Assembly: GCF_012927045.1 (NCBI RefSeq)
Contig: NZ_JABBFW010000034.1
Coordinates: 1-58,780, forward strand
Source of the DNA: Azohydromonas caseinilytica
GTDB taxonomy: Bacteria > Pseudomonadota > Gammaproteobacteria > Burkholderiales > Burkholderiaceae_C
Reading direction: 5' to 3'
DNA: 58,780 bases
The position numbers and the translations under genes are program-made. Of this stretch, positions 1-58,780 are shown piece by piece. Below the pieces are notes generated by a model. It was not told the origin of the DNA. It saw nothing but the letters and a program-made list of their open reading frames with translations, and made no database searches. Within the stretch, counting starts at the first letter, position 1, and each line of letters starts with the position of its first letter.

Positions 1-472
1 GGCGCTCGGCGCCGTAGTGCGCGCCCAGCCCGCCGGTGAACAGGCCGTAGCCGTAGGCCACGTGCACGATGTCGCCCGCGCGCCCGCCGGCGGCGCGGAT
101 GGAGCGCGCCACCAGGTTGGCCCAGGTGTCGATGTCGTTGCGCGTGTAACCCACGACGGTGGGCTTGCCGGTGGTGCCCGAGCTCGCGTGCACGCGCACC
201 ACCTGCTCGCGCGGCACGGCGAACATGCCAAACGGGTAGTTGTCGCGCAGCTCCTTCTTGGTGGTGAAGGGAAAGCGGGCGAGGTCCGCGAGCGACTTCA
301 GCTCGCTCGGGTGCACGCCGCGCTCGTCGAAGGCGCGGCGGTAGTGCGGCACGTTCTCGTAGGCGTGCTCCAGCGTGCGGCGCAGGCGCTGCAGCTGCAG
401 CGCCTGGATCTCGTCGCGGCTGGCGAGCTCGATGGGCTCCAGGTCGCCGGGGGCGGGCTGCTTGACGGGCAT
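1..472 (-). CDS. paaK: phenylacetate-CoA ligase, N-terminal part (gene runs off the window)
   Basis: Encodes about the first 157 residues of phenylacetate-CoA ligase, the ATP-dependent enzyme that makes phenylacetyl-CoA as the first step of aerobic phenylacetate breakdown in the cytoplasm. The visible protein starts [13 protein letters not shown] and contains the adenylation P-loop core [16 protein letters not shown] (about residues 95-110), followed by [14 protein letters not shown], typical of the PaaK branch of the ANL superfamily. The ATG at 472 is preceded by an AGGAGA ribosome site at about 479-484. The gene is truncated only because the window ends. It lies downstream of paaH on the same strand, with about 130 bp between them that includes a short GC hairpin (535-556), so the two are probably co-transcribed. 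Confidence 0.93.
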
Positions 473-606
473 GGCTTGTCTCCTGGGGTGTTGTCGTGGT
501 AGGTGCGGTCGGGTGAGCAGGCATGGCGCGGCCTGGCCGGCGCAGCCGTGCCGGCCGGCCTCCAGGGCGGTGGGAGCCAGAAGGCGTGCCCGGGCTCGGA
601 CGGATT

Positions 607-2133
607 TCAGGAATGGAAAGTGCCGCGCGCGTGCTGCAGCCGCGTCAGCAGCGGCGAGCGCCGGTAGCGCACTTCGCCGTAATGCGCCTGCAGGTGGCGC
701 AGCACGGTGGCGACGCGCGCCGCGCCCAGGGCATCGGCCCAGGCCAGGGGACCGAGCGGATAGGCGGTGCCCAGCCGCATGGCGGTGTCGATGTCGCGCG
801 CCGTGGCGCCCGACCAGGTGATCACGTCGGCCGCCTCGTTCGCCAGGCAGCACACGGTGCGCATCAGCACCAGGCCGGCCACGTCGTCCAGCGCCTGCAG
901 GCCGATGCCCGCGGCCTGCAGTACGGCCGCCAGCGTGGACAAGTGGGCTTCCGCACCCGCGCCGGCGGCGGCACCCAGCAGCGGCGTGGCGGCGAAGTCG
1001 CGGGCCAGGTCCAGCAACAGCAGCGGACCGTCCACCTCGGTGGCCGCCCGCTCGGTGGCGGTGCGCCCGTCGGTGAGCGCGACGCGCACACCGTCGAGCA
1101 ACAGCGTCTCGTCGGGCAGCGAAGCCTCGTACGCCACCGCCACGCCGGCCGCGCGCAGCCGCTCGACCAGCGGCGCCAGCAGTCCCAGGCGGCCGGCGCA
1201 GGCCACGGACGGCGCCACAGCAGCCGGTTCCACCAGCTCGACTCGCGGCGCCGGCACATCGGCGCCGTAGCGGTAGAAGCCCTGCCCGCTCTTGCGGCCG
1301 AAGCGGCCGCTGCGCGCCAGCTCCTGCTGGATCAGGCTGGGCGCAAAGCGCGCATCGAAGGCGGTGGCCTGGAACACGGATTCCGTCACCGACAGGTTCA
1401 CTTCCACGCCGATCAGGTCCATCAGCTCGAACGGCCCCATCGCGAAGCCGCCGGCCTCGCGCAGCAGCCGGTCGATGGCCGCCACCGGGGCGATGCGCTC
1501 GGCCAGCAGGCGCAGTCCTTCGGCGTAGTAGGGCCGGGCCACGCGGTTGACGATGAAACCGGGCGCGTTGGGCGCATCCACCGCAGTCTTGCCCCAGGCC
1601 TTGGACAAGGCATGCAGGGCCGGCACCAGCGCCGGATCGGTCTCCACCCCGCGAATGATCTCCACCAGCTTCATGCGCGTGGCCGGGTTGAAGAAGTGCC
1701 AGCCGATGAGGCGCTGCGGTCGCTTGAGGCCCTGCGCCACCGCGGTGACGGAAATCGACGAGGTGTTGGTGGCCAGCACGGCGTGCTCGCCCAGCACCTC
1801 CTCCAGCTGCCGGAACAGCGCCTGCTTGGGCTCCAGCTTCTCGACGATGGCCTCCACCGCCAGGCCGCAGCCTTCGAGCGCCTCCAACCGCTCCACCGCC
1901 ACCAGACGGGCCCGCACCGCGTCACGCTCGCCGGCCGCCATGCGCCCGCGCTGCACCGCCCCGTCGAGGTCCCGCGCGATGCGCTCCAGCGCCCGGGCCG
2001 CAGCGCCGGGATGCACATCGAACAGCCTCACCGTGTGGCCGGCCTGCGCGGCCAGCTGCGCGATGCCGGCGCCCATGCTGCCGGCGCCGATCACGGCCAC
2101 GCGGGTGGTGGCGTCCAGGGAAAAGGAATCCAT
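607..2133 (-). CDS. paaH: 3-hydroxyacyl-CoA dehydrogenase PaaH
   Basis: NAD-dependent 3-hydroxyadipyl-CoA dehydrogenase of the phenylacetate pathway, converting 3-hydroxyadipyl-CoA to 3-oxoadipyl-CoA. The N-terminal Rossmann fold shows [21 protein letters not shown]; the NTSS segment and [16 protein letters not shown] are characteristic of 3HCDH_N. The first 3HCDH_C domain contains [20 protein letters not shown] and [14 protein letters not shown], and a second C-terminal domain ends near the stop. At 508 residues it is slightly longer than the roughly 475-residue E. coli protein. The ATG at 2133 ([16 protein letters not shown]) fits the family N-terminus; the frame is open further upstream to about 2208 without homology, and no strong Shine-Dalgarno is visible, so the start is moderately certain. 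Neighbours paaK and paaN support the assignment. Confidence 0.92.
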
Positions 2134-2226
2134 GCGTTTGATGCGAAAGAAGCAAGGGAGAGGAGAAAAGGCGAACGGGACGGCAACGGCGCCGGCCCGC
2201 AAAGGCACCGGCCGTCATGCCACTCA

Positions 2227-2255
2227 TTGACCGACCGGTCGGTTGATATTAAGGT
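2227..2255. promoter_or_regulatory. TetR-type palindromic operator between paaH and paaN
   Basis: A perfect 14-bp palindrome, ACCGACCGGTCGGT, lies at 2230-2243 in the divergent paaH/paaN intergenic region. From recall, this resembles operators of the TetR-family regulator PaaR that controls phenylacetate genes in Betaproteobacteria. On the plus strand it sits within a plausible but weak promoter (TTGACC at 2227-2232 and TAAGGT at 2250-2255, 17-bp spacer), so repressor binding would block RNA polymerase. The palindrome is seen directly; the regulator's identity is inferred, and no TetR gene is in the window. Confidence 0.75.
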
Positions 2256-2371
2256 GCGTCGAGTTTCCGGCGCAACCCGGATGCGCCCCGAGGAAAACCC
2301 TAGCCTGGCGGCGCGGCCTTTTGCCCTACGCGCCCGCGATTTCTCTGGAACGTCCCTGAAAAGCCGCCCCC

Positions 2372-4027
2372 ATGAACCTGTTCGACACGCACCGCCCCCT
2401 GCTCGATGCCGCCCTGCACGCCGCGCGCACCCGCGGCCACTGGACGCCCTTTCCGGAGATGCCTTCGCCGGCGGTCTACGGTGAGACGGCCCAGGCCGAC
2501 GGCGAGGCGGCAGTGGCCGCGCTGTTCGGCCGCGACTACCCGCTGGCGCAGCCCGGCGAAACCGGCCGGGTCGCGCCCGAGCGCTCGCCCTACGGCGTGA
2601 AGCTCGACATCCGCTACCCGGAATGCGAGCCGCAGGCGCTGGTGGCCGCCGCGCTGGCAGCCGAGCCCGGCTGGCAGGCGATGGGTCCCAAGGGCCGCGT
2701 CGGCCTGCTGCTGGAGGCGCTGCTGCGCATCCACCGCCGCAGCCACGAGCTCGCGCGCGCGGCCATGCTGACCACCGGCCAGGGCGCGCTGATGGCCTTC
2801 CAGTCCGCCGGCCCGCATGCGCAGGACCGCGCGCTGGAAGCCATCGCCTACGCCTGGAAGGCGATGGACGACGTGCCGGCCGAGGCGCTGTGGGACAAGC
2901 CGCAGGGCAAGCACCCGTCGCTGGTGATGAGGAAGCAGTTCGAGATCGTGGGCCGCGGCGTGGCGCTGGTGATCGGCTGCGCCACCTTCCCGACCTGGAA
3001 CACCTATCCGGGCCTGTTCGCCGCGCTGGCCACCGGCAATCCCGCCATCGTCAAGCCCCATCCGCAGTCGGTGCTGCCCGCGGCGTTGACGGTGAGCGTG
3101 CTGCGCGAGGTGCTGGCCGAGCAGGGGCTGGACCCCAACGTGGTGACCCTGGCCGTGAGCGAGCGCCCTGAGGTCACGCAGGCGCTGGCCACGCACCCGG
3201 CGGTGGCCTCCATCGACTTCACCGGCGGCAACGCCTTCGGCCGCTGGCTGCTGGAGCACGCCCGCCAGGCGCGGGTGTACGCCGAGATGGCGGGCGTCAA
3301 CACCGTGGTGGTCGAGTCCACCGACCAGTACGCCGCGATGCTGCAGAACCTGGCCTTCTCGCTGTGCCTCTACAGCGGGCAGATGTGCACCACCACGCAG
3401 AACCTGCTGGTGCCGCGCGAGGGCATCCGCACCGACGAAGGACACAAGAGCTTCGAGCAGTTCGGCCAGGACCTGGCCGCGGCCGTGAACAAGCTGGCCA
3501 CCAACCCCAAGATCGCCTCGTCCGTGCTGGGCGCCATCGTCTCCAGGGACGTCTGGCACCGGGTGGACGCGGCGCAGGGCGTGGGCCGCACGCTGCTGGC
3601 CTCTCGGCCGCTGCCGCACCCGGAGTTTCCGGAAGCGCAGGCGCGCACGCCGGTGATCGTGGCGCTGGACCAGGCCGACGCGGCGATCTACCGCATGGAG
3701 TGCTTCGGCCCCATCTCGTACGTGGTGGCCGTCGATTCGGCACAGGCCGCTGCGCAGCTGGCTGAGGACATGATCCGCGAGCATGGCGCGCTGACGCTGG
3801 GCGTCTACTCCACCGACGAGGCCTTCATCGGCCGCATGGAAGGCATGGGCCGCCGCGCCCGCGTGGCGCTGTCCGTGAACCTGACGCAGGGCGTCTACGT
3901 CAACCAGGCCGCCGCCTTCTCCGACTACCACGGCAGCGGCGGCAACCCGGCGGCCAACGCCAGCTACACCACGCTGGCCTTCGTCGCCGACCGCTTCGTG
4001 GTCGTGCAGCGCCGCCGCCACGTCTGA
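2372..4027 (+). CDS. paaN: phenylacetic acid degradation protein PaaN (aldehyde dehydrogenase family)
   Basis: A 551-residue aldehyde-dehydrogenase-superfamily protein of the PaaN type found in Burkholderiales phenylacetate clusters. It is proposed to act at the ring-opening/aldehyde-oxidation stage, after oxepin-CoA formation. Supporting segments are GVALVIGCATFPTWNTYPGLFAAL (cofactor region), NPAIVKPHPQSVLP, ASIDFTGGNAFG, the AEMAGVNTVVV loop, LYSGQMCTTTQNLLVP around the expected catalytic cysteine (about residue 335), and ECFGPISYVV. Unlike PaaZ of E. coli there is no C-terminal MaoC/hot-dog hydratase domain, which is why paaN was chosen over paaZ. It diverges from paaH across the palindromic operator. 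Immediately downstream is an integrase remnant, marking an old recombination junction. Confidence 0.88.
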   Translation: MNLFDTHRPLLDAALHAARTRGHWTPFPEMPSPAVYGETAQADGEAAVAALFGRDYPLAQPGETGRVAPERSPYGVKLDIRYPECEPQALVAAALAAEPGWQAMGPKGRVGLLLEALLRIHRRSHELARAAMLTTGQGALMAFQSAGPHAQDRALEAIAYAWKAMDDVPAEALWDKPQGKHPSLVMRKQFEIVGRGVALVIGCATFPTWNTYPGLFAALATGNPAIVKPHPQSVLPAALTVSVLREVLAEQGLDPNVVTLAVSERPEVTQALATHPAVASIDFTGGNAFGRWLLEHARQARVYAEMAGVNTVVVESTDQYAAMLQNLAFSLCLYSGQMCTTTQNLLVPREGIRTDEGHKSFEQFGQDLAAAVNKLATNPKIASSVLGAIVSRDVWHRVDAAQGVGRTLLASRPLPHPEFPEAQARTPVIVALDQADAAIYRMECFGPISYVVAVDSAQAAAQLAEDMIREHGALTLGVYSTDEAFIGRMEGMGRRARVALSVNLTQGVYVNQAAAFSDYHGSGGNPAANASYTTLAFVADRFVVVQRRRHV

Positions 4028-4069
4028 AGCGGCGCTGGCCGCGGCCCGCGGCAGCGCCCCAAGCCCACC

Positions 4070-4537
4070 GTGCCAATTGCGCCGCCCGTCGAGGCCGGCG
4101 CGCAGTGTGGACCCCTGCCGGCCGGGCGCATGAAGGGCGGGCGCAAGCACCGGGTGCCGCTGTCGCCCGCGGCGCTGGCGCTGCTGCGCGCCCTGCCCCG
4201 CCACGCGGACAACCTGCTGGTGTTCCCGGCGTCCCGCGGCGGCCTGCTCTCGGACATGACGCTGGCCGCGGTCCTGCGCCGCATGCAGGTCGACGCGGTG
4301 CCGCACGGCTTCCGCTCCACCTTCCGCGACTGGGCCGCTGCGCGCACGCAGTTCCCGCGCGAGGTGGCCGAGATGGCGCTGGCGCATGCCATCGGCGACA
4401 AGGTGGAGGCGGCCTACCGGCGTGGCGACCTGTTCGAGAAGCGGCGCCGGCTCATGGACGACTGGGCCGCCTTTCTGGACCGGCCGGACTTGCCCGGTCA
4501 GGCCACCCCACCGGACGGCCGGCAGCCTGCCGCCTGA
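4070..4537 (+). pseudogene. tyrosine recombinase (phage/island integrase), C-terminal fragment
   Basis: Only the C-terminal catalytic part of a P4-type tyrosine integrase remains. Recognisable pieces are MKGGRKHRVPLSPAALALL (about residue 20 on), the catalytic H-x-x-R box as HGFRSTFRDWAA, EMALAHAIGDKVEAAYRRGD with the candidate nucleophilic tyrosine, and the usual tail RRRLMDDWAAF. The N-terminal arm-binding and core-binding domains and the first catalytic arginine are missing; the residues before MKGG show no homology. It starts 42 bp after paaN, so it is probably the scar of an excised or decayed island. It cannot be an active recombinase. Confidence 0.85.
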
Positions 4538-4543
4538 CCAGGT

Positions 4544-4747
4544 TCATCCTGGCCGTGCCGCCTTGTCCCCGCTCGCAGCCGACCTGCTCATGCCCAGACG
4601 CAGGCTGCACTGGATGCGCGAGGGCTTGTTCTTGTCGGCGGCGCTGTCGCGGCGAACCGCGGCATGGCTCTCCGCTGGCGGTGCCGGTGCCACCGGGCCG
4701 ATCTCGACACCCATGGCCCGGATGCGCGGCATCGGGGAACCCGACAT
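4544..4747 (-). CDS. small ORF, unknown (doubtful)
   Basis: A 67-codon minus-strand frame beginning MSGSPMPRIRAMGVEIGPV, convergent with the integrase remnant. It has a charged C-terminal half (RRDSAADKNKPSRIQ) with residue use more protein-like than the surrounding shadow frames. I recognise no family, and there is no good ribosome site. It could be part of the decayed island or non-coding. The remaining stretch up to 4938 shows nothing else I can support. Confidence 0.25.
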   Translation of the reverse strand: MSGSPMPRIRAMGVEIGPVAPAPPAESHAAVRRDSAADKNKPSRIQCSLRLGMSRSAASGDKAARPG

Positions 4748-4938
4748 GAACGCTTCCAGCGCCGGCCGAGAGCCGAACAAGCGCAACCGGGCGGAGCAGA
4801 CGCTGCCTTGCTCTGCAGCGGCGCTGCCTCGACGGCGCCCAGCCGGCTCGCCCCCGCCGCGACAACCCCGCAGGCCTGGACGGCCGCTCACACGGCCTGC
4901 CTCCGGCGACGGGATCGGGCCTGGGCCGCCAGGCCCGC

Positions 4939-5709
4939 TCAGCCGCGGGCCCGGTACTCCGAGAAGATGCCCAGCTCCGTGTGACGCTCGACGCCGTGCA
5001 GGCCGTGACTGCCCAGCGTATGCATGACCTGTGCCGGTGGCACGCAGGCCTCGATCGTGTCCCAGTAGTAGCGCCAGAGCATGGGCGTGTCCTTGGCACG
5101 CGACACGGCCCGTGCCAGCAGCGGCACGACACCGCGCATGTAAGCCTTGAGCAGGGTGTGGGCCAGGCGGCCCTCGGGGCGGGTGATCTCCAGGATCAGC
5201 AGCCGACCGCCGGGCTTGAGCACGCGCCGGAACTCGGCCGCGGCCGCGCTGAAGTCGGCAATGTGCCGCAGCGCGTAGCCCATGACCACGAAGTCCGCGC
5301 TGGCGTCGGGTACCGGGATGTCCTCGGCCCGGCCCAGGCGGCACTCCACCGGCTGCTCGAAGCGGGCCTGCCGCATCATTCCCGGGCTCGGGTCCACGCC
5401 CACCAGGCGTTGCGGCTCCCCGGTGATCTTCAGGATCTCGCGCGATACCAGCCCGGTGCCCATGCCCACGTCCACCACCTGCAGCCCCGGCTTGAGCCCG
5501 GCGCGCAGCAGCGCCTGGCGGCGGTACCAGGAGCCCGTGCCCAGGCCCAGGATCTTCTCCAGCCGGTTGTAGTCCACCGCCGTGTCGTCGAAGGTGCGGC
5601 GCAGGAACGCCTCACGCATCGCGGCGTCGTCGGGCTGGTAATACTCGGGCAGCGGCGCGTGGGGCAGGCGTACCGGCGAGGCATCGCGGTCGGGCGAGGA
5701 AGATTGCAT
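4939..5709 (-). CDS. UbiE-like class I SAM methyltransferase, copy 1
   Basis: A 256-residue cytoplasmic class I SAM-dependent methyltransferase of the UbiE/MenG-like group. Motif I is VVDVGMGTGLVSREIL, the acidic loop is VGVDPSPGMM, motif II is DFVVMGYALRHIADF and motif III is VLKPGGRLLILE. The ATG at 5709 (MQSSSPDRD) aligns with the start of the neighbouring copy; a TTG at 5754 would add 15 residues. The target is unknown. Its position just before the aryl-polyene operon suggests methylation of the aryl head group or another polyketide-related quinone or phenol, but this is inference. It and copy 2 (5810-6583) are a tandem duplication, with roughly 20 residue differences by eye. Confidence 0.85.
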   Translation of the reverse strand: MQSSSPDRDASPVRLPHAPLPEYYQPDDAAMREAFLRRTFDDTAVDYNRLEKILGLGTGSWYRRQALLRAGLKPGLQVVDVGMGTGLVSREILKITGEPQRLVGVDPSPGMMRQARFEQPVECRLGRAEDIPVPDASADFVVMGYALRHIADFSAAAAEFRRVLKPGGRLLILEITRPEGRLAHTLLKAYMRGVVPLLARAVSRAKDTPMLWRYYWDTIEACVPPAQVMHTLGSHGLHGVERHTELGIFSEYRARG

Positions 5710-5809
5710 ATGAAGGCGGCGTGGCGGGCAGGTCGGGCCCGGGGCCATGGACAAGGGGTGCTGATGCTACCGCCTCGCCCCGGCCCGGCTGCCCTTGAAC
5801 TTCCGCCCG

Positions 5810-6583
5810 TCAGCCCCGGGCCCGGTACTCCGAGAAGATGCCCAGCTCCGTGTGACGCTCGACGCCGTGCAGGCCATGGTGGTCCAGCGTTCGCATGACC
5901 TGTGCCGGCGCCACGCAGGCCTCGATCGTGTCCCAGGAGTAGCGCCAGAGCAGGGCCGTATCCCTGGTACGCGACACGGCCCGTGCCAGCAGCGGCACGA
6001 CACCGCGCATGTAGGCCTTGAGCAGGGTGTGGGCCAGGCGGCCCTCGGGACGGGAGAACTCCAGGATCAGCAGCCGTCCACCGGGCTTGAGCACGCGCCG
6101 GAACTCGGCCGCAGCCGCGCTGAAGTCGGCAATGTGCCGCAGCGCGTAGCCCATGACCACGAAGTCCGCGCTGGCGTCGGGCACCGGGATGTCCTCGGCC
6201 CGCCCCAGGCGGCACTCCACCGGCTGCTCGAAGCGGGCCTGCCGCATCATTCCCGGGCTCGGGTCCACGCCCACCAGGCGTTGCGGCTCCCCGGTGATCT
6301 TCAAAATCTCGCGCGATACCAGCCCGGTGCCCATGCCCACGTCCACCACCTGCAGCCCCGGCTTGAGCCCGGCGCACAGCAGCGCCTGGCGGCGGTACCA
6401 GGAGCCCGTGCCCAGGCCGACGATCCTCTCCAGCCGGTTGTAGTCCACCGCCGCGTCGTCGAAGGTGCGGCGCAGGAACGCCTCACGCACCGTGGTGTCG
6501 TCGGGCGGGTAGTACGCGGGCAGCGGCGCGTGAGGCAGGCGCACGGGCGAGACCTCGGGATCGGGCAAGGGAGCGGGTGTCAT
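5810..6583 (-). CDS. UbiE-like class I SAM methyltransferase, copy 2
   Basis: A 257-residue paralogue of the methyltransferase at 4939-5709, with the same motifs (DVGMGTGLVSREIL, VGVDPSPGMM, VVMGYALRHIADF, VLKPGGRLLILEF). The start is taken at the ATG at 6583 (MTPAPLPDPEVSPVRLP), where homology to copy 1 begins; a longer frame upstream to 6766 has no homology. Differences between copies lie in the N-terminal 50 residues and the C-terminal third, while about 100 central residues are identical. It is transcribed divergently from the ACP gene at 6846, so the 262-bp gap holds promoters for both directions. Its substrate is unknown. Confidence 0.85.
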   Translation of the reverse strand: MTPAPLPDPEVSPVRLPHAPLPAYYPPDDTTVREAFLRRTFDDAAVDYNRLERIVGLGTGSWYRRQALLCAGLKPGLQVVDVGMGTGLVSREILKITGEPQRLVGVDPSPGMMRQARFEQPVECRLGRAEDIPVPDASADFVVMGYALRHIADFSAAAAEFRRVLKPGGRLLILEFSRPEGRLAHTLLKAYMRGVVPLLARAVSRTRDTALLWRYSWDTIEACVAPAQVMRTLDHHGLHGVERHTELGIFSEYRARG

Positions 6584-6797
6584 GGGGGAACTTCGCAGAC
6601 GGCTCGGGCGGACTGCGGGCAGCAGGCCACTGATGCTACTGCCCCGTCGCGGCGGCTTTCCGTCCTGGCTTGCCCCCATCGGACAACCCTGCCTCGGAGA
6701 ACGCGGGCGAGCGGCAACCGATGCGGGACCGCGGCAAGGCAGCACGACATCCCGGCCGGTGCGCACTCCGCCACGAGGCCCGCCCGGTGGGCACGAC

Positions 6798-6803
6798 TAC
6801 AAT
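6798..6803 (+). promoter_or_regulatory. candidate -10 element for the aryl-polyene operon
   Basis: TACAAT, a good -10 hexamer in otherwise very GC-rich DNA, lies about 43 bp before the chosen GTG start of the ACP gene. No convincing -35 hexamer is visible at the usual spacing, so this is a tentative promoter call. Confidence 0.4.
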
Positions 6804-6845
6804 CCGCCCCTTCTTTGAATGCAGTTTTCCGAGGAACACCACATC

Positions 6846-7145
6846 GTGTCTGCCACCGACGTGAAACCCGCCGGCGATGTGCTGCCGCCTTCCGTGCTGG
6901 AGCCCGAGCTGGCCGAACTCCTGGTCCGGGCCTTGAATCTGGAGATCAGCCCGGCCGATATCGACCCCACCGCGCCCCTGTACGGCGACGCCCTGGGGCT
7001 GGACTCCATCGACATCCTGGAGCTGGCGCTGGAGGTGTCGCAGCGCTACGGCTTCGAGCTTCGCTCCGACGACGAGAACAACCACAGGATCTTCGCCTCG
7101 CTGCGCAGCCTGGCCCTCCATATCGAGCAGCACCGCAAGCGTTGA
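6846..7145 (+). CDS. acyl carrier protein of the aryl-polyene cluster
   Basis: A 99-residue acyl carrier protein. The phosphopantetheine attachment site is GLDSIDILEL with Ser54, in a four-helix ACP context (PELAELLVRALNLEISPADID before it, SQRYGFELRSDDENN after it). The GTG at 6846 is chosen because GAGGA at 6831-6835 is well placed; an ATG at 6819 is in frame but has no ribosome site. It should carry the aryl starter and growing polyene during type II polyketide-like synthesis. Aryl-polyene clusters commonly have two adjacent ACP genes; only one is visible here. It is the first gene of an operon whose later genes mostly overlap by 4 nt. Confidence 0.88.
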   Translation: MSATDVKPAGDVLPPSVLEPELAELLVRALNLEISPADIDPTAPLYGDALGLDSIDILELALEVSQRYGFELRSDDENNHRIFASLRSLALHIEQHRKR

Positions 7146-7155
7146 GCGGATCGTC

Positions 7156-7785
7156 ATGACGCATTGGCAGCTGGGCCTGGCGCTGCTGGGCGTCATCGCT
7201 TACTCGCTGCTGTCTCATGTCCTGATGCTGCACGCGGCCCATGAACCCTGGGCCGTGGCCGCGCTGCTGGGCCCGCTGCTGGCCATGGTCGGCGCGGTGG
7301 CCTGGCGCGGCCGGCATCGCCTCGGGATGTGGGCCGTGCTGCTGGCCGCGCTGGCCCTGCTGGTCGTGGCCCTGCGCGGTGGCGTCGGCGACGTGAAGCT
7401 GCTGTACCTGGTGCAGCATGCCGGCGTCCACGCCGCGCTGGGCGCCAGCTTCGGTCTCACGCTGGCCGGTCCGGGCCCGTCGGCCATCGGCCGCGTGGCG
7501 CAGCAGGTGCACGGCACGCTGCAGCCGGGCATGGCGCGCTACACCTGGCACGTCACGCTGGTGTGGACGCTGTACTTCTTTGCCATGGCCACGGGCTCGG
7601 TGGCGCTGTACCTGTGGGGGCCGTGGGACGCCTGGTCGCTGCTGGCCAACCTGGTCACGCCGGTGGCCATCGCTGTGCTGTTCGTGGGCGAACACCTGTT
7701 GCGCTACCGGCTGCACCCGGAATTCGAACGCGTCTCGCTGCTCGACACGGTGCGCGCCTACCGCAACGTGCCCGCCGACCGATGA
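7156..7785 (+). CDS. COG4648-type membrane protein of aryl-polyene clusters
   Basis: A 209-residue integral membrane protein with about six hydrophobic segments (for example LGLALLGVIAYSLLSHVLML, AVLLAALALLVVALRGG, LVWTLYFFAMATGSVALYLW, LANLVTPVAIAVLFVGEHLLRY). The family, usually annotated COG4648 and sometimes mislabelled as a gyrase subunit, recurs between the ACP and the ligase in aryl-polyene clusters; its biochemical role is unknown. The C-terminal LHPEFERVSLLDTVRAY is a conserved-looking cytoplasmic tail. Its stop overlaps the next start as ATGA. Confidence 0.8.
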   Translation: MTHWQLGLALLGVIAYSLLSHVLMLHAAHEPWAVAALLGPLLAMVGAVAWRGRHRLGMWAVLLAALALLVVALRGGVGDVKLLYLVQHAGVHAALGASFGLTLAGPGPSAIGRVAQQVHGTLQPGMARYTWHVTLVWTLYFFAMATGSVALYLWGPWDAWSLLANLVTPVAIAVLFVGEHLLRYRLHPEFERVSLLDTVRAYRNVPADR

Positions 7786-9185
7786 ACCCGCCGCCCCAAT
7801 CCTCGTCTCCAACTCCCGTGCTTCCCCTTCTTTGCGCGCGCGACCTCGACGCGCCCCTGGCCTGGCGCGGCGGCGTTCCGGTCAGCGCACGCCAGTTCCT
7901 GCGCGACGTGGCACAGCAGGCCGAGCGGCTGCCTGCGCAAGGCGCGGCGCTGAACCTGTGCGTGGACCGCTACCGCTTCAGCGTCGCTTTCGGCGCCGCG
8001 CTGCTGCGCGGCCATGTCTCGCTGTTCCCGCCCAACGCGATGGCACAGACCATCGACCAGCTGCGCCCGCAGCACCCGCAGCTGTGGGCCCTGGCCGACC
8101 CGAGTGACGTGCCGGAGCTGAGCGGCCTGGACATCCTGCCCGTCACCGACGCGGGGCCGGACACCCGCGCCGAAGCCGTCTTCCTGGCGCCGGAGCTGCC
8201 GGCCGCCTGCCTGCTCACGTCCGGCTCGACCGGCGTTCCGCAACCGCATCTGAAGCACTGGGGCACGCTGGTGCGCAACGCCGTCCAGGAGACCCGACGG
8301 CTCGCGGCGCTGCTGCAGCGCCCGGACCTGGACGGCGTCAACATCGTCGCCACCGTGCCGCCGCAGCACAGCTACGGCTTCGAATCCAGCGTGCTGCTGG
8401 CACTGCAGGGCGGTGCTGCCTTCGACGCCGGCCGGCCCTTCTACCCCGCCGACATCGCCGCCGCACTGCGGCGGCTGCCGCGCCCGCGCGCGCTGGTCAC
8501 CACGCCTTTCCACCTCAAGACGCTGCTGCGCTCGGGTGTGGACCTGCCTGCGGTGGACCTGGTGCTCAGTGCCACCGCGCCGCTGTCGCCGCAGCTTGCC
8601 CAGGAAACCGAGCGCCGCTGCGGCGCCGTGCTGGTGGAGATCTACGGCTGCACCGAGGCCGGCCAGGTCGCCACGCGCTGCACCGCGCGCAGCGACCTCT
8701 GGCACACCTTCGACGGGCTGCGCATCGCCCCGCTGCCGGGCCAGCAAGAGGACGAGGGCGAGCGCTACAGCGTGCAGGGCGGCCATGTCGCCGAGCCCAC
8801 GCTGCTGGCCGACATCCTGGAGCTGCAGGACGCCGAGCACTTCCGGCTGCTGGGCCGCGCCAACGACCTGATCCACGTCGCGGGCAAGCGCAGCTCGCTG
8901 GGGCACCTGAACTTCCACCTCAACAGCATCGAGGGCGTGGAGGACGGCGCCTTCTGGCTGCCCGACGAGGTCGCCGACGGCGTGGCGCGCCCGGTGGCGT
9001 TCGTGGTCGCGCCCACGCTGGGCGCGCGCGACATCGCCGCCGCGCTGCGTGCGCGCATCGAGGCCGTGTTCGTGCCGCGGCGCGTCGTGCACCTGCCCCG
9101 GCTGCCGCGCGAGGCCACCGGCAAGCTCACCGCGCAGTCGCTGCGGCAGCTCGCGCGCGAACACCTGTCGCCTCCCGCCCCATGA
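7782..9185 (+). CDS. AMP-dependent acyl/aryl-ACP ligase of the aryl-polyene cluster
   Basis: A 467-residue ANL-superfamily ligase expected to activate the hydroxybenzoate starter as an adenylate and load it on the ACP. The P-loop is LLTSGSTGVPQPHLKHW, the A5 region is EIYGCTEAGQVATR, the A7/A8 hinge appears as LLGRANDLIHVAGKRSSLG, and the catalytic lysine lies in LPREATGKLT near the C-terminus. It is shorter than free-standing acyl-CoA ligases (about 550), as is usual for the aryl-polyene type. It overlaps the preceding and following genes by 4 nt. The XanB2-like chorismatase at 22024-23031 would make its substrate (inference). Confidence 0.87.
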   Translation: MNPPPQSSSPTPVLPLLCARDLDAPLAWRGGVPVSARQFLRDVAQQAERLPAQGAALNLCVDRYRFSVAFGAALLRGHVSLFPPNAMAQTIDQLRPQHPQLWALADPSDVPELSGLDILPVTDAGPDTRAEAVFLAPELPAACLLTSGSTGVPQPHLKHWGTLVRNAVQETRRLAALLQRPDLDGVNIVATVPPQHSYGFESSVLLALQGGAAFDAGRPFYPADIAAALRRLPRPRALVTTPFHLKTLLRSGVDLPAVDLVLSATAPLSPQLAQETERRCGAVLVEIYGCTEAGQVATRCTARSDLWHTFDGLRIAPLPGQQEDEGERYSVQGGHVAEPTLLADILELQDAEHFRLLGRANDLIHVAGKRSSLGHLNFHLNSIEGVEDGAFWLPDEVADGVARPVAFVVAPTLGARDIAAALRARIEAVFVPRRVVHLPRLPREATGKLTAQSLRQLAREHLSPPAP

Positions 9186-9493
9186 CGACGTCCCGCAGCG
9201 TGGTGCGCCGCATCGCGGTGGACCACCCGAGCTTTGCCGGCCATTTCCCGGGCCAGCCCCTGCTGCCCGGCGTGCTGCTGCTGGCCGAGGTGATGGAAGC
9301 CCTTCACGGCGCCGACCTGCCGGCTCCGCCCGGCCAGGCGTACGAGATGCGCAACGTGAAATTCCTCTGCCCGGTGCGCCCTGGCGACGAGATCCGGATC
9401 GAGCTGCAGTGCGAGACCGAGCGCGCCCGCTTCACGGTGCAGTGCCGCGACCAGGTCGCCGCCAGCGGCCAGATCGCCTGGAGCGCGCCATGA
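9182..9493 (+). CDS. hot-dog 3-hydroxyacyl-ACP dehydratase (ApeI-like)
   Basis: A 103-residue single hot-dog domain protein with the FabA/FabZ-like signature HPSFAGHFPGQPLLPGVLLL near the N-terminus (residues about 15-34) and a beta strand MRNVKFLCPVRPGDEI. It is one of two small dehydratases of the cluster that would remove water from 3-hydroxyacyl-ACP to create the conjugated double bonds. It is short compared with FabZ (about 150). The start is fixed by the ATGA overlap with the ligase, and it overlaps the acyltransferase in the same way. Confidence 0.85.
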   Translation: MTTSRSVVRRIAVDHPSFAGHFPGQPLLPGVLLLAEVMEALHGADLPAPPGQAYEMRNVKFLCPVRPGDEIRIELQCETERARFTVQCRDQVAASGQIAWSAP

Positions 9494-10422
9494 GCGGTGA
9501 CGCACCGGTGGCCGCGCCCGCTACCTGGGCCCGCGCGCCCGAGCGCAGCAACATGCTGACGCTGCGGCTCATGTGCTGGATCGCCATGCGCTGCGGCCGC
9601 CGCGTGGCGCGCGCCGTGCTGCACCTCATCGCGCTGTACTTCCTGCTCTTCGCGCCCACGGCACGCCGGCATTCGCAGCGCTACCTGGGCCGTGCGCTGG
9701 GCCGCCCGGCACGCTGGAGCGACGCCTACCGCCACGTGCACAGCTTCGCCGCCACCATCCTGGACCGCGTCTACCTGCTGCGCGGGCGGCTCGACCTGTT
9801 CGACCTGCGGCTGCAGGGCGCCGGGGCGATCGACCAGGCCATGGCCGAGGGCGGTGGCGCCTTCCTGCTGGGCGCGCACCTGGGCAGCTTCGAGGTGTTG
9901 CGCACCGCTGGCAGCGCGCAGGGCGGCCTGCGGGTGGCGATGGTCATGTACCCGGACAACGCCCGCAAGATCAACGCCGCGCTCAATGCCGTCGCTCCCG
10001 ACGCCAAGCCCGAGATCATCGCGCTGGGCCGCATGGACTCGATGCTGGCCGTGCGCGACTGGCTCGATGGCGGCGGCCTGGCCGGCATGCTGGGCGACCG
10101 CGTGCTGCACGATGCCTCGCAGCAGGGCAAGGAGCTGCGCGTGTCCTTCCTGGGCCGCGAGGCGGTGTTCAGCGACGGCCCGTTCCGGCTGGCCGCGCTG
10201 CTGCGCCGGCGCGTCATCTTCATGGCCGGGCTGTACCTGGGCGGCAACCGCTACGAGGTGCGCTTCGAGCCGCTGGCCGACTTCACCCAGCGCTGCGACA
10301 GCGCCGAGCGCGAGCGCCGCATCCGCAGCGCCGTGTGCAGCTACGTCGCGCGGCTGGAATCGCTGTGCCGCGAGCACCCCTACAACTGGTTCAACTTCCA
10401 TGACTTCTGGCATGAGGACTAG
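9490..10422 (+). CDS. LpxL/HtrB-type acyltransferase
   Basis: A 310-residue membrane-associated acyltransferase resembling lipid A late acyltransferases (LPLAT superfamily). The N-terminal hydrophobic stretch LHLIALYFLLFAPTARRHSQRYL is followed by GGGAFLLGAHLGSFEVLRTA, which replaces the usual HxxxxD box (H-L-G-S-F-E here), then GLAGMLGDRV and the C-terminal HPYNWFNFHDFWHED typical of these proteins. In aryl-polyene clusters such enzymes are thought to transfer the polyene or a fatty acid to a lipid anchor. It overlaps genes on both sides. Confidence 0.85.
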   Translation: MSGDAPVAAPATWARAPERSNMLTLRLMCWIAMRCGRRVARAVLHLIALYFLLFAPTARRHSQRYLGRALGRPARWSDAYRHVHSFAATILDRVYLLRGRLDLFDLRLQGAGAIDQAMAEGGGAFLLGAHLGSFEVLRTAGSAQGGLRVAMVMYPDNARKINAALNAVAPDAKPEIIALGRMDSMLAVRDWLDGGGLAGMLGDRVLHDASQQGKELRVSFLGREAVFSDGPFRLAALLRRRVIFMAGLYLGGNRYEVRFEPLADFTQRCDSAERERRIRSAVCSYVARLESLCREHPYNWFNFHDFWHED

Positions 10423-11005
10423 GCGCGGCCTGCTCGCGCTGCTGCTGGCCGGCTGCAGCCTGCCCGCGTTGGCGCTGGAGCTGAACGAGCTGATGACGCT
10501 GCTCGGCCGCCACACCAGCGGGCAGGCCCGCTTCTCGGAGCAGCGCTTCGTCAAGGGCTTCGACGAGCCGCTGCTGGCCAGCGGCACGCTGAGCTTCACG
10601 GCCACGCCGCCGCGCTTCGAGCGCCGCACGCTGGAGCCGCGTGCGGAATCCATGGTGGTCGAGGGCAACACCGTCACGCTCAGCCGCGGCGGGCGCACGC
10701 GCACGCTGGCCCTGGATGCCGCTCCCGAGGCGCTGGTGGCGGTGGAGGCCATGCGCGGCACGCTCACCGGCAACGTCCAGGCGCTGCAGCGCCATTTCCG
10801 CACCAGCCTGCAGGGCAGCCTGGAGCGCTGGACGCTGGATCTCACGCCGCTGTCGGCGAACGCCGCCGGGCAGCTGCGTTTCGTGCGCATCGTCGGCCTG
10901 CGTGACGAGGTGCGCAGCATCGAGACGCAATTGCTCGATGGCGACCGCACGGTGATCACGATCGAGCCGGTGCGCGGCACCGGGGCCGCCGCGCCGGCCC
11001 GGTGA
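10412..11005 (+). CDS. LolA-like outer-membrane lipoprotein carrier protein
   Basis: A 197-residue exported protein. MRTRRGLLALLLAGCSLPALA is a signal peptide, and RFSEQRFVKGFDEPLLASGTLSF followed by ATPPRFERRTLEPRAESMVVEG matches the LolA-like fold that binds acyl chains in the periplasm. The ATG at 10412 is chosen because it gives a clean signal peptide; an ATG at 10400 is also possible. It overlaps the acyltransferase stop, and its stop overlaps the GTG start of the MMPL exporter. The role inferred from the family and context is ferrying the polyene lipid across the periplasm together with the exporter. Confidence 0.85.
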   Translation: MRTRRGLLALLLAGCSLPALALELNELMTLLGRHTSGQARFSEQRFVKGFDEPLLASGTLSFTATPPRFERRTLEPRAESMVVEGNTVTLSRGGRTRTLALDAAPEALVAVEAMRGTLTGNVQALQRHFRTSLQGSLERWTLDLTPLSANAAGQLRFVRIVGLRDEVRSIETQLLDGDRTVITIEPVRGTGAAAPAR

Positions 11006-13374
11006 GCTCCGCCCGCCCCGCCGTCGCGCCGCCGCGCCGCGGCCGCACGGTCCTGCTGCTGTGGCTGCTGCTGATGGCGCTGTGCGTGCTGCTGATCGCG
11101 CGCGCGCGCTTCACGGCCGACCTCTCGGCCTTCCTGCCGGTGAGCCCCAGCGCGCAGCAACGCGTGCTCATCGACCAGCTGCGCAGCGGTGTGGCCTCGC
11201 GCACGCTGCTGGTGGGCATCATCGGCGGCAGCGCCGCCGAGCGCGCCCAGGCCTCGCGCGCGCTGGCGGCCAGCCTGCGCGCCGATGCCCGCTTCGACCA
11301 GGTACACAACGGCGAGCGCGGCGACTGGGCCGCGGCGGGCGAGCTGCTGCTGCGCCACCGCTACCAGCTCAGCCCGGCCGTGGGCGTCCAACGCTTCACG
11401 GTGGAGGGGCTGCGCGACGCCATCGACGAGACGCTCTCCCTGCTGGGCACGCCGGCCGGCGCTGCCGTGAAGCCGCTGCTGGAGCGCGACCCGACCGGCG
11501 AGGTGCAGCGCATCGCCGAGGCCCTGATCCCGGCGCAGGCGCCGCGCCTGGAGGACGGCGTGTGGGTATCGCGCACTGAGCCCCGCGCCCTGCTGCTGCT
11601 GACCTTGCAGGCCGCGGGCGACGACCTCGACGCGCAGGCTGCCGCCATCGACGCCGTGCGCGCGGCCTTCGCTCCGCAGGCCGCGCGCGGGCTGGCGCTG
11701 CAGCTCAGCGGCGCGCCGCTGTTCGCGGTGGACAGCCGCGCACGCATCCAGCACGAGGTGGTCGTCATCGCCGTCACCGGGCTGGTGGTCATCGGCGGCC
11801 TGCTGCTGGCGGCCTTCGCTTCGCTGCGCGCGCTGGCCGTGGCGCTGCTGCCGGTGGCCAGCGGCGTGGCCGCGGGCATCGCGGCGGTGGCGCTGGGCTT
11901 TGGCACCGTGCACGGCATCACCCTGGGCTTCGGCAGCACGCTCATCGGCGAGGCGGTGGACTACGCCCTGTACTACCTGATCCAGGCCCGCGACGGTGGC
12001 TGGCGCCGCTGGCGCGACCACGCCTGGCCGACGGTGCGCCTGGGCCTGCTCACCTCGGTGTGCGGCTTCGCGGCGCTGGTGTTCTCAGGCTTTCCCGGGC
12101 TGGCGCAGCTGGGCGTGTTCTCCGTGGCGGGCCTGGCGGCGGCGGCACTGACCACGCGCTGGGTGCTTCCGGTGCTGGTGCCGGCCGGGGCGACGGGCGC
12201 GGGCCGGCTGCAGCCGCTGGGCCGCTGGACCCTGCGTGCCGTGCACCTGTTGGGCCGCGCCCGGCGCCCGGCCTGGCTGCTGGGCGGCGTGGCCGCGCTG
12301 CTGCTGGCATGGCCGGGCCAGCCGCCCTGGCGCGGCGACCTGGCCTCGCTCAGCCCGGTGCCCGCCGCCGCGCAACGACTGGACGCCTCGCTGCGCGCGG
12401 ACCTCGGCGCCAGCGACGCCCGCACCCTGGTCGTGGCCAGCGGCGCCGACCTGCAGGCCGCGCTGCGCGGCGCCGAGGCCGCCGCGGCGCGGCTGGATAC
12501 GCTGGTCGAACAGGGCGTCATCGGCGGCTACGAGGCGCCCACCCGCGTCCTGCCCAGCCTGGCCACCCAACAGCAGCGCCAAGCCGCGCTGCCCGAGGCC
12601 CAGGCGCTGCGGGAGAGCCTGGCCCAGGCCGTGCGCGGCACGCCGCTGGCGCAGCGCTCGCTGGAACCTTTCCTGGCGGAAGTCCAGGCCGCGCGCGCGC
12701 TGCCGCCGCTGACGCCGGAGGCGCTGGCCGGCACGCCGCTGAAGGCGGTGGTGGATGCGCTGGTGATCCGACGCTCCGACGGCGGCTGGACTGCGCTGCT
12801 GCCGCTGCAGCCGCCCGCCCGGGCCGATGCCGGCATCGACGCACCGCGCGTGCAGGCCGCGCTGCAGGGGCTGCCGGGCGAGGTGGCGGTGCTGGACATC
12901 AAGCAGGAGCTCGACGGCCTGTACGCACGCTACCTGCACGAGGCACTGATCCAGGCGCTGCTGGGCGTGGTTGCGGTGGTGGCGCTGCTGGGGTGGCAGC
13001 TGCGCTCGCTGCGCCGGCTGTGGACGGCCTGCCTGCCGCTGGCGCTGTCGGTGCTGATCACGCTGGGCGGCTTCGTCGCGCTCGGGGTGCCGCTGGGCAT
13101 CCTGCATCTCGTGGGGCTTTTGCTGGTGGTGGCAGTGGGCTCCAACTACGCCCTGTTCTTCGTGCAGTGGCCGATGGCGGCGACCGGCGCGGCGCCCGAC
13201 GAGCGCCAGGCCGACACGCTGGCCTCGCTGCTGCTGGCCAACGTGACCGCGGTGTGCGGCTTCGGGCTGATCGCGCTGTCGCAGATCCCCGCGCTGTCGG
13301 CCATCGGCCGCGTCGTGGCGCCGGGCGTGCTGCTCGCGCTGCTGCTGTGCTCGGCCTTTGCGCCACGGCGCTGA
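11002..13374 (+). CDS. MMPL/RND-family exporter of the aryl-polyene cluster
   Basis: A 790-residue inner-membrane transporter of the MMPL type. It has one N-terminal transmembrane helix (VLLLWLLLMALCVLLIARARF), a large periplasmic loop, then a five-helix bundle (from VVVIAVTGLVVIGGLLLAAFASL to LPVLVPAG), and repeats this plan in the second half (helix near LLGGVAALLLAWPGQPPWRGDL, loop, bundle from ALLGVVAVVALLGWQL to VLLALLLCSAFAP). The bundle segments GSTLIGEAVDYALYYLIQAR and VGSNYALFFVQW carry the conserved acidic or small residues of this family. The GTG start overlaps the LolA-like gene. It probably extracts the finished polyene lipid from the inner membrane. Confidence 0.88.
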   Translation: MSSARPAVAPPRRGRTVLLLWLLLMALCVLLIARARFTADLSAFLPVSPSAQQRVLIDQLRSGVASRTLLVGIIGGSAAERAQASRALAASLRADARFDQVHNGERGDWAAAGELLLRHRYQLSPAVGVQRFTVEGLRDAIDETLSLLGTPAGAAVKPLLERDPTGEVQRIAEALIPAQAPRLEDGVWVSRTEPRALLLLTLQAAGDDLDAQAAAIDAVRAAFAPQAARGLALQLSGAPLFAVDSRARIQHEVVVIAVTGLVVIGGLLLAAFASLRALAVALLPVASGVAAGIAAVALGFGTVHGITLGFGSTLIGEAVDYALYYLIQARDGGWRRWRDHAWPTVRLGLLTSVCGFAALVFSGFPGLAQLGVFSVAGLAAAALTTRWVLPVLVPAGATGAGRLQPLGRWTLRAVHLLGRARRPAWLLGGVAALLLAWPGQPPWRGDLASLSPVPAAAQRLDASLRADLGASDARTLVVASGADLQAALRGAEAAAARLDTLVEQGVIGGYEAPTRVLPSLATQQQRQAALPEAQALRESLAQAVRGTPLAQRSLEPFLAEVQAARALPPLTPEALAGTPLKAVVDALVIRRSDGGWTALLPLQPPARADAGIDAPRVQAALQGLPGEVAVLDIKQELDGLYARYLHEALIQALLGVVAVVALLGWQLRSLRRLWTACLPLALSVLITLGGFVALGVPLGILHLVGLLLVVAVGSNYALFFVQWPMAATGAAPDERQADTLASLLLANVTAVCGFGLIALSQIPALSAIGRVVAPGVLLALLLCSAFAPRR

Positions 13375-13456
13375 GGCGCATGGGGAAGCCTATGGGAAAA
13401 TCCCGCGCCCCGTGGCCGCCGCAGCCGGCGCGCCCGCTCTCGTTGTCCTCCCCCGC

Positions 13457-14335
13457 ATGACCTTCTCATCCACCACGCCCTGGTCGATGCCGCCGTTGCT
13501 GCGCGCCACCTTCGGCCTGCATGCGGCCGCCGCGGGCGCGCTGCTGCTGCGCCCCGAGTGGGCGGGCTGGGCCATCGGCACGCTGGTGCTCAACCACGCC
13601 GCGCTCACGGCTGCCGGGCTGTGGCCGCGCAGCCGCTGGCTGGGGCCGAACCTGGTGCGGCTGCCGCCGGCCAGTGCCGCGCGCGGCGAAGTGGCGCTGA
13701 CCATCGACGACGGCCCCGACCCGGTCGTCACCCCGGCCGTGCTGGACCTGCTGGAGCGCCATGGCGCGCGCGCCACCTTCTTCTGCATCGCGCAGCATGC
13801 GCGTCGGCACCCGGCGCTGGTGCGCGAGATCGTGGCGCGCGGCCACAGCGTGCAGAACCACAGCGACGTGCACCGCCACAACTTCTCGCTGCTGGGCCCG
13901 CGCGGTTTCCTGCGCGAGATCGAGCGCGCGCAGCAGACGCTGACCGAGCTCAGCGGCGAACGCCCCACCTGCTTCCGCGCCCCCGCCGGGCTGCGCAACC
14001 CCTTCCTGGACCCGGTGCTGCACCGGCTGGGGCTGCGTCTGGCGAGCTGGACACGGCGCGGCTTCGACACCCGCGAGCGCGATCCCGCGCGCGTGCTGCA
14101 GCGCCTCGTGCGCGGCCTCGCGGCTGGCGACATCCTGCTGCTGCATGACGGCAACGCCGCGCGCACCGCGCAGGGCCGTCCGGTGGTGCTGGAGGTGCTG
14201 CCGCCACTGCTGGAGCGCTGCCGCCAGGCCGGGCTGCGCTGCGTGACGCTGCCGCAGGCCCTGCGTGCCGGTCTGCCCGCGCCCCCTTCCGCCAACGCCC
14301 CCCTGCTACACGCCGACGCGTCCCGCCCTTCCTGA
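13457..14335 (+). CDS. polysaccharide deacetylase (NodB-domain) family protein
   Basis: A 292-residue CE4-type deacetylase. An N-terminal hydrophobic region (HAAAAGALLL, AIGTLVLNHAALTAAGLW) probably anchors it in the membrane, and the NodB domain follows: TIDDGPDP (Asp84/Asp85), the metal-binding H-x-x-x-H as NHSDVH (His135, His139), FRAPAGLRNP, and ILLLHDGNAARTAQGR. A deacetylase inside this operon suggests that the polyene conjugate includes an N-acetylated sugar, consistent with the glycosyltransferase gene at 19653-20456 (inference). It is separated from the exporter gene by 82 bp that include a short AT-rich pocket (TATGGGAAAAT at about 13391), so a secondary promoter is possible. Confidence 0.87.
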   Translation: MTFSSTTPWSMPPLLRATFGLHAAAAGALLLRPEWAGWAIGTLVLNHAALTAAGLWPRSRWLGPNLVRLPPASAARGEVALTIDDGPDPVVTPAVLDLLERHGARATFFCIAQHARRHPALVREIVARGHSVQNHSDVHRHNFSLLGPRGFLREIERAQQTLTELSGERPTCFRAPAGLRNPFLDPVLHRLGLRLASWTRRGFDTRERDPARVLQRLVRGLAAGDILLLHDGNAARTAQGRPVVLEVLPPLLERCRQAGLRCVTLPQALRAGLPAPPSANAPLLHADASRPS

Positions 14336-14348
14336 TTTCCGCTGGCTC

Positions 14349-15101
14349 ATGACCACATCCCTTCTCTCCTCCGCGCCGCTGGACGGCGACGCGGCCTGGC
14401 AGGCACTGCACCGCGCCGCCTGTGCGCCCTACCGCTCGGCGGGTCGCTTCGCCTGGCATTTCGCGCGCGGCAAGCTGGGCCGGGACCCGGTGTTCCGCGG
14501 CCTGCTCGAGCGTGGCGACCTGCCGCCGCGCGCGCGCGTGCTGGACATCGGCTGCGGGCAGGGCCTGCTGGCCAGCCTGCTGGCGGCCATCGACGCCGCG
14601 CATGCCCGCGGCGCCTGGCCCGCGTCCTGGCCGGCCGCGCCGGCGGGCGCCCGCTACACCGGCATCGAGCTGATGCCGCGCGACGTGGCGCGCGCCCAGG
14701 CCGCGCTGGGGCAGCTGCCCACGGCGCCGCGCTTCGTCTGCGGCGACATGTGCCGCGCCGAGCTGCCCGCCAGCGACGTGGCCGTGATCCTGGACGTGCT
14801 GCACTACGTGGACCATGCCGCGCAGCAGGCCGTGCTGGAGCGCGTGCGCGACGCGCTGCGCCCGCACGGGCGGCTGCTGCTGCGCGTGGGCGACGCGTCC
14901 AGCCGGCGCGGCTTTGCCGTCAGCCAGTGGGTGGACCGCGTCGTCACCATGGTGCGCGGACACCGCATGCCGCCCACCTGGGGCCGCCCGCTGTCCGAAT
15001 GGATCGCGCTGCTGCAGCGCCTGGGCTTCAACGTGCAGCCGGTGCCGATGAGCCGGGGCACCCCCTTCGCCAACGTGCTGCTGGCCGGAGACCTGCGATG
15101 A
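14349..15101 (+). CDS. class I SAM methyltransferase of the aryl-polyene operon
   Basis: A 250-residue methyltransferase. Motif I is VLDIGCGQGLLASLL, motif post-I is YTGIELMPRDVARAQA, and the motif II region is AVILDVLHYVDHAAQQ followed by LRPHGRLLLRVGDASS. It is unrelated beyond fold to the two UbiE-like copies at 4939-6583. Homologues are standard in aryl-polyene clusters and may O-methylate the aryl ring or tailor the lipid. Its start at 14349 follows the deacetylase stop by 13 nt, and its stop overlaps the ketosynthase start (ATGA). Confidence 0.85.
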   Translation: MTTSLLSSAPLDGDAAWQALHRAACAPYRSAGRFAWHFARGKLGRDPVFRGLLERGDLPPRARVLDIGCGQGLLASLLAAIDAAHARGAWPASWPAAPAGARYTGIELMPRDVARAQAALGQLPTAPRFVCGDMCRAELPASDVAVILDVLHYVDHAAQQAVLERVRDALRPHGRLLLRVGDASSRRGFAVSQWVDRVVTMVRGHRMPPTWGRPLSEWIALLQRLGFNVQPVPMSRGTPFANVLLAGDLR

Positions 15102-16282
15102 ATCCGCTGCCGATCAGCGACTACACCGCCGCCAGCGCCCTGGGCGTGGGCCGCGACGCAACGCTGTCCACGCTGCGAGCCGGCCGTGGCGGCCTGACGC
15201 CGCGGCGCTTCGAGACCGTCGAGCTGGAAACCTGGATCGGCCAGGTCGAGGGCCTGGACGACAGGCCGCTGCCGGCGGAGCTGGCCGAGTGGGACTGCCG
15301 CAACAACCGCCTGGCGTGGCTGGGGCTGCACGCCGATGGCTTCGACCACAGCGTGGCGCGGGCCGTGCAGCGCTGGGGCGCGCGCCGCGTGGGCCTGTTC
15401 CTGGGCACCAGCACCTCGGCCATCCTGGAGACCGAGATCGCCTACCGCCACCGCGACCCGGACACCGGCGCGCTGCCCCCGGGCTTCCGCTACGCGCAGG
15501 CCCACAGCACCGCCTCAGTGGCGGGCTTCGCGCGCCGGGTGCTGGGGTTGGAGGGACCCGGCTTCGTGGTCTCCACCGCCTGCTCCTCCAGCGCCAAGGT
15601 GTTCGCCACCGCGCAGCGCATGATCGCGCTGGGGCTGATCGACGCGGCCGTGGTCGGCGGCGTGGACAGCCTGTGCCTCACCACCCTCCACGGCTTCAAC
15701 TCGCTGGAGCTGCTGTCGCGCGAGGCCTGCCGGCCCTGGGACGCCGGGCGGCACGGCCTGTCGATCGGCGAGGCCGCCGCCTTCGCGCTGCTGGAGCGCG
15801 AGTCCGCCGCCCCCGCGGCCTGGCTGCTGGGCACGGGCGAGAGCAGCGACGGCCACCACATGAGCAGCCCGCACCCCGAAGGGCTGGGCGCCATCGCCGC
15901 GATGCGCGCCGCGCTGGCCCAGGCCGGGCTGCAGCCTGAAGGCGTGGACTACGTCAACCTCCATGGCACGGCCACGCCCAACAACGACGCCGCCGAGGAC
16001 GCCGCGGTGCGCACGGTGTTCGGCACCGGGCTGCCCTGCAGCTCCACCAAGGGCGCCACCGGCCACACCCTGGGCGCGGCCGGCGGCCTGGAGGCGGTGA
16101 TCTGCATGCTCGCGCTGCGGCACGGCTTCATGCCCGGCGGCCTGAACCGGCACACACCCGACCCGGCCCTGCAGTGCCACTACCTGGGCGCGAACCGCGA
16201 GGCGGCGCTGTCGGTGGTGGCCAGCAATTCCTTCGGATTCGGCGGCTCCAACGCCTGCCTCCTGCTGGGAGCGGCGCGATGA
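15098..16282 (+). CDS. beta-ketoacyl-ACP synthase (FabF/KAS II-like) of the aryl-polyene cluster
   Basis: A 394-residue ketosynthase with an intact catalytic triad: Cys162 in VVSTACSSSAK, His289 in YVNLHGTATPNND, and His323 in KGATGHTLGAAGG, plus the C-terminal SNSFGFGGSNACLLLG. It catalyses the decarboxylative condensations that extend the polyene. It is the only complete ketosynthase visible; the next gene encodes an incomplete partner. Both ends overlap their neighbours by 4 nt. Confidence 0.92.
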   Translation: MNPLPISDYTAASALGVGRDATLSTLRAGRGGLTPRRFETVELETWIGQVEGLDDRPLPAELAEWDCRNNRLAWLGLHADGFDHSVARAVQRWGARRVGLFLGTSTSAILETEIAYRHRDPDTGALPPGFRYAQAHSTASVAGFARRVLGLEGPGFVVSTACSSSAKVFATAQRMIALGLIDAAVVGGVDSLCLTTLHGFNSLELLSREACRPWDAGRHGLSIGEAAAFALLERESAAPAAWLLGTGESSDGHHMSSPHPEGLGAIAAMRAALAQAGLQPEGVDYVNLHGTATPNNDAAEDAAVRTVFGTGLPCSSTKGATGHTLGAAGGLEAVICMLALRHGFMPGGLNRHTPDPALQCHYLGANREAALSVVASNSFGFGGSNACLLLGAAR

Positions 16283-17082
16283 GCGGCGGTGTCCTGAGTT
16301 GCTGGGTGCGCGGCGTGGGCCTGCTCGGCCCCGGACTGCCCGACTGGGCCACGGGCCGCGAGCTGCTGGCCGACCCGGCGCGCTGGGTGTCGGCACCCAC
16401 GATGGTGCCCGCGCCATCGCGGTTGCCGCCGGCCGAGCGCCGGCGCGCGGGGACCATCGTCAAGGTGGGCATCGCCGTGGCCGACCAGGCCTGCGCGCAG
16501 GCCGGGCTTGACCCGCAGGACGTGGCCACGGTGTTCAGTGCCTCCACTGGCGACGGCCCCAACTGCCACGCGCTGTGCGAGACGCTGGCGACGCCGCAGC
16601 GCGCGGTGTCGCCCACGCGCTTCACGAACTCGGTGCACAACGCGCCCGCGGGCTACTGGCACATCGCCACCGCCTCGCGCGCACCCTCCACCAGCCTGTG
16701 CGCGCACGACGCCAGCTTCGGCGCCGGGCTGCTGGAGGCTGCCAGCCAGTGCCTGGCCGACCAGCGGCCGGTGCTGCTGGTGGCCAGCGACGCGCCCTAC
16801 CCGCAACCGCTGCAGGCCGTGCGCCCGCTGGCGGACGCCATGGGCGTGGCGCTGCTGCTGGACACGGTGCCCGGCGACGCGCCACTGCTGCGCCTGCACA
16901 TCGGTCTCGGCGACGCGGCGCCCGAGAGCTGTGCCCATGCCGGGCTGGAGTCGCTGCGCCTGGGCATTCCGGCCGCGCGCGCGCTGCCGCTGCTGCAGCG
17001 CATGGCACGGGGCGCGGTGCGGCCCTGCGTGCTGGAGTACCTGGACGGCCTGTCGCTGACGGTCGGCGTGGAGCCGGCGTGA
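16279..17082 (+). CDS. KS-like protein / chain-length-factor-type partner
   Basis: A 267-residue protein matching only the N-terminal half of a ketosynthase (ketoacyl-synt_2 type). Typical segments are RRAGTIVKVGIAVADQACAQAG, FSASTGDGPNCHALCE, FTNSVHNAPAGYWHIATASR and STSLCAHDASFGAGLLEAA. The ACSSS nucleophile motif and both histidine motifs (HGTxT, GHT) are missing, so it should not condense on its own. Such proteins act as heterodimer partners of the cluster's KS, like the chain-length factor of type II PKS. It sits directly after the KS with a 4-nt overlap. Confidence 0.83.
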   Translation: MSGGVLSCWVRGVGLLGPGLPDWATGRELLADPARWVSAPTMVPAPSRLPPAERRRAGTIVKVGIAVADQACAQAGLDPQDVATVFSASTGDGPNCHALCETLATPQRAVSPTRFTNSVHNAPAGYWHIATASRAPSTSLCAHDASFGAGLLEAASQCLADQRPVLLVASDAPYPQPLQAVRPLADAMGVALLLDTVPGDAPLLRLHIGLGDAAPESCAHAGLESLRLGIPAARALPLLQRMARGAVRPCVLEYLDGLSLTVGVEPA

Positions 17083-17534
17083 CGGCGCCGGCCATGCTGC
17101 AGCGCGCCGACATCGCCGCGCGCATCCCCCACCAGGGCCGCATGTGCCTGCTCGACCGCGTGCGCGCGTGGGACGCGGAGGCCGTGACCTGCACCACCGG
17201 CAGCCATCGCGACACCGACAATCCCCTGCGCAGCGCCGGCGGCCTGCTGAGCCCCTGCGCCATCGAGTACGCCGCCCAGGCCATGGCGCTGCACGGCGCG
17301 CTGGTGGCGCCGCCCGAAGCCGGTCCGCGCCCGGGCTTCCTGGCCAGCGTGCGCGACGTGCGTTTCCACACCTCGCGGCTGGACCTGCTGCCGGGCGACC
17401 TGGAGATCCAGGTGCGGCGCCTGGCCGGTGCCGGCTCGCAGGTGCTCTATCAATTCCGGGTGAGCAGCGATGGCGCCCTCGTGGCCGAGGGCCGCGCCGC
17501 CGTGGTGCTGGACACGCCGCTGCCCCCGTCCTGA
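17079..17534 (+). CDS. 3-hydroxyacyl-ACP dehydratase (ApeP-like hot-dog protein)
   Basis: A 151-residue hot-dog protein with IAARIPHQGRMCLLDRV, the usual N-terminal His-containing turn of FabZ/FabA-like dehydratases, then LLSPCAIEYAAQAMALHGAL, with an acidic residue on the central helix, and FLASVRDVRFHTSRLDLLPGD. It is presumed to work with the smaller hot-dog protein at 9182. The GTG at 17079 overlaps the previous stop as GTGA; an ATG at 17094 is the alternative. It is followed after 14 bp by the ketoreductase. Confidence 0.85.
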   Translation: MTAPAMLQRADIAARIPHQGRMCLLDRVRAWDAEAVTCTTGSHRDTDNPLRSAGGLLSPCAIEYAAQAMALHGALVAPPEAGPRPGFLASVRDVRFHTSRLDLLPGDLEIQVRRLAGAGSQVLYQFRVSSDGALVAEGRAAVVLDTPLPPS

Positions 17535-17548
17535 ACGGAGGAGACCTC

Positions 17549-18280
17549 ATGACCCTGGCCGGCAAACGCGCCCTCGTCACCGGTGCCAGCGGCGCGCTGG
17601 GCAGCGCCATCGCACGCCAGCTCGCCCGCGATGGTGCGCACGTGCTGCTGCAGGCGCACTCGCGCCCCGACGCGGTGGCGCAACTCGCCGAAGAGATCCG
17701 CGGCGCCGGCGGCAGCGCCGAGCCGCTGGTGTTCGACGTCAGCGACGCCGCGGCCGCGCGCGCCGCCTGCGAGGCGCTGCTGCGCGACGGCCCGGTGCAG
17801 GTCATCGTCAACAACGCCGGCGTGCACGACGACGCCGTGTTCCCCGGCATGCGTGCCGAGCAGTGGCACCGCGTCATCGACGTCTCGCTGCACGGCTTCT
17901 TCCATGTCACGCAGCCGCTGCTGCTGCACATGCTGCGCACGCGCTGGGGCCGCATCCTCAACATCTCCTCGGTGGCCGCGCTGGCAGGCAACCGTGGACA
18001 GGTCAACTACGCCGCGGCCAAGGGCGCGCTCAACAGTGCCACGCGCGCGCTCTCGCTGGAGGTCGCCAGCCGCGGCGTCACGGTCAATGCCATCGCGCCG
18101 GGCATCATCGCCTCGCCCATGGCCGAGCAGGCCTTCGACAAGGCGGCGATCGAGCAGCTCGTGCCGGCCAAGCGCGCGGGCACGCCCGAGGAGGTGGCGG
18201 CACTGGCGAGCTTCCTGGCCAGCCCGCAGGCCGGCTACATCAGCGGGCAGGTGATCTCCATCAACGGCGGGATGTACTGA
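17549..18280 (+). CDS. 3-oxoacyl-ACP reductase (FabG-like) of the aryl-polyene cluster
   Basis: A 243-residue classical short-chain dehydrogenase. The NADPH motif is ALVTGASGALGSAIA, the structural NNAG motif is VIVNNAGVHDD, and the catalytic residues are Ser141 (ILNISSVAAL), Tyr154 and Lys158 (VNYAAAKGALN); the C-terminal GYISGQVISINGGMY is typical of FabG. It reduces the 3-keto group after each condensation. A strong GGAGGAG ribosome site precedes the ATG. It is probably the last enzyme gene of the biosynthetic operon. Confidence 0.92.
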   Translation: MTLAGKRALVTGASGALGSAIARQLARDGAHVLLQAHSRPDAVAQLAEEIRGAGGSAEPLVFDVSDAAAARAACEALLRDGPVQVIVNNAGVHDDAVFPGMRAEQWHRVIDVSLHGFFHVTQPLLLHMLRTRWGRILNISSVAALAGNRGQVNYAAAKGALNSATRALSLEVASRGVTVNAIAPGIIASPMAEQAFDKAAIEQLVPAKRAGTPEEVAALASFLASPQAGYISGQVISINGGMY

Positions 18281-18435
18281 CGACAGGGGCGCCTCGCAGC
18301 GTGCACACGGCCTGAAGGCGGCGCCGCCCACCTGGACGCGCTCTCCCGCCGGACGCGGGCAACCGCGGGGACGAAGCTGGCGCCCGAAAGGGTGAACGGC
18401 GGGGGATGGGGCACCATCCGCCGGCATCGGCCACC

Positions 18436-18441
18436 TACACT
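18436..18441 (+). promoter_or_regulatory. candidate -10 element before the lipoprotein gene
   Basis: TACACT lies 41-46 bp before the lipoprotein start at 18482, in the 200-bp gap after the ketoreductase. A self-complementary GC block, GGCGGCGCCGCC at 18317-18328, could terminate or attenuate the upstream operon. There is no clear -35 hexamer. Confidence 0.28.
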
Positions 18442-18481
18442 GCCGCGTCCCTTTCACTCCCCTGTCCCCAGGAGAACACCC

Positions 18482-19021
18482 ATGAAGAAGAAGGCCCTGA
18501 GCTGGATGCTGCCGGTGGCGGTGATTGCGCTGAGCGGTTGCGCGGCCAACGTTGTCAAGAGCGGCAACAACGACATCCGCGTGCCGCCCGAGGCGGCGAA
18601 GAAGATCGTGCTGAGCGTGAGCGGCGCCCCGACAGTGACCGGCTCGGCCGATTGGGCACCGTTCCGGGGCGAACTGCGCAACGCCTTCGCCAATGAGGCC
18701 GAGGCCGCCGGCATCGCGTTCACGATGGGCGACGGCACGGTCAAGCCCACCGGCGAGGCGGGCACGCTGCTGTCGGTGCAGGTCAACGACTACCGCTACC
18801 TCAGCACGGGCGCGCGCTACGGCCTGGGCATCATGACGGGCAACGCCTTCGTCAATGCCAACGTGCGCTACCTCGACCTCAAGACCGGCCGCAGCTTCGG
18901 CGAGCAGACCGTCAACACCAGCTCCACGGCCTGGCAGGGCGTGTTCTCGGCCATGACCGACAAGCAGCTGCAGGCCATCGCGCACGACGTGGTGGGCGAG
19001 ATCCGCAAGCCGCAACGCTGA
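18482..19021 (+). CDS. DUF4410-like lipoprotein
   Basis: A 179-residue predicted lipoprotein. The signal MKKKALSWMLPVAVIALSGC ends in a lipobox (L-S-G-C), and the mature part includes VPPEAAKKIVLSVSG, WAPFRGELRNAFANEAEAAG, GTLLSVQVNDYRYLSTGARY and MTDKQLQAIAHDVVGEI, matching the DUF4410 lipoprotein pattern. The biochemical role is unknown; envelope location next to pigment export genes is suggestive only. AGGAGA provides a good ribosome site. Confidence 0.78.
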   Translation: MKKKALSWMLPVAVIALSGCAANVVKSGNNDIRVPPEAAKKIVLSVSGAPTVTGSADWAPFRGELRNAFANEAEAAGIAFTMGDGTVKPTGEAGTLLSVQVNDYRYLSTGARYGLGIMTGNAFVNANVRYLDLKTGRSFGEQTVNTSSTAWQGVFSAMTDKQLQAIAHDVVGEIRKPQR

Positions 19022-19052
19022 GCGCCCCGCACTGATCGTCAGGAGGGACGCC

Positions 19053-19622
19053 ATGGCCATTCGTACCACCGCCGCGGCCCTCCTGGTGGCCGCGCTGCCG
19101 CTGGCCGCCACTGCGCAGTCGCTGCCCGATCCGGGCTACCTGTGCTGCAACATGCGCACCAGCGGCAACTGGATCAGCGACATCAACTATGCCTCCAGCG
19201 GAACGCGCGTGATCCCTGCGGGCACGCCGGTCACGCCCACCGGTTTCGGGCGCTACCGGGTGCACGTCACCATCGAGGGCACCCCGCAGGACATCGGCAA
19301 CGACTACAGCCGCGAGCTCGACATGGGCGTCTTTGCCCGGCGCTACGTGGTGCCCGACAACCCCGCCGCCGCGATTGCGAAGATGCCGCGCAAGGTGCGC
19401 CAAGCCATCCAATCCGCGCGCGTGATGCCGGGCATGACGCGCGAGCAGGTGCTGATGGCCGTGGGCTACCCGATCACCAGCGAGAACCCCAATCTGAACG
19501 CCAGGGTCTGGCGCTACTGGCTGTCGAGGACCCAGGAATTCCAGGTGGTGTTCGATGCCAGGAACCGCGTCGGGGAAGTCATCGCCGATCCGCAGACCCG
19601 AGCTCTGGCGGTGATGAACTGA
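19053..19622 (+). CDS. exported protein with a C-terminal BamE/OmlA-like domain
   Basis: A 189-residue secreted or periplasmic protein with signal peptide MAIRTTAAALLVAALPLAATAQS. The middle region (GTRVIPAGTPVTPTGFGRYRVHV) looks like a small beta-rich domain. The C-terminal third, VMPGMTREQVLMAVGYPI followed by ARVWRYWLSRTQEFQVVFD, is the SmpA/OmlA (BamE-like) fold. There is no lipobox. It follows the lipoprotein by 31 bp with a GGAGG ribosome site, so both are probably one transcript. Its role is unknown. Confidence 0.75.
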   Translation: MAIRTTAAALLVAALPLAATAQSLPDPGYLCCNMRTSGNWISDINYASSGTRVIPAGTPVTPTGFGRYRVHVTIEGTPQDIGNDYSRELDMGVFARRYVVPDNPAAAIAKMPRKVRQAIQSARVMPGMTREQVLMAVGYPITSENPNLNARVWRYWLSRTQEFQVVFDARNRVGEVIADPQTRALAVMN

Positions 19623-19631
19623 GAAGGTGCG

Positions 19632-19651
19632 CCCGGCGCCACGCGGCCGGG
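19632..19651. terminator. weak hairpin between convergent operons
   Basis: CCCGGC (19632-19637) pairs with GCCGGG (19646-19651) around an 8-nt loop in the 30-bp gap between two converging genes. The stem is short and there is no T-run, so it is only a possible bidirectional terminator. Confidence 0.35.
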
Positions 19652-19652
19652 A

Positions 19653-20456
19653 TCAGGGCTGGAACGGCGGGCGCCGCAGCCCGCGGCGCAGCAGCAGTAC
19701 CGGCAGCCGCAGCACGAACTCCAGCACCAGCCGCGTGTGCATCCAGGTCAGCAGCACGTTGTCGCGGCCATAGCGGAAGTGCGAGACACCGCCCTCCTCG
19801 GGCTTGAGGTACTTCACCGGCGCGTCGATGTTGACGGGCTTGACGCCGCGCCAGGCCAGGCGCACCACGGCCTCGGTGTCGAAGTCGAAGCGCCGCATCC
19901 AGGGCTGGCGCGCCATCACCGCCACCAGCGCCGCCACCGGGTAGACGCGGAAGCCGTAGAGCGAATCGCCCACGCCGGCGCCCAGCGTCTCCAAATCGGT
20001 CCAGCCGTTGGAGATGCGCCGCCCGCGCACGCGCAGCAGCGGCGCGCTGGCGTCGAACACCGGCTTGCCCAGGATCATGGCCTCGGGCCGCCGCATCGAC
20101 GCCTGCATGAAGCTCGGGATCAGCGCCGCGGGATGCTGCCCGTCGGCGTCCATGGTCAGCGCGTGCGTGAAGCCGGCGGCCTGCGCAGCCTTCAGGCCAT
20201 GCAGCACGGCCGATCCCTTGCCCTGGTTGCGCGGCAGCACCCACACGCGCAGGCCAGCGTCGTCCTGTGCCATGCGCTGCAGCCCCTCGGCGGTACCGTC
20301 GTTGCTGCCGTCCACCACCACCCACACCGGGCACCACTGCGCACGCGCCTCGCGCACCGTCTCGTAGACCTTGGCACCGGTGTTGTAGCTGGGGATGAGG
20401 ACGAGGTGCGTGCGCGACGGCGTGGCCACGGCGGCGGAAACGGTGCTGGAGGTCAT
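19653..20456 (-). CDS. GT2-family glycosyltransferase of the aryl-polyene cluster
   Basis: A 267-residue GT-A fold family 2 glycosyltransferase: THLVLIPSYNTGAKV, VVVDGSNDGTAEGL, LPRNQGKGSAVLHGL, and the DxD-type metal site MDADGQHP. The C-terminal part has a hydrophobic, basic stretch (VLEFVLRLPVLLLRRGLRR) suggesting membrane association. It probably attaches a sugar or related group to the polyene or its lipid anchor. Its start overlaps the PlsC-like stop by 4 nt; it is the last gene of the minus-strand tailoring operon. Confidence 0.87.
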   Translation of the reverse strand: MTSSTVSAAVATPSRTHLVLIPSYNTGAKVYETVREARAQWCPVWVVVDGSNDGTAEGLQRMAQDDAGLRVWVLPRNQGKGSAVLHGLKAAQAAGFTHALTMDADGQHPAALIPSFMQASMRRPEAMILGKPVFDASAPLLRVRGRRISNGWTDLETLGAGVGDSLYGFRVYPVAALVAVMARQPWMRRFDFDTEAVVRLAWRGVKPVNIDAPVKYLKPEEGGVSHFRYGRDNVLLTWMHTRLVLEFVLRLPVLLLRRGLRRPPFQP

Positions 20457-21202
20457 GGCTTGCGGGACGCCGGCGGCTTCACGTTCGCGGCGAAATAGTC
20501 CTCGAGCTGGCGCAGCAGCGCATCGGCGTCCGGCGAGGGCGCGAAGCGCTCGCCCAGGCGCAGCGTGAACACGATGGGCAGCGGCGGCAGGCGCCAGATC
20601 GGCCAGCCCTTGCCGAGATAGGGCGAGTCGGTGTCGATGAACACCGTCTGGATCGGCGCATTGGCCAGCTTGGCGATCAGCGTCACGCCCGGGCGAAAGG
20701 GGTTGACCGGGTACTTCGTGGTGCGCGTGCCTTCCGGAAAGATCACGAGCTGGCCGCCGGCCCGCAGGTCCTCGATGGCCAGGCGCACCATGCTGCGCGG
20801 CGAGTCGTTGCGGATGTAGCGCGCCAGGCGGGCGCCGGCGCCCAGGAACAGGTTGCGCATCAGCTGCGCCTTCATGATGCAGGCGCTGCGCGGCAGCCGC
20901 GCCACCAGCGCCAGCGCGTCGATCATGCTGGGATGGTTGGCCACCACGATCAGCCCGGGCTCGTCACGCAGCGTGTCGAGCACGCGGTTGTCGATGCGCA
21001 GCATGCCGCTGCAGCGGGCGATGGCCCAGAACAGCCGGTAGCCGTAGGCGATGCCCGCGCGCCCGACGGCCCGCCCGCGCGGGCGCGGCAGCACCGGGTA
21101 CAGCAGCATCGCGATCGCGTTCCAGCTCAGCGATATCAACCCCAGCAACGCCAGCTGGCCATGCAGCAGCAGCGTCAGCGGCAGCGCAAGCAACGACTTC
21201 AT
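20453..21202 (-). CDS. PlsC-like 1-acyl-glycerol-phosphate acyltransferase family protein
   Basis: A 249-residue membrane-anchored acyltransferase with an N-terminal hydrophobic segment (LLALPLTLLLHGQLALLGLISL), the NHxxxxD box as VVANHPSMIDALAL, and the glycerophosphate-binding box as VIFPEGTRTTKY. It is distinct from the LpxL-like enzyme at 9490; clusters of this type carry both. It likely acylates the lipid part of the conjugate. It lies 6 bp after the MipA-like gene and overlaps the glycosyltransferase gene. Confidence 0.87.
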   Translation of the reverse strand: MKSLLALPLTLLLHGQLALLGLISLSWNAIAMLLYPVLPRPRGRAVGRAGIAYGYRLFWAIARCSGMLRIDNRVLDTLRDEPGLIVVANHPSMIDALALVARLPRSACIMKAQLMRNLFLGAGARLARYIRNDSPRSMVRLAIEDLRAGGQLVIFPEGTRTTKYPVNPFRPGVTLIAKLANAPIQTVFIDTDSPYLGKGWPIWRLPPLPIVFTLRLGERFAPSPDADALLRQLEDYFAANVKPPASRKP

Positions 21203-21208
21203 CCGGCC

Positions 21209-22027
21209 TCAGTCCTCATCAACCTGTCGATCCGACGTCGCGAACACCCACGACACCGCGACGCCCACGGACCAATGCTCGCGCTGGCGCACCAGCGGGC
21301 TGTCCAGGAAGCTCGCTCCGCGCAGGCTGTCCCAGCGCAGGAAACCGCCCAACCACCAGTTGTCCACGCGCCGCGACACGGCCCCCAGCAGGTACCCACC
21401 GGCCGCGCCACCGCCGGGGCGGTAGGCCGGGCGTCCGGGCGCTGCCTCCGCCGGGGAGACGCCGTAGAACAGCTCGTTGTAGCGCCGGTCCTGCGCGATG
21501 GCCGCCGCCGCCACCCCGACGCGCCAGCCGCGCAGGTCGGTCAGGTCGAGGTTGAGCTGCGGCGTGGCGACCCAGCCCTTGAAGCCGCCGTTGGAGCCCA
21601 CGCCCAGCGCGGCACGCACGGGCAGCCGCAGGTCGAGCTTCCAGCCCTGGCCGCGGCCCAGGGTCCAGTTGACGTTGGGGCCGAACTCGACGATGGGCGG
21701 CAGGTCCTCCATGCCGCGGCGCGCCTCGTTGTCGTCGCTGCGCGTGGGCGGACTGGCCGCCAGGCTGAGATCGAAGTCCAGCCGGTCGGTTTCCAGGAGC
21801 ACGGCGCGCGCGCCCTCGCGGTCGGCCTTGAGGATCTCGCCGCGGTACACGACGTAGGGCACCGGCAGCACCCAGGTGTGCGACTGGTCCGAGCCGCGGT
21901 AGTGCGGCAGCCGCAGCACCCCGGCGCCGAGGCCCAGCTCCCACAGCGGCTGCGACTGCGCCCGCGCCAGCGGCGCGGCCAGCACCAGGGTCAGCGCCAC
22001 GGGCGCGGCAACGATGCTTTTCCTCAT
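21209..22027 (-). CDS. MipA/OmpV-family outer-membrane protein
   Basis: A 272-residue beta-barrel-type protein of the MipA/OmpV family. MRKSIVAAPVALTLVLAAPLARAQS is the signal peptide, followed by WELGLGAGVLRLPHYRGSDQS, VLPVPYVVYRGEILKADREGARA and the closing strand HWSVGVAVSWVFATSDRQ, near but not at the C-terminus. MipA-like proteins sit in the outer membrane; here it may form or support the export route for the pigment. The start overlaps the chorismatase stop (ATGA). Confidence 0.85.
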   Translation of the reverse strand: MRKSIVAAPVALTLVLAAPLARAQSQPLWELGLGAGVLRLPHYRGSDQSHTWVLPVPYVVYRGEILKADREGARAVLLETDRLDFDLSLAASPPTRSDDNEARRGMEDLPPIVEFGPNVNWTLGRGQGWKLDLRLPVRAALGVGSNGGFKGWVATPQLNLDLTDLRGWRVGVAAAAIAQDRRYNELFYGVSPAEAAPGRPAYRPGGGAAGGYLLGAVSRRVDNWWLGGFLRWDSLRGASFLDSPLVRQREHWSVGVAVSWVFATSDRQVDED

Positions 22028-23031
22028 GTGACCAGTTCCCCTGGGGCGCTGCCATGCGCCTCGATCTCGACCAGCAGGTCGGCACGGCAGACATCGGCCT
22101 GCAGCATCACGGCCGAGCGCACGGCGTGCGCATCGGCGCCCAGTCGGTCCTGCAGCAGGCGCTGCACCGTGGCGGCGTGCTCGGCATGGCGCACGTAGAT
22201 CACGCAGTCGAAGTCCCGCAGCGCAAGGCGCGCGCTGCAGCGCGCCTCGGCCGCGGCGATCACCGTCTGCAGGTTGAGCAGCGTCTCCAGCGTCTGCGCC
22301 TCGACATCGCCCGCATGCAGGCTGAGATGGCCGGCAATGCTGGCCGTGCCGGAAACCAGCAGCGCCACCCGTCCCGGCGGCAACGGCACCAGCGCCGCGC
22401 GCGAGAAGGTCGGGCTGCGCGGGCCGTACGCCGACGGGTAGTGGTAGGCCGGCACCTGGCGCGGGTTCTCCACCGGCACGGCGGCCTGCGTGCCGGCCAG
22501 GAAACGCACGCACAGGGGCCCGCCCTGCACGCCCAGGCAGCTCGCGGCCGGTGCCCCCTCGAAGGCCGCCTGGCCGGCGTCCAGGAAGGCGAGCTGGCGC
22601 CCGGCGTTGAAATGGCGGTAGCGCTCCAGCCCGTCCTGCGCCTCGTTGATGCGCGGCACGTAGTTCCACAGCCGCAGCAGGTGGCGGCACCCGGTAGCCT
22701 GCAGCGCGGCAAAGATGTCGGCATAGGCCTGGCGCACCAGGGCCTGCAGCCCGATGCCCTCTGCCGCCTCGTCGATCTCCAGCGCGCCCCAGAGCCAGCG
22801 CCCGTCATGGCGCCAGCGCACCCGGCCGCTGCGGCCCTCCCGCACCGTGCCGACGCCGCTCCAGGCGTCCACCATCGGGGCGGCCGACAGCACCGGCGCG
22901 CGCACCGCGTCCGGGCCATCGCCATAGCCCAGGCCACCGAGCAGCGTGGTCGCGAGCAGAGACTGAGGCCAGGCCGCCAGCGCCATGCGCCGGACCTGCA
23001 GCGGCGCTGGGGCAAGGAGCGACGTCGTCAT
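22024..23031 (-). CDS. xanB2: XanB2-like chorismatase (chorismate to hydroxybenzoate)
   Basis: A 335-residue protein of the FkbO/Hyg5/XanB2 chorismatase family. These enzymes cleave chorismate to pyruvate plus a hydroxybenzoate or dihydroxybenzoate without cofactors. Diagnostic segments are RLWNYVPRINEAQDGLERYRHFNAGRQLAF, VGTVREGRSG and a RidA-like C-terminal domain (NLQTVIAAAEAR, DFDCVIYVRHAEHAATVQ, MLQADVCRADLLVEIEAHG). XanB2 of Xanthomonas yields 3- and 4-hydroxybenzoate and feeds the yellow pigment xanthomonadin. Position in the tailoring operon, overlapping the halogenase-like gene, fits supply of the aryl starter. Which isomer is formed cannot be read from the sequence. Confidence 0.87.
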   Translation of the reverse strand: MTTSLLAPAPLQVRRMALAAWPQSLLATTLLGGLGYGDGPDAVRAPVLSAAPMVDAWSGVGTVREGRSGRVRWRHDGRWLWGALEIDEAAEGIGLQALVRQAYADIFAALQATGCRHLLRLWNYVPRINEAQDGLERYRHFNAGRQLAFLDAGQAAFEGAPAASCLGVQGGPLCVRFLAGTQAAVPVENPRQVPAYHYPSAYGPRSPTFSRAALVPLPPGRVALLVSGTASIAGHLSLHAGDVEAQTLETLLNLQTVIAAAEARCSARLALRDFDCVIYVRHAEHAATVQRLLQDRLGADAHAVRSAVMLQADVCRADLLVEIEAHGSAPGELVT

Positions 23032-24365
23032 GACTGGATGGTCTCGCCCTGCAGCGGCCCGAGGTCGCGGATGTTGCGCCGGCGCATCTTCCAGGCGCCG
23101 AAAGTGCGCCGGGCATGGCGCAGCGACACCATGTAGTACAGCGCCTTGAGGACGCGCAGCGAGCGCCAGATCGGCGTGCCGCGGTAGAGGTCACCGGCCA
23201 GCAGCGACAGCAGCGCCTCCTTCACCCGGAACATGTTCTGCGGGTACATAAAGAACTCGCGCATGGTCGGGTTGGTGACGCGGAAAATGAACCACGAGAA
23301 CTCGCGCGGACCCTTGCGCATCATGGCCTCGAAGCGCCGCCGCGCGCGCGCAGCCTCCGCGCCCGGACGGTCCAGGCAGGTGGCCACGACCTCGGCGCCC
23401 TCGAAGGCACTCTGCATGGCCAGGAACACGCCCGAGGAGAACACCGGGTCGATGAAGGCAAAGGCGTCGCCCAGCAGCAGGTAGCGCTCGCCGCTGCAGT
23501 GCGTGGCGCTGTAGGAGTAGTTGCCCGTGGCGTGCACCACGTCGTCCACCAGCGTGGCGTCCTTGAGCCGCTCGGCGAGCTTGGGACACAGGGCGATGGT
23601 GTCGGCGAAGAAGTCCTTGAGCGGCTTGTTGCGCGACTTCAGGTAATACGGCCAGCACACCGCGCCCACGCTGGTGGTGCCGTCGGCCAGCGGAATGAAC
23701 CAGAACCAGCCGTGCGCGAACCAGAAGATGGTGATGTTGCCTTCGAGCTGCCCGGGCAGGCGCTGGGCGTCGCGGAAGTGGCCGAACAGTGCCGAGCTGT
23801 TGTGCCTGGGGTTCTTCTCCTTGGCGCGCATCCTGTTGGCCAGGAAGGTGTCGCGGCCCGAGGCATCGATCACGAAGCGCGCACGCCAGCGGCACTCCTG
23901 GCCGTCGCCGAGCTGCGCCTGCACGGTGGCGCCCTCGGCATCGAAGTCCACCTCGCGCACGCGGCAGTTCTCCAGCGTGCGCGCGCCCTGCGCCGCGGCG
24001 TGGCGGAACAGGATCTCGTCCAGCTCCGAGCGCCGCACCTGCCAGGCATAGGGCAGCGACTTGTCCCAGGCGTCGCCAAACTCCAGGAAGCTGGAGTGCT
24101 CGTGCTGCGGCGAGACGAACTCCACGCCCCACTTGGGCATGCCGATGCGCTCCACCTCCCCGCGCAGCCCGAGCTTGTCGAACAACGGCACGTTGGCCGG
24201 CAGCAGTGACTCGCCGATGTGGAAGCGCGGATGCTGCGACTTCTCCAGCATCACCACATCGCGCCCCTGCTGCGCCAGCAGCGTCGCGATGGTGGAGCCG
24301 GCGGGGCCGCCGCCGATGACGAGCACATCGCAGTGTTGCGTCGCTTGGGGGGGAGAAGCGGTCAT
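23028..24365 (-). CDS. FAD-dependent halogenase-like flavoprotein
   Basis: A 445-residue flavoprotein of the tryptophan-halogenase/geranylgeranyl-reductase-like group. It has the N-terminal FAD motif VLVIGGGPAGSTIATLL, FHIGESLLPANVPLFDKLG, the second FAD motif YLLLGDAFAFIDPVFSSGVF, and the halogenase hallmark W-x-W-x-I-P, present as WFWFIP (residues 220-225). Lys78 in GMPKWGVEF is a candidate for the catalytic lysine. Flavin-dependent halogenases use FADH2, O2 and halide; a comparable gene accompanies xanthomonadin synthesis, whose products are brominated. The protein could instead be a hydroxylase or reductase. It is first in the operon, followed by the chorismatase with a 4-nt overlap. Confidence 0.83.
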   Translation of the reverse strand: MTASPPQATQHCDVLVIGGGPAGSTIATLLAQQGRDVVMLEKSQHPRFHIGESLLPANVPLFDKLGLRGEVERIGMPKWGVEFVSPQHEHSSFLEFGDAWDKSLPYAWQVRRSELDEILFRHAAAQGARTLENCRVREVDFDAEGATVQAQLGDGQECRWRARFVIDASGRDTFLANRMRAKEKNPRHNSSALFGHFRDAQRLPGQLEGNITIFWFAHGWFWFIPLADGTTSVGAVCWPYYLKSRNKPLKDFFADTIALCPKLAERLKDATLVDDVVHATGNYSYSATHCSGERYLLLGDAFAFIDPVFSSGVFLAMQSAFEGAEVVATCLDRPGAEAARARRRFEAMMRKGPREFSWFIFRVTNPTMREFFMYPQNMFRVKEALLSLLAGDLYRGTPIWRSLRVLKALYYMVSLRHARRTFGAWKMRRRNIRDLGPLQGETIQS

Positions 24366-24665
24366 GGGAACTCTCGGCGGGACGGGCGGACAGCGGCCGG
24401 AATCAGGAAACGGAATGCCACGGTCGAGACGTGGACATGAAGAGGCGCGATTGTGCCTTGCCCCTCTGCCCGAACCGCGCGCAGTCTGTCACGCCGTTCC
24501 GGATGCCGGGAAGGCCGGGGAGCGCTTCCTGTCGTGCTGCGCCTCGGCGCATCCGCGCTGCCGGTGGGCCGGTCTGACGAACTGGGCGGCAGGCCGATGC
24601 GTGCGTGCGGCAAAGCCCATAATCCCGCGCCGCCCGGACATCGATACCGTCACCTGCCCACTGCA
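24366..24665. other. divergent intergenic region, possible promoters
   Basis: A 300-bp gap between the halogenase-like gene (minus) and the antiporter (plus). A CATAAT hexamer at 24618-24623, about 43 bp before the antiporter ATG, is a possible -10 element. Nothing else is recognised; the short frames here have no homology that I can see. Confidence 0.4.
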
Positions 24666-25919
24666 ATGCCCACCTCGCAATACTCGGTCTACTTCTTTGC
24701 ACAGGCGGCCGTCATCGTCCTGGTGTCGCAACTGGTGGGGCGCCTGGCTCAACGCCTGGGCCAGCCGCAGGTCGTGGGCGAGATGATCGCCGGCGTGATG
24801 CTCGGCCCCTCGTTGTTCGGCTTGCTGTTGCCCAGCGTCCAACAGGCTCTCTTCCCCAAGCCGACCCTGGCAATGCTCTACGTCGCGGCCCAGCTCGGCG
24901 TGGGCTTGTACATGTTCCTCGTCGGCATGGAGTTCCGGGCCGACCACTTCAGGTCACGCGCACGCAGCGCGATGTCGGTGTCGGTCGCGGGCATCGCGCT
25001 GCCGTTCACCCTGGCGTTTGCGCTGACGCCGTGGCTGCACACCGTGCCCGGGCTGTTCGCCGAGAAGACGCGGCTGAGCGAGGCCGCGCTCTTCCTCGGT
25101 GCCGCGATCGCGATCACCGCGTTCCCGATGCTGGCGCGCATCATCCACGAGCGTGGGTTGGCGGGCACCTCGCTGGGCACGCTCGCGCTGACGGCTGGCG
25201 CGGTGGACGACGCCGCCGCCTGGTGCATCCTGGCCATCGTGCTGGCGAGCTTCGGCGGCAGCTGGTTCGGCGCCTATGTGGCCATCGGCGGCGGCATCGG
25301 CTTCGCGCTGTTCATGATCTTCGTGGGCAGCAGGTTGCTGCGGCAACTGGCACGCTGGGTGCGCCCTGACCAGCCCTTGCCTGCCAGCCTGATGGCCGTG
25401 GTGCTGGTGATGTTCTCGCTGTGCGCATTCGCGATGGATGCCATCGGCATCCACGCGGTGTTTGGCGGCTTCCTGCTGGGCTGTGTCATGCCGCGCGGGC
25501 CGTTGACCGAGAAGCTGCGTGCGGCGCTGCAGCCTTTCGTCGTGGTGTTCCTGCTGCCGATGTTCTTCACCTACTCGGGCCTGAACACGCGGCTGGACAT
25601 GTTGTTCGAGCCGGCGATCTTCGTCGCGGCACTGGCCATCCTGGCGGCTTCGTTCGGCGGCAAGCTTGCGGCCTGCTGGGCCGCGGCGCGGCTGAGCGGC
25701 GAGTCCAACAGCGACGCCATGGCCATCGGTGCGCTGATGAACGCGCGCGGGTTGATGGAGCTGATCATCATCAACATCGGCCTGGCCGCTGGGGTCATCC
25801 TGCCGGGCCTGTTCTCGGTGCTGGTGCTGATGGCAGTCCTGACCACGCTGATGGCCACGCCGCTGTTCAACTGGGTCACGCGCCGCGTCAGTGCTGGCGT
25901 CGCCATCGCCGAGGCCTGA
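24666..25919 (+). CDS. CPA2-family cation:proton antiporter
   Basis: A 417-residue integral membrane protein of the KefB/NhaS-like monovalent cation:proton antiporter-2 family, with about 12 hydrophobic helices. Helix 2 and the following loop read LGQPQVVGEMIAGVMLGPSL, a family hallmark; ITAFPMLARIIHERGLAGT and LTAGAVDDAAAWCILAIVLA carry the DD-type ion-binding region; ALMNARGLMELIIINIGL is the conserved late segment. There is no C-terminal RCK/TrkA-N nucleotide-binding domain, so regulation by NAD-type ligands is unlikely. It has no evident link to the pigment operon. Confidence 0.9.
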   Translation: MPTSQYSVYFFAQAAVIVLVSQLVGRLAQRLGQPQVVGEMIAGVMLGPSLFGLLLPSVQQALFPKPTLAMLYVAAQLGVGLYMFLVGMEFRADHFRSRARSAMSVSVAGIALPFTLAFALTPWLHTVPGLFAEKTRLSEAALFLGAAIAITAFPMLARIIHERGLAGTSLGTLALTAGAVDDAAAWCILAIVLASFGGSWFGAYVAIGGGIGFALFMIFVGSRLLRQLARWVRPDQPLPASLMAVVLVMFSLCAFAMDAIGIHAVFGGFLLGCVMPRGPLTEKLRAALQPFVVVFLLPMFFTYSGLNTRLDMLFEPAIFVAALAILAASFGGKLAACWAAARLSGESNSDAMAIGALMNARGLMELIIINIGLAAGVILPGLFSVLVLMAVLTTLMATPLFNWVTRRVSAGVAIAEA

Positions 25920-26097
25920 TCCGGGCAGCCTGGAGCACAAAGTTCATGCCCGCGAGCGGGAAGCCGCGCACGTTGGCGAAGACCGGCTCGCGCACCTCCT
26001 GGATGCGGTGCCACGGAAAGGCCTCGCGCACCGCCTTGCGGTACAGGAAGGCCCCGCCGCCCACCAACACGACGTGCCAGTGTTCCAACGTGCTCAA
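25888..26097 (-). pseudogene. ParM/PRTRC protein D-like actin-type ATPase, C-terminal fragment
   Basis: About 60 codons matching the C-terminus of plasmid segregation ATPases of the ParM/StbA or PRTRC-D type: HWHVVLVGGGAFLYRKAVREAF, then EVREPVFANVRGFPLAGM. The VGGGA loop is the adenosine-binding motif of the actin fold, and ANVRGF is a typical C-terminal signature. The rest of the gene is missing; the fragment begins only about 15 bp from the DUF488 stop and its tail runs over the 3' end of the antiporter. It is a relic of an integrated plasmid or conjugative element. Confidence 0.7.
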
Positions 26098-26112
26098 CTG
26101 GGGCCCTACCTC

Positions 26113-26466
26113 TTACTCCAGTCCACTTTCGAGGTAGGTCTTGAGCACCACCGCATCGTTGTGCTCCGAGTCCTTCGCGCCATAGACAAGCGTGACAGTG
26201 CCCTGGCGGGCCTGCTCGGCGATCCGGGCCACGGGCTCGGGGTTGCGCTTGAGTTCCTGGCGGTAGCGGGCCTGGAACTCGGCCCACTTCTCCTCATCGT
26301 GCCCGAACCATTTGCGCAGTTCCGTGCTGGGCGCCACGTCCTTGAGCCACAGGTCGATGTGGGCCTTGTCTTTCCTGACGCCTCTGGGCCAAAGCCGGTC
26401 CACGAGGATGCGCAGGCCGTCGCCGGGCTCGGGAAGGTCATAGGCGCGTTTCAGACGGATGTGCAT
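26113..26466 (-). CDS. DUF488 family protein
   Basis: A 117-residue DUF488 (YeaO-like) protein. IRLKRAYDLPEPGDGLRILVDRLWPRG is the family N-terminal signature, DLWLKDVAPSTELRKWFGH the middle, and TVTLVYGAKDSEHNDAVVLKTYL the C-terminal end. The function is not established. The ATG at 26466 matches the family start; the frame is open for 20 more codons upstream without homology. It is monocistronic, adjacent to the segregation-gene relic. Confidence 0.9.
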   Translation of the reverse strand: MHIRLKRAYDLPEPGDGLRILVDRLWPRGVRKDKAHIDLWLKDVAPSTELRKWFGHDEEKWAEFQARYRQELKRNPEPVARIAEQARQGTVTLVYGAKDSEHNDAVVLKTYLESGLE

Positions 26467-26880
26467 GTGCCGGTGCGTCGAGAAATGCAGACATACGAGC
26501 TTCAGACGGACGCCGGGCGCTTGCACACCCGCTCGCCCTGAACCGTCTCCGAAGGGCTGGTGCCACGTTGGCGCCTCCGGGATTCATCGGTGCCCTCCTG
26601 AGGTCTGGCGTGCCGAGGCGCTATTGCGCGCCGTCGGCATGGAAAAGGAAACGACCGGGCGTCCTGAAGCGTTCCTCGGACAACGTCACTGCTTCACCGG
26701 GCAGACCGTACTGCCGAACGCAGCAAGGCCATCGTGCGACATGCCTGATTCTGAGACATGCCACTCGTCGGCCCGCGTGGCAGCTGCGAATGCGCGCACG
26801 GCCGGTGTTTCTTTGGACAAAGATACCTCATACCGTGATATTTTTCGGAAGACTCCCGTCGTTCTCCCCGAAGCACAACG
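26467..26880. other. intergenic region with an AT-rich promoter-like pocket
   Basis: A 414-bp region between the divergent DUF488 and nitronate monooxygenase genes. No protein or RNA gene is recognised. Near 26813-26845 there is a locally AT-rich segment with TTGGAC (26813-26818) and CGTGATATTTTT, which may contain the promoter of the downstream operon. The segment GTGATAT resembles one arm of the palindrome next to the marR start (29183-29195). Confidence 0.4.
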
Positions 26881-27840
26881 ATGCTCCGTACTGCCCTTAC
26901 CGAAATGTTCGGCATCGATCACCCGATCGTTCTCGCACCCATGGGCGGTGTGTCAGGTGGCCGGCTGGCCGCGGCAGTTTCCAACGCCGGCGGGCTTGGT
27001 CTTGTCGGCGGTGGCTACGGGGACAGCGGATGGCTCAGCAGGGAGTTGTCGCTGGTGAAGAGCCTGACCAGCCATCCATGGGGCGTTGGCCTCATCACTT
27101 GGTCGGCCGATGCATCGATTGTCGAGCTGGTGCTGGGGTACAGGCCGTACGCCGTCATGCTGTCGTTTGGTGATCCCGAACCATACGGATCGATCGTCAA
27201 GGCGGCGGGGTGCCGCCTGATCTGCCAGGTTCAGGACGTGGCCGGCGCACGCCTGGCCCTTGAGGCAGGCGCCGACGTCATCGTGGCGCAAGGCACGGAA
27301 GCCGGTGGCCACGGTGCCGGACGCTCGACGCTGCCATTGGTACCTGCCGTCGTCGATGCCGTGGCGCCAACACCGGTGTTGGCAGCCGGCGGCATTGCCG
27401 ATGGACGCGGATTGGCCGCAGCGCTGATGCTCGGCGCGCAGGGGGTATTGGTCGGCACACGCTTCTATGCCAGCGAAGAGGCGCTCGGCCACCCGCATGC
27501 CAAGCGCAAGCTCGTCGAAGCCCATGGCGAGGACACCTGCAGGACAACGGCATTCGACGTGGTACGCAAGCTGGCATGGCCTGAGCCGTACAACGGGCGC
27601 GCGCTGTGCAACGGCTTCGTCAAGCGCTGGAGAGGCCGGGAGGATGAACTGGCCGCCCAGGTGGATATTCAGCAGCACGTGTACGCGTCGGCGGTACAGG
27701 CCGCAGACCACGACGTCGCTGTCGTGTGGGCTGGCGAAGGAGTCGATCTGATTGACGGGATCGAGCCGGCCGGTGACATCGTGCAGCGACTGGCCGCCGA
27801 GGCGGCCGACCGGTTGGGATGGGCTGCGAGGCTTGCATGA
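26881..27840 (+). CDS. nitronate monooxygenase-like flavoprotein (NPD family)
   Basis: A 319-residue TIM-barrel FMN protein of the 2-nitropropane dioxygenase/nitronate monooxygenase superfamily. The N-terminus FGIDHPIVLAPMGGVSGGRLAAAVSNAGGLGLVGGG is diagnostic, and VIVAQGTEAGGHGAG contains the conserved H of the active-site loop, followed by VLAAGGIADGRGLAAALMLGAQGVLVGTRF for phosphate binding. Such enzymes oxidise alkyl nitronates such as propionate-3-nitronate; others reduce enoyl substrates, so the substrate is uncertain. It overlaps the phosphoesterase gene (ATGA) and may be controlled by the convergent MarR regulator. Base composition looks less GC-extreme than neighbouring regions. Confidence 0.85.
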   Translation: MLRTALTEMFGIDHPIVLAPMGGVSGGRLAAAVSNAGGLGLVGGGYGDSGWLSRELSLVKSLTSHPWGVGLITWSADASIVELVLGYRPYAVMLSFGDPEPYGSIVKAAGCRLICQVQDVAGARLALEAGADVIVAQGTEAGGHGAGRSTLPLVPAVVDAVAPTPVLAAGGIADGRGLAAALMLGAQGVLVGTRFYASEEALGHPHAKRKLVEAHGEDTCRTTAFDVVRKLAWPEPYNGRALCNGFVKRWRGREDELAAQVDIQQHVYASAVQAADHDVAVVWAGEGVDLIDGIEPAGDIVQRLAAEAADRLGWAARLA

Positions 27841-28673
27841 AGCTCAACATCCTCTCGGACCTGCACCTGGGCTTCGGTGCGATGGACCGTCCGGAGAACG
27901 ACGCCGACGTGGTCGTCCTGGCTGGCGACATCTCGCGACACCGTGAGGCCGTGGCCTGGGCCTTGCGCTTCGAACGGCCGGTGATCTACGTCCCCGGAAA
28001 TCACGAGTTCTACGGCAGCTGCATCGAGGCGGTCATGCAAGATCTCAAGCAGCTGTGTGCCGGCACAAGGGTCCACGTGCTCGATGACGGTGAATTCGTG
28101 ATCGGCAACGTGCGCTTCCTCGGCACGACGCTGTGGAGCGACTTCAAGCTGTTCGGTGAGGGCGAGCAGAAGGCTGCCGCCATGGCACAGGCGCGACAGT
28201 CGATACGCGACTTCAGCAGGATCCGGGGAACCACGTCGGCCAGTTCAGCGTTCACGCCTGAAGATGCAGCAGCATTGTTCGAGCAGCACGCCACCTGGCT
28301 CGATAACCGGCTGAGAGCGCCTCACGACGGGCCCACGGTTGTCGTCACGCATCACGCTCCTTCGGCACAAAGCATCCATCCGCGGTTCACCGGCTCGCTG
28401 TTGAACGCGTGTTTCGTCTCCAGGGCTGAGCACCTCCTGGGCGCCGACCGTGTGCAGCTCTGGGTCCATGGCCATACCCATGACAGCTTCGACTACACAC
28501 TCAACGGGACACGTGTGATCTGCAATCCGCGAGGCTATGCCAAAGGTGGTATCAACGAGAACCCGCTGTTCGATCCAGACCTGATGATCGAAATCGGTAG
28601 TGACGCCGGAAAAGTCCAAGCACCGAACCGGGATGGCCCATTACTGGTTGACGGACATGCGAGGCAGCGGTGA
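27837..28673 (+). CDS. calcineurin-like metallophosphoesterase
   Basis: A 278-residue binuclear-metal phosphoesterase with all motifs in order: SDLHLGF (D8, H10), VVLAGDISRH, VPGNHEFYGS, VVVTHHAPSAQS and VHGHTHDSFDYTL, ending with VICNPRGYAKG. The physiological substrate is unknown. It is translationally coupled to the nitronate monooxygenase-like gene and ends 36 bp before the convergent marR gene. Confidence 0.88.
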   Translation: MKLNILSDLHLGFGAMDRPENDADVVVLAGDISRHREAVAWALRFERPVIYVPGNHEFYGSCIEAVMQDLKQLCAGTRVHVLDDGEFVIGNVRFLGTTLWSDFKLFGEGEQKAAAMAQARQSIRDFSRIRGTTSASSAFTPEDAAALFEQHATWLDNRLRAPHDGPTVVVTHHAPSAQSIHPRFTGSLLNACFVSRAEHLLGADRVQLWVHGHTHDSFDYTLNGTRVICNPRGYAKGGINENPLFDPDLMIEIGSDAGKVQAPNRDGPLLVDGHARQR

Positions 28674-28708
28674 CTGGCTCGACCACGTTGGAGATCCATC
28701 GAGCTGAG

Positions 28709-29143
28709 TCAGGGCACGCTCCCGTCGTTGAATGCGCCAATGTTCTCGACCGAGAACACGTCCGACAACGAGCGCAGCTCCGTGCGGTGCAGCCCAGCGA
28801 GCCGCGCGATGCACTGATTGCCTTTCTTGGTGAGGTGGACTTCGACCTGACGACGATCGGCCGACCCGGTCACCCGTTGTACCAGCCCGGTGTTCTCACA
28901 CCGGGTGACCAGCGCGACAACGCCGTGGTGCCGGGCCTGCAGCCGCTCGGCCAACTCGCCAATCGTGGCCCACTCCCGCCCCGGAAAGCCCTTCAACTGC
29001 AGCAGAAGCTGGTACTGCAGAGGCGTCAGTCCTTCGGACTGCACTGCTTCTTCGCTGAAACGCATGAAGCGGCGCAACTGGTATCGGAACTCCGACAGCA
29101 GCTCGTAGTCGGCCTTGGTCATCGGCGCTGTCTTCTTGGTCAT
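28709..29143 (-). CDS. MarR-family transcriptional regulator
   Basis: A 144-residue winged-helix regulator. The recognition region is LTPLQYQLLLQLKGF, then WATIGELAERLQARHHGVVALVTRCENTGLV, and the wing with the conserved DR is VTGSADRRQVEVHLTKKG. MarR proteins usually repress nearby genes and are released by phenolic or electrophilic ligands. It converges on the flavoprotein/phosphoesterase pair and has a near-palindrome just upstream of its own start, suggesting autoregulation. Confidence 0.9.
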   Translation of the reverse strand: MTKKTAPMTKADYELLSEFRYQLRRFMRFSEEAVQSEGLTPLQYQLLLQLKGFPGREWATIGELAERLQARHHGVVALVTRCENTGLVQRVTGSADRRQVEVHLTKKGNQCIARLAGLHRTELRSLSDVFSVENIGAFNDGSVP

Positions 29144-29182
29144 GGAGGCATTGGTAGAGTCGAGCTGTCTGGCTGTCGGTAT

Positions 29183-29195
29183 ATCACTGCGTGAT
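29183..29195. promoter_or_regulatory. candidate MarR operator
   Basis: ATCACTGCGTGAT is an inverted repeat (5-bp arms, 3-bp centre) about 40 bp upstream of the marR start, in a locally AT-richer stretch (TATATCAC...GTGATCTGTAT). Position and symmetry suit a MarR dimer; the assignment is inferred. Confidence 0.45.
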
Positions 29196-29325
29196 CTGTA
29201 TGACAGTTGCCTTGCCTCGGTACTCAGAGGCAGGCAATGGGATAGACGCCCCCACCCAGCGCCGCGGCAGCGGCACGAAGCCCTTCTTGGCCTCTGGCAG
29301 ACAGCCAGCTGAAGCCCGCCGTGGC

Positions 29326-30816
29326 TCAGGGCTGGGCGTGGTAATTGGTGACCGCGACGTCATCAACCAGGCGATTGGCCACCGTTGTGGAAGGCATCGC
29401 CGAGCGAGTGCGCGGCAGCAGCAGTTCGGCCTTCAGCCCGCCAAGCCGTCCGCTGCCCAGCGTCACGTGGCCGCCGTAGAGCTCGGCGAGCTCGTGCACG
29501 ATCGCCAGCCCCAGGCCACTGCCGGGCGTCGCCTCGTCCAGGCGTACACCGCGCGACAGTGCCTGCTTGCGCTGCTCGACCGTGATGCCCGGACCGTCAT
29601 CCTCGACCACCAGGCGCAGTTGCGGTGTCGCTGCCTCGGGTACCCGGGACGCCGCGATATGCACTGCACTGCGCGCCCACTTGCAGGCGTTGTCGATCAG
29701 GTTGCCCAGCATCTCCTGCAGGTCCTGCTCCTCCCCGGCAAAGGCCAGTCCGGGCTCCACGACGGCGATGTCGAATTGCAGCCCGCGCTCGGCATGCACG
29801 CGCGACATGACGCGCACGAGCGCTTGCGCGACGGGGGCCACCTCTGCGCGTACGCCCGGCATGCCCTGCGCTGCCGCGGCACGCGAGCGGGCCAGATGCC
29901 AGTTGACGTGGCGACGCACCACCTCCACCTGGTCGGTCACGAATGCCGGCAGCGCGACCAGCGTCTCGGGATGCTGCTGTGCCGAGATCGCACCCTGTGC
30001 CATCACGGCCAGCGGCGTCTTGATGGCGTGGGCCAGGTTCCCGGCCTGTGTCCGTGCGCGAACCACGATCTCGGTGTTTCGCTGCAGCACGCCGTTGAAG
30101 TCATCGACCAGCGGTTGGACCTCCTGCGGAAACTCCCCTTCCAGGAACTGCTGCCGGCCCTCGCGCACGGCGTTGAGCCCACGCCGCAGCGCCTTGAGCG
30201 GCGCCAGGCCCATGGCTACCTGCGCCGTGGCCGCCACCATGAGCAACCCCAGCAGCACCGCCAGCGAGCCCGCCAGGAGCCGATTGAACTCGGCGACCGC
30301 CGCAGCCGAGTCACGACGATCGGCCGCCACCAGCAGACGCCAGGCCGCCCCACGGCCTGGCGCCATGCGCACCGTGCGCTCCACCAGCAGCAGCTCAGCG
30401 CCCCCAGGTCCGGCGACCTCGTGCACGTGCACTTCGCCATCCGCCGGCGCATCCGTAGGGGCGCGCAGCTCGGTGTCCCACAGCGAACGTGAGCGCAGCA
30501 CGCCACGTCGGGGTGCTGCACCCGCCATCTCGTCGATCTGCCAGTACAGGCCGGAGTACGGCCGGGTCCAGCGCGGATCGCTCAGCCGCGCCGGATCAAG
30601 CAGGGGGCGCCCGTTGGCATCGAGCTCGAACCGCGCCGTCACCTGGTCGAGCTCGGTGGTCAGCGTCGCCACGAACTGGCGCGTGACGTGCTCGCGGAAC
30701 AGTCCGGACAGCAGCCAGCCCGCGAGCAAGACGGCTACGGCCGTGGCCACGAACGTGGCCACCAGCAGCCGCCAGCGCAGCGACCTGGGCAACGGCAACG
30801 GCAACGCCATGCGCAT
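29326..30816 (-). CDS. sensor histidine kinase (PhoQ/QseC-like)
   Basis: A 496-residue inner-membrane kinase. The N-terminal helix LRWRLLVATFVATAVAVLLAGWLL is followed by a periplasmic sensor of about 140 residues (includes GLYWQIDEMAGAAPRRGVLRSRSLWD) and a second helix (LLAGSLAVLLGLLMVAATAQVAMGL). Then come a HAMP-like linker, an H-box NLAHAIKTPLAVMAQ, an N-box NLIDNACKWARSAV, and ATP-lid G-boxes VVEDDGPGI and GSGLGLAIVHELAELYGG. The ATG at 30816 is preceded by GGGGAG. It follows the response regulator directly and presumably controls the divergent cytochrome operon. Confidence 0.92.
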   Translation of the reverse strand: MRMALPLPLPRSLRWRLLVATFVATAVAVLLAGWLLSGLFREHVTRQFVATLTTELDQVTARFELDANGRPLLDPARLSDPRWTRPYSGLYWQIDEMAGAAPRRGVLRSRSLWDTELRAPTDAPADGEVHVHEVAGPGGAELLLVERTVRMAPGRGAAWRLLVAADRRDSAAAVAEFNRLLAGSLAVLLGLLMVAATAQVAMGLAPLKALRRGLNAVREGRQQFLEGEFPQEVQPLVDDFNGVLQRNTEIVVRARTQAGNLAHAIKTPLAVMAQGAISAQQHPETLVALPAFVTDQVEVVRRHVNWHLARSRAAAAQGMPGVRAEVAPVAQALVRVMSRVHAERGLQFDIAVVEPGLAFAGEEQDLQEMLGNLIDNACKWARSAVHIAASRVPEAATPQLRLVVEDDGPGITVEQRKQALSRGVRLDEATPGSGLGLAIVHELAELYGGHVTLGSGRLGGLKAELLLPRTRSAMPSTTVANRLVDDVAVTNYHAQP

Positions 30817-30818
30817 CC

Positions 30819-31481
30819 TCACTCCCCGGGCGCGAGCCGGTAACCCAGGCCGCGCACCGTCTCGATGGTGTCGGCAGGCAGCTTGCGGCGCAGCCGAGCG
30901 ATGAAGACCTCGACCGTGTTGGAGTCCCGGTCGAAGTCCTGGGCGTACAGGTGCTCGGTGAGCTCGGTGCGCGACACCACCTGGCCGGGCCGGTGCATCA
31001 GGTAGGACAGCAGCCGGTACTCGTGCGAGGTCAGGCTCACCGGGCGGCCGCCGACGCTCACGCGGCCGCTGCGGGTGTCCAGGCTCAAGGCGCCACACTG
31101 CAGCAGCGGCGAGGCCACGCCCTGGGCACGCCGGATGAGCGCCCGCACGCGCGCGAGCAACTCCTCCATGTGGAACGGCTTGGCCAGGTAGTCGTCGGCA
31201 CCGGCGTCGATGCCCGCGACCTTTTCGTGCCAGCTGTCCCGTGCGGTGAGGATGAGCACCGGCATGGTCCGCCCGGCGACGCGCCAGCGCTGCAGCACCG
31301 TCAGCCCATCGACGATCGGCAACCCGAGGTCGAGCACGACCGCGTCGAACGGCTCGGTGTGTCCCAGGTGCTCGGCGTCGCGGCCGTTGTCGGCCTCGTC
31401 CACGGCATAGCCGGCATGCTCCAGGCCGGTGCGCAACTGCGCCCGCAAGGTGGCTTCGTCCTCGACCAGCAACAGTCTCAT
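30819..31481 (-). CDS. OmpR/PhoP-family response regulator
   Basis: A 220-residue two-domain regulator. The receiver has the acidic pair in LLLVEDEAT, phosphoacceptor Asp51 in VLDLGLPIVDG and the conserved Lys in YLAKPFHMEEL; the C-terminal winged helix has SLTSHEYRLLSYLMHRPGQVVSRTEL and SNTVEVFIARLRRKL. It is cognate with the kinase encoded 2 bp downstream. Proteins of this subfamily bind head-to-tail repeats spaced 11 bp, which is the pattern found at 31924-31964 in front of this operon and the divergent cytochrome operon. Confidence 0.93.
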   Translation of the reverse strand: MRLLLVEDEATLRAQLRTGLEHAGYAVDEADNGRDAEHLGHTEPFDAVVLDLGLPIVDGLTVLQRWRVAGRTMPVLILTARDSWHEKVAGIDAGADDYLAKPFHMEELLARVRALIRRAQGVASPLLQCGALSLDTRSGRVSVGGRPVSLTSHEYRLLSYLMHRPGQVVSRTELTEHLYAQDFDRDSNTVEVFIARLRRKLPADTIETVRGLGYRLAPGE

Positions 31482-31508
31482 CGGGGCTCCCCCGTGTTCG
31501 TCAGGCCC

Positions 31509-31901
31509 TCACCGGGCCGGCCCCTGCGTCGGCGGCGGGCCCTTGGGATGCTGCTTCAACACCTCGGCCGTTCGGGCATCGACGGCCAGCTTCACCACCT
31601 GGCCACCGGGCTGCAAGAGCTTCACCTGGTAGACCCAGCGCCCGTCGTCGCGCTCCAGCTCCAGCTCCAGCACCTGGCCCGGGTACGTGCGCTGCAGCCG
31701 CTCCAGCAGCACGGGCAGCGCCAGCGCCTGGCCTGACTGCACGGCGTCCCGGGCGCTCTCGTGGTCACCCGCGCCAGCGTGCGCCAGCAAGGCCGTACCC
31801 AGCGCGCAAGCTGCGAGCAGCCGTGCCGCACGCTGGCTGATGCGCGCGGGCCGCGCCGTAACGGGGACGGTGGCGTGCAGGAGACGGGGTGGGTCTTTCA
31901 T
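31509..31901 (-). CDS. PepSY-domain periplasmic protein
   Basis: A 130-residue exported protein with a basic N-terminus and hydrophobic segment RAARLLAACALGTALLAHAGAGD as signal peptide, and a single PepSY domain (LALPVLLERLQRTYPGQVLELELERDDGRWVYQVKLLQPGGQVVKLAVDARTAEVL). PepSY proteins often precede PhoP/PhoQ-like pairs and may modulate the sensor. It is first in the minus-strand operon PepSY, response regulator, kinase. The start at 31901 gives the signal peptide; a longer frame upstream lacks homology. Confidence 0.85.
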   Translation of the reverse strand: MKDPPRLLHATVPVTARPARISQRAARLLAACALGTALLAHAGAGDHESARDAVQSGQALALPVLLERLQRTYPGQVLELELERDDGRWVYQVKLLQPGGQVVKLAVDARTAEVLKQHPKGPPPTQGPAR

Positions 31902-31923
31902 GCGGCCAGTCTTCAGCGTCTTG

Positions 31924-31964
31924 GCTGAACCACGGATGAACGGCCGGTTCAGGAAACGTTCAGG
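31924..31964. promoter_or_regulatory. paired response-regulator boxes in a divergent promoter
   Basis: Four half-sites occupy the 120-bp divergent region. On the plus strand, GTTCAGGAAACGTTCAGG (31947-31964) holds two identical GTTCAGG boxes 11 bp apart. On the minus strand, GATGAAC (31935-31941) and GCTGAAC (31924-31930) form the mirror-image pair, also 11 bp apart. Eleven-bp direct repeats are the normal target of OmpR/PhoP-type dimers, so each pair probably drives one operon. The repeats are seen directly; binding by the adjacent regulator is inferred. Confidence 0.7.
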
Positions 31965-32021
31965 CCTCGCTGCGAAGAATGCCTCCAACGCCTGCAACGG
32001 CACCGCCCCGAGAGGCCCGCA

Positions 32022-32459
32022 ATGAACGCCAAGCTGACCTGGATCAAACCTCGCCGCCCTCACTGGCTGCCAGCGGCCCTGTTGGCGGCCGGTCTTGCCG
32101 CGGCAGCCGGCACAGCCCGGGCTGGCGACACCACGGCGGCCCGGCAACTGGAACGCTTCAGCGCCCAGGCCGGCACCCCGGGTCAGGCCGAGCGCGGCCG
32201 GATCTTCTTCACCAGCCGCCATGGCGGCGAGTGGTCCTGCGCGTCGTGCCATGGCAACCCGCCCGCGAGTGCCGGCAAGCATGCCGGCACCGGCAAGTCC
32301 ATCGCGGCGCTGGCACCCGCCATCAATCCACAGGCTTTCACGGACACCACGAAGGTCGACAAGTGGTTCCGCCGCAACTGCAAGGACGTCGTGCAGCGCG
32401 AATGCACGGCCACCGAAAAAGCCGACGTGCTGGCCTACCTGCTCAACCTCATGCGCTGA
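32022..32459 (+). CDS. DUF1924/SHP-type cytochrome c
   Basis: A 145-residue periplasmic monoheme cytochrome of the sphaeroides heme protein (SHP, DUF1924) family. The signal region is WLPAALLAAGLAAAAGTARAG, the heme site is CASCH (Cys73-His77), and the DUF1924 pattern includes ERGRIFFTSRHGGEWSCASCH, FTDTTKVDKWFRRNCKDVVQRECT and KADVLAYLLNLMR. Family members bind O2 or other small ligands transiently at the heme. It is first in an operon with a diheme cytochrome and a b-type cytochrome, the known SHP partner arrangement. Confidence 0.9.
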   Translation: MNAKLTWIKPRRPHWLPAALLAAGLAAAAGTARAGDTTAARQLERFSAQAGTPGQAERGRIFFTSRHGGEWSCASCHGNPPASAGKHAGTGKSIAALAPAINPQAFTDTTKVDKWFRRNCKDVVQRECTATEKADVLAYLLNLMR

Positions 32460-32488
32460 GGCTCAACCCTTCACCGAGGAGAACGTCG

Positions 32489-33022
32489 ATGAACGCACCA
32501 TTCCACGCCCTGCCCCCACCTCGCTCCCTGCCCTGGGCCGCCTCACTGCTGCTGGCCCTGGCAGCCGCGCTCCCGGCCCAGGCCGACGAACGCCAGCTGC
32601 TGCCGGCGAACACGCCCAAGGCCTACACGCAGGAGTGCGCTTCCTGCCACACGGCCTACCCGCCCGGCATGCTGCCGGCGCCCTCGTGGCAGCGCGTGAT
32701 GTCGGGACTCGACAAGCACTACGGCACGGACGCGTCGCTGGACGAGAAGACGGTCCAGCAGCTGGCGACTTGGCTGCAAGCCCACGCCGGCACCTACAAG
32801 CGCGTTGCCGAACAGCCGCCCCAGGACCGCATCACGCAAGCCAACTGGTTCAAGCGCGAGCACCGCGAGATCGATGCCGCGGTATGGAAGCACGCCAGCG
32901 TCAGGAGCGCCGCCAACTGCGCCGCCTGCCACAGCGGGGCCGAGCGCGGCAATTTCAGTGAGCACGGCCTGCGCTTTCCTGCCGGGCTCGACGAGCGCTA
33001 CCGCCGTGCGTGGCAGGACTGA
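32489..33022 (+). CDS. diheme cytochrome c (DHC-type)
   Basis: A 177-residue periplasmic diheme cytochrome. The signal peptide ends at about PAQA-DE (residue 32), and the heme sites are CASCH (50-54) and CAACH (144-148). Between them is the helical WQRVMSGLDKHYGTDASLDEKTVQQLATWL typical of DHC proteins, and the end is HGLRFPAGLDERYRRAWQD. In known systems DHC passes electrons from the membrane cytochrome b to SHP. It starts 29 bp after the SHP stop with a GAGGAG ribosome site. Confidence 0.9.
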   Translation: MNAPFHALPPPRSLPWAASLLLALAAALPAQADERQLLPANTPKAYTQECASCHTAYPPGMLPAPSWQRVMSGLDKHYGTDASLDEKTVQQLATWLQAHAGTYKRVAEQPPQDRITQANWFKREHREIDAAVWKHASVRSAANCAACHSGAERGNFSEHGLRFPAGLDERYRRAWQD

Positions 33023-33041
33023 ATTCCCCCAAGGAGACACC

Positions 33042-33779
33042 ATGATCCAAGCCGAGACGATGACGGCCGCCGGCCGTCCCGTGACTGCCCGGGCGCCTGG
33101 CAGTCGGCGCGTCACGGATGCGCCGACCCGCATGTTCCACTGGCTCTTCGCACTGAGCTTTGCCGGCGGCTGGCTGACCGGAGATTCCGAGCACTGGCGT
33201 GCGCTGCACGTGACGCTGGGCTACACGATGGCCGGACTGCTGGGTTTTCGCATCGTGTACGGGCTCATCGGCCCGCGCCACGCGCGGCTGTCGCTGCTGT
33301 GGCGCAAGCTCGTCGGCGCACCGGCCTGGCTGCGCTCGCTGAGGGGCGGCGGCACGGCCACGCGCGTCAACTGGCGCCAGGGGCACAACCTGCTGATGGC
33401 CGCTGCCGTGGTCCTGTTGCTGCTCACGGTCGTGCCGCTGGCCCTCAGTGGCTATGCCACCTACAGCGACTGGGGCGGCGAGTGGCTGGAGGAGGTGCAC
33501 GAATTCTTCGCCAACGCCTTCCTGGCCGCCGTGACCGCGCACCTGGCGCTGATGGCGCTCTCCAGCGTGTTGCGGCGCCAGAACCAGGCGTTGCCCATGC
33601 TCACCGGCCGCATTCCCGGCACGGGGCCCGACCTGGTGCACAAGAACCGCCGCTGGCTGGCCGCGCTGCTGCTGCTGGGCGTGCTGGGCTTTGGTGCCTG
33701 GCAGTGGCAGCTCTCACCCAACGGGCTGCTGCCCGGCTCAGTGAGCCATGCCGAACAGTCGCACGACGGCGGCGACTGA
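33042..33779 (+). CDS. cytochrome b561-type membrane protein
   Basis: A 245-residue four-helix cytochrome b of the Ni,Fe-hydrogenase/cytochrome b561 type. Helices include MFHWLFALSFAGGWLTG (heme His), LHVTLGYTMAGLLGFRIVYGLIGP (heme His), HNLLMAAAVVLLLLTVVPLALSGY and HEFFANAFLAAVTAHLALMALSSVL, with a further C-terminal helix WLAALLLLGVLGFGAW. It should take electrons from the quinone pool or a flavoprotein and reduce the diheme cytochrome. AAGGAG precedes the ATG; spacing to its neighbours is 19 and 35 bp. Confidence 0.9.
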   Translation: MIQAETMTAAGRPVTARAPGSRRVTDAPTRMFHWLFALSFAGGWLTGDSEHWRALHVTLGYTMAGLLGFRIVYGLIGPRHARLSLLWRKLVGAPAWLRSLRGGGTATRVNWRQGHNLLMAAAVVLLLLTVVPLALSGYATYSDWGGEWLEEVHEFFANAFLAAVTAHLALMALSSVLRRQNQALPMLTGRIPGTGPDLVHKNRRWLAALLLLGVLGFGAWQWQLSPNGLLPGSVSHAEQSHDGGD

Positions 33780-33814
33780 CTCATGGACCTCGGCCGTCAT
33801 CGAAAGGAGTCACC

Positions 33815-33979
33815 ATGAAAACTTACGTGTGTCCGGCTTGCGGGCTGGTGTATGACGAAACCGCTGGCCTGCCCGAGCACGGCATCCCCGCCGGCACGCC
33901 CTGGGCCGATGTGCCCGAGAGCTGGCGCTGCCCCGAGTGCAACGTCGGCAAGGCCGACTTCGTGCCGATGGAGTGGTGA
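33815..33979 (+). CDS. rubredoxin
   Basis: A 54-residue rubredoxin with two iron-binding knuckles: YVCPACGLVYDE and WRCPECNVGKADF, with the PxxWxC spacing normal for the family (PESWRCPECN). It is a small cytoplasmic one-electron carrier. Its place at the end of the cytochrome operon, after a good AAAGGAG ribosome site, is unusual for SHP operons and suggests an extra soluble electron route. Confidence 0.93.
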   Translation: MKTYVCPACGLVYDETAGLPEHGIPAGTPWADVPESWRCPECNVGKADFVPMEW

Positions 33980-34111
33980 GTGCATGCGCCCTTGGCCGCG
34001 TCTTGATATTTCCCAAGGAATTGAAACATCGGCCGAACGCCGGGCCTTTCATCCCCATCTGAACCAGCAGGAAGGCGATGGACGCCAACCGCAGATCCGA
34101 AGGAGATGCAC

Positions 34112-34612
34112 GTGAAGACGCCGAACTGGACCGTGTTGACCACCGCCGTCGCGACCGCTGCGATGGCCGCAGCGCTCAGCGCCCCGGTGCTGGCACAGAC
34201 CGCCACGCACGATCACAGTGCTGCCGCACTGCACAAGCTCACGCTGAACCAGGGCCGCAAGTGGGCCACTGACGAACCCTTGCGCGCCGGCATGGAGCGC
34301 ATCCGCGGCCTGGTCGAACCGCAACTCGGCGCCGCCCATGCCGGCAAGCTCACGCCGGCGCAATACCGCAAGCTGGCAACGCAGGTGGAAACCGAGGTCG
34401 GCGGCATCGTCGCCAACTGCAAGCTCGAACCGAAGGCCGACGCGATGCTGCACCTGGTGATCGCCGATATCGGCGCGGGCACCGACGCGATGGCCGGCAA
34501 GGACGCCAAGACCCGCCCGGCACTGGGCCTGGTCAAAGTGGCTGAAAGCCTCAACCAGTACGGCAGCCATTTCGACCACCCCGGCTTCGAGCGCATCCGC
34601 AACGCTCACTGA
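34112..34612 (+). CDS. DnrO-like exported protein
   Basis: A 166-residue secreted protein with signal peptide VKTPNWTVLTTAVATAAMAAALSAPVLAQ and a histidine-containing start to the mature chain (THDHSAAALHKLTLNQGRKWATD). The segment LNQGRKWATDEPLRAGMERIRGLV and the rest resemble proteins annotated DnrO, of unknown function, often in metal- or redox-related loci. AAGGAG at 34100-34105 fits the GTG at 34112 better than the ATG at 34106, which it nearly touches. It follows the rubredoxin by 132 bp, so it may be a separate transcript. Confidence 0.65.
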   Translation: MKTPNWTVLTTAVATAAMAAALSAPVLAQTATHDHSAAALHKLTLNQGRKWATDEPLRAGMERIRGLVEPQLGAAHAGKLTPAQYRKLATQVETEVGGIVANCKLEPKADAMLHLVIADIGAGTDAMAGKDAKTRPALGLVKVAESLNQYGSHFDHPGFERIRNAH

Positions 34613-34630
34613 AATCCCGAGGAGACGGTC

Positions 34631-35023
34631 ATGACGTTCACGACTCCCCAATCCCTGCAACACGAACCGCCAGCAACGAGTCGGGTGTGGTGGCGGGCAG
34701 TTCGTTCGCCAGGCCCGTGCTGTACCGGGACAACAGGCCTGTTTCGCTGCTTGGCCCCGAAACGCCAGGGCAGACCGGGGCAGTGGCGCAGGACGTGAAC
34801 GACGCGGGCATGGCCACCGGCTACGCCCACGGTGAGCGCTGGTCTGAGCGACGCGGGTCATATCGTGGGCTTTGGGACCTACAACGGCCGCGTCCAGCGT
34901 TCCTTCCTGGTCACGCCCGTACCCGAACCGGGCACGGTAGTGCTGATGCTGGCCGGCTTGGACGTCGTAGGCGGCGCTGCGCGCCGGCTTGCTGCCCCGT
35001 CTGCGATCAATCAGTCCAGATAA
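34631..35023 (+). pseudogene. decayed HAF-repeat / PEP-CTERM protein
   Basis: A broken gene. After a good ribosome site and an ATG at 34631, HAF-repeat sequence appears in another frame (34671-34830): NESGVVAGSSFARPVLYRDN, then PGQTGAVAQDVNDAGMATGY. It then shifts frame again to SAGLSDAGHIVGFGTYNGRV and a PEP-CTERM tail VPEPGTVVLMLAGL (34832-35023). At least two frame changes and loss of most of the repeats make it non-functional. The intact relative is at 38107-39213. Confidence 0.8.
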
Positions 35024-35386
35024 GCGCACTCCCGTTGAAAGGCTGCAAAGCCCCACGCCCCGTGGTGGTGGGCCGTGGCAGGAGCTTATGCCTCATTCTT
35101 GGCGCAGGCTCGCCGGCATCGACCTCGCCTGCTGCGCGCTCGAACACGCTCGCGGCCATGCCTGCACCTCACACGCCAGCATCCCTGTCGCAGCACAGGC
35201 ATGCAGTCACAAGTAGTAGCAGCTTGACGGCCGGTGCGGTGCAGGATTGGACAGCCTCAGGCACCGCGCTGTGCACGTCGCCATCGACCATCGCGCACAT
35301 GGCCATAGACAGCGCAAGGGTGTATTGGCTCCACAGCAGAAAGTCACAGGGAACGCTGGACTCAACCCGACTCGGGAGGAGAGAGC
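35024..35386. other. intergenic, no gene recognised
   Basis: This 363-bp stretch after the HAF relic has no frame with recognisable homology. It presumably holds the promoter of the secreted protein gene at 35387, but no convincing hexamers stand out. Confidence 0.5.
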
Positions 35387-36172
35387 ATGTTTTCCAGAAC
35401 CCTATGCACCGCTGTTGCCTGCATGGCGCTGTTGAATGTTCAGGCCCAGAAGGCAGGGCCGGGCGGTATCGGTGTTGCCTCCCCAGCACCTTTCTACAAG
35501 TTCCCGGGTGCGCCGCAGGTCACCATCTCGAATCACGGCAACATCGTGGGTTTTGTGAGTGCCACGGGCGCCACGCACGTAGCCAGCGAGGGCTACGTCC
35601 TGTGCTACGGCTACACGGTCGCATACGACCTCGCGTACTCCGAAGCTGGTTTTGAACCGCCCACCACGGCCAATTGCTGGGGCAACACCTGCATCGTGAC
35701 CCGCATAACCAGCGATCGCGTGATGCGGCTGCGACAAGTCATCATCAAGAGCCGTTCGGAAGACCGCGCGCTCAGCATCGAGATGACGGTCATCAACCAG
35801 GCCGGGTATGCCATCTCGCCCGTCGTCCTTCGCCGCCAGGTCGATCTTGACGTCGATGCCCGCACCCTGGGCGGCACAGTCATCAACCGTTTCGCCACCT
35901 CGGAGCTTGACTCCTTGACGGCATGGAACGCGCCCTTTGACACTCCCGGCGTGGGAAGTGCCATCCTGGTTCGCCATCTTCGCGCCGAGCCCTCGTCGAT
36001 GATCTACATGCCGAAGATCACGTCCAACCCCGTGGACACGAGCTGCAATCCACAGAACATCGCCGTCAACGGCGAGGTGCGGGGAAATTACGGCGGGTCC
36101 ATGCAATACAACGTTGGCACGCTCACAGGAGGCGGCCGCGCGACTGTGAAGCTTCAGTACCAGCGCAATTGA
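35387..36172 (+). CDS. exported protein of unknown function
   Basis: A 261-residue protein with a short signal peptide (MFSRTLCTAVACMALLNVQAQ) and a mature part rich in beta-type sequence (APQVTISNHGNIVGFVSATGA, GYVLCYGYTVAYDLAY, RALSIEMTVINQAGYAISPVVLRRQVDLDVDA). Two nearby cysteines (NCWGNTC) suggest a disulfide. I recognise no family. GGGAGGAGAG gives a strong ribosome site. It lies among PEP-CTERM/HAF and RCC1-repeat genes, so it may belong to the same exported set. It is less GC-extreme than the flanks. Confidence 0.75.
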   Translation: MFSRTLCTAVACMALLNVQAQKAGPGGIGVASPAPFYKFPGAPQVTISNHGNIVGFVSATGATHVASEGYVLCYGYTVAYDLAYSEAGFEPPTTANCWGNTCIVTRITSDRVMRLRQVIIKSRSEDRALSIEMTVINQAGYAISPVVLRRQVDLDVDARTLGGTVINRFATSELDSLTAWNAPFDTPGVGSAILVRHLRAEPSSMIYMPKITSNPVDTSCNPQNIAVNGEVRGNYGGSMQYNVGTLTGGGRATVKLQYQRN

Positions 36173-36475
36173 GCGGCGCGGGTGTGAAGGCGTTGTGCCT
36201 TGACGCGGGAGGGTGACCCATGGGGCGGCCAAAGCCCTGGCCGCCACTGCAGGCGGCGCCAAGATCTTCGACGACGATGGACAGTTCATCGCCGGGGCCG
36301 GGGCATGCTGGAGTGCGGTCGGCCATAGCGGTTGCAGGCAGCCACGGGCCCTCGGTCGCGCCGCCCGATGCGGCCAACTACTACCCCGAAACGAATCGGT
36401 CGCTTGAGGCTGGTCAAAGCGGGGCGACCTGAGAGGAACACAGTGAGAGTGCAATATCAGGCAAGGAGCTGCCTC
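36173..36475. other. intergenic region with a GC hairpin
   Basis: A 303-bp gap. GGCGGCCA (36224-36231) pairs perfectly with TGGCCGCC (36238-36245) around a 6-nt loop about 50 bp after the upstream stop, a possible terminator without a T-run. An AAGGAG ribosome site at 36463-36468 belongs to the next gene. No coding frame is recognised. Confidence 0.45.
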
Positions 36476-37762
36476 ATGAGCACCTTAGCTGCCTCTTGGC
36501 TGGGTTCTCTGCGTGCCTTGACGCTGGCCACGGCATGGCTGGCCACCCCGTTGCTGGGCGCGATGCCGGACGCCACCCATGCCGCCGTGGGCGGCACGGT
36601 GCTCGCTTGGGGCGACAACGCCTACAGCCAGGTGAATGTACCCGCCGGGCTGAGCGGCGTTGTTGCGATCTCCACCAAAAACCATCACACGCTGGCGCTC
36701 AAGAGCGATGGCACGGTCGTGGCCTGGGGTCTCAATACTCTCGGGCAGACGGACGTACCGGCCGGGCTCACTGGAGTCCGTGCCGTGGCCGCCGGGGTGT
36801 ACCACTCGGTAGCGCTCAAGAGCGATGGCACGGTGGTCGCCTGGGGTTACAACGCCGACGGCCAGACAAATGTTCCCGCCGGGCTGCGCGATGTCGTTGC
36901 CATCGCCGCCGGCATCGTCCATACGGTGGCGCTCAAGCGCGACGGCACGGTGGTGGCCTGGGGAGACAATTCCTCCGGCCAGACGACCATTCCAGCCGGG
37001 CTGCGCGGTGTCGTTGCCATCGACAGCGGCGGCAACAACACGCTGGCCGTCAAGAGCGATGGGACGGTGGTGGCCTGGGGCGACAATCATGTCGGCCAAA
37101 ACGACGTCCCCGCCGGGTTGCAGGGCGTACGTGCCATTGCCGCGGGCGGCTGGCACACGGCAGCGCTCAAGCGTGATGGCACGGTGGTCACCTGGGGATT
37201 GAACAGTCACGGTCAGATGAGCCTGCCTGCCCAACTCGGCGGTGTCCGTGCCGTCTCTGCCGGGTTCTTCGACACGATTGTCCTCAAGCGCGACGGCACG
37301 GTGCAGGGCTGGGGCGGCAACGACCAGGGCCAGTTGAATATACCCACCGGGCTGAGCAGCATCATGGCCATCGCTGCTGGAGCCTTCCACACGGTGGTGC
37401 TCAAGAGCGACTACCACTTTGGTGGCTTTCTCTGGCCGGTGAACGCGCGGCCCGTCGTCAACACGCTCCAGGCGGGTGCGGCCGTACCGGTGAGGTTCAG
37501 TCTGGGCGGCAACAAGGGCTTGGACATCTTTGCCAAGGGCTTCCCTGTCTCCAGCAAGGCTTGGTGGTGCCCCGCGGATGCCGCCACCGACGAGATCGAG
37601 CAGACCATGCCGGTGGACGCGAGCATCCTGCGCTACGTCGACGCGACAGACCGCTACATGTACGTCTGGAAGACCAACCCTGCCTGGAGCGGCCAGTGCC
37701 GCCAACTGGTCTTGCGTTTCGCTGATGGCATCGAGCACACGGCACTTTTCCGCTTCCGATAG
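36476..37762 (+). CDS. secreted RCC1-repeat protein with a C-terminal PxKF-like domain
   Basis: A 428-residue exported protein with a signal-like N-terminus (LRALTLATAWLATPLLGAMPDATHAA). About seven RCC1/beta-propeller-type repeats of about 40 residues follow, each with the core KSDGTVVAWGxNxxGQxxVPAGL and xxVxAIAAGxxHTVAL (residues about 40-315). The repeats are close to identical, indicating recent expansion. The C-terminal WPVNARPVVNTLQAGAAVPVRFSLGGNKGLDIFA matches the PxKF domain seen at the ends of secreted repeat proteins. The binding partner and function are unknown. A good AAGGAG precedes the ATG. Confidence 0.85.
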   Translation: MSTLAASWLGSLRALTLATAWLATPLLGAMPDATHAAVGGTVLAWGDNAYSQVNVPAGLSGVVAISTKNHHTLALKSDGTVVAWGLNTLGQTDVPAGLTGVRAVAAGVYHSVALKSDGTVVAWGYNADGQTNVPAGLRDVVAIAAGIVHTVALKRDGTVVAWGDNSSGQTTIPAGLRGVVAIDSGGNNTLAVKSDGTVVAWGDNHVGQNDVPAGLQGVRAIAAGGWHTAALKRDGTVVTWGLNSHGQMSLPAQLGGVRAVSAGFFDTIVLKRDGTVQGWGGNDQGQLNIPTGLSSIMAIAAGAFHTVVLKSDYHFGGFLWPVNARPVVNTLQAGAAVPVRFSLGGNKGLDIFAKGFPVSSKAWWCPADAATDEIEQTMPVDASILRYVDATDRYMYVWKTNPAWSGQCRQLVLRFADGIEHTALFRFR

Positions 37763-37867
37763 GACAGCTGGCCCGGACACTGTTGAGCCCAACGCAGGAT
37801 GGAGTCCTGTTCTGGTCCCCGGCCAGCCAAGCGTTGAGCCACCGCCCAACCTCGAAGTGGTTGGTCT

Positions 37868-38020
37868 GATTCCACTTCTGGCTTCTGAGTGAAGTAATCC
37901 CGTTCGTCCTGAGGTATCGAAGGATGAACGGCCCCTGCCGCGGTGCCGCCATCGCAGCCTGTCGGGTTCGTACTTCGATACCTCAGTACGAACGGGTCAT
38001 TTCACGACCAAAGTGGAATC
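37868..38020. repeat. REPIN/MITE-like inverted repeat element
   Basis: A 153-bp element with long imperfect inverted arms and about a 34-bp spacer. The outer arms are GATTCCACTT (37868-37877) and AAGTGGAATC (38011-38020). The inner arms are REP-like palindromes: CCCGTTCGTCCTGAGGTATC at 37899 on and GATACCTCAGTACGAACGGG ending at 37996. Each inner unit is itself a hairpin (GTTCGTCC...GGATGAAC and GTTCGTAC...GTACGAAC). It sits between two convergent genes (RCC1-repeat and HAF), where such elements can also act as terminators. There is no transposase gene. Confidence 0.8.
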
Positions 38021-38106
38021 GGTATGACATCGGGCAACGGCCGGTGGCTTGGGGCGGTACCGCTTATGGATTTGGCTGGACCGGCGCCGCTGCTTCCCCA
38101 CAAGTA

Positions 38107-39213
38107 TCAAGTGGTGCCGGCGCAACCAGACGCGTGCGACCGCGCCGCACGCCTGCGTGCTGCCCAACCCACCATCCCAAGCCCGGCCAGCAACGTCGCT
38201 GCCGTGCCCGGCTCGGGTACGGGCGTGGCAATGAACGCGCGCCATTGGTTGTCGAGGTGCCCGATGCCCGCGATCACGCCCCTGTCGTTGATACCGCTGG
38301 CATAGGCCAAGTCCCAGTGGACGGCATCCTCGGGCACGAGGAGATCGTTGAGTCTGTAGCTTTCCCCATCCCGGTACAGCATAGCTCTCTCGTAGTAGTC
38401 GTAGCCGACCACCCAGCCCCGCTCATTGATGTCGAGCGCGCTCCCGTTGACAAAGTTGATGGCCGTGTACACGCCGTCGCTGTAGATGAATTCTCTATTG
38501 AGCGACACGTAACTGAAGTCCTTGTGAACCAGGATCTGGCCCGCGTTGTTGATGTCCCTGGCTTCGTACTCATCGTAGCCCGGCAAGTGTCCGGGCGGAT
38601 CGGGCAGCACAGTGGTCACGCCGTCGCGCCAGACGAAGCTCTTGGCGCAACTGCAGTCTTCCAGGTACGCGCGCCCAACCACCGCATCCTGGTCGTTGAT
38701 CTCGTTGGCCCAGCCCGAGCCGCCGGGGATCTCCAGGAAGCGGGCACGGCTGCCGTCATAGAAGAACGCGCCCTTGTCGGACACGCCCACGATGTGGCCT
38801 GAATTGTTGATGCCCCAGGCAAAACCCTGGCTGACATCCAGCACGGGCTGCAGATCGATCATGCGTCCGTCACGGTAGAGGAAGGGCCGGTGCACCGGCG
38901 AGCCGGGATCGCCACCATCGATGCGGCCCACCACGTCGCCGCGGTTGTTGATGTCCGCGGCGAAAGAGGAACGCCACCCCAGGGTGCCCAGTCCCTGCAT
39001 CTGGCCGTTGCGGTACAAGAAGGCTTGCCACGTGCCGTTTTCGTACCTCATGTCGCCGGCCACGTCACCCCGGTCATTGATGGCCCTGGCGCCGCTGTCT
39101 ACGCCCCCAGGCAGCACCCCCAGGTCGTGGACACGATACAGCGGTACCTCGGCCTGCGCCGCAGCCGCCACCAAGGCCGCCAACGTCACCATGAGGCGAA
39201 ACTGCGTCTGCAT
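38107..39213 (-). CDS. HAF-repeat PEP-CTERM sorting-domain protein
   Basis: A 368-residue secreted protein. The signal is MQTQFRLMVTLAALVAAAAQA, followed by about seven HAF-type repeats (DLGVLPGGVDSGARAINDRGDVAGDM, GTLGWRSSFAADINNRGDVVGRI, GFAWGINNSGHIVGVS and so on) predicted to form a propeller. The PEP-CTERM tail is TPVPEPGTAATLLAGLGMVGWAARRRAA, recognised by the exosortase sorting system in exopolysaccharide-producing Gram-negatives. A cysteine pair DCSCAK lies mid-protein. AGGAGG precedes the ATG at 39213. No exosortase gene is in the window. Confidence 0.88.
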   Translation of the reverse strand: MQTQFRLMVTLAALVAAAAQAEVPLYRVHDLGVLPGGVDSGARAINDRGDVAGDMRYENGTWQAFLYRNGQMQGLGTLGWRSSFAADINNRGDVVGRIDGGDPGSPVHRPFLYRDGRMIDLQPVLDVSQGFAWGINNSGHIVGVSDKGAFFYDGSRARFLEIPGGSGWANEINDQDAVVGRAYLEDCSCAKSFVWRDGVTTVLPDPPGHLPGYDEYEARDINNAGQILVHKDFSYVSLNREFIYSDGVYTAINFVNGSALDINERGWVVGYDYYERAMLYRDGESYRLNDLLVPEDAVHWDLAYASGINDRGVIAGIGHLDNQWRAFIATPVPEPGTAATLLAGLGMVGWAARRRAARSHASGCAGTT

Positions 39214-39544
39214 GCGGGGCCTCCTGTCGGCCAATGCAGAAGTAGCTTAGATCCCGGTGCGATGGTCTGCCGTGGCGCGTCGGTAATGCAGTGCAAGCAA
39301 ATGCGTCGTTGCCGGCGGGCATGTCGGGCTGTTCGATTTCCGGGAGGCCAGTTCAGCCAAGGTCGGAGTGGGTGCGCAAGCTCACTGTTTCGGCACATGC
39401 GTCCAGCAACTGTGCCAGCGACCTGCGTTGCACCAACGGCACCACGCATCTCGGTGAGCAAGCCAGCAGCCCCCGCAGCGTCCATACCGGGACGCCGACC
39501 GGGTGCGTGGACCATTGGTCATCATGCAGCGCCCTCCCCTGTAG
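39214..39544. other. intergenic, no gene recognised
   Basis: A 331-bp region between two minus-strand genes (the hybrid kinase upstream, the HAF protein downstream). It is somewhat less GC-rich, with only short frames and no homology visible. It probably holds the promoter of the HAF gene. Confidence 0.45.
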
Positions 39545-43147
<3,603 letters not shown>

Positions 43148-43290
43148 GCGGGTAGCGTAGCCGTGACGACGACACCGACGGGCCCGGTCTGTTACCGGTT
43201 CGGCCGCGCTCCGAGGGCGCGGCAACAAGTCATGCCTTTGAGGCCCAAGCAGGACGGCAACCAGACAAGATTGGCCGGCGTGGCGACAAC

Positions 43291-46200
43291 TCAAGAAACC
43301 TTGGGCGGCGGCAACCATCGCAACAACGTCGCATACAACCGCCCGGGCTCCACGGGCTTGGCGACATGGTCGTCCATGCCGGCGTCCAGGCAAGCCTGCC
43401 GGTCCTCCCCAAAAGCATTGGCCGTCATGGCGATGATCGGTAGTCCCGTGCCGACGCGCTGGCGGATCTGCCTCGTGGCCTCCAGGCCGTCCATCACGGG
43501 CATCTGGATGTCCATCAGCACGAGGTCATAGGGCTTGGCCGACACCATCTCCAGCGCCGTGCGGCCATTGTCGGCAGTCTCGACCTCCAGCGACACGGCT
43601 CGCAGCACGGCAGCCGCCACCGCCTGGTTGACGAAGTGGTCCTCGACCAGCAGCACCCGCTGGCCCTTGTGGCGCGCGCGCAGCAAGGCCTCGGCCTCTT
43701 CCTTGGAGGGCGGCTCGATCTCGAAGCCGCGGCGGCGATGCAGCACTTGCACCAGCGTGTCGCGCAGCACCGAATCCGTGATGGGCTTCACCAGCACGGC
43801 GTTGCCCTCCTCTTGCCGCGCAAGCTGCAGCAGGTTTGCGTCGGCGACAGGCGTCACCAGTACCGCCGGCGGCATGGCAGCGCCACACAGCCGACGCAAC
43901 TCGCCCAGGATTTCAGCCCCGCCCGCCGGCGTGCGCGAATCGATCAGCGCCACGTCGTAGGGCTGGGCGGTGGTCATTCCGGCTTGCAGCCGCGTGAGCG
44001 CCTGATGGCTGCCCAACCGTGCGTCGGGCTCCAGCCCCAGCATGGAGAGCAGTTCGCTGAGCTCGCCCAGGGCCTCGGCCGCGTCGCTGATGAGCAGTGC
44101 GCGCCGGCCCTTGAGCGTTACCGGCACGGACTGTTCACCGACTTGCCGCGCCCGGCCCAGCCAGGCAGTGAACCAGAAGGTGCTGCCCTTGCCCGGCACG
44201 CTGTGCAGCCCGGCTTCACCTCCCATGAGAGCGGCCAGGTGGCGCACCAGCGCCAGGCCCAGGCCGGTGCCGCCATGGCGCCGAGTGGTCGAGCCGTCAG
44301 CCTGCTCGAATGCCTCGAACACCGCCTGCTGGCGCTCCGGCGGAATGCCCGGCCCGGCGTCCTGTACCTCGAAGCGCACCAGCAGCCGCTGCCCCTCCTC
44401 GCGCAGCAGCTCGCCGCGCAGCGACACCGAGCCGCTGGCGGTGAACTTCACCGCGTTGGACAGCAGGTTGAGCAGCACCTGGGACAGGCGCGTGGGGTCG
44501 CCGCGCAGCCGCTTGGGCAGATGGTCGGTATCCAGCGCCAGGCCGAGCCCCTTGTCTGCCGCCAGGCCCCGGACGATGGCCAGCGATCGGCCCAGCACGT
44601 CGTCGATCGCAAACTCGCTGTCCTCCAGCACCATCTTGCCGGCCTCGATCTTGGAGAGGTCCAGGATGTCGTTGAGAACCTGCAACAGGTGCCTGGCCGC
44701 GTCCTGGACCTGGCCCAGGCGCTGCTGCTGCAACGGCTCGCGGGTGTCGCGCAGCAGCAGGTGGGTGAGCCCGAGGATGGCATTCATCGGCGTGCGGATC
44801 TCGTGGCTCGTGTTGGCCAGGAATGCGCTCTTGGCCGCGCTGGCCACCTCGGCCTGGCGCGTGCGCTCGCGCAGCTGCTCTTCGAGCGCCTTGCGCTCGG
44901 TGAGGTCGGTGAGCAGGACCAGGAAGCCCAGTGCCTGCCCCTGCGCGTCGCGCAGCACGCTCAGGTGCAGCAGCCCGGGGAACGACGTGCCGTCATCGCG
45001 CAGGTACGTCCACTCGTTGCGCGGGCCTTCGCCCGGGCGGGCGCGCTCGGGCAACAGGCCGGCAATCAGCGCCGCGGGCATGCGCGCGCCCTCGGCCTGC
45101 ACGTCCGGCGGGAAGAACTGCGCCTTGTAGGTCAGCTCCTCGGGCTCGCAGAAGTCCGTCACCAGGCGGCCCAGCACCTGCGGCGCCGGGCAGCGGAACA
45201 TGGCCTCGGCGGCCGGGTTGAAGGAGGTGATGCGGCCTTCCAGGTCCGTGGAGATGACGGCGATGCGGGCGCTGGCGACGATGGCTTTCTCGCGCTCGGT
45301 CAAGGCCTCAAGCTCGGCCGTGCGCTGGCGCAGCGACTCCTCCAACGCCCTGCGCTCGGTGAGGTCAGTGATGACGCCCATGAAGCCTATCGGCGCATCC
45401 AATGCCTGGCGCAGCAGGCTCATGTTCAACAGCCCGGGGAAGCGCGTGCCGTCGGCTCGCACGTAGCTCCACTCGGTAGATTGCTCGGGCTGCGCCAGCT
45501 GGGGCGCCGCACTGTCGCGGATCGCCTGCTCCACCACGTCGGGCAGTCGCTGACCGTGTTCCCGCATGACGGTTGGAAGGAGGTGCGCCTTGGCACGCAG
45601 CTCCTGCGGATCGTGCAGGTCCGTCACCGGCCGCCCCAGCGCCTGTGCCGCGGGCAGGCGAAACATCGCTTCGGCGGCCGGGTTGAACAGCGTGATGCGG
45701 CCATCGAGGTCGGTGGCGACGATGGCACTGCCGGCGCTGTCGAGCAGGGCCCGCAGTTGCGCCGTGCGCTGGCGCACCTGCTGCTCCAGCACGTCGCGCG
45801 CGGTGCGCTGCTCATGGATGTCGGTGGCCGAGCCGAACCAGCGCACGACCCGCCCTTGTGCATCGAAAACCGGTTCAACCCGCAGCAGGTGCCAACGGTA
45901 TTGACCATCGTGCCGGCGGATGCGGTGCTCGTGCATGACCAACCCGGGCTCGGCCAACGCTTGCTCCCAGAGGGCCTGTGTCGCAGGCAGGTCGTCGGGG
46001 TGGATGGTGCCCGCCCAACCCTGGCCCGTGCTGTCGGACCGTTCCAGCCCGGTGTACTCGTGCCAGCGCTTGTTGTACCAGTCGACATGGCCGTCGGGCC
46101 GGTTGCTCCAGAGCAGATCGGGCACCAGGTTGGCGATGGCGCGCATCTGCGCCTCGCTCTCGCGCAACGCGGCTTCGGCACGGCGCCGCGGCGTCGTCTC

Positions 46201-46734
46201 GGTAATGGTGATGAACACGCCGGCCACGCGGCCCGCGTCGTCGTGCACCGGGTTGTAGGTCAGCGAAAACCAGGCATCTTGCTGCACACCCGAGCGCGTC
46301 AGCGGGTACAGCGCATCCTCGAACACCAGCGACTCGCCGTGCCAGACCCGCTCGTAGATGGGGCCACTGATGTGCTCGAACTCCGGCCAGCACTCGTGCG
46401 TGGGCTGGCCCAGCGCCGCCGGGTGCCGCGCACCGATCAGGTCGCGGTAGGCGTCGTTGTAGATCTGGACGAGGCGGGGTCCCCACAGCACGACGCTGGC
46501 GCGGGGGTGTGTCAGCGCAAGTTGAACGGTCGTGCGCAGGACAGCCGGCCAGTGCTGCACGGCACCCAGCGGGCTATGGGCCCAGTCGTGTTCGCGCACA
46601 CGCTGCGCCATCTCGCCACGGGCAAAGGGCCAGTGGGCGGCGTTGTCAGCGGCGTGCTTCAGGTCCACGTGCCAAGCGATGTCCGGGATGTGCCGACGAG
46701 CGAGCAAGGCTGTTGCCCGCATGAGCTCACGCAT
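43291..46734 (-). CDS. hybrid sensor histidine kinase with degenerate plus intact receivers
   Basis: About 1147 residues and paralogous to the protein encoded at 39545-43147. The order is: N-terminal PAS-like domain ([23 protein letters not shown]), PAS/PAC with [15 protein letters not shown], two more PAS units ([49 protein letters not shown]), HisKA ([19 protein letters not shown]), HATPase ([20 protein letters not shown]). Then a receiver-like domain lacking the normal acidic triad ([26 protein letters not shown]) and a complete receiver ([35 protein letters not shown]). There is no HPt. The start is uncertain (ATG at 46752, 46734 or 46722, GTG at 46668); 46734 has GGAAGGG upstream. It is transcribed towards its paralogue with a 143-bp gap. 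Confidence 0.87.
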
Positions 46735-47072
46735 CCGCGGGGCCCTTCCCATGGAGCGCTTGCCCAGGAGCGGGAGCGGCGGCTCTGCCGAGCGTATGCG
46801 CCACCCCGAGGACGGCAGCCAGAACGTGCACGCCCGTCAGCGCTCTTCCGGCGGCTTTATCAGTGATGGATAAGCTCTATTACTCCAAGGGTGATAGCGA
46901 CGCCAGTCAGCGACTGCAGGCACTCGCTGGCCGCGATGCTGGAGCCTGCCAAGCCGCCCGCGACGGCGCGCGTGGACGGCGGGCGGCTGGACTGGCAATA
47001 GCAGGGCCGGCCGTTGCGCCGGACGCAGGACTTCGGCTTGACACCGCCCTGGCACAAACGACGATACGCCCC
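46735..47072. other. divergent intergenic region
   Basis: A 338-bp region between the hybrid kinase (minus) and the DUF5996 gene (plus). A perfect TTGACA lies near its right end. The frame MDKLYYSKGDSDASQRLQ at about 46866 and its antisense have no family I recognise. Nothing else is supported. Confidence 0.4.
47038..47068 (+). promoter_or_regulatory. candidate promoter of the DUF5996/SenA-like operon
   Basis: A perfect -35 hexamer TTGACA at 47038-47043 is followed after 18-19 bp by ACGATACG (47061-47068), a weak -10. If used, transcription would start almost at the ATG at 47073, giving a very short or absent leader. Tentative. Confidence 0.35.
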
Positions 47073-48089
47073 ATGCCCGCGCAGTCTGCCTCCACCCCGC
47101 CTACCGGCCGCGCTTGGCCAGCGCTGGACTACCTTGCCTGGCGCGACACGGCTGCGACGCTGCAGTTGTGGACGCAGGTCGTGGGCAAGGTGCGCCTGGC
47201 GCTCTCGCCGTGGCTCAACCACGGCTGGCAGGTGCCGCTGTACGTCAACGCGCGCGGCCTGGGCACGTCGGCCATGCACGCAGGCGGCGGCTTGCTGGAA
47301 ATCGACTTCGATCTCGTCGAGCACCGCCTGGTGCTGCGCAGTTCCGAGGCGCCGCCGCGCAGTTTCGAGCTCGTGCCGATGTCGGTGGCGGCTTTCTACC
47401 GGCGGCTGATGGCCGAGCTCGCGACGCTGGGCGTGAGGGTGGAGATTTCCACCCAGCCCAACGAGGTGCCCGCGCCGATCCCCTTCCCCGATGATGAGGT
47501 GCATGCGTCCTACGACGCACAGGCCGTGCACCGCTTCTGGCGCGCGCTGGTGCAGGCGGACCGGGTGCTGCGGCTCTTTCGCACGGGCTTCGTGGGCAAG
47601 GCCAGCCCGGTGCACTTCTTCTGGGGCAGTTTCGACCTGGCCGTCACGCGCTTCTCCGGACGACTGGCGCCGCCACACCCCGGCGGCATCCCGGGGCTGC
47701 CGGACGCTGTCACGCGCGAGGCCTACTCGCACGAGGTCTGCAGCGCCGGCTTCTGGGCCGGCAGTGATGCCTGGCCGCATCCGGCGTTCTATGCCTACGC
47801 CTACCCGACGCCGCCGGGCTTCGCCCAGGCGGCGGTCGAGCCCGCGCAAGCCTTCTGGCATGCGCCCATGGGCGAGTTCCTGCTGCCCTACGAGGCCGTG
47901 AGCCTGGCGGCCGACCCCGATGCCGCGCTGCTGGGATTTCTGCAAAGCACTTACGCCGCGGCTGCGGTGCTGGCAGGCTGGGACCGCAGCCTGGAGTGCG
48001 CGCTGGGCATGCCCGGCCAGCCGCGGCCCATGGCGCCCCCCGCTACACCGCAAACCGGACCGGCGAATGCAGCAGCCGCTTCCCGTTGA
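47073..48089 (+). CDS. DUF5996 family protein
   Basis: A 338-residue soluble protein matching DUF5996: AWPALDYLAWRDTAATLQLWTQVVGKVRLALSPWLNHGWQVPLYVNARGL at the N-terminus, LEIDFDLVEHRLVLRSS, RLFRTGFVGKASPVHFFWGSFDLAVTRFSGR in the middle, and YAYPTPPGFAQAAVEPAQAFWHAPMGEFLLPYEAV. The function is not established. The ATG at 47073 matches the family start, as the frame before it is unrelated. It lies just upstream of the SenA-like gene on the same strand, so the two may be co-expressed. Confidence 0.87.
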   Translation: MPAQSASTPPTGRAWPALDYLAWRDTAATLQLWTQVVGKVRLALSPWLNHGWQVPLYVNARGLGTSAMHAGGGLLEIDFDLVEHRLVLRSSEAPPRSFELVPMSVAAFYRRLMAELATLGVRVEISTQPNEVPAPIPFPDDEVHASYDAQAVHRFWRALVQADRVLRLFRTGFVGKASPVHFFWGSFDLAVTRFSGRLAPPHPGGIPGLPDAVTREAYSHEVCSAGFWAGSDAWPHPAFYAYAYPTPPGFAQAAVEPAQAFWHAPMGEFLLPYEAVSLAADPDAALLGFLQSTYAAAAVLAGWDRSLECALGMPGQPRPMAPPATPQTGPANAAAASR

Positions 48090-48132
48090 GCCGCAACCTT
48101 GCTGCGCTGCAGGCGGGCCGCAGCGCAACGCC

Positions 48133-49344
48133 ATGCTTCGACACCCCGGCCAGGACATCCGCCATGCCGGGCCCGACACGCTGGCGCAGGCGCTGCAGGC
48201 CAGTCGCCGCGACACGCTGGCCACCTTCCAGTGCTGGGAGCACTGGCTGGGGCAGGCGTTGCCCACGGTGCGGGCACCCGCTGATCTGAACCCGCCGCTG
48301 TGGGAGCTCGGCCACGTAGGCTGGTTCCAGGAATACTGGGTTGGCCGCAACCCGCAACGCCACCTCGGTGCGGCGGCCGACCCGCAAGTGCGCCGCCAGC
48401 GCCCGCTGCACAGCAATGCCGACGCGTTGTACGACTCCAGCCGGGTTGCCCACGACGCGCGGTGGACCATGCGACTGCCGGATGCCGACGCCACACGCAG
48501 CGACCTGCAGGCGCAGCTGGCCGCGACGCTGGAGTGGCTGCACGCGGCCGAGCCGGACGACCGGGGCCTTTACTTCTTCCGTCTGGCGCTGCTGCACGAG
48601 GACATGCACCACGAGGCCACGCTGTGCATGGCCCAGTCGTTGGGGCTGCCCATCGACGAACCCCGTTGGCAACCAGCGCCGCTGGCATCGTCACGCCATG
48701 CACTGCTGCTGCAAGCAGGGCCATGGCGCCTGGGACAGGCCGGGGGCGGCTTCTCGTTCGACAACGAGCTGGGCGCACACGAGGTGGCGCTGGCCGCCTG
48801 CGACATCGACAGCCGCGTGCTGTGCTGGGACGAGTACCTGCCCTTCGTCGAGGAAGGAGGCTATGGCGAAGAGCGCTGGTGGGATGAGCCGGGACGCCGC
48901 TGGCTGCGCAGCACACGGCCGGCCGGCCCGCGCTTCCTGCGGCGTGAGGGCCGGAGTTGGCAGCAGTGGCGGTGGGGGCGCTGGCAGCCCCTCGATCTTC
49001 GACTGCCCGCCTGCCACCTCAACCGCCATGAGGCCCAGGCCTGGTGTGCCTGGGCGGGGCGGCGCCTGCCCACCGAGGCGGAGTGGGAAGCGGCGGCCTT
49101 GGAGTGGCCTTGTGATTTCGAATGGGGCAGTGTCTGGGAATGGACGGCCAGCGCCTTCAAGCCCTACCCCGGTTTCGCGCCACATCCGTACCGCGACTAT
49201 TCGGCGCCTTGGTTCGGCCAGCGTGCGGTGCTGCGCGGCGCCTCGTTCGCCACCGCAGGTCGTCTGCACCACCCGCGCTACCGGAATTTCTTCGAATCTG
49301 GACGGCAGGACGTCTTCGCAGGCTTCCGAACCTGCAGTCACTGA
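48133..49344 (+). CDS. EgtB/SenA-like nonheme-iron C-S or C-Se bond-forming enzyme
   Basis: A 403-residue two-domain protein. The N-terminal DinB-like bundle carries the three-histidine iron site: His61 in NPPLWELGHVGWFQEYW, and His155/His159 in LLHEDMHHEAT. The C-terminal formylglycine-generating-enzyme-type fold has LPACHLNRHEAQAWCAWAGRRLPTEAEWEAAAL, WGSVWEWTASAF and RGASFATAG, ending GFRTCSH. EgtB makes the hercynine sulfoxide of ergothioneine; the WELGHxGWFQEYW pattern fits the SenA (selenoneine synthase) branch better (recall-based). SenB and SenC partners are absent nearby, so the chalcogen and product are open. The ATG at 48133 was chosen; an ATG at 48067 would overlap DUF5996. Confidence 0.8.
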   Translation: MLRHPGQDIRHAGPDTLAQALQASRRDTLATFQCWEHWLGQALPTVRAPADLNPPLWELGHVGWFQEYWVGRNPQRHLGAAADPQVRRQRPLHSNADALYDSSRVAHDARWTMRLPDADATRSDLQAQLAATLEWLHAAEPDDRGLYFFRLALLHEDMHHEATLCMAQSLGLPIDEPRWQPAPLASSRHALLLQAGPWRLGQAGGGFSFDNELGAHEVALAACDIDSRVLCWDEYLPFVEEGGYGEERWWDEPGRRWLRSTRPAGPRFLRREGRSWQQWRWGRWQPLDLRLPACHLNRHEAQAWCAWAGRRLPTEAEWEAAALEWPCDFEWGSVWEWTASAFKPYPGFAPHPYRDYSAPWFGQRAVLRGASFATAGRLHHPRYRNFFESGRQDVFAGFRTCSH

Positions 49345-49379
49345 CCACAGGTCGATCTGTCACAGTACCGTGGCAACTT

Positions 49380-49483
49380 GGGTCGGTGGCGAACCCGGCC
49401 GGATTGGCGGCGTACTCCTCGCGCGCACGGGCCACGCAGCGCTCGATGGTGGCCGCCTTGTTGATCAGCACGTCATCGGCCAT
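49380..49483 (-). pseudogene. HepT-family (DUF86) RNase toxin, N-terminal fragment
   Basis: About 34 codons beginning MADDVLINKAATIERCVARA and running to NPAGFATDP match the start of HepT toxins of HepT/MntA toxin-antitoxin modules. After that the frame runs into sequence antisense to the SenA-like gene. The catalytic RxxxxH motif and the rest of the toxin are gone, and no MntA antitoxin is seen upstream. A dead remnant. Confidence 0.7.
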
Positions 49484-49837
49484 GGACGCTCGCCCGCAAG
49501 AGCCTGCGACCCGGACTGGAACGGCTTCCGTGCGCCTTCGTGTCGAAAACGGGGACAGCCGGGGGTGGTGTCACCTGTTTTCCGAATGGGCTTGTCCGAG
49601 AGGCGGATCGCAAGCGTGTCGTCGTTTTCATGGCTGTTGGGCGTCACCTCCCAGTGGTGCATCACGGTCTTGACCACCACGGCGTCTTCCAGCACCAGCG
49701 CCACGCACAGCAGGTTGTCGCTGCGCCCCGCCTTCTCCGGCCATGCCCACAGCCGCATCTCGTCGCTGTAGCGCACCTGGCTATCCCGGTCCTCAAGTAC
49801 CAGGTCTGCGCCGACGAAATCATGGATCAACACCGCG
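49484..49837 (-). other. unrecognised frame in a remnant region
   Basis: A minus-strand frame (about 49520-49830) reads VLIHDFVGADLVLEDRDSQV, then DEMRLWAWPEKAGRSDNLLC, then KTVMHHWEVTPNSHENDD. The residue pattern looks protein-like, but I recognise no family and no start or ribosome site is convincing. It is probably another fragment, flanked by the HepT and chemotaxis-receptor remnants. Confidence 0.35.
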
Positions 49838-50160
49838 GGGAGCCACCTCGACACCATGACGCAGCAGAACGCGGCGCTGGTGGAGGAATCCGCCGCCGCG
49901 GCCCAGTCCTTGCGCCAGCAGGCGCAGCGGCTGGCGCAGGCGGTATCGGTGTTCAACGTCGGGGCCAGTGACGGTATGGGGCAGCCCGATGCTGCTGCGC
50001 TGGCGGACCTGAGCCAAGCCAAGCCAAGCCAAGCCAAGCCGGGCCCGGCCGCGAGCCGTCAAGCCGCACTGACGCTGCTGGACCCGCCGAGCCGCCGGCG
50101 TCGGTGCCATTCCGCGGCCTGTGCGGCACCACCCCGGCGCCAGCCATCGGCGTATTCCCT
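49838..50160 (+). pseudogene. methyl-accepting chemotaxis protein, C-terminal fragment
   Basis: SHLDTMTQQNAALVEESAAAAQSLRQQAQRLAQAVSVF (about 49841-49957) is the typical end of the signalling domain of betaproteobacterial chemoreceptors, followed by a low-complexity tail. The ligand-binding, transmembrane and most signalling regions are missing, and the sequence just before SHLDT has no homology. Only the last tenth of the gene survives. Confidence 0.82.
50016..50040 (+). repeat. AAGCC pentanucleotide repeat (5 units)
   Basis: Five perfect AAGCC copies, preceded by GAGCC, in the tail of the chemoreceptor fragment. A 5-nt unit would shift frame on copy-number change, but the host gene is already a remnant. 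Confidence 0.9.
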
Positions 50161-50178
50161 ACCGACCGTTCGGTCGGT
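50161..50178. promoter_or_regulatory. 18-bp palindrome upstream of the diiron gene
   Basis: ACCGACCGTTCGGTCGGT has 8-bp perfect arms and a 2-bp centre, 100 bp before the diiron gene start. It shares the ACCGACC half-site with the palindrome in the paaH/paaN region but has 4 bp more between half-sites. This is typical of TetR-family operators; the regulator is not in the window. Confidence 0.7.
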
Positions 50179-50180
50179 TT

Positions 50181-50194
50181 TTGATGCGCATCAA
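50181..50194. promoter_or_regulatory. second perfect palindrome, TTGATGCGCATCAA
   Basis: A 14-bp perfect palindrome only 2 bp after the preceding one, about 84 bp before the diiron gene. Its sequence is unrelated to the ACCGACC site, so it may bind a different dimer. TTGATG at its left end may double as a -35 hexamer. Confidence 0.6.
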
Positions 50195-50277
50195 CATTGC
50201 GCGGCGGGCGGGCTCTTAACTTCGAGCTGCGCCCAACAGCGTCTGGCGCACGACTCAACAAGCTCACAGGAGACCCG

Positions 50278-51300
50278 ATGCACAACGAACGCCTTGCGGA
50301 AACGATGGAGTTCCCGCCCGAGACGCCGCAGCCCAACGTCTATCCGCTGTCGTGGCGGCGCCAGACCGACAAGCTCGAAGAGGTGTGGGACGCCGCCCAG
50401 CGCGAGAACTGGGACCCCAAGCACCTGTGCTGGGACACCTTCGACGTGGAGTCCTACTCGTGGGAGGAGCGCGAGGCCATCGCCTACTGGTGGACGCTGC
50501 TGTCGGTGTTCGACGCCTCGGCGCCGCCGGTGTTCGCCTCGGCCTTCATCAAGACCTACGAGGCGCATGAGGAAGACGCGGTCCGGCGCTGCTTCTTCTC
50601 GGTGACGCGCGACGAGCAGAACCACGAGCAGATGTGCGGCCTGGCCATCACCCGGCTGCTGGAGCACCCGGACCCGCTGAGCTACGAGCCCAAGACCGAG
50701 CTGGGCAAGAAGCTGCAGAAGAACGCCAAGTGGCTCTACTACAACGGCGGGCGCTACTGGAGCGGCTACAAGTCGGCCGTGCCAAAGTACAGCCTGGCGG
50801 TGCTGTTCAGCTCCTTCCTGATGGGCGAGATTGCCGCCGCAACCATCTTCCACCAGATGGCCGAGGGCTGCCGCGAGGAGGTGTTCAAGGAGGCCTTCCG
50901 CAACATCGGGCGCGACGAGGGCCGCCACATGGCCATCTGCATGGCGCTGATGGAGCGCGACTACCCGAAGATGGACCTGGCCGACAAGCCGCTGATCACC
51001 AAGCAGGTGCGCGCGGGCTACCTGTTCCTGTCGGCCGTGCTGTTCGAGCCGCCGCCCGACTTCTGGGACCTGCCCAACGACTTCATCGCCAACCAGCGCG
51101 CGGGCGAGGAAGTGGCGCGCGCCGCCGGCTTCCACATCCCCGACTACGAGGCCAAGAAGGAGAACTGGAAGAAGGCGATGCTCAACCTCAAGGGCGTGCT
51201 CGACCGCTACGACATCCCCTTCCCGGCCATTCCCGAAGTCGGCATCAGCGGCCAGGAAGTGACCGACATCGACATGGCCAGCATCATCCCGGTGTTCTGA
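50278..51300 (+). CDS. R2/ferritin-like diiron oxygenase, substrate unknown
   Basis: A 340-residue soluble, mostly helical protein with the ligand set of carboxylate-bridged diiron enzymes. A first-helix glutamate lies in KTYEAHEED (residues 93-100), then E113-x-x-H116 in RDEQNHEQM, E184 in SFLMGEIAAA and E214-x-x-H217 in GRDEGRHMAI. This is the E, ExxH, E, ExxH pattern of ribonucleotide-reductase-R2-like oxygenases (AurF and related hydroxylases or N-oxygenases). I cannot place it in a named subfamily. It begins after an AGGAGA site and ends 2 bp before a gene for its probable electron donor. Nearby etfBA and acyl-CoA ligase hint at acyl or aryl-CoA chemistry (inference). Confidence 0.8.
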   Translation: MHNERLAETMEFPPETPQPNVYPLSWRRQTDKLEEVWDAAQRENWDPKHLCWDTFDVESYSWEEREAIAYWWTLLSVFDASAPPVFASAFIKTYEAHEEDAVRRCFFSVTRDEQNHEQMCGLAITRLLEHPDPLSYEPKTELGKKLQKNAKWLYYNGGRYWSGYKSAVPKYSLAVLFSSFLMGEIAAATIFHQMAEGCREEVFKEAFRNIGRDEGRHMAICMALMERDYPKMDLADKPLITKQVRAGYLFLSAVLFEPPPDFWDLPNDFIANQRAGEEVARAAGFHIPDYEAKKENWKKAMLNLKGVLDRYDIPFPAIPEVGISGQEVTDIDMASIIPVF

Positions 51301-51302
51301 GC

Positions 51303-52349
51303 ATGGCTGCGCGCATCCGCCTGTTCCCCTCGGGCAAGGAAGTGGAGTGCGCGGCCGGCGACACCGTGCTGGCCGCGCTGGAGAAATCGGGCTACGCCCT
51401 GCCCAACAACTGCCGCGCCGGCGCCTGCGGCGAGTGCAAGGTCAAGGTGCGGGAAGGCCGCTTCGACCAGGGCATGGTGCTGGACATGGCGCTCTCCCCC
51501 GAGGAGCGCGCCCAGGGCTTCGGCCTGATGTGCATGGCCAAGCCGCTGTCCGAGGAGCTCGTCATCGAGTGGGGCACGGCGGACGCGCAGCCGCGGCTGT
51601 TTCCGCCGCGCGAGCACCAGCTCTACGTGGTGGCCGACCGCCTGCAGCGCACGCCGCGCATCGTGGAGCTGCGGCTGCGCCCGGTGGGCCAGCCCATGCG
51701 CTACTGGCCGGGCCAGTACGTGATGCTGGGCGACGCGCGCGCCGGGGCGCCGCCGCGGCCCTACTCCATCGCCAACGCGCCGCGGCCCGACGGCGAGATC
51801 ACGCTGCAGGTCACGCGCGTGGACGCCGGCACCACCAGCCGCTGGGTGCACGAGCAACTGCAGCCGGGCAGCCGCGTCAAGCTGGCCGGCCCCTACGGCA
51901 CCTTCATCGGCGACCCGTCGGTGGACACGCCGGTGCTGTGCATGGCCGCGGGCTCGGGGCTGGCGCCGATCCTGTCGCTGGCCGAAGCGGCCCTGCGCCG
52001 CGGCTTCAAGCGGCCGGTGACGCTGCTGTTCTCGGCCCGCACGCGCGAGGACCTGTACGCCGCCGGGCTGCTGGAGTATTGGCAGGCCAAGCACCGCAGT
52101 TTCACCTTCAGGCCGACGCTGACGCAGGACAGCGGTCCGGGCCTGCACGGGCGCATTCCGCAGCTGCTGCCGGACCTGTTCAAGGACCTGTCGGGCTTCT
52201 CGGTGTTCGTGGCCGGCGCGCCGGGCTTCGTCGCCGACTGCGTGGAGGCAGCCAAGCGGCTGGGTGCGCAGGGGCCGCTGATCCACACCGAGGGCTACTT
52301 CGGCCAGGCGCTGGCCATGACGCCGCCACCGGCGCGGCTGATGGCCTGA
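51303..52349 (+). CDS. [2Fe-2S] ferredoxin-FAD/NAD(P) oxidoreductase (oxygenase reductase component)
   Basis: A 348-residue flavo-iron-sulfur reductase. The N-terminal plant-type ferredoxin has Cys37, Cys42, Cys45 and Cys77 (NNCRAGACGECKVKV...LMCMAK). It is followed by an FAD domain with the RxYS motif (PRPYSIANAP) and an NAD(P)-binding domain starting VLCMAAGSGLAPILSLAEAAL, ending near VFVAGAPGFVADCVEAAK. The domain order Fd-FAD-NAD is that of BenC/XylZ-type and methane or toluene monooxygenase reductases. It should pass electrons from NAD(P)H to the diiron protein encoded 2 bp upstream. Confidence 0.88.
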   Translation: MAARIRLFPSGKEVECAAGDTVLAALEKSGYALPNNCRAGACGECKVKVREGRFDQGMVLDMALSPEERAQGFGLMCMAKPLSEELVIEWGTADAQPRLFPPREHQLYVVADRLQRTPRIVELRLRPVGQPMRYWPGQYVMLGDARAGAPPRPYSIANAPRPDGEITLQVTRVDAGTTSRWVHEQLQPGSRVKLAGPYGTFIGDPSVDTPVLCMAAGSGLAPILSLAEAALRRGFKRPVTLLFSARTREDLYAAGLLEYWQAKHRSFTFRPTLTQDSGPGLHGRIPQLLPDLFKDLSGFSVFVAGAPGFVADCVEAAKRLGAQGPLIHTEGYFGQALAMTPPPARLMA

Positions 52350-52377
52350 ACCCGTCACGCCTCACCGGAGGGAGAAA

Positions 52378-52412
52378 GCGCGGCGCAGGGACGGTAGGCC
52401 CGTGCGCCGCGC
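52378..52412. terminator. bidirectional intrinsic terminator between reductase and etfA
   Basis: GCGCGGCGCA (52378-52387) pairs perfectly with TGCGCCGCGC (52403-52412) around a 15-nt loop in the 71-bp gap between convergent genes. On the minus strand it is followed by CTTTCTCC, a modest U-rich tail. Confidence 0.7.
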
Positions 52413-52420
52413 CCGCGCGT

Positions 52421-53356
52421 TCAGCCCAGCGCCGCCGTCAGCGCCGGCACGGCCTCGAAGACATCCGCCTCCAGGCCGTAGTCGGCCACCGAGAAGATCG
52501 GCGCCTCCGGGTCCTTGTTGATCGCCACGATCACCTTGGAGTCCTTCATCCCGGCCAGGTGCTGGATCGCACCCGAGATGCCGCAGGCGATGTAGAGCGT
52601 CGGGGCCACGATCTTGCCGGTCTGGCCCACCTGCCAGTCGTTGGGGGCGTAGCCGGCATCCACCGCGGCACGCGAGGCACCCAGCGCGGCGCCGAGCTTG
52701 TCGGCCAGCGGCGTGAGCACTTCCGTGAACTTCTCGGCCGAGCCCAGGGCCCGGCCACCCGAGACGATGATCTTGGCCGCCGTCAGCTCGGGGCGATCCG
52801 ACTTGGTCAGCTCGCGGCCGACGAAGGCGCTCTTGCCGCTGTCGGCCACCGGCGCCAGGGTTTCCACCGCGGCGCTGCCACCCGTGGCCGGCGCGGCGTC
52901 GAAGCCGGTGGTGCGCACGGTGATGACCTTCACCGCGTCGCCGCTCTGCACCGTGGCGATGGCGTTGCCGGCGTAGATCGGGCGCTCGAAGGTGTCCGGG
53001 CTGTCCACCTTGGTGATGTCGCTCAGTTGCGCCACGTCCAGCTTCGCAGCCACGCGCGGGGCGGCGTTGCGGCCGTTGGCGGTGCTGGGGAACAGGATGT
53101 GGCTGTAGGCCGGTGCCACGGCCAGCACCTGCGCCGCGACGTTCTCGGCCAGTTGCGTGGCGAGCGCCGGCGAGTCGGCGTGCAGCACCTTGCTCACGCC
53201 CTGGACCTGCGCGGCGGCCTGCGCCACGGCGGCGGCGTTCTCGCCGGCCACCAGCACATGCACTTCGCCGCCGCAAGCCAGCGCGGCGGTGACGGTGTTG
53301 AGGGTCGCGGCCTTGAGGGTCGCGTTGTCGTGTTCGGCAATGACGAGGGCGGCCAT
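52421..53356 (-). CDS. etfA: electron transfer flavoprotein alpha subunit
   Basis: A 311-residue EtfA. The N-terminal half contains [22 protein letters not shown] and [17 protein letters not shown]. The C-terminal FAD-binding half shows [61 protein letters not shown] and [25 protein letters not shown]. The heterodimer carries electrons from acyl-CoA dehydrogenases to the quinone pool. It starts 1 nt after the etfB stop. Confidence 0.95.
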
Positions 53357-53357
53357 G

Positions 53358-54107
53358 TCAGATCACCTTGGCTTCGTTCTTGAGCTTGTCCACGAGGGTG
53401 GCCACGTCGGGCACCTTCACGCCGGCGCCGCGCTTGGGCGGCTCGCTGACCTTGACGGTCTTGATGCGCGGGCTCACGTCCACGCCCAGGTCGGCCGGCT
53501 TGACGGTCTCCAGCAGCTTCTTCTTGGCCTTCATGATGTTGGGCAGCGTCACGTAGCGCGGCTCGTTCAGGCGCAGGTCGGTGGTCACCACCGCCGGCAG
53601 CGTCACGGAGACCGTTTCGAGACCACCGTCCACTTCACGCGTGACCTGGGCCTTGCCGTCCGCCACTTCGACCTTGGAGGCGAAGGTGGCCTGCGGCAGG
53701 TCCGCCAGCGCGGCGAGCATCTGGCCGGTCTGGTTGCAGTCGTCATCGATGGCCTGCTTGCCCAGGATCACCAGGCCCGGCTGTTCCTTGTCCACCAGGG
53801 CCTTGAGGAGCTTGGCCACGGCCAGCGGCTGCAGCTCGGCATCGGTCTCGACCAGGATGGCGCGGTCCGCGCCGATAGCCAGCGCCGTGCGCAGCGTCTC
53901 CTGGCACTGCGTGACGCCGCAGGACACGGCGATGATCTCCGTGGCGACGCCCTTTTCCTTGAGCCGGACCGCCTCTTCGACGGCGATCTCGTCGAAGGGA
54001 TTCATGCTCATCTTCACGCCGGCGAGGTCCATGCCCGAGCCGTCGGACTTCACCCGCACCTTCACGTTGTAGTCCACCACCCTTTTCACGGGCACCAGCA
54101 GCTTCAT
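53358..54107 (-). CDS. etfB: electron transfer flavoprotein beta subunit
   Basis: A 249-residue EtfB that binds AMP and pairs with EtfA. It has [46 protein letters not shown], the ETF beta signature region [40 protein letters not shown], and [10 protein letters not shown]. An AGGAGA site precedes the start. It is transcribed with etfA, with the GST and acyl-CoA ligase genes upstream on the same strand. Confidence 0.95.
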
Positions 54108-54159
54108 TGCTTGTCTCCTTGGAATCCTTGGTTGCCGAGGCAGCGGCCCACGGCCGGCC

Positions 54160-54825
54160 TCAGCGGGTATCGGGCGCCGGCAGGGTCGGCACGCCCTGCG
54201 CCTCGGCCGCGGCGTGCTGGGCCCGCAAGGCGCGGGCGTAGGCGTCCCGGCGCTGCAGCGCTTGCCAATACGCCTGCACCGCGGGCGTGAAGGACCCGCT
54301 CAGGCCCAGGTGCTGCGCCAGCAGCAGCGCGTAGCCCACCGAGACGTCGGCGGCCGTGAAGCGCTGCGCGCACAGGTAAGGCTGAGCCGCCAGCCGGGGC
54401 TCCAGCGTGCGCAGCCGCGCCAGGAACCAGCGCGCGTAGTCCTCCACCACCTGCGGCTGGCGCCGCTCCGGCGGCTCGAAGTGGCTGTAGCGCAGCACCA
54501 GCGTCTGCGGGAAGGTCAGCGTCGCCTCGCCGAAGTGCAGGAAGTTCAGGTAGGCGCCGAAGTCCGGTTCGTTGACGCCGACGTCCAGGTTGCCGGGCGA
54601 GTGCCTGGCCGCCAGGTACTGGCAGATCGCGGCCGATTCCGTCATCCGCACCGCGCCGTCGAACAGCGCCGGCACGGTGCCCAGCGGGTTGACTTCCAGG
54701 TACTCCCGGGCCTTGACGCGCGGCGGGAACGGCTGCATCCGCAGCTCGTAGGCCAGGCCCAGCTCCTCCAGCATCCACAAGGGCCTGAAGGAACGGGCGC
54801 TGACGCAGTGATGCAGGGTGATCAT
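54160..54825 (-). CDS. glutathione S-transferase family protein
   Basis: A 221-residue cytosolic GST. The thioredoxin-like N-terminal domain begins [27 protein letters not shown], with the glutathione-binding cis-Pro and ESxAI elements [25 protein letters not shown]. The all-helical C-terminal domain includes [20 protein letters not shown]. The substrate is unknown. The start lies 14 bp after the acyl-CoA ligase stop, suggesting an operon; a 52-bp gap leads to etfB. Confidence 0.9.
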
Positions 54826-54839
54826 GCGTGCGTGCAGCC

Positions 54840-56564
<1,725 letters not shown>

Positions 56565-56608
56565 TCTTGGCTCTCCGGAACGTCAATCAATGCGTCACTC
56601 CCGAGACC

Positions 56609-56627
56609 GTACGCCGTGGCGGCGTAC
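56609..56627. promoter_or_regulatory. hairpin/palindrome upstream of the acyl-CoA ligase
   Basis: GTACGCC (56609-56615) and GGCGTAC (56621-56627) form a perfect 7-bp inverted repeat with a 5-bp centre, 45 bp upstream of the ligase start. It could be an operator or an mRNA leader hairpin. The rest of the 251-bp gap has no recognisable gene. Confidence 0.4.
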
Positions 56628-56768
56628 CTTTGGTGCCGAGTGGGTTGCAAAACGGGACAGGGTGAGGTTCCGGGCAAGCTCCGCTACAACGGGTTGCGGG
56701 ACGCAAGACGTCCGGATGAGCGCGCCGCGGGCCACGGCGAGGCCGGCATGGTGGGCTTGAAGCGAAGA

Positions 56769-56799
56769 CGGGCGGGCCGGGTCAGCCCCGGCCCGCCCG
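56769..56799 (-). terminator. intrinsic terminator of the Ig-like/DUF4082 gene
   Basis: A 13-bp perfect GC stem (56769-56781 with 56787-56799) and a 5-nt loop lies just past the stop of the minus-strand gene. It is followed on that strand by TCTTCGCTTC, a weak pyrimidine tail. Confidence 0.75.
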
Positions 56800-56815
56800 C
56801 CCTCACGGCCCGTCG

Positions 56816-58780
56816 TCAGGGCGTGAGCTGGAAGACGACGTCCACCCAGTAGTTCGTCGCCCGGTACGTCGAGGTCGGGAACTTCGGCGCGGTACCGCCG
56901 TAGATGTACACGCCGTTGCCGCCGCTCTCGCCGCGCCGGAGCAGGTGCAGCGGTCCCGCATCCACGCCGCGCTGGTCGAAGTAGAGCTCGTCGCTGGCGT
57001 AGTGCCCGCGCGGTGCCCGGTACGAGGCCACGTAGACCGTGTTGGCCGCGATGGGCACCGGCTTGGCGAAGTTCACCTGCTGCCAGCCGGTGGCCGTCTC
57101 GTTGACGAAGGTGGCGGAGGCCAGCAGCGTGCCGGTGCTGCTCCACAGCGCGCCGATGTGCGTGCCGGTGTTGCCCGTGCCCTTGTAGAAGCGGATGCCG
57201 GTGATGTAGCCGGCCACGCTGGAGCGGAACTTCACGCCCACGTTCACGACGCGGGTGTCCGGATCGCTGGCCCGGGTGGGCGCCGCGGACGCCGGCCAGG
57301 CCGAGCAGGGACAGTTGGCGGCGATCACCGTCACCGTCCTGCTGGCCGGCGGCGACTGGACGTTGCCGCTGTCATCCACGGCACGGCTCAGGATCGTGGC
57401 GCTGCCCTCGGTGCTCGGCATCCAGGCGAAGCGCCAGCTGGTGGTGCCGGTGGCCGTCTGCCAGCTGCCGCCGCCGTCGGTGGAGACCTCCACCTTGCTG
57501 ACCGTGCCACCCACGTCGGACGCGGTGCCGGTGATGCTCAGCTCGGCCGCGGCCGGGACGCTCGCGCCCGCCGCCGGCGAGGTGATGCTCGACGTGGGCG
57601 CCGTCGTGTCCGCGGGCGCCGCGGTCGTGAAGCTCCACTGCACGTTGCCCGCCAGCGCGTTGCCCGCTTGGTCCTTGATGACCGGGACCGAGCTGCCGCC
57701 CTTGAGCGTGGCGGTGTAGCTGGTGGAGGCCGCCAGCGCCGCCGCGGGCGTGAGCGTGGCCGTGCGCGTGGCGGCGTTGTAGGCCACCGCCGCGTTCACC
57801 AGCGCGCCGCCCGTGGTGCTGCGCAGCTCGAAGGTGCTGCCCGTGACGGTGGCCGCGTCCAGCGCCTCGCTGAAGGTGGCTGTCACGGCCGCGGTGGTGC
57901 TCACGCCCGTGGCGGCATTGGCCGGGACGGTGGAGCTCACCGTCGGCGCCGTGGTGTCCGCGGGGGTGGCCGGCGAGAACAGCACATCCACCCAGTAGTT
58001 GGTGGCGAGGTAGCTCTCCGTCGGGAAGGTCGAGCTGCTGCCGTAGGCGTAGACGCCGTTGCCGCCGCTCTCACCGCTTTGCAGCAGGTGCACCGGAGCC
58101 CGGTTCACGCCGGTGCTGGCAAAGAAGTTGTTGTCGCCGGCATAGCCGCCGTTGGGGGCGAAGTACGAGGCCACGTACACCGTGTTGGCCTTCACGGACA
58201 CGGGCGTGGCGAAGTTGACCTGCTGCCAGCCGCTGGCCGTCTCCGGCCCGAACTGCGCCGTGGCCAGCCGTGTGCCATCCAGCGACCACAGGTTGCCGAT
58301 GTGCGTGCCGGTGTTGTTCGCGCCCTTGTAGAAGCGCACGCCGGTGATGAAGCCGTCCACGTCCACGCGGAACTTCACACCCAGCTCCAGCGCGCCGGGG
58401 TCGTTGACGGAGGGGTTGGTGGGCGAGGCGGTACTGGGCCAGCCGCTGCACGGGCAGGTCTGCACCTCAGAGCCCGAGACGGTGGTGAAGGACCAGCTCA
58501 CGCTGGACGCCAGCGGGTTGCCGGCAAGGTCCTTGATGCGCGGATCACTGGCGCCGCCGCGCAGCGTGGCGGTGTAGGTGGTGGACGGCGCCAGCCCCGC
58601 GCTGGGCGTGAGCGTGGCCGTGCGCGTGGCCGCGTCGTAGCTGAGGCTCGCGGCCACCACGGCGTTGGCCGCGTTGCGCAGCTCGAAGGTGCTGGCGTTG
58701 ACGCTGGCCGGGTCCAGCGCGTCGCTGAAGGTGGCCGTGACCGGCGCGTACAGGCCCACGCCCGTGGCGCCCGCGGCCGG
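56816..58780 (-). CDS. secreted Ig-like / DUF4082 repeat protein, 3' part (gene runs off the window)
   Basis: The C-terminal 650 or so residues of a large extracellular modular protein. Domain order in the visible part: Big_5-type Ig domain (VTATFSDALDPASVNASTFELR...LAGNPLASSVSWSFTT), DUF4082 domain (LGVKFRVDVDGFITGVRFYKG...NYWVDVLFS), a second Big_5 (VTATFSEALDAATVTGSTFELR), a bacterial Ig-like domain (SSITSPAAGASVPAAAELSITGTASD), and a second DUF4082 domain (VGVKFRSSVAGYITGIRFYKG...NYWVDVVFQLTP) at the very end. Each DUF4082 copy is preceded by a CPCSxWP segment. Such proteins are usually carbohydrate-associated or adhesive surface proteins; the catalytic or signal-peptide part is outside the window. 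Confidence 0.85.
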   Translation of the reverse strand, partial: PAAGATGVGLYAPVTATFSDALDPASVNASTFELRNAANAVVAASLSYDAATRTATLTPSAGLAPSTTYTATLRGGASDPRIKDLAGNPLASSVSWSFTTVSGSEVQTCPCSGWPSTASPTNPSVNDPGALELGVKFRVDVDGFITGVRFYKGANNTGTHIGNLWSLDGTRLATAQFGPETASGWQQVNFATPVSVKANTVYVASYFAPNGGYAGDNNFFASTGVNRAPVHLLQSGESGGNGVYAYGSSSTFPTESYLATNYWVDVLFSPATPADTTAPTVSSTVPANAATGVSTTAAVTATFSEALDAATVTGSTFELRSTTGGALVNAAVAYNAATRTATLTPAAALAASTSYTATLKGGSSVPVIKDQAGNALAGNVQWSFTTAAPADTTAPTSSITSPAAGASVPAAAELSITGTASDVGGTVSKVEVSTDGGGSWQTATGTTSWRFAWMPSTEGSATILSRAVDDSGNVQSPPASRTVTVIAANCPCSAWPASAAPTRASDPDTRVVNVGVKFRSSVAGYITGIRFYKGTGNTGTHIGALWSSTGTLLASATFVNETATGWQQVNFAKPVPIAANTVYVASYRAPRGHYASDELYFDQRGVDAGPLHLLRRGESGGNGVYIYGGTAPKFPTSTYRATNYWVDVVFQLTP

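What the first reader, a model, noticed from the sequence alone, without database searches (positions are those of the whole stretch)
4939..24365. Xanthomonadin-like aryl-polyene cluster with its own chorismatase and a halogenase-type flavoenzyme in a betaproteobacterium
The sequence shows a near-complete aryl-polyene operon facing a minus-strand operon with a FAD enzyme carrying W-x-W-x-I-P (residues 220-225) and a XanB2-type chorismatase, translationally coupled by a 4-nt overlap. Known family roles predict a hydroxybenzoate starter made on site and a halogenated or hydroxylated aryl polyene. Halogenated aryl polyenes are best known from Xanthomonas. A betaproteobacterial version with extra methyltransferases, a GT2 and a deacetylase could yield a new glycolipid pigment.
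Basis: partly seen in the sequence, partly recalled or inferred. Interest (0 to 1): 0.78.

Follow-up and report, generated by a model that had tools for sequence, protein, structure and literature searches.

The report
Xanthomonadin-type yellow pigment gene cluster
This stretch of an Azohydromonas genome carries what looks like a full gene set for a yellow, membrane-bound aryl-polyene pigment of a type already known from related bacteria, including an enzyme that looks like a halogenase but may not add halogen in practice.

Summary
Window 4939-24365 carries an intact xanthomonadin-type aryl-polyene (APE) cluster with ACP, ligase, KS, KS2, dehydratases, ketoreductase, LolA/MMPL export genes, three methyltransferase genes, a XanB2-like chorismatase and a flavin-dependent halogenase (FDH)-family enzyme with W220-F-W-F-I-P225 and a 4-nt ATGA overlap. 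The host is an Azohydromonas species; two congeners carry the cluster. It is not a new kind: gene set and order match the arc clusters of the betaproteobacterium Azoarcus BH72 (PMC3949708), whose arcA is already labelled halogenase. GT2, deacetylase and one methyltransferase are standard parts. The flavoenzyme belongs to the FDH fold family by motifs (80 of 80 relatives examined) and predicted structure. It is tied to APE: 33 of 35 genomes of the order that carry it also carry the APE KS2 gene. Whether it halogenates is open: arcuflavin, from the arcA-bearing strain, is non-brominated, and nine paralogues of untested function have the same motif set. The two UbiE-type methyltransferases are an APE-associated family, duplicated in Azohydromonas. 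Verdict: new member of a known kind; halogenation plausible, untested.

The parts
4939..5754 (-). UbiE-type methyltransferase copy b (APE-associated family)
   Evidence: Pfam Ubie_methyltran; 22 of 300 order genomes carry the family, 21 of these 22 with the APE KS2 gene
5810..6766 (-). UbiE-type methyltransferase copy a, tandem duplicate of copy b; real start probably near residue 62 (inference)
   Evidence: Pfam Ubie_methyltran; 93.8% nt identity over 764 nt to copy b; two copies also in G483 and G484
6819..7145 (+). acyl carrier protein
   Evidence: PP-binding; DSI serine at 63
7156..7785 (+). membrane protein at the arcU position (COG4648-type, name recalled)
   Evidence: no Pfam hit; conserved in G483 and G484
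7782..9185 (+). AMP-forming aryl ligase (ArcT-like)
   Evidence: AMP-binding over cut-off, scanned on the longer frame 7329-9185; start set
9182..9493 (+). ApeI/FabA-like dehydratase
   Evidence: FabA and ApeI-like over cut-off
9490..10422 (+). LpxL-like acyltransferase (ArcR-like)
   Evidence: Lip_A_acyltrans 32.6 against cut-off 22.3 bits
10412..11005 (+). LolA-like outer-membrane lipoprotein carrier
   Evidence: LolA_3; start set
11002..13374 (+). MMPL-family exporter
   Evidence: MMPL
13457..14335 (+). polysaccharide deacetylase (ArcN-like)
   Evidence: Polysacc_deac_1
14349..15101 (+). SAM methyltransferase (ArcM-like)
   Evidence: Methyltransf_23/25
15098..16282 (+). ketosynthase
   Evidence: ketoacyl-synt N and C; CSSS at 162, H289 and H323 conserved
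16279..17082 (+). KS2, chain-length-factor-like protein (ArcJ / Lysobacter ORF16 position)
   Evidence: Ketoacyl-synt_2
17079..17534 (+). presumed second dehydratase (arcI position; ApeP-type, name recalled)
   Evidence: no Pfam match; homologue in 28 of 80 named loci, between KS2 and KR as arcI is
17549..18280 (+). FabG-type ketoreductase
   Evidence: adh_short
18482..19021 (+). lipoprotein-like protein of unknown function, lineage-restricted
   Evidence: no Pfam match; found in 2 of 80 loci; in G483, not found in G484
19053..19622 (+). BamE-domain protein, lineage-restricted
   Evidence: BamE; found in 3 of 80 loci
19653..20456 (-). GT2 glycosyltransferase (ArcE-like)
   Evidence: Glycos_transf_2
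20453..21202 (-). PlsC-type acyltransferase (ArcD-like)
   Evidence: Acyltransferase
21209..22027 (-). MipA outer-membrane protein (ArcC-like)
   Evidence: MipA; start set
22024..23031 (-). XanB2/ArcB-like chorismatase
   Evidence: FkbO_Hyg5-like_N over cut-off; TIGR04444 217 bits, below its cut-off 325; PDB 5ag3, 5a3k, 4bps
23028..24365 (-). flavin-dependent halogenase-family enzyme (ArcA-like)
   Evidence: Trp_halogenase; motifs; predicted fold

Best explanation
An aryl-polyene pigment cluster of the xanthomonadin/arcuflavin type in an Azohydromonas species. Inferred pathway: the chorismatase makes 3-hydroxybenzoate from chorismate; the AMP-ligase loads it on the dedicated ACP; KS plus the chain-length-factor-like KS2, the ketoreductase and two dehydratases build the conjugated polyene; acyltransferases, LolA-like and MMPL proteins and MipA anchor and move it to the outer membrane; methyltransferases decorate the aryl head. 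The flavoenzyme is an APE-dedicated FDH-family enzyme, presumably fed FADH2 by a reductase encoded elsewhere, that most likely acts on the electron-rich phenolic head, with halogenation as the leading chemistry (about 45 to 50% on this evidence). Shown here: gene content, conservation, motifs, predicted fold, APE association. Inferred: every reaction step and the product.
For: Domain content. Same gene set, and same order within each block, as arcA-E, arcH-K and arcM-V (table in PMC3949708; arcO has no counterpart recognised). In that paper ArcB made 3-HBA and 4-HBA and ArcT activated 3-HBA. Conserved in two congeners. The flavoenzyme co-occurs with APE KS2 in 33 of 35 genomes; 55 of 300 carry KS2 overall. 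In 31 of 80 named loci no core APE gene above 42% identity lies in the held flank (25 of the 31 have full flanks); 12 of these 31 were tested genome-wide and 12 of 12 have a KS2 homologue. FDH motifs 80 of 80. Top structures are FDHs. dN/dS 0.083.
Against: For halogenation: arcuflavin is non-brominated although arcA is present (the ArcA sequence itself was not compared here). Nine paralogues at about 30-33% identity, function not examined, have the whole motif set, so the motifs do not prove activity in this branch. The family lacks one residue just before the catalytic Lys (0 of 80 have it; the 5 FDHs aligned do). Deep nodes of the tree are unresolved. For the pathway: the chorismatase falls below the NCBIfam subfamily cut-off, and the second dehydratase has no Pfam match.
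Confidence: 0.85

Rival explanations
1. The flavoenzyme is an FDH-fold monooxygenase that hydroxylates (or otherwise oxidises) the aryl head rather than halogenating it, with methyltransferases then methylating the new oxygen.
For: Non-brominated, methylated arcuflavin from the arcA-bearing strain. Related folds include hydroxylases such as QhpG (peptidyl tryptophan dihydroxylase). A family-wide one-residue deletion precedes the catalytic Lys.
Against: WxWxIP, proposed to prevent hydroxylation (PMC10696468, passages), is present in 80 of 80. The QhpG homologue of the same genome lacks it. Among KS2-bearing genomes the UbiE methyltransferase is not associated with the flavoenzyme (14 of 33 with it, 7 of 22 without, p 0.57).
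Confidence: 0.35
2. The flavoenzyme is a halogenase that is silent or halide-limited under laboratory conditions, so strains show non-brominated pigment unless bromide is supplied. (This is a form of the halogenase reading, not an alternative to it.)
For: All halogenase motif positions are conserved under purifying selection. Xanthomonas pigments range from 0 to 2 Br (PMC3691225, passages).
Against: No halide-feeding result was seen in the passages and listings looked at; no search was aimed at it.
Confidence: 0.3
3. The product is a dialkylresorcinol ester hybrid like arcuflavin.
For: Related betaproteobacteria combine APE and DAR clusters.
Against: The only ACP_syn_III_C match over cut-off in the genome is a FabH-like protein beside FA_synthesis (PlsX) and Acyl_transf_1 (FabD) genes; the other, below cut-off, is a thiolase. 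That DarB should match this Pfam family is recalled, not tested.
Confidence: 0.07

Closest known systems
arc clusters of Azoarcus sp. BH72 (arcuflavin), PMC3949708
   Same: Halogenase-chorismatase-MipA-acyltransferase-GT block; KR-dehydratase-KS2-KS block; ACP-arcU-ligase-dehydratase-acyltransferase-LolA-exporter-deacetylase-methyltransferase block
   Different: One locus here against two unlinked loci there; no counterpart of arcF, arcL, arcO or the two-component genes was recognised inside the window cluster; arcG (Na+/H+ antiporter) may correspond to the exchanger gene just outside at 24453; the UbiE pair is not in their table; no DarB candidate found here
xanthomonadin cluster of Xanthomonas, as described in PMC3691225 and PMC3949708
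   Same: XanB2-type starter supply, KS with KS2-type partner, halogenase gene, dehydratase, ketoreductase and acyltransferase
   Different: Xanthomonas pigments are brominated, product here unknown; Xanthomonas sequences and gene order were not compared here
FDHs CndH, RadH, PltA, Mpy16, ChlB4
   Same: Fold, GxGxxG, catalytic Lys, WxWxIP, FxxPxxSxG
   Different: 28-34% identity in Foldseek alignments; one residue fewer before the catalytic Lys; no characterised close relative found

Membership tests
Xanthomonadin/arcuflavin-type APE cluster | KS with CSSS plus adjacent KS2/chain-length-factor-like gene | tested here: met
Xanthomonadin/arcuflavin-type APE cluster | ACP, AMP-ligase, ketoreductase and an ApeI-type dehydratase | tested here: met
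Xanthomonadin/arcuflavin-type APE cluster | second dehydratase | tested here: inconclusive
   17079-17534 has no Pfam match; right position and conserved in 28 of 80 loci
Xanthomonadin/arcuflavin-type APE cluster | LolA, MMPL exporter and acyltransferase genes | tested here: met
Xanthomonadin/arcuflavin-type APE cluster | XanB2-like chorismatase next to the halogenase-like gene | tested here: met
   28 of 80 named loci have chorismatase, PlsC and GT2 on the flavoenzyme's strand
Xanthomonadin/arcuflavin-type APE cluster | product is an aryl polyene absorbing at 420-460 nm | not testable with these tools
   needs pigment extraction
Flavin-dependent halogenase | GxGxxG, catalytic Lys, WxWxIP, FxxPxxSxG | tested here: met
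   80 of 80 relatives; also met by 9 of 9 paralogues, not by the QhpG and GGR-like controls; motif list from passages of PMC10377541 and PMC10696468
Flavin-dependent halogenase | Pfam Trp_halogenase over cut-off; FDH fold | tested here: met
   95.3 against 21 bits
Flavin-dependent halogenase | phylogenetic placement inside a characterised halogenase clade | tested here: inconclusive
   own clade, support 98; deep nodes 23-44
Flavin-dependent halogenase | halide-dependent activity | not testable with these tools
   no assay; arcuflavin of the arcA strain non-brominated
CmlS equivalog NF033113 | curated cut-off 900 bits | tested here: not met
   192.1 bits
XanB2/Hyg5/FkbO chorismatase | PF21168 over cut-off | tested here: met
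   134.3 against 27 bits
XanB2/Hyg5/FkbO chorismatase | TIGR04444 curated cut-off | tested here: not met
   217.2 against 325 bits; so the subfamily label is not claimed, only likeness to XanB2/ArcB by context

The most novel reading that the evidence does not exclude
The ArcA-like flavoenzymes form their own FDH subfamily dedicated to aryl polyenes, mainly in betaproteobacteria. They keep every halogenase motif but carry a fixed one-residue shortening before the catalytic lysine, and they make halogenated (or alternatively hydroxylated) aryl polyenes not yet seen outside Xanthomonas.
Probability: 0.35. Interest if true: 0.45.

Novelty: new member of a known kind. Interest (0 to 1): 0.22.

Why it matters
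The cluster itself is ordinary. I saw no characterised member in the papers listed or read. One in vitro assay would tell whether WxWxIP plus Lys predicts halogenation in this branch, and whether brominated aryl polyenes exist beyond Xanthomonas.

Tried and rejected
Coupling of the UbiE methyltransferase to the flavoenzyme: the raw co-occurrence is strong (15 of 22 UbiE genomes, expected 2.6), and 7 of 31 off-cluster flavoenzyme loci have UbiE on the opposite strand close by (next door in the two read). Among KS2-bearing genomes the association is gone (14 of 33 against 7 of 22, p 0.57), so both are simply APE genes.

Dialkylresorcinol hybrid: no DarB candidate by PF08541. Grouping with reductases: not borne out by motifs and fold. 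Motifs as proof of halogenation: rejected, because 9 of 9 paralogues share the whole set; one of them, L130, pairs with CndH in the tree at 80.

The Na+/H+ exchanger gene beside the flavoenzyme as a cluster member: left out, as it was found in G483 but not in the stretch of G484. Homologues at 35-36% do lie between GT2 and KR in some relatives (L102, L105, L106), as arcG does, so this is not settled. The UbiEa dN/dS was wrong (a stop in the compared stretch shifted the frame); redone.

Counts: flavoenzyme genomes are 35 of 300; 14 of the 49 genomes matching were dropped as paralogues at 30-35% identity, and one of the 35 (G256) is a partial match. The 80 named loci are the best 80 of 588, so near relatives are favoured. 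The overlap count is 21 of 29 printed loci (30 of 80 have the chorismatase; the start codon nearest the flavoenzyme stop was chosen, which favours overlap). The tree used 37 sequences: 21 family members (window and every fourth of the 80), 5 PDB stretches, 11 others.

Papers: PMC3949708 passages and its Discussion section; PMC3691225, PMC8269204, PMC10696468, PMC10377541 and PMC11021962 passages; all others as search listings only. The names COG4648, ApeP, PlsX/FabD/FabH as gene names and the link DarB-PF08541 are recalled.
Full report
What is there. The window is the whole of contig C28 of a 6.65-Mb, 98-contig genome. A congener, G484, has its cluster on a contig of 308183 bases, the length of Azohydromonas australica DSM 1124 scaffold NZ_KE387208.1, whose flavoenzyme is 94% identical to the window's; so the host is very probably an Azohydromonas species. 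Between 4939 and 24365 lie 22 genes (parts list) with most of the domains expected of a type II aryl-polyene synthase, export system and tailoring set. The KS has CSSS and conserved histidines; the ACP has its DSI serine. The gene at 17079-17534, in the place of the second dehydratase, has no Pfam match. The flavoenzyme carries W220-F-W-F-I-P225, and its stop overlaps the chorismatase start as ATGA.

Is it maintained? Congeners G483 and G484 keep the cluster at 71-98% protein identity, except that the lipoprotein gene at 18482 was not found in G484; the flanking HCDH, ALDH and integrase-fragment genes are not found in the stretches fetched. G485, the fourth genome of the genus, has no match to the flavoenzyme or the UbiE protein. 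dN/dS against G483 is 0.083 for the flavoenzyme and 0.12-0.26 for eight other genes.

Is it new? No. PMC3949708 lists for Azoarcus sp. BH72 arcA halogenase, arcB chorismatase, arcC MipA, arcD acyltransferase, arcE glycosyltransferase, arcH-K reductase, dehydratase, KS-N domain and ketosynthase, and in a second locus arcM methyltransferase, arcN deacetylase, arcP exporter, arcQ LolA, arcR acyltransferase, arcS dehydratase, arcT ligase, arcU, arcV ACP. The window has these in one locus. So does part of a Zoogloeaceae bacterium contig, L106, with flavoenzyme, chorismatase, MipA, PlsC, GT2, exchanger, KR, 17079-type gene, KS2, KS, methyltransferase, deacetylase and MMPL in that order. The paper names further betaproteobacterial examples (Dechloromonas, Variovorax, Sideroxydans). 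Among 80 named loci (the best 80 of 588; all contain the flavoenzyme by construction) 30 have the chorismatase, 46 GT2 and 46 PlsC within the held flanks; 28 have chorismatase, PlsC and GT2 on its strand.

How dedicated is the flavoenzyme? In a sample of 300 genomes of the order, 35 carry it, 55 carry KS2, 33 both (Fisher p 6e-27). Conversely 22 of the 55 KS2 genomes lack it, so the polyene core does not need it. 12 of 12 tested genomes in which it stands apart from core genes also have a KS2 homologue, at 33-59% identity.

Is it a halogenase? For: Trp_halogenase Pfam over cut-off; the five best PDB sequence matches are Mpy16, CndH, ChlB4, RadH and PltA; the predicted structure (mean pLDDT 89.3) matches FDHs and 3nix in ranks 1-40 before the first reductase-like entry; all four motif elements are kept in 80 of 80, while the QhpG homologue and a GGR-like protein of the same genome lack the set. 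PMC10696468 proposes that WxWxIP prevents hydroxylation (passages). Against: arcuflavin is non-brominated, though the ArcA sequence was not at hand; 9 of 9 paralogues of unexamined function keep the whole motif set; the family lacks one residue directly before the Lys (0 of 80); the tree shows a supported own clade but no supported sister among characterised enzymes. Consistent with a halogen role elsewhere: Lysobacter lacks the gene and its pigment shows no bromine pattern, while Xanthomonas has a halogenase gene and brominated pigments (PMC3691225 passages). I put halogenation at about 45-50%.

The chorismatase falls in the FkbO/Hyg5/XanB2 superfamily (PDB 5ag3, 5a3k, 4bps) but below the TIGR04444 cut-off. 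PMC3949708 says that sequence alignment alone does not predict the product accurately, so 3-HBA is inferred from cluster context.

The extra methyltransferases. MT3 (14349) is the ArcM counterpart by position. The two UbiE-type genes at 4939-6766 belong to a family found in 22 of 300 order genomes, 21 of these with APE KS2, so they are most likely APE tailoring genes. Two copies occur in 3 of 4 genus genomes examined. Within the window the copies differ at dS 0.11, less than each differs from its counterpart in G483 (0.27 and 0.23), which points to gene conversion. No evidence was found that GT2 or the deacetylase makes a glycolipid; both have counterparts in the arc clusters.

Literature. No paper on Azohydromonas aryl polyenes appeared among the 10 listed of 26 found. 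No functional study of a betaproteobacterial APE halogenase appeared in the listings (4 of 4; 20 of 59; 20 of 639; 10 of 10; 5 of 5) or 62 (7 of 7). The library holds only open-licence papers.

Searches were added; they showed no Pfam match for the second dehydratase and the full motif set in all nine paralogues.

Noticed in passing
4939-6766: Tandem UbiE-type methyltransferase copies with identical runs of 70, 100 and 68 bp and lower dS within the genome than between genomes, suggesting gene conversion.
   Followed up: yes
4070-4537: Short frame resembling the C-terminal part of a phage integrase at the left edge of the cluster (Pfam 22.9 bits, below cut-off 27.1).
   Followed up: no
39545-46752: Two neighbouring large hybrid histidine kinases with several PAS domains, their listed frames overlapping.
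   Followed up: no
L072, L073, L076, L078, L081, L084, L112: In Variovorax and Hydrogenophaga the flavoenzyme gene stands away from the APE core genes with a UbiE-type methyltransferase on the opposite strand close by.
   Followed up: partly
L124-L129: A second FDH-like family (about 30% identity, function not examined) in genomes of the order carries the whole FDH motif set.
   Followed up: partly
G000:C32:39987-41285 (L145): The host genome has a QhpG homologue (419 bits, cut-off 240); the only one among 185 genomes of the class searched.
   Followed up: no
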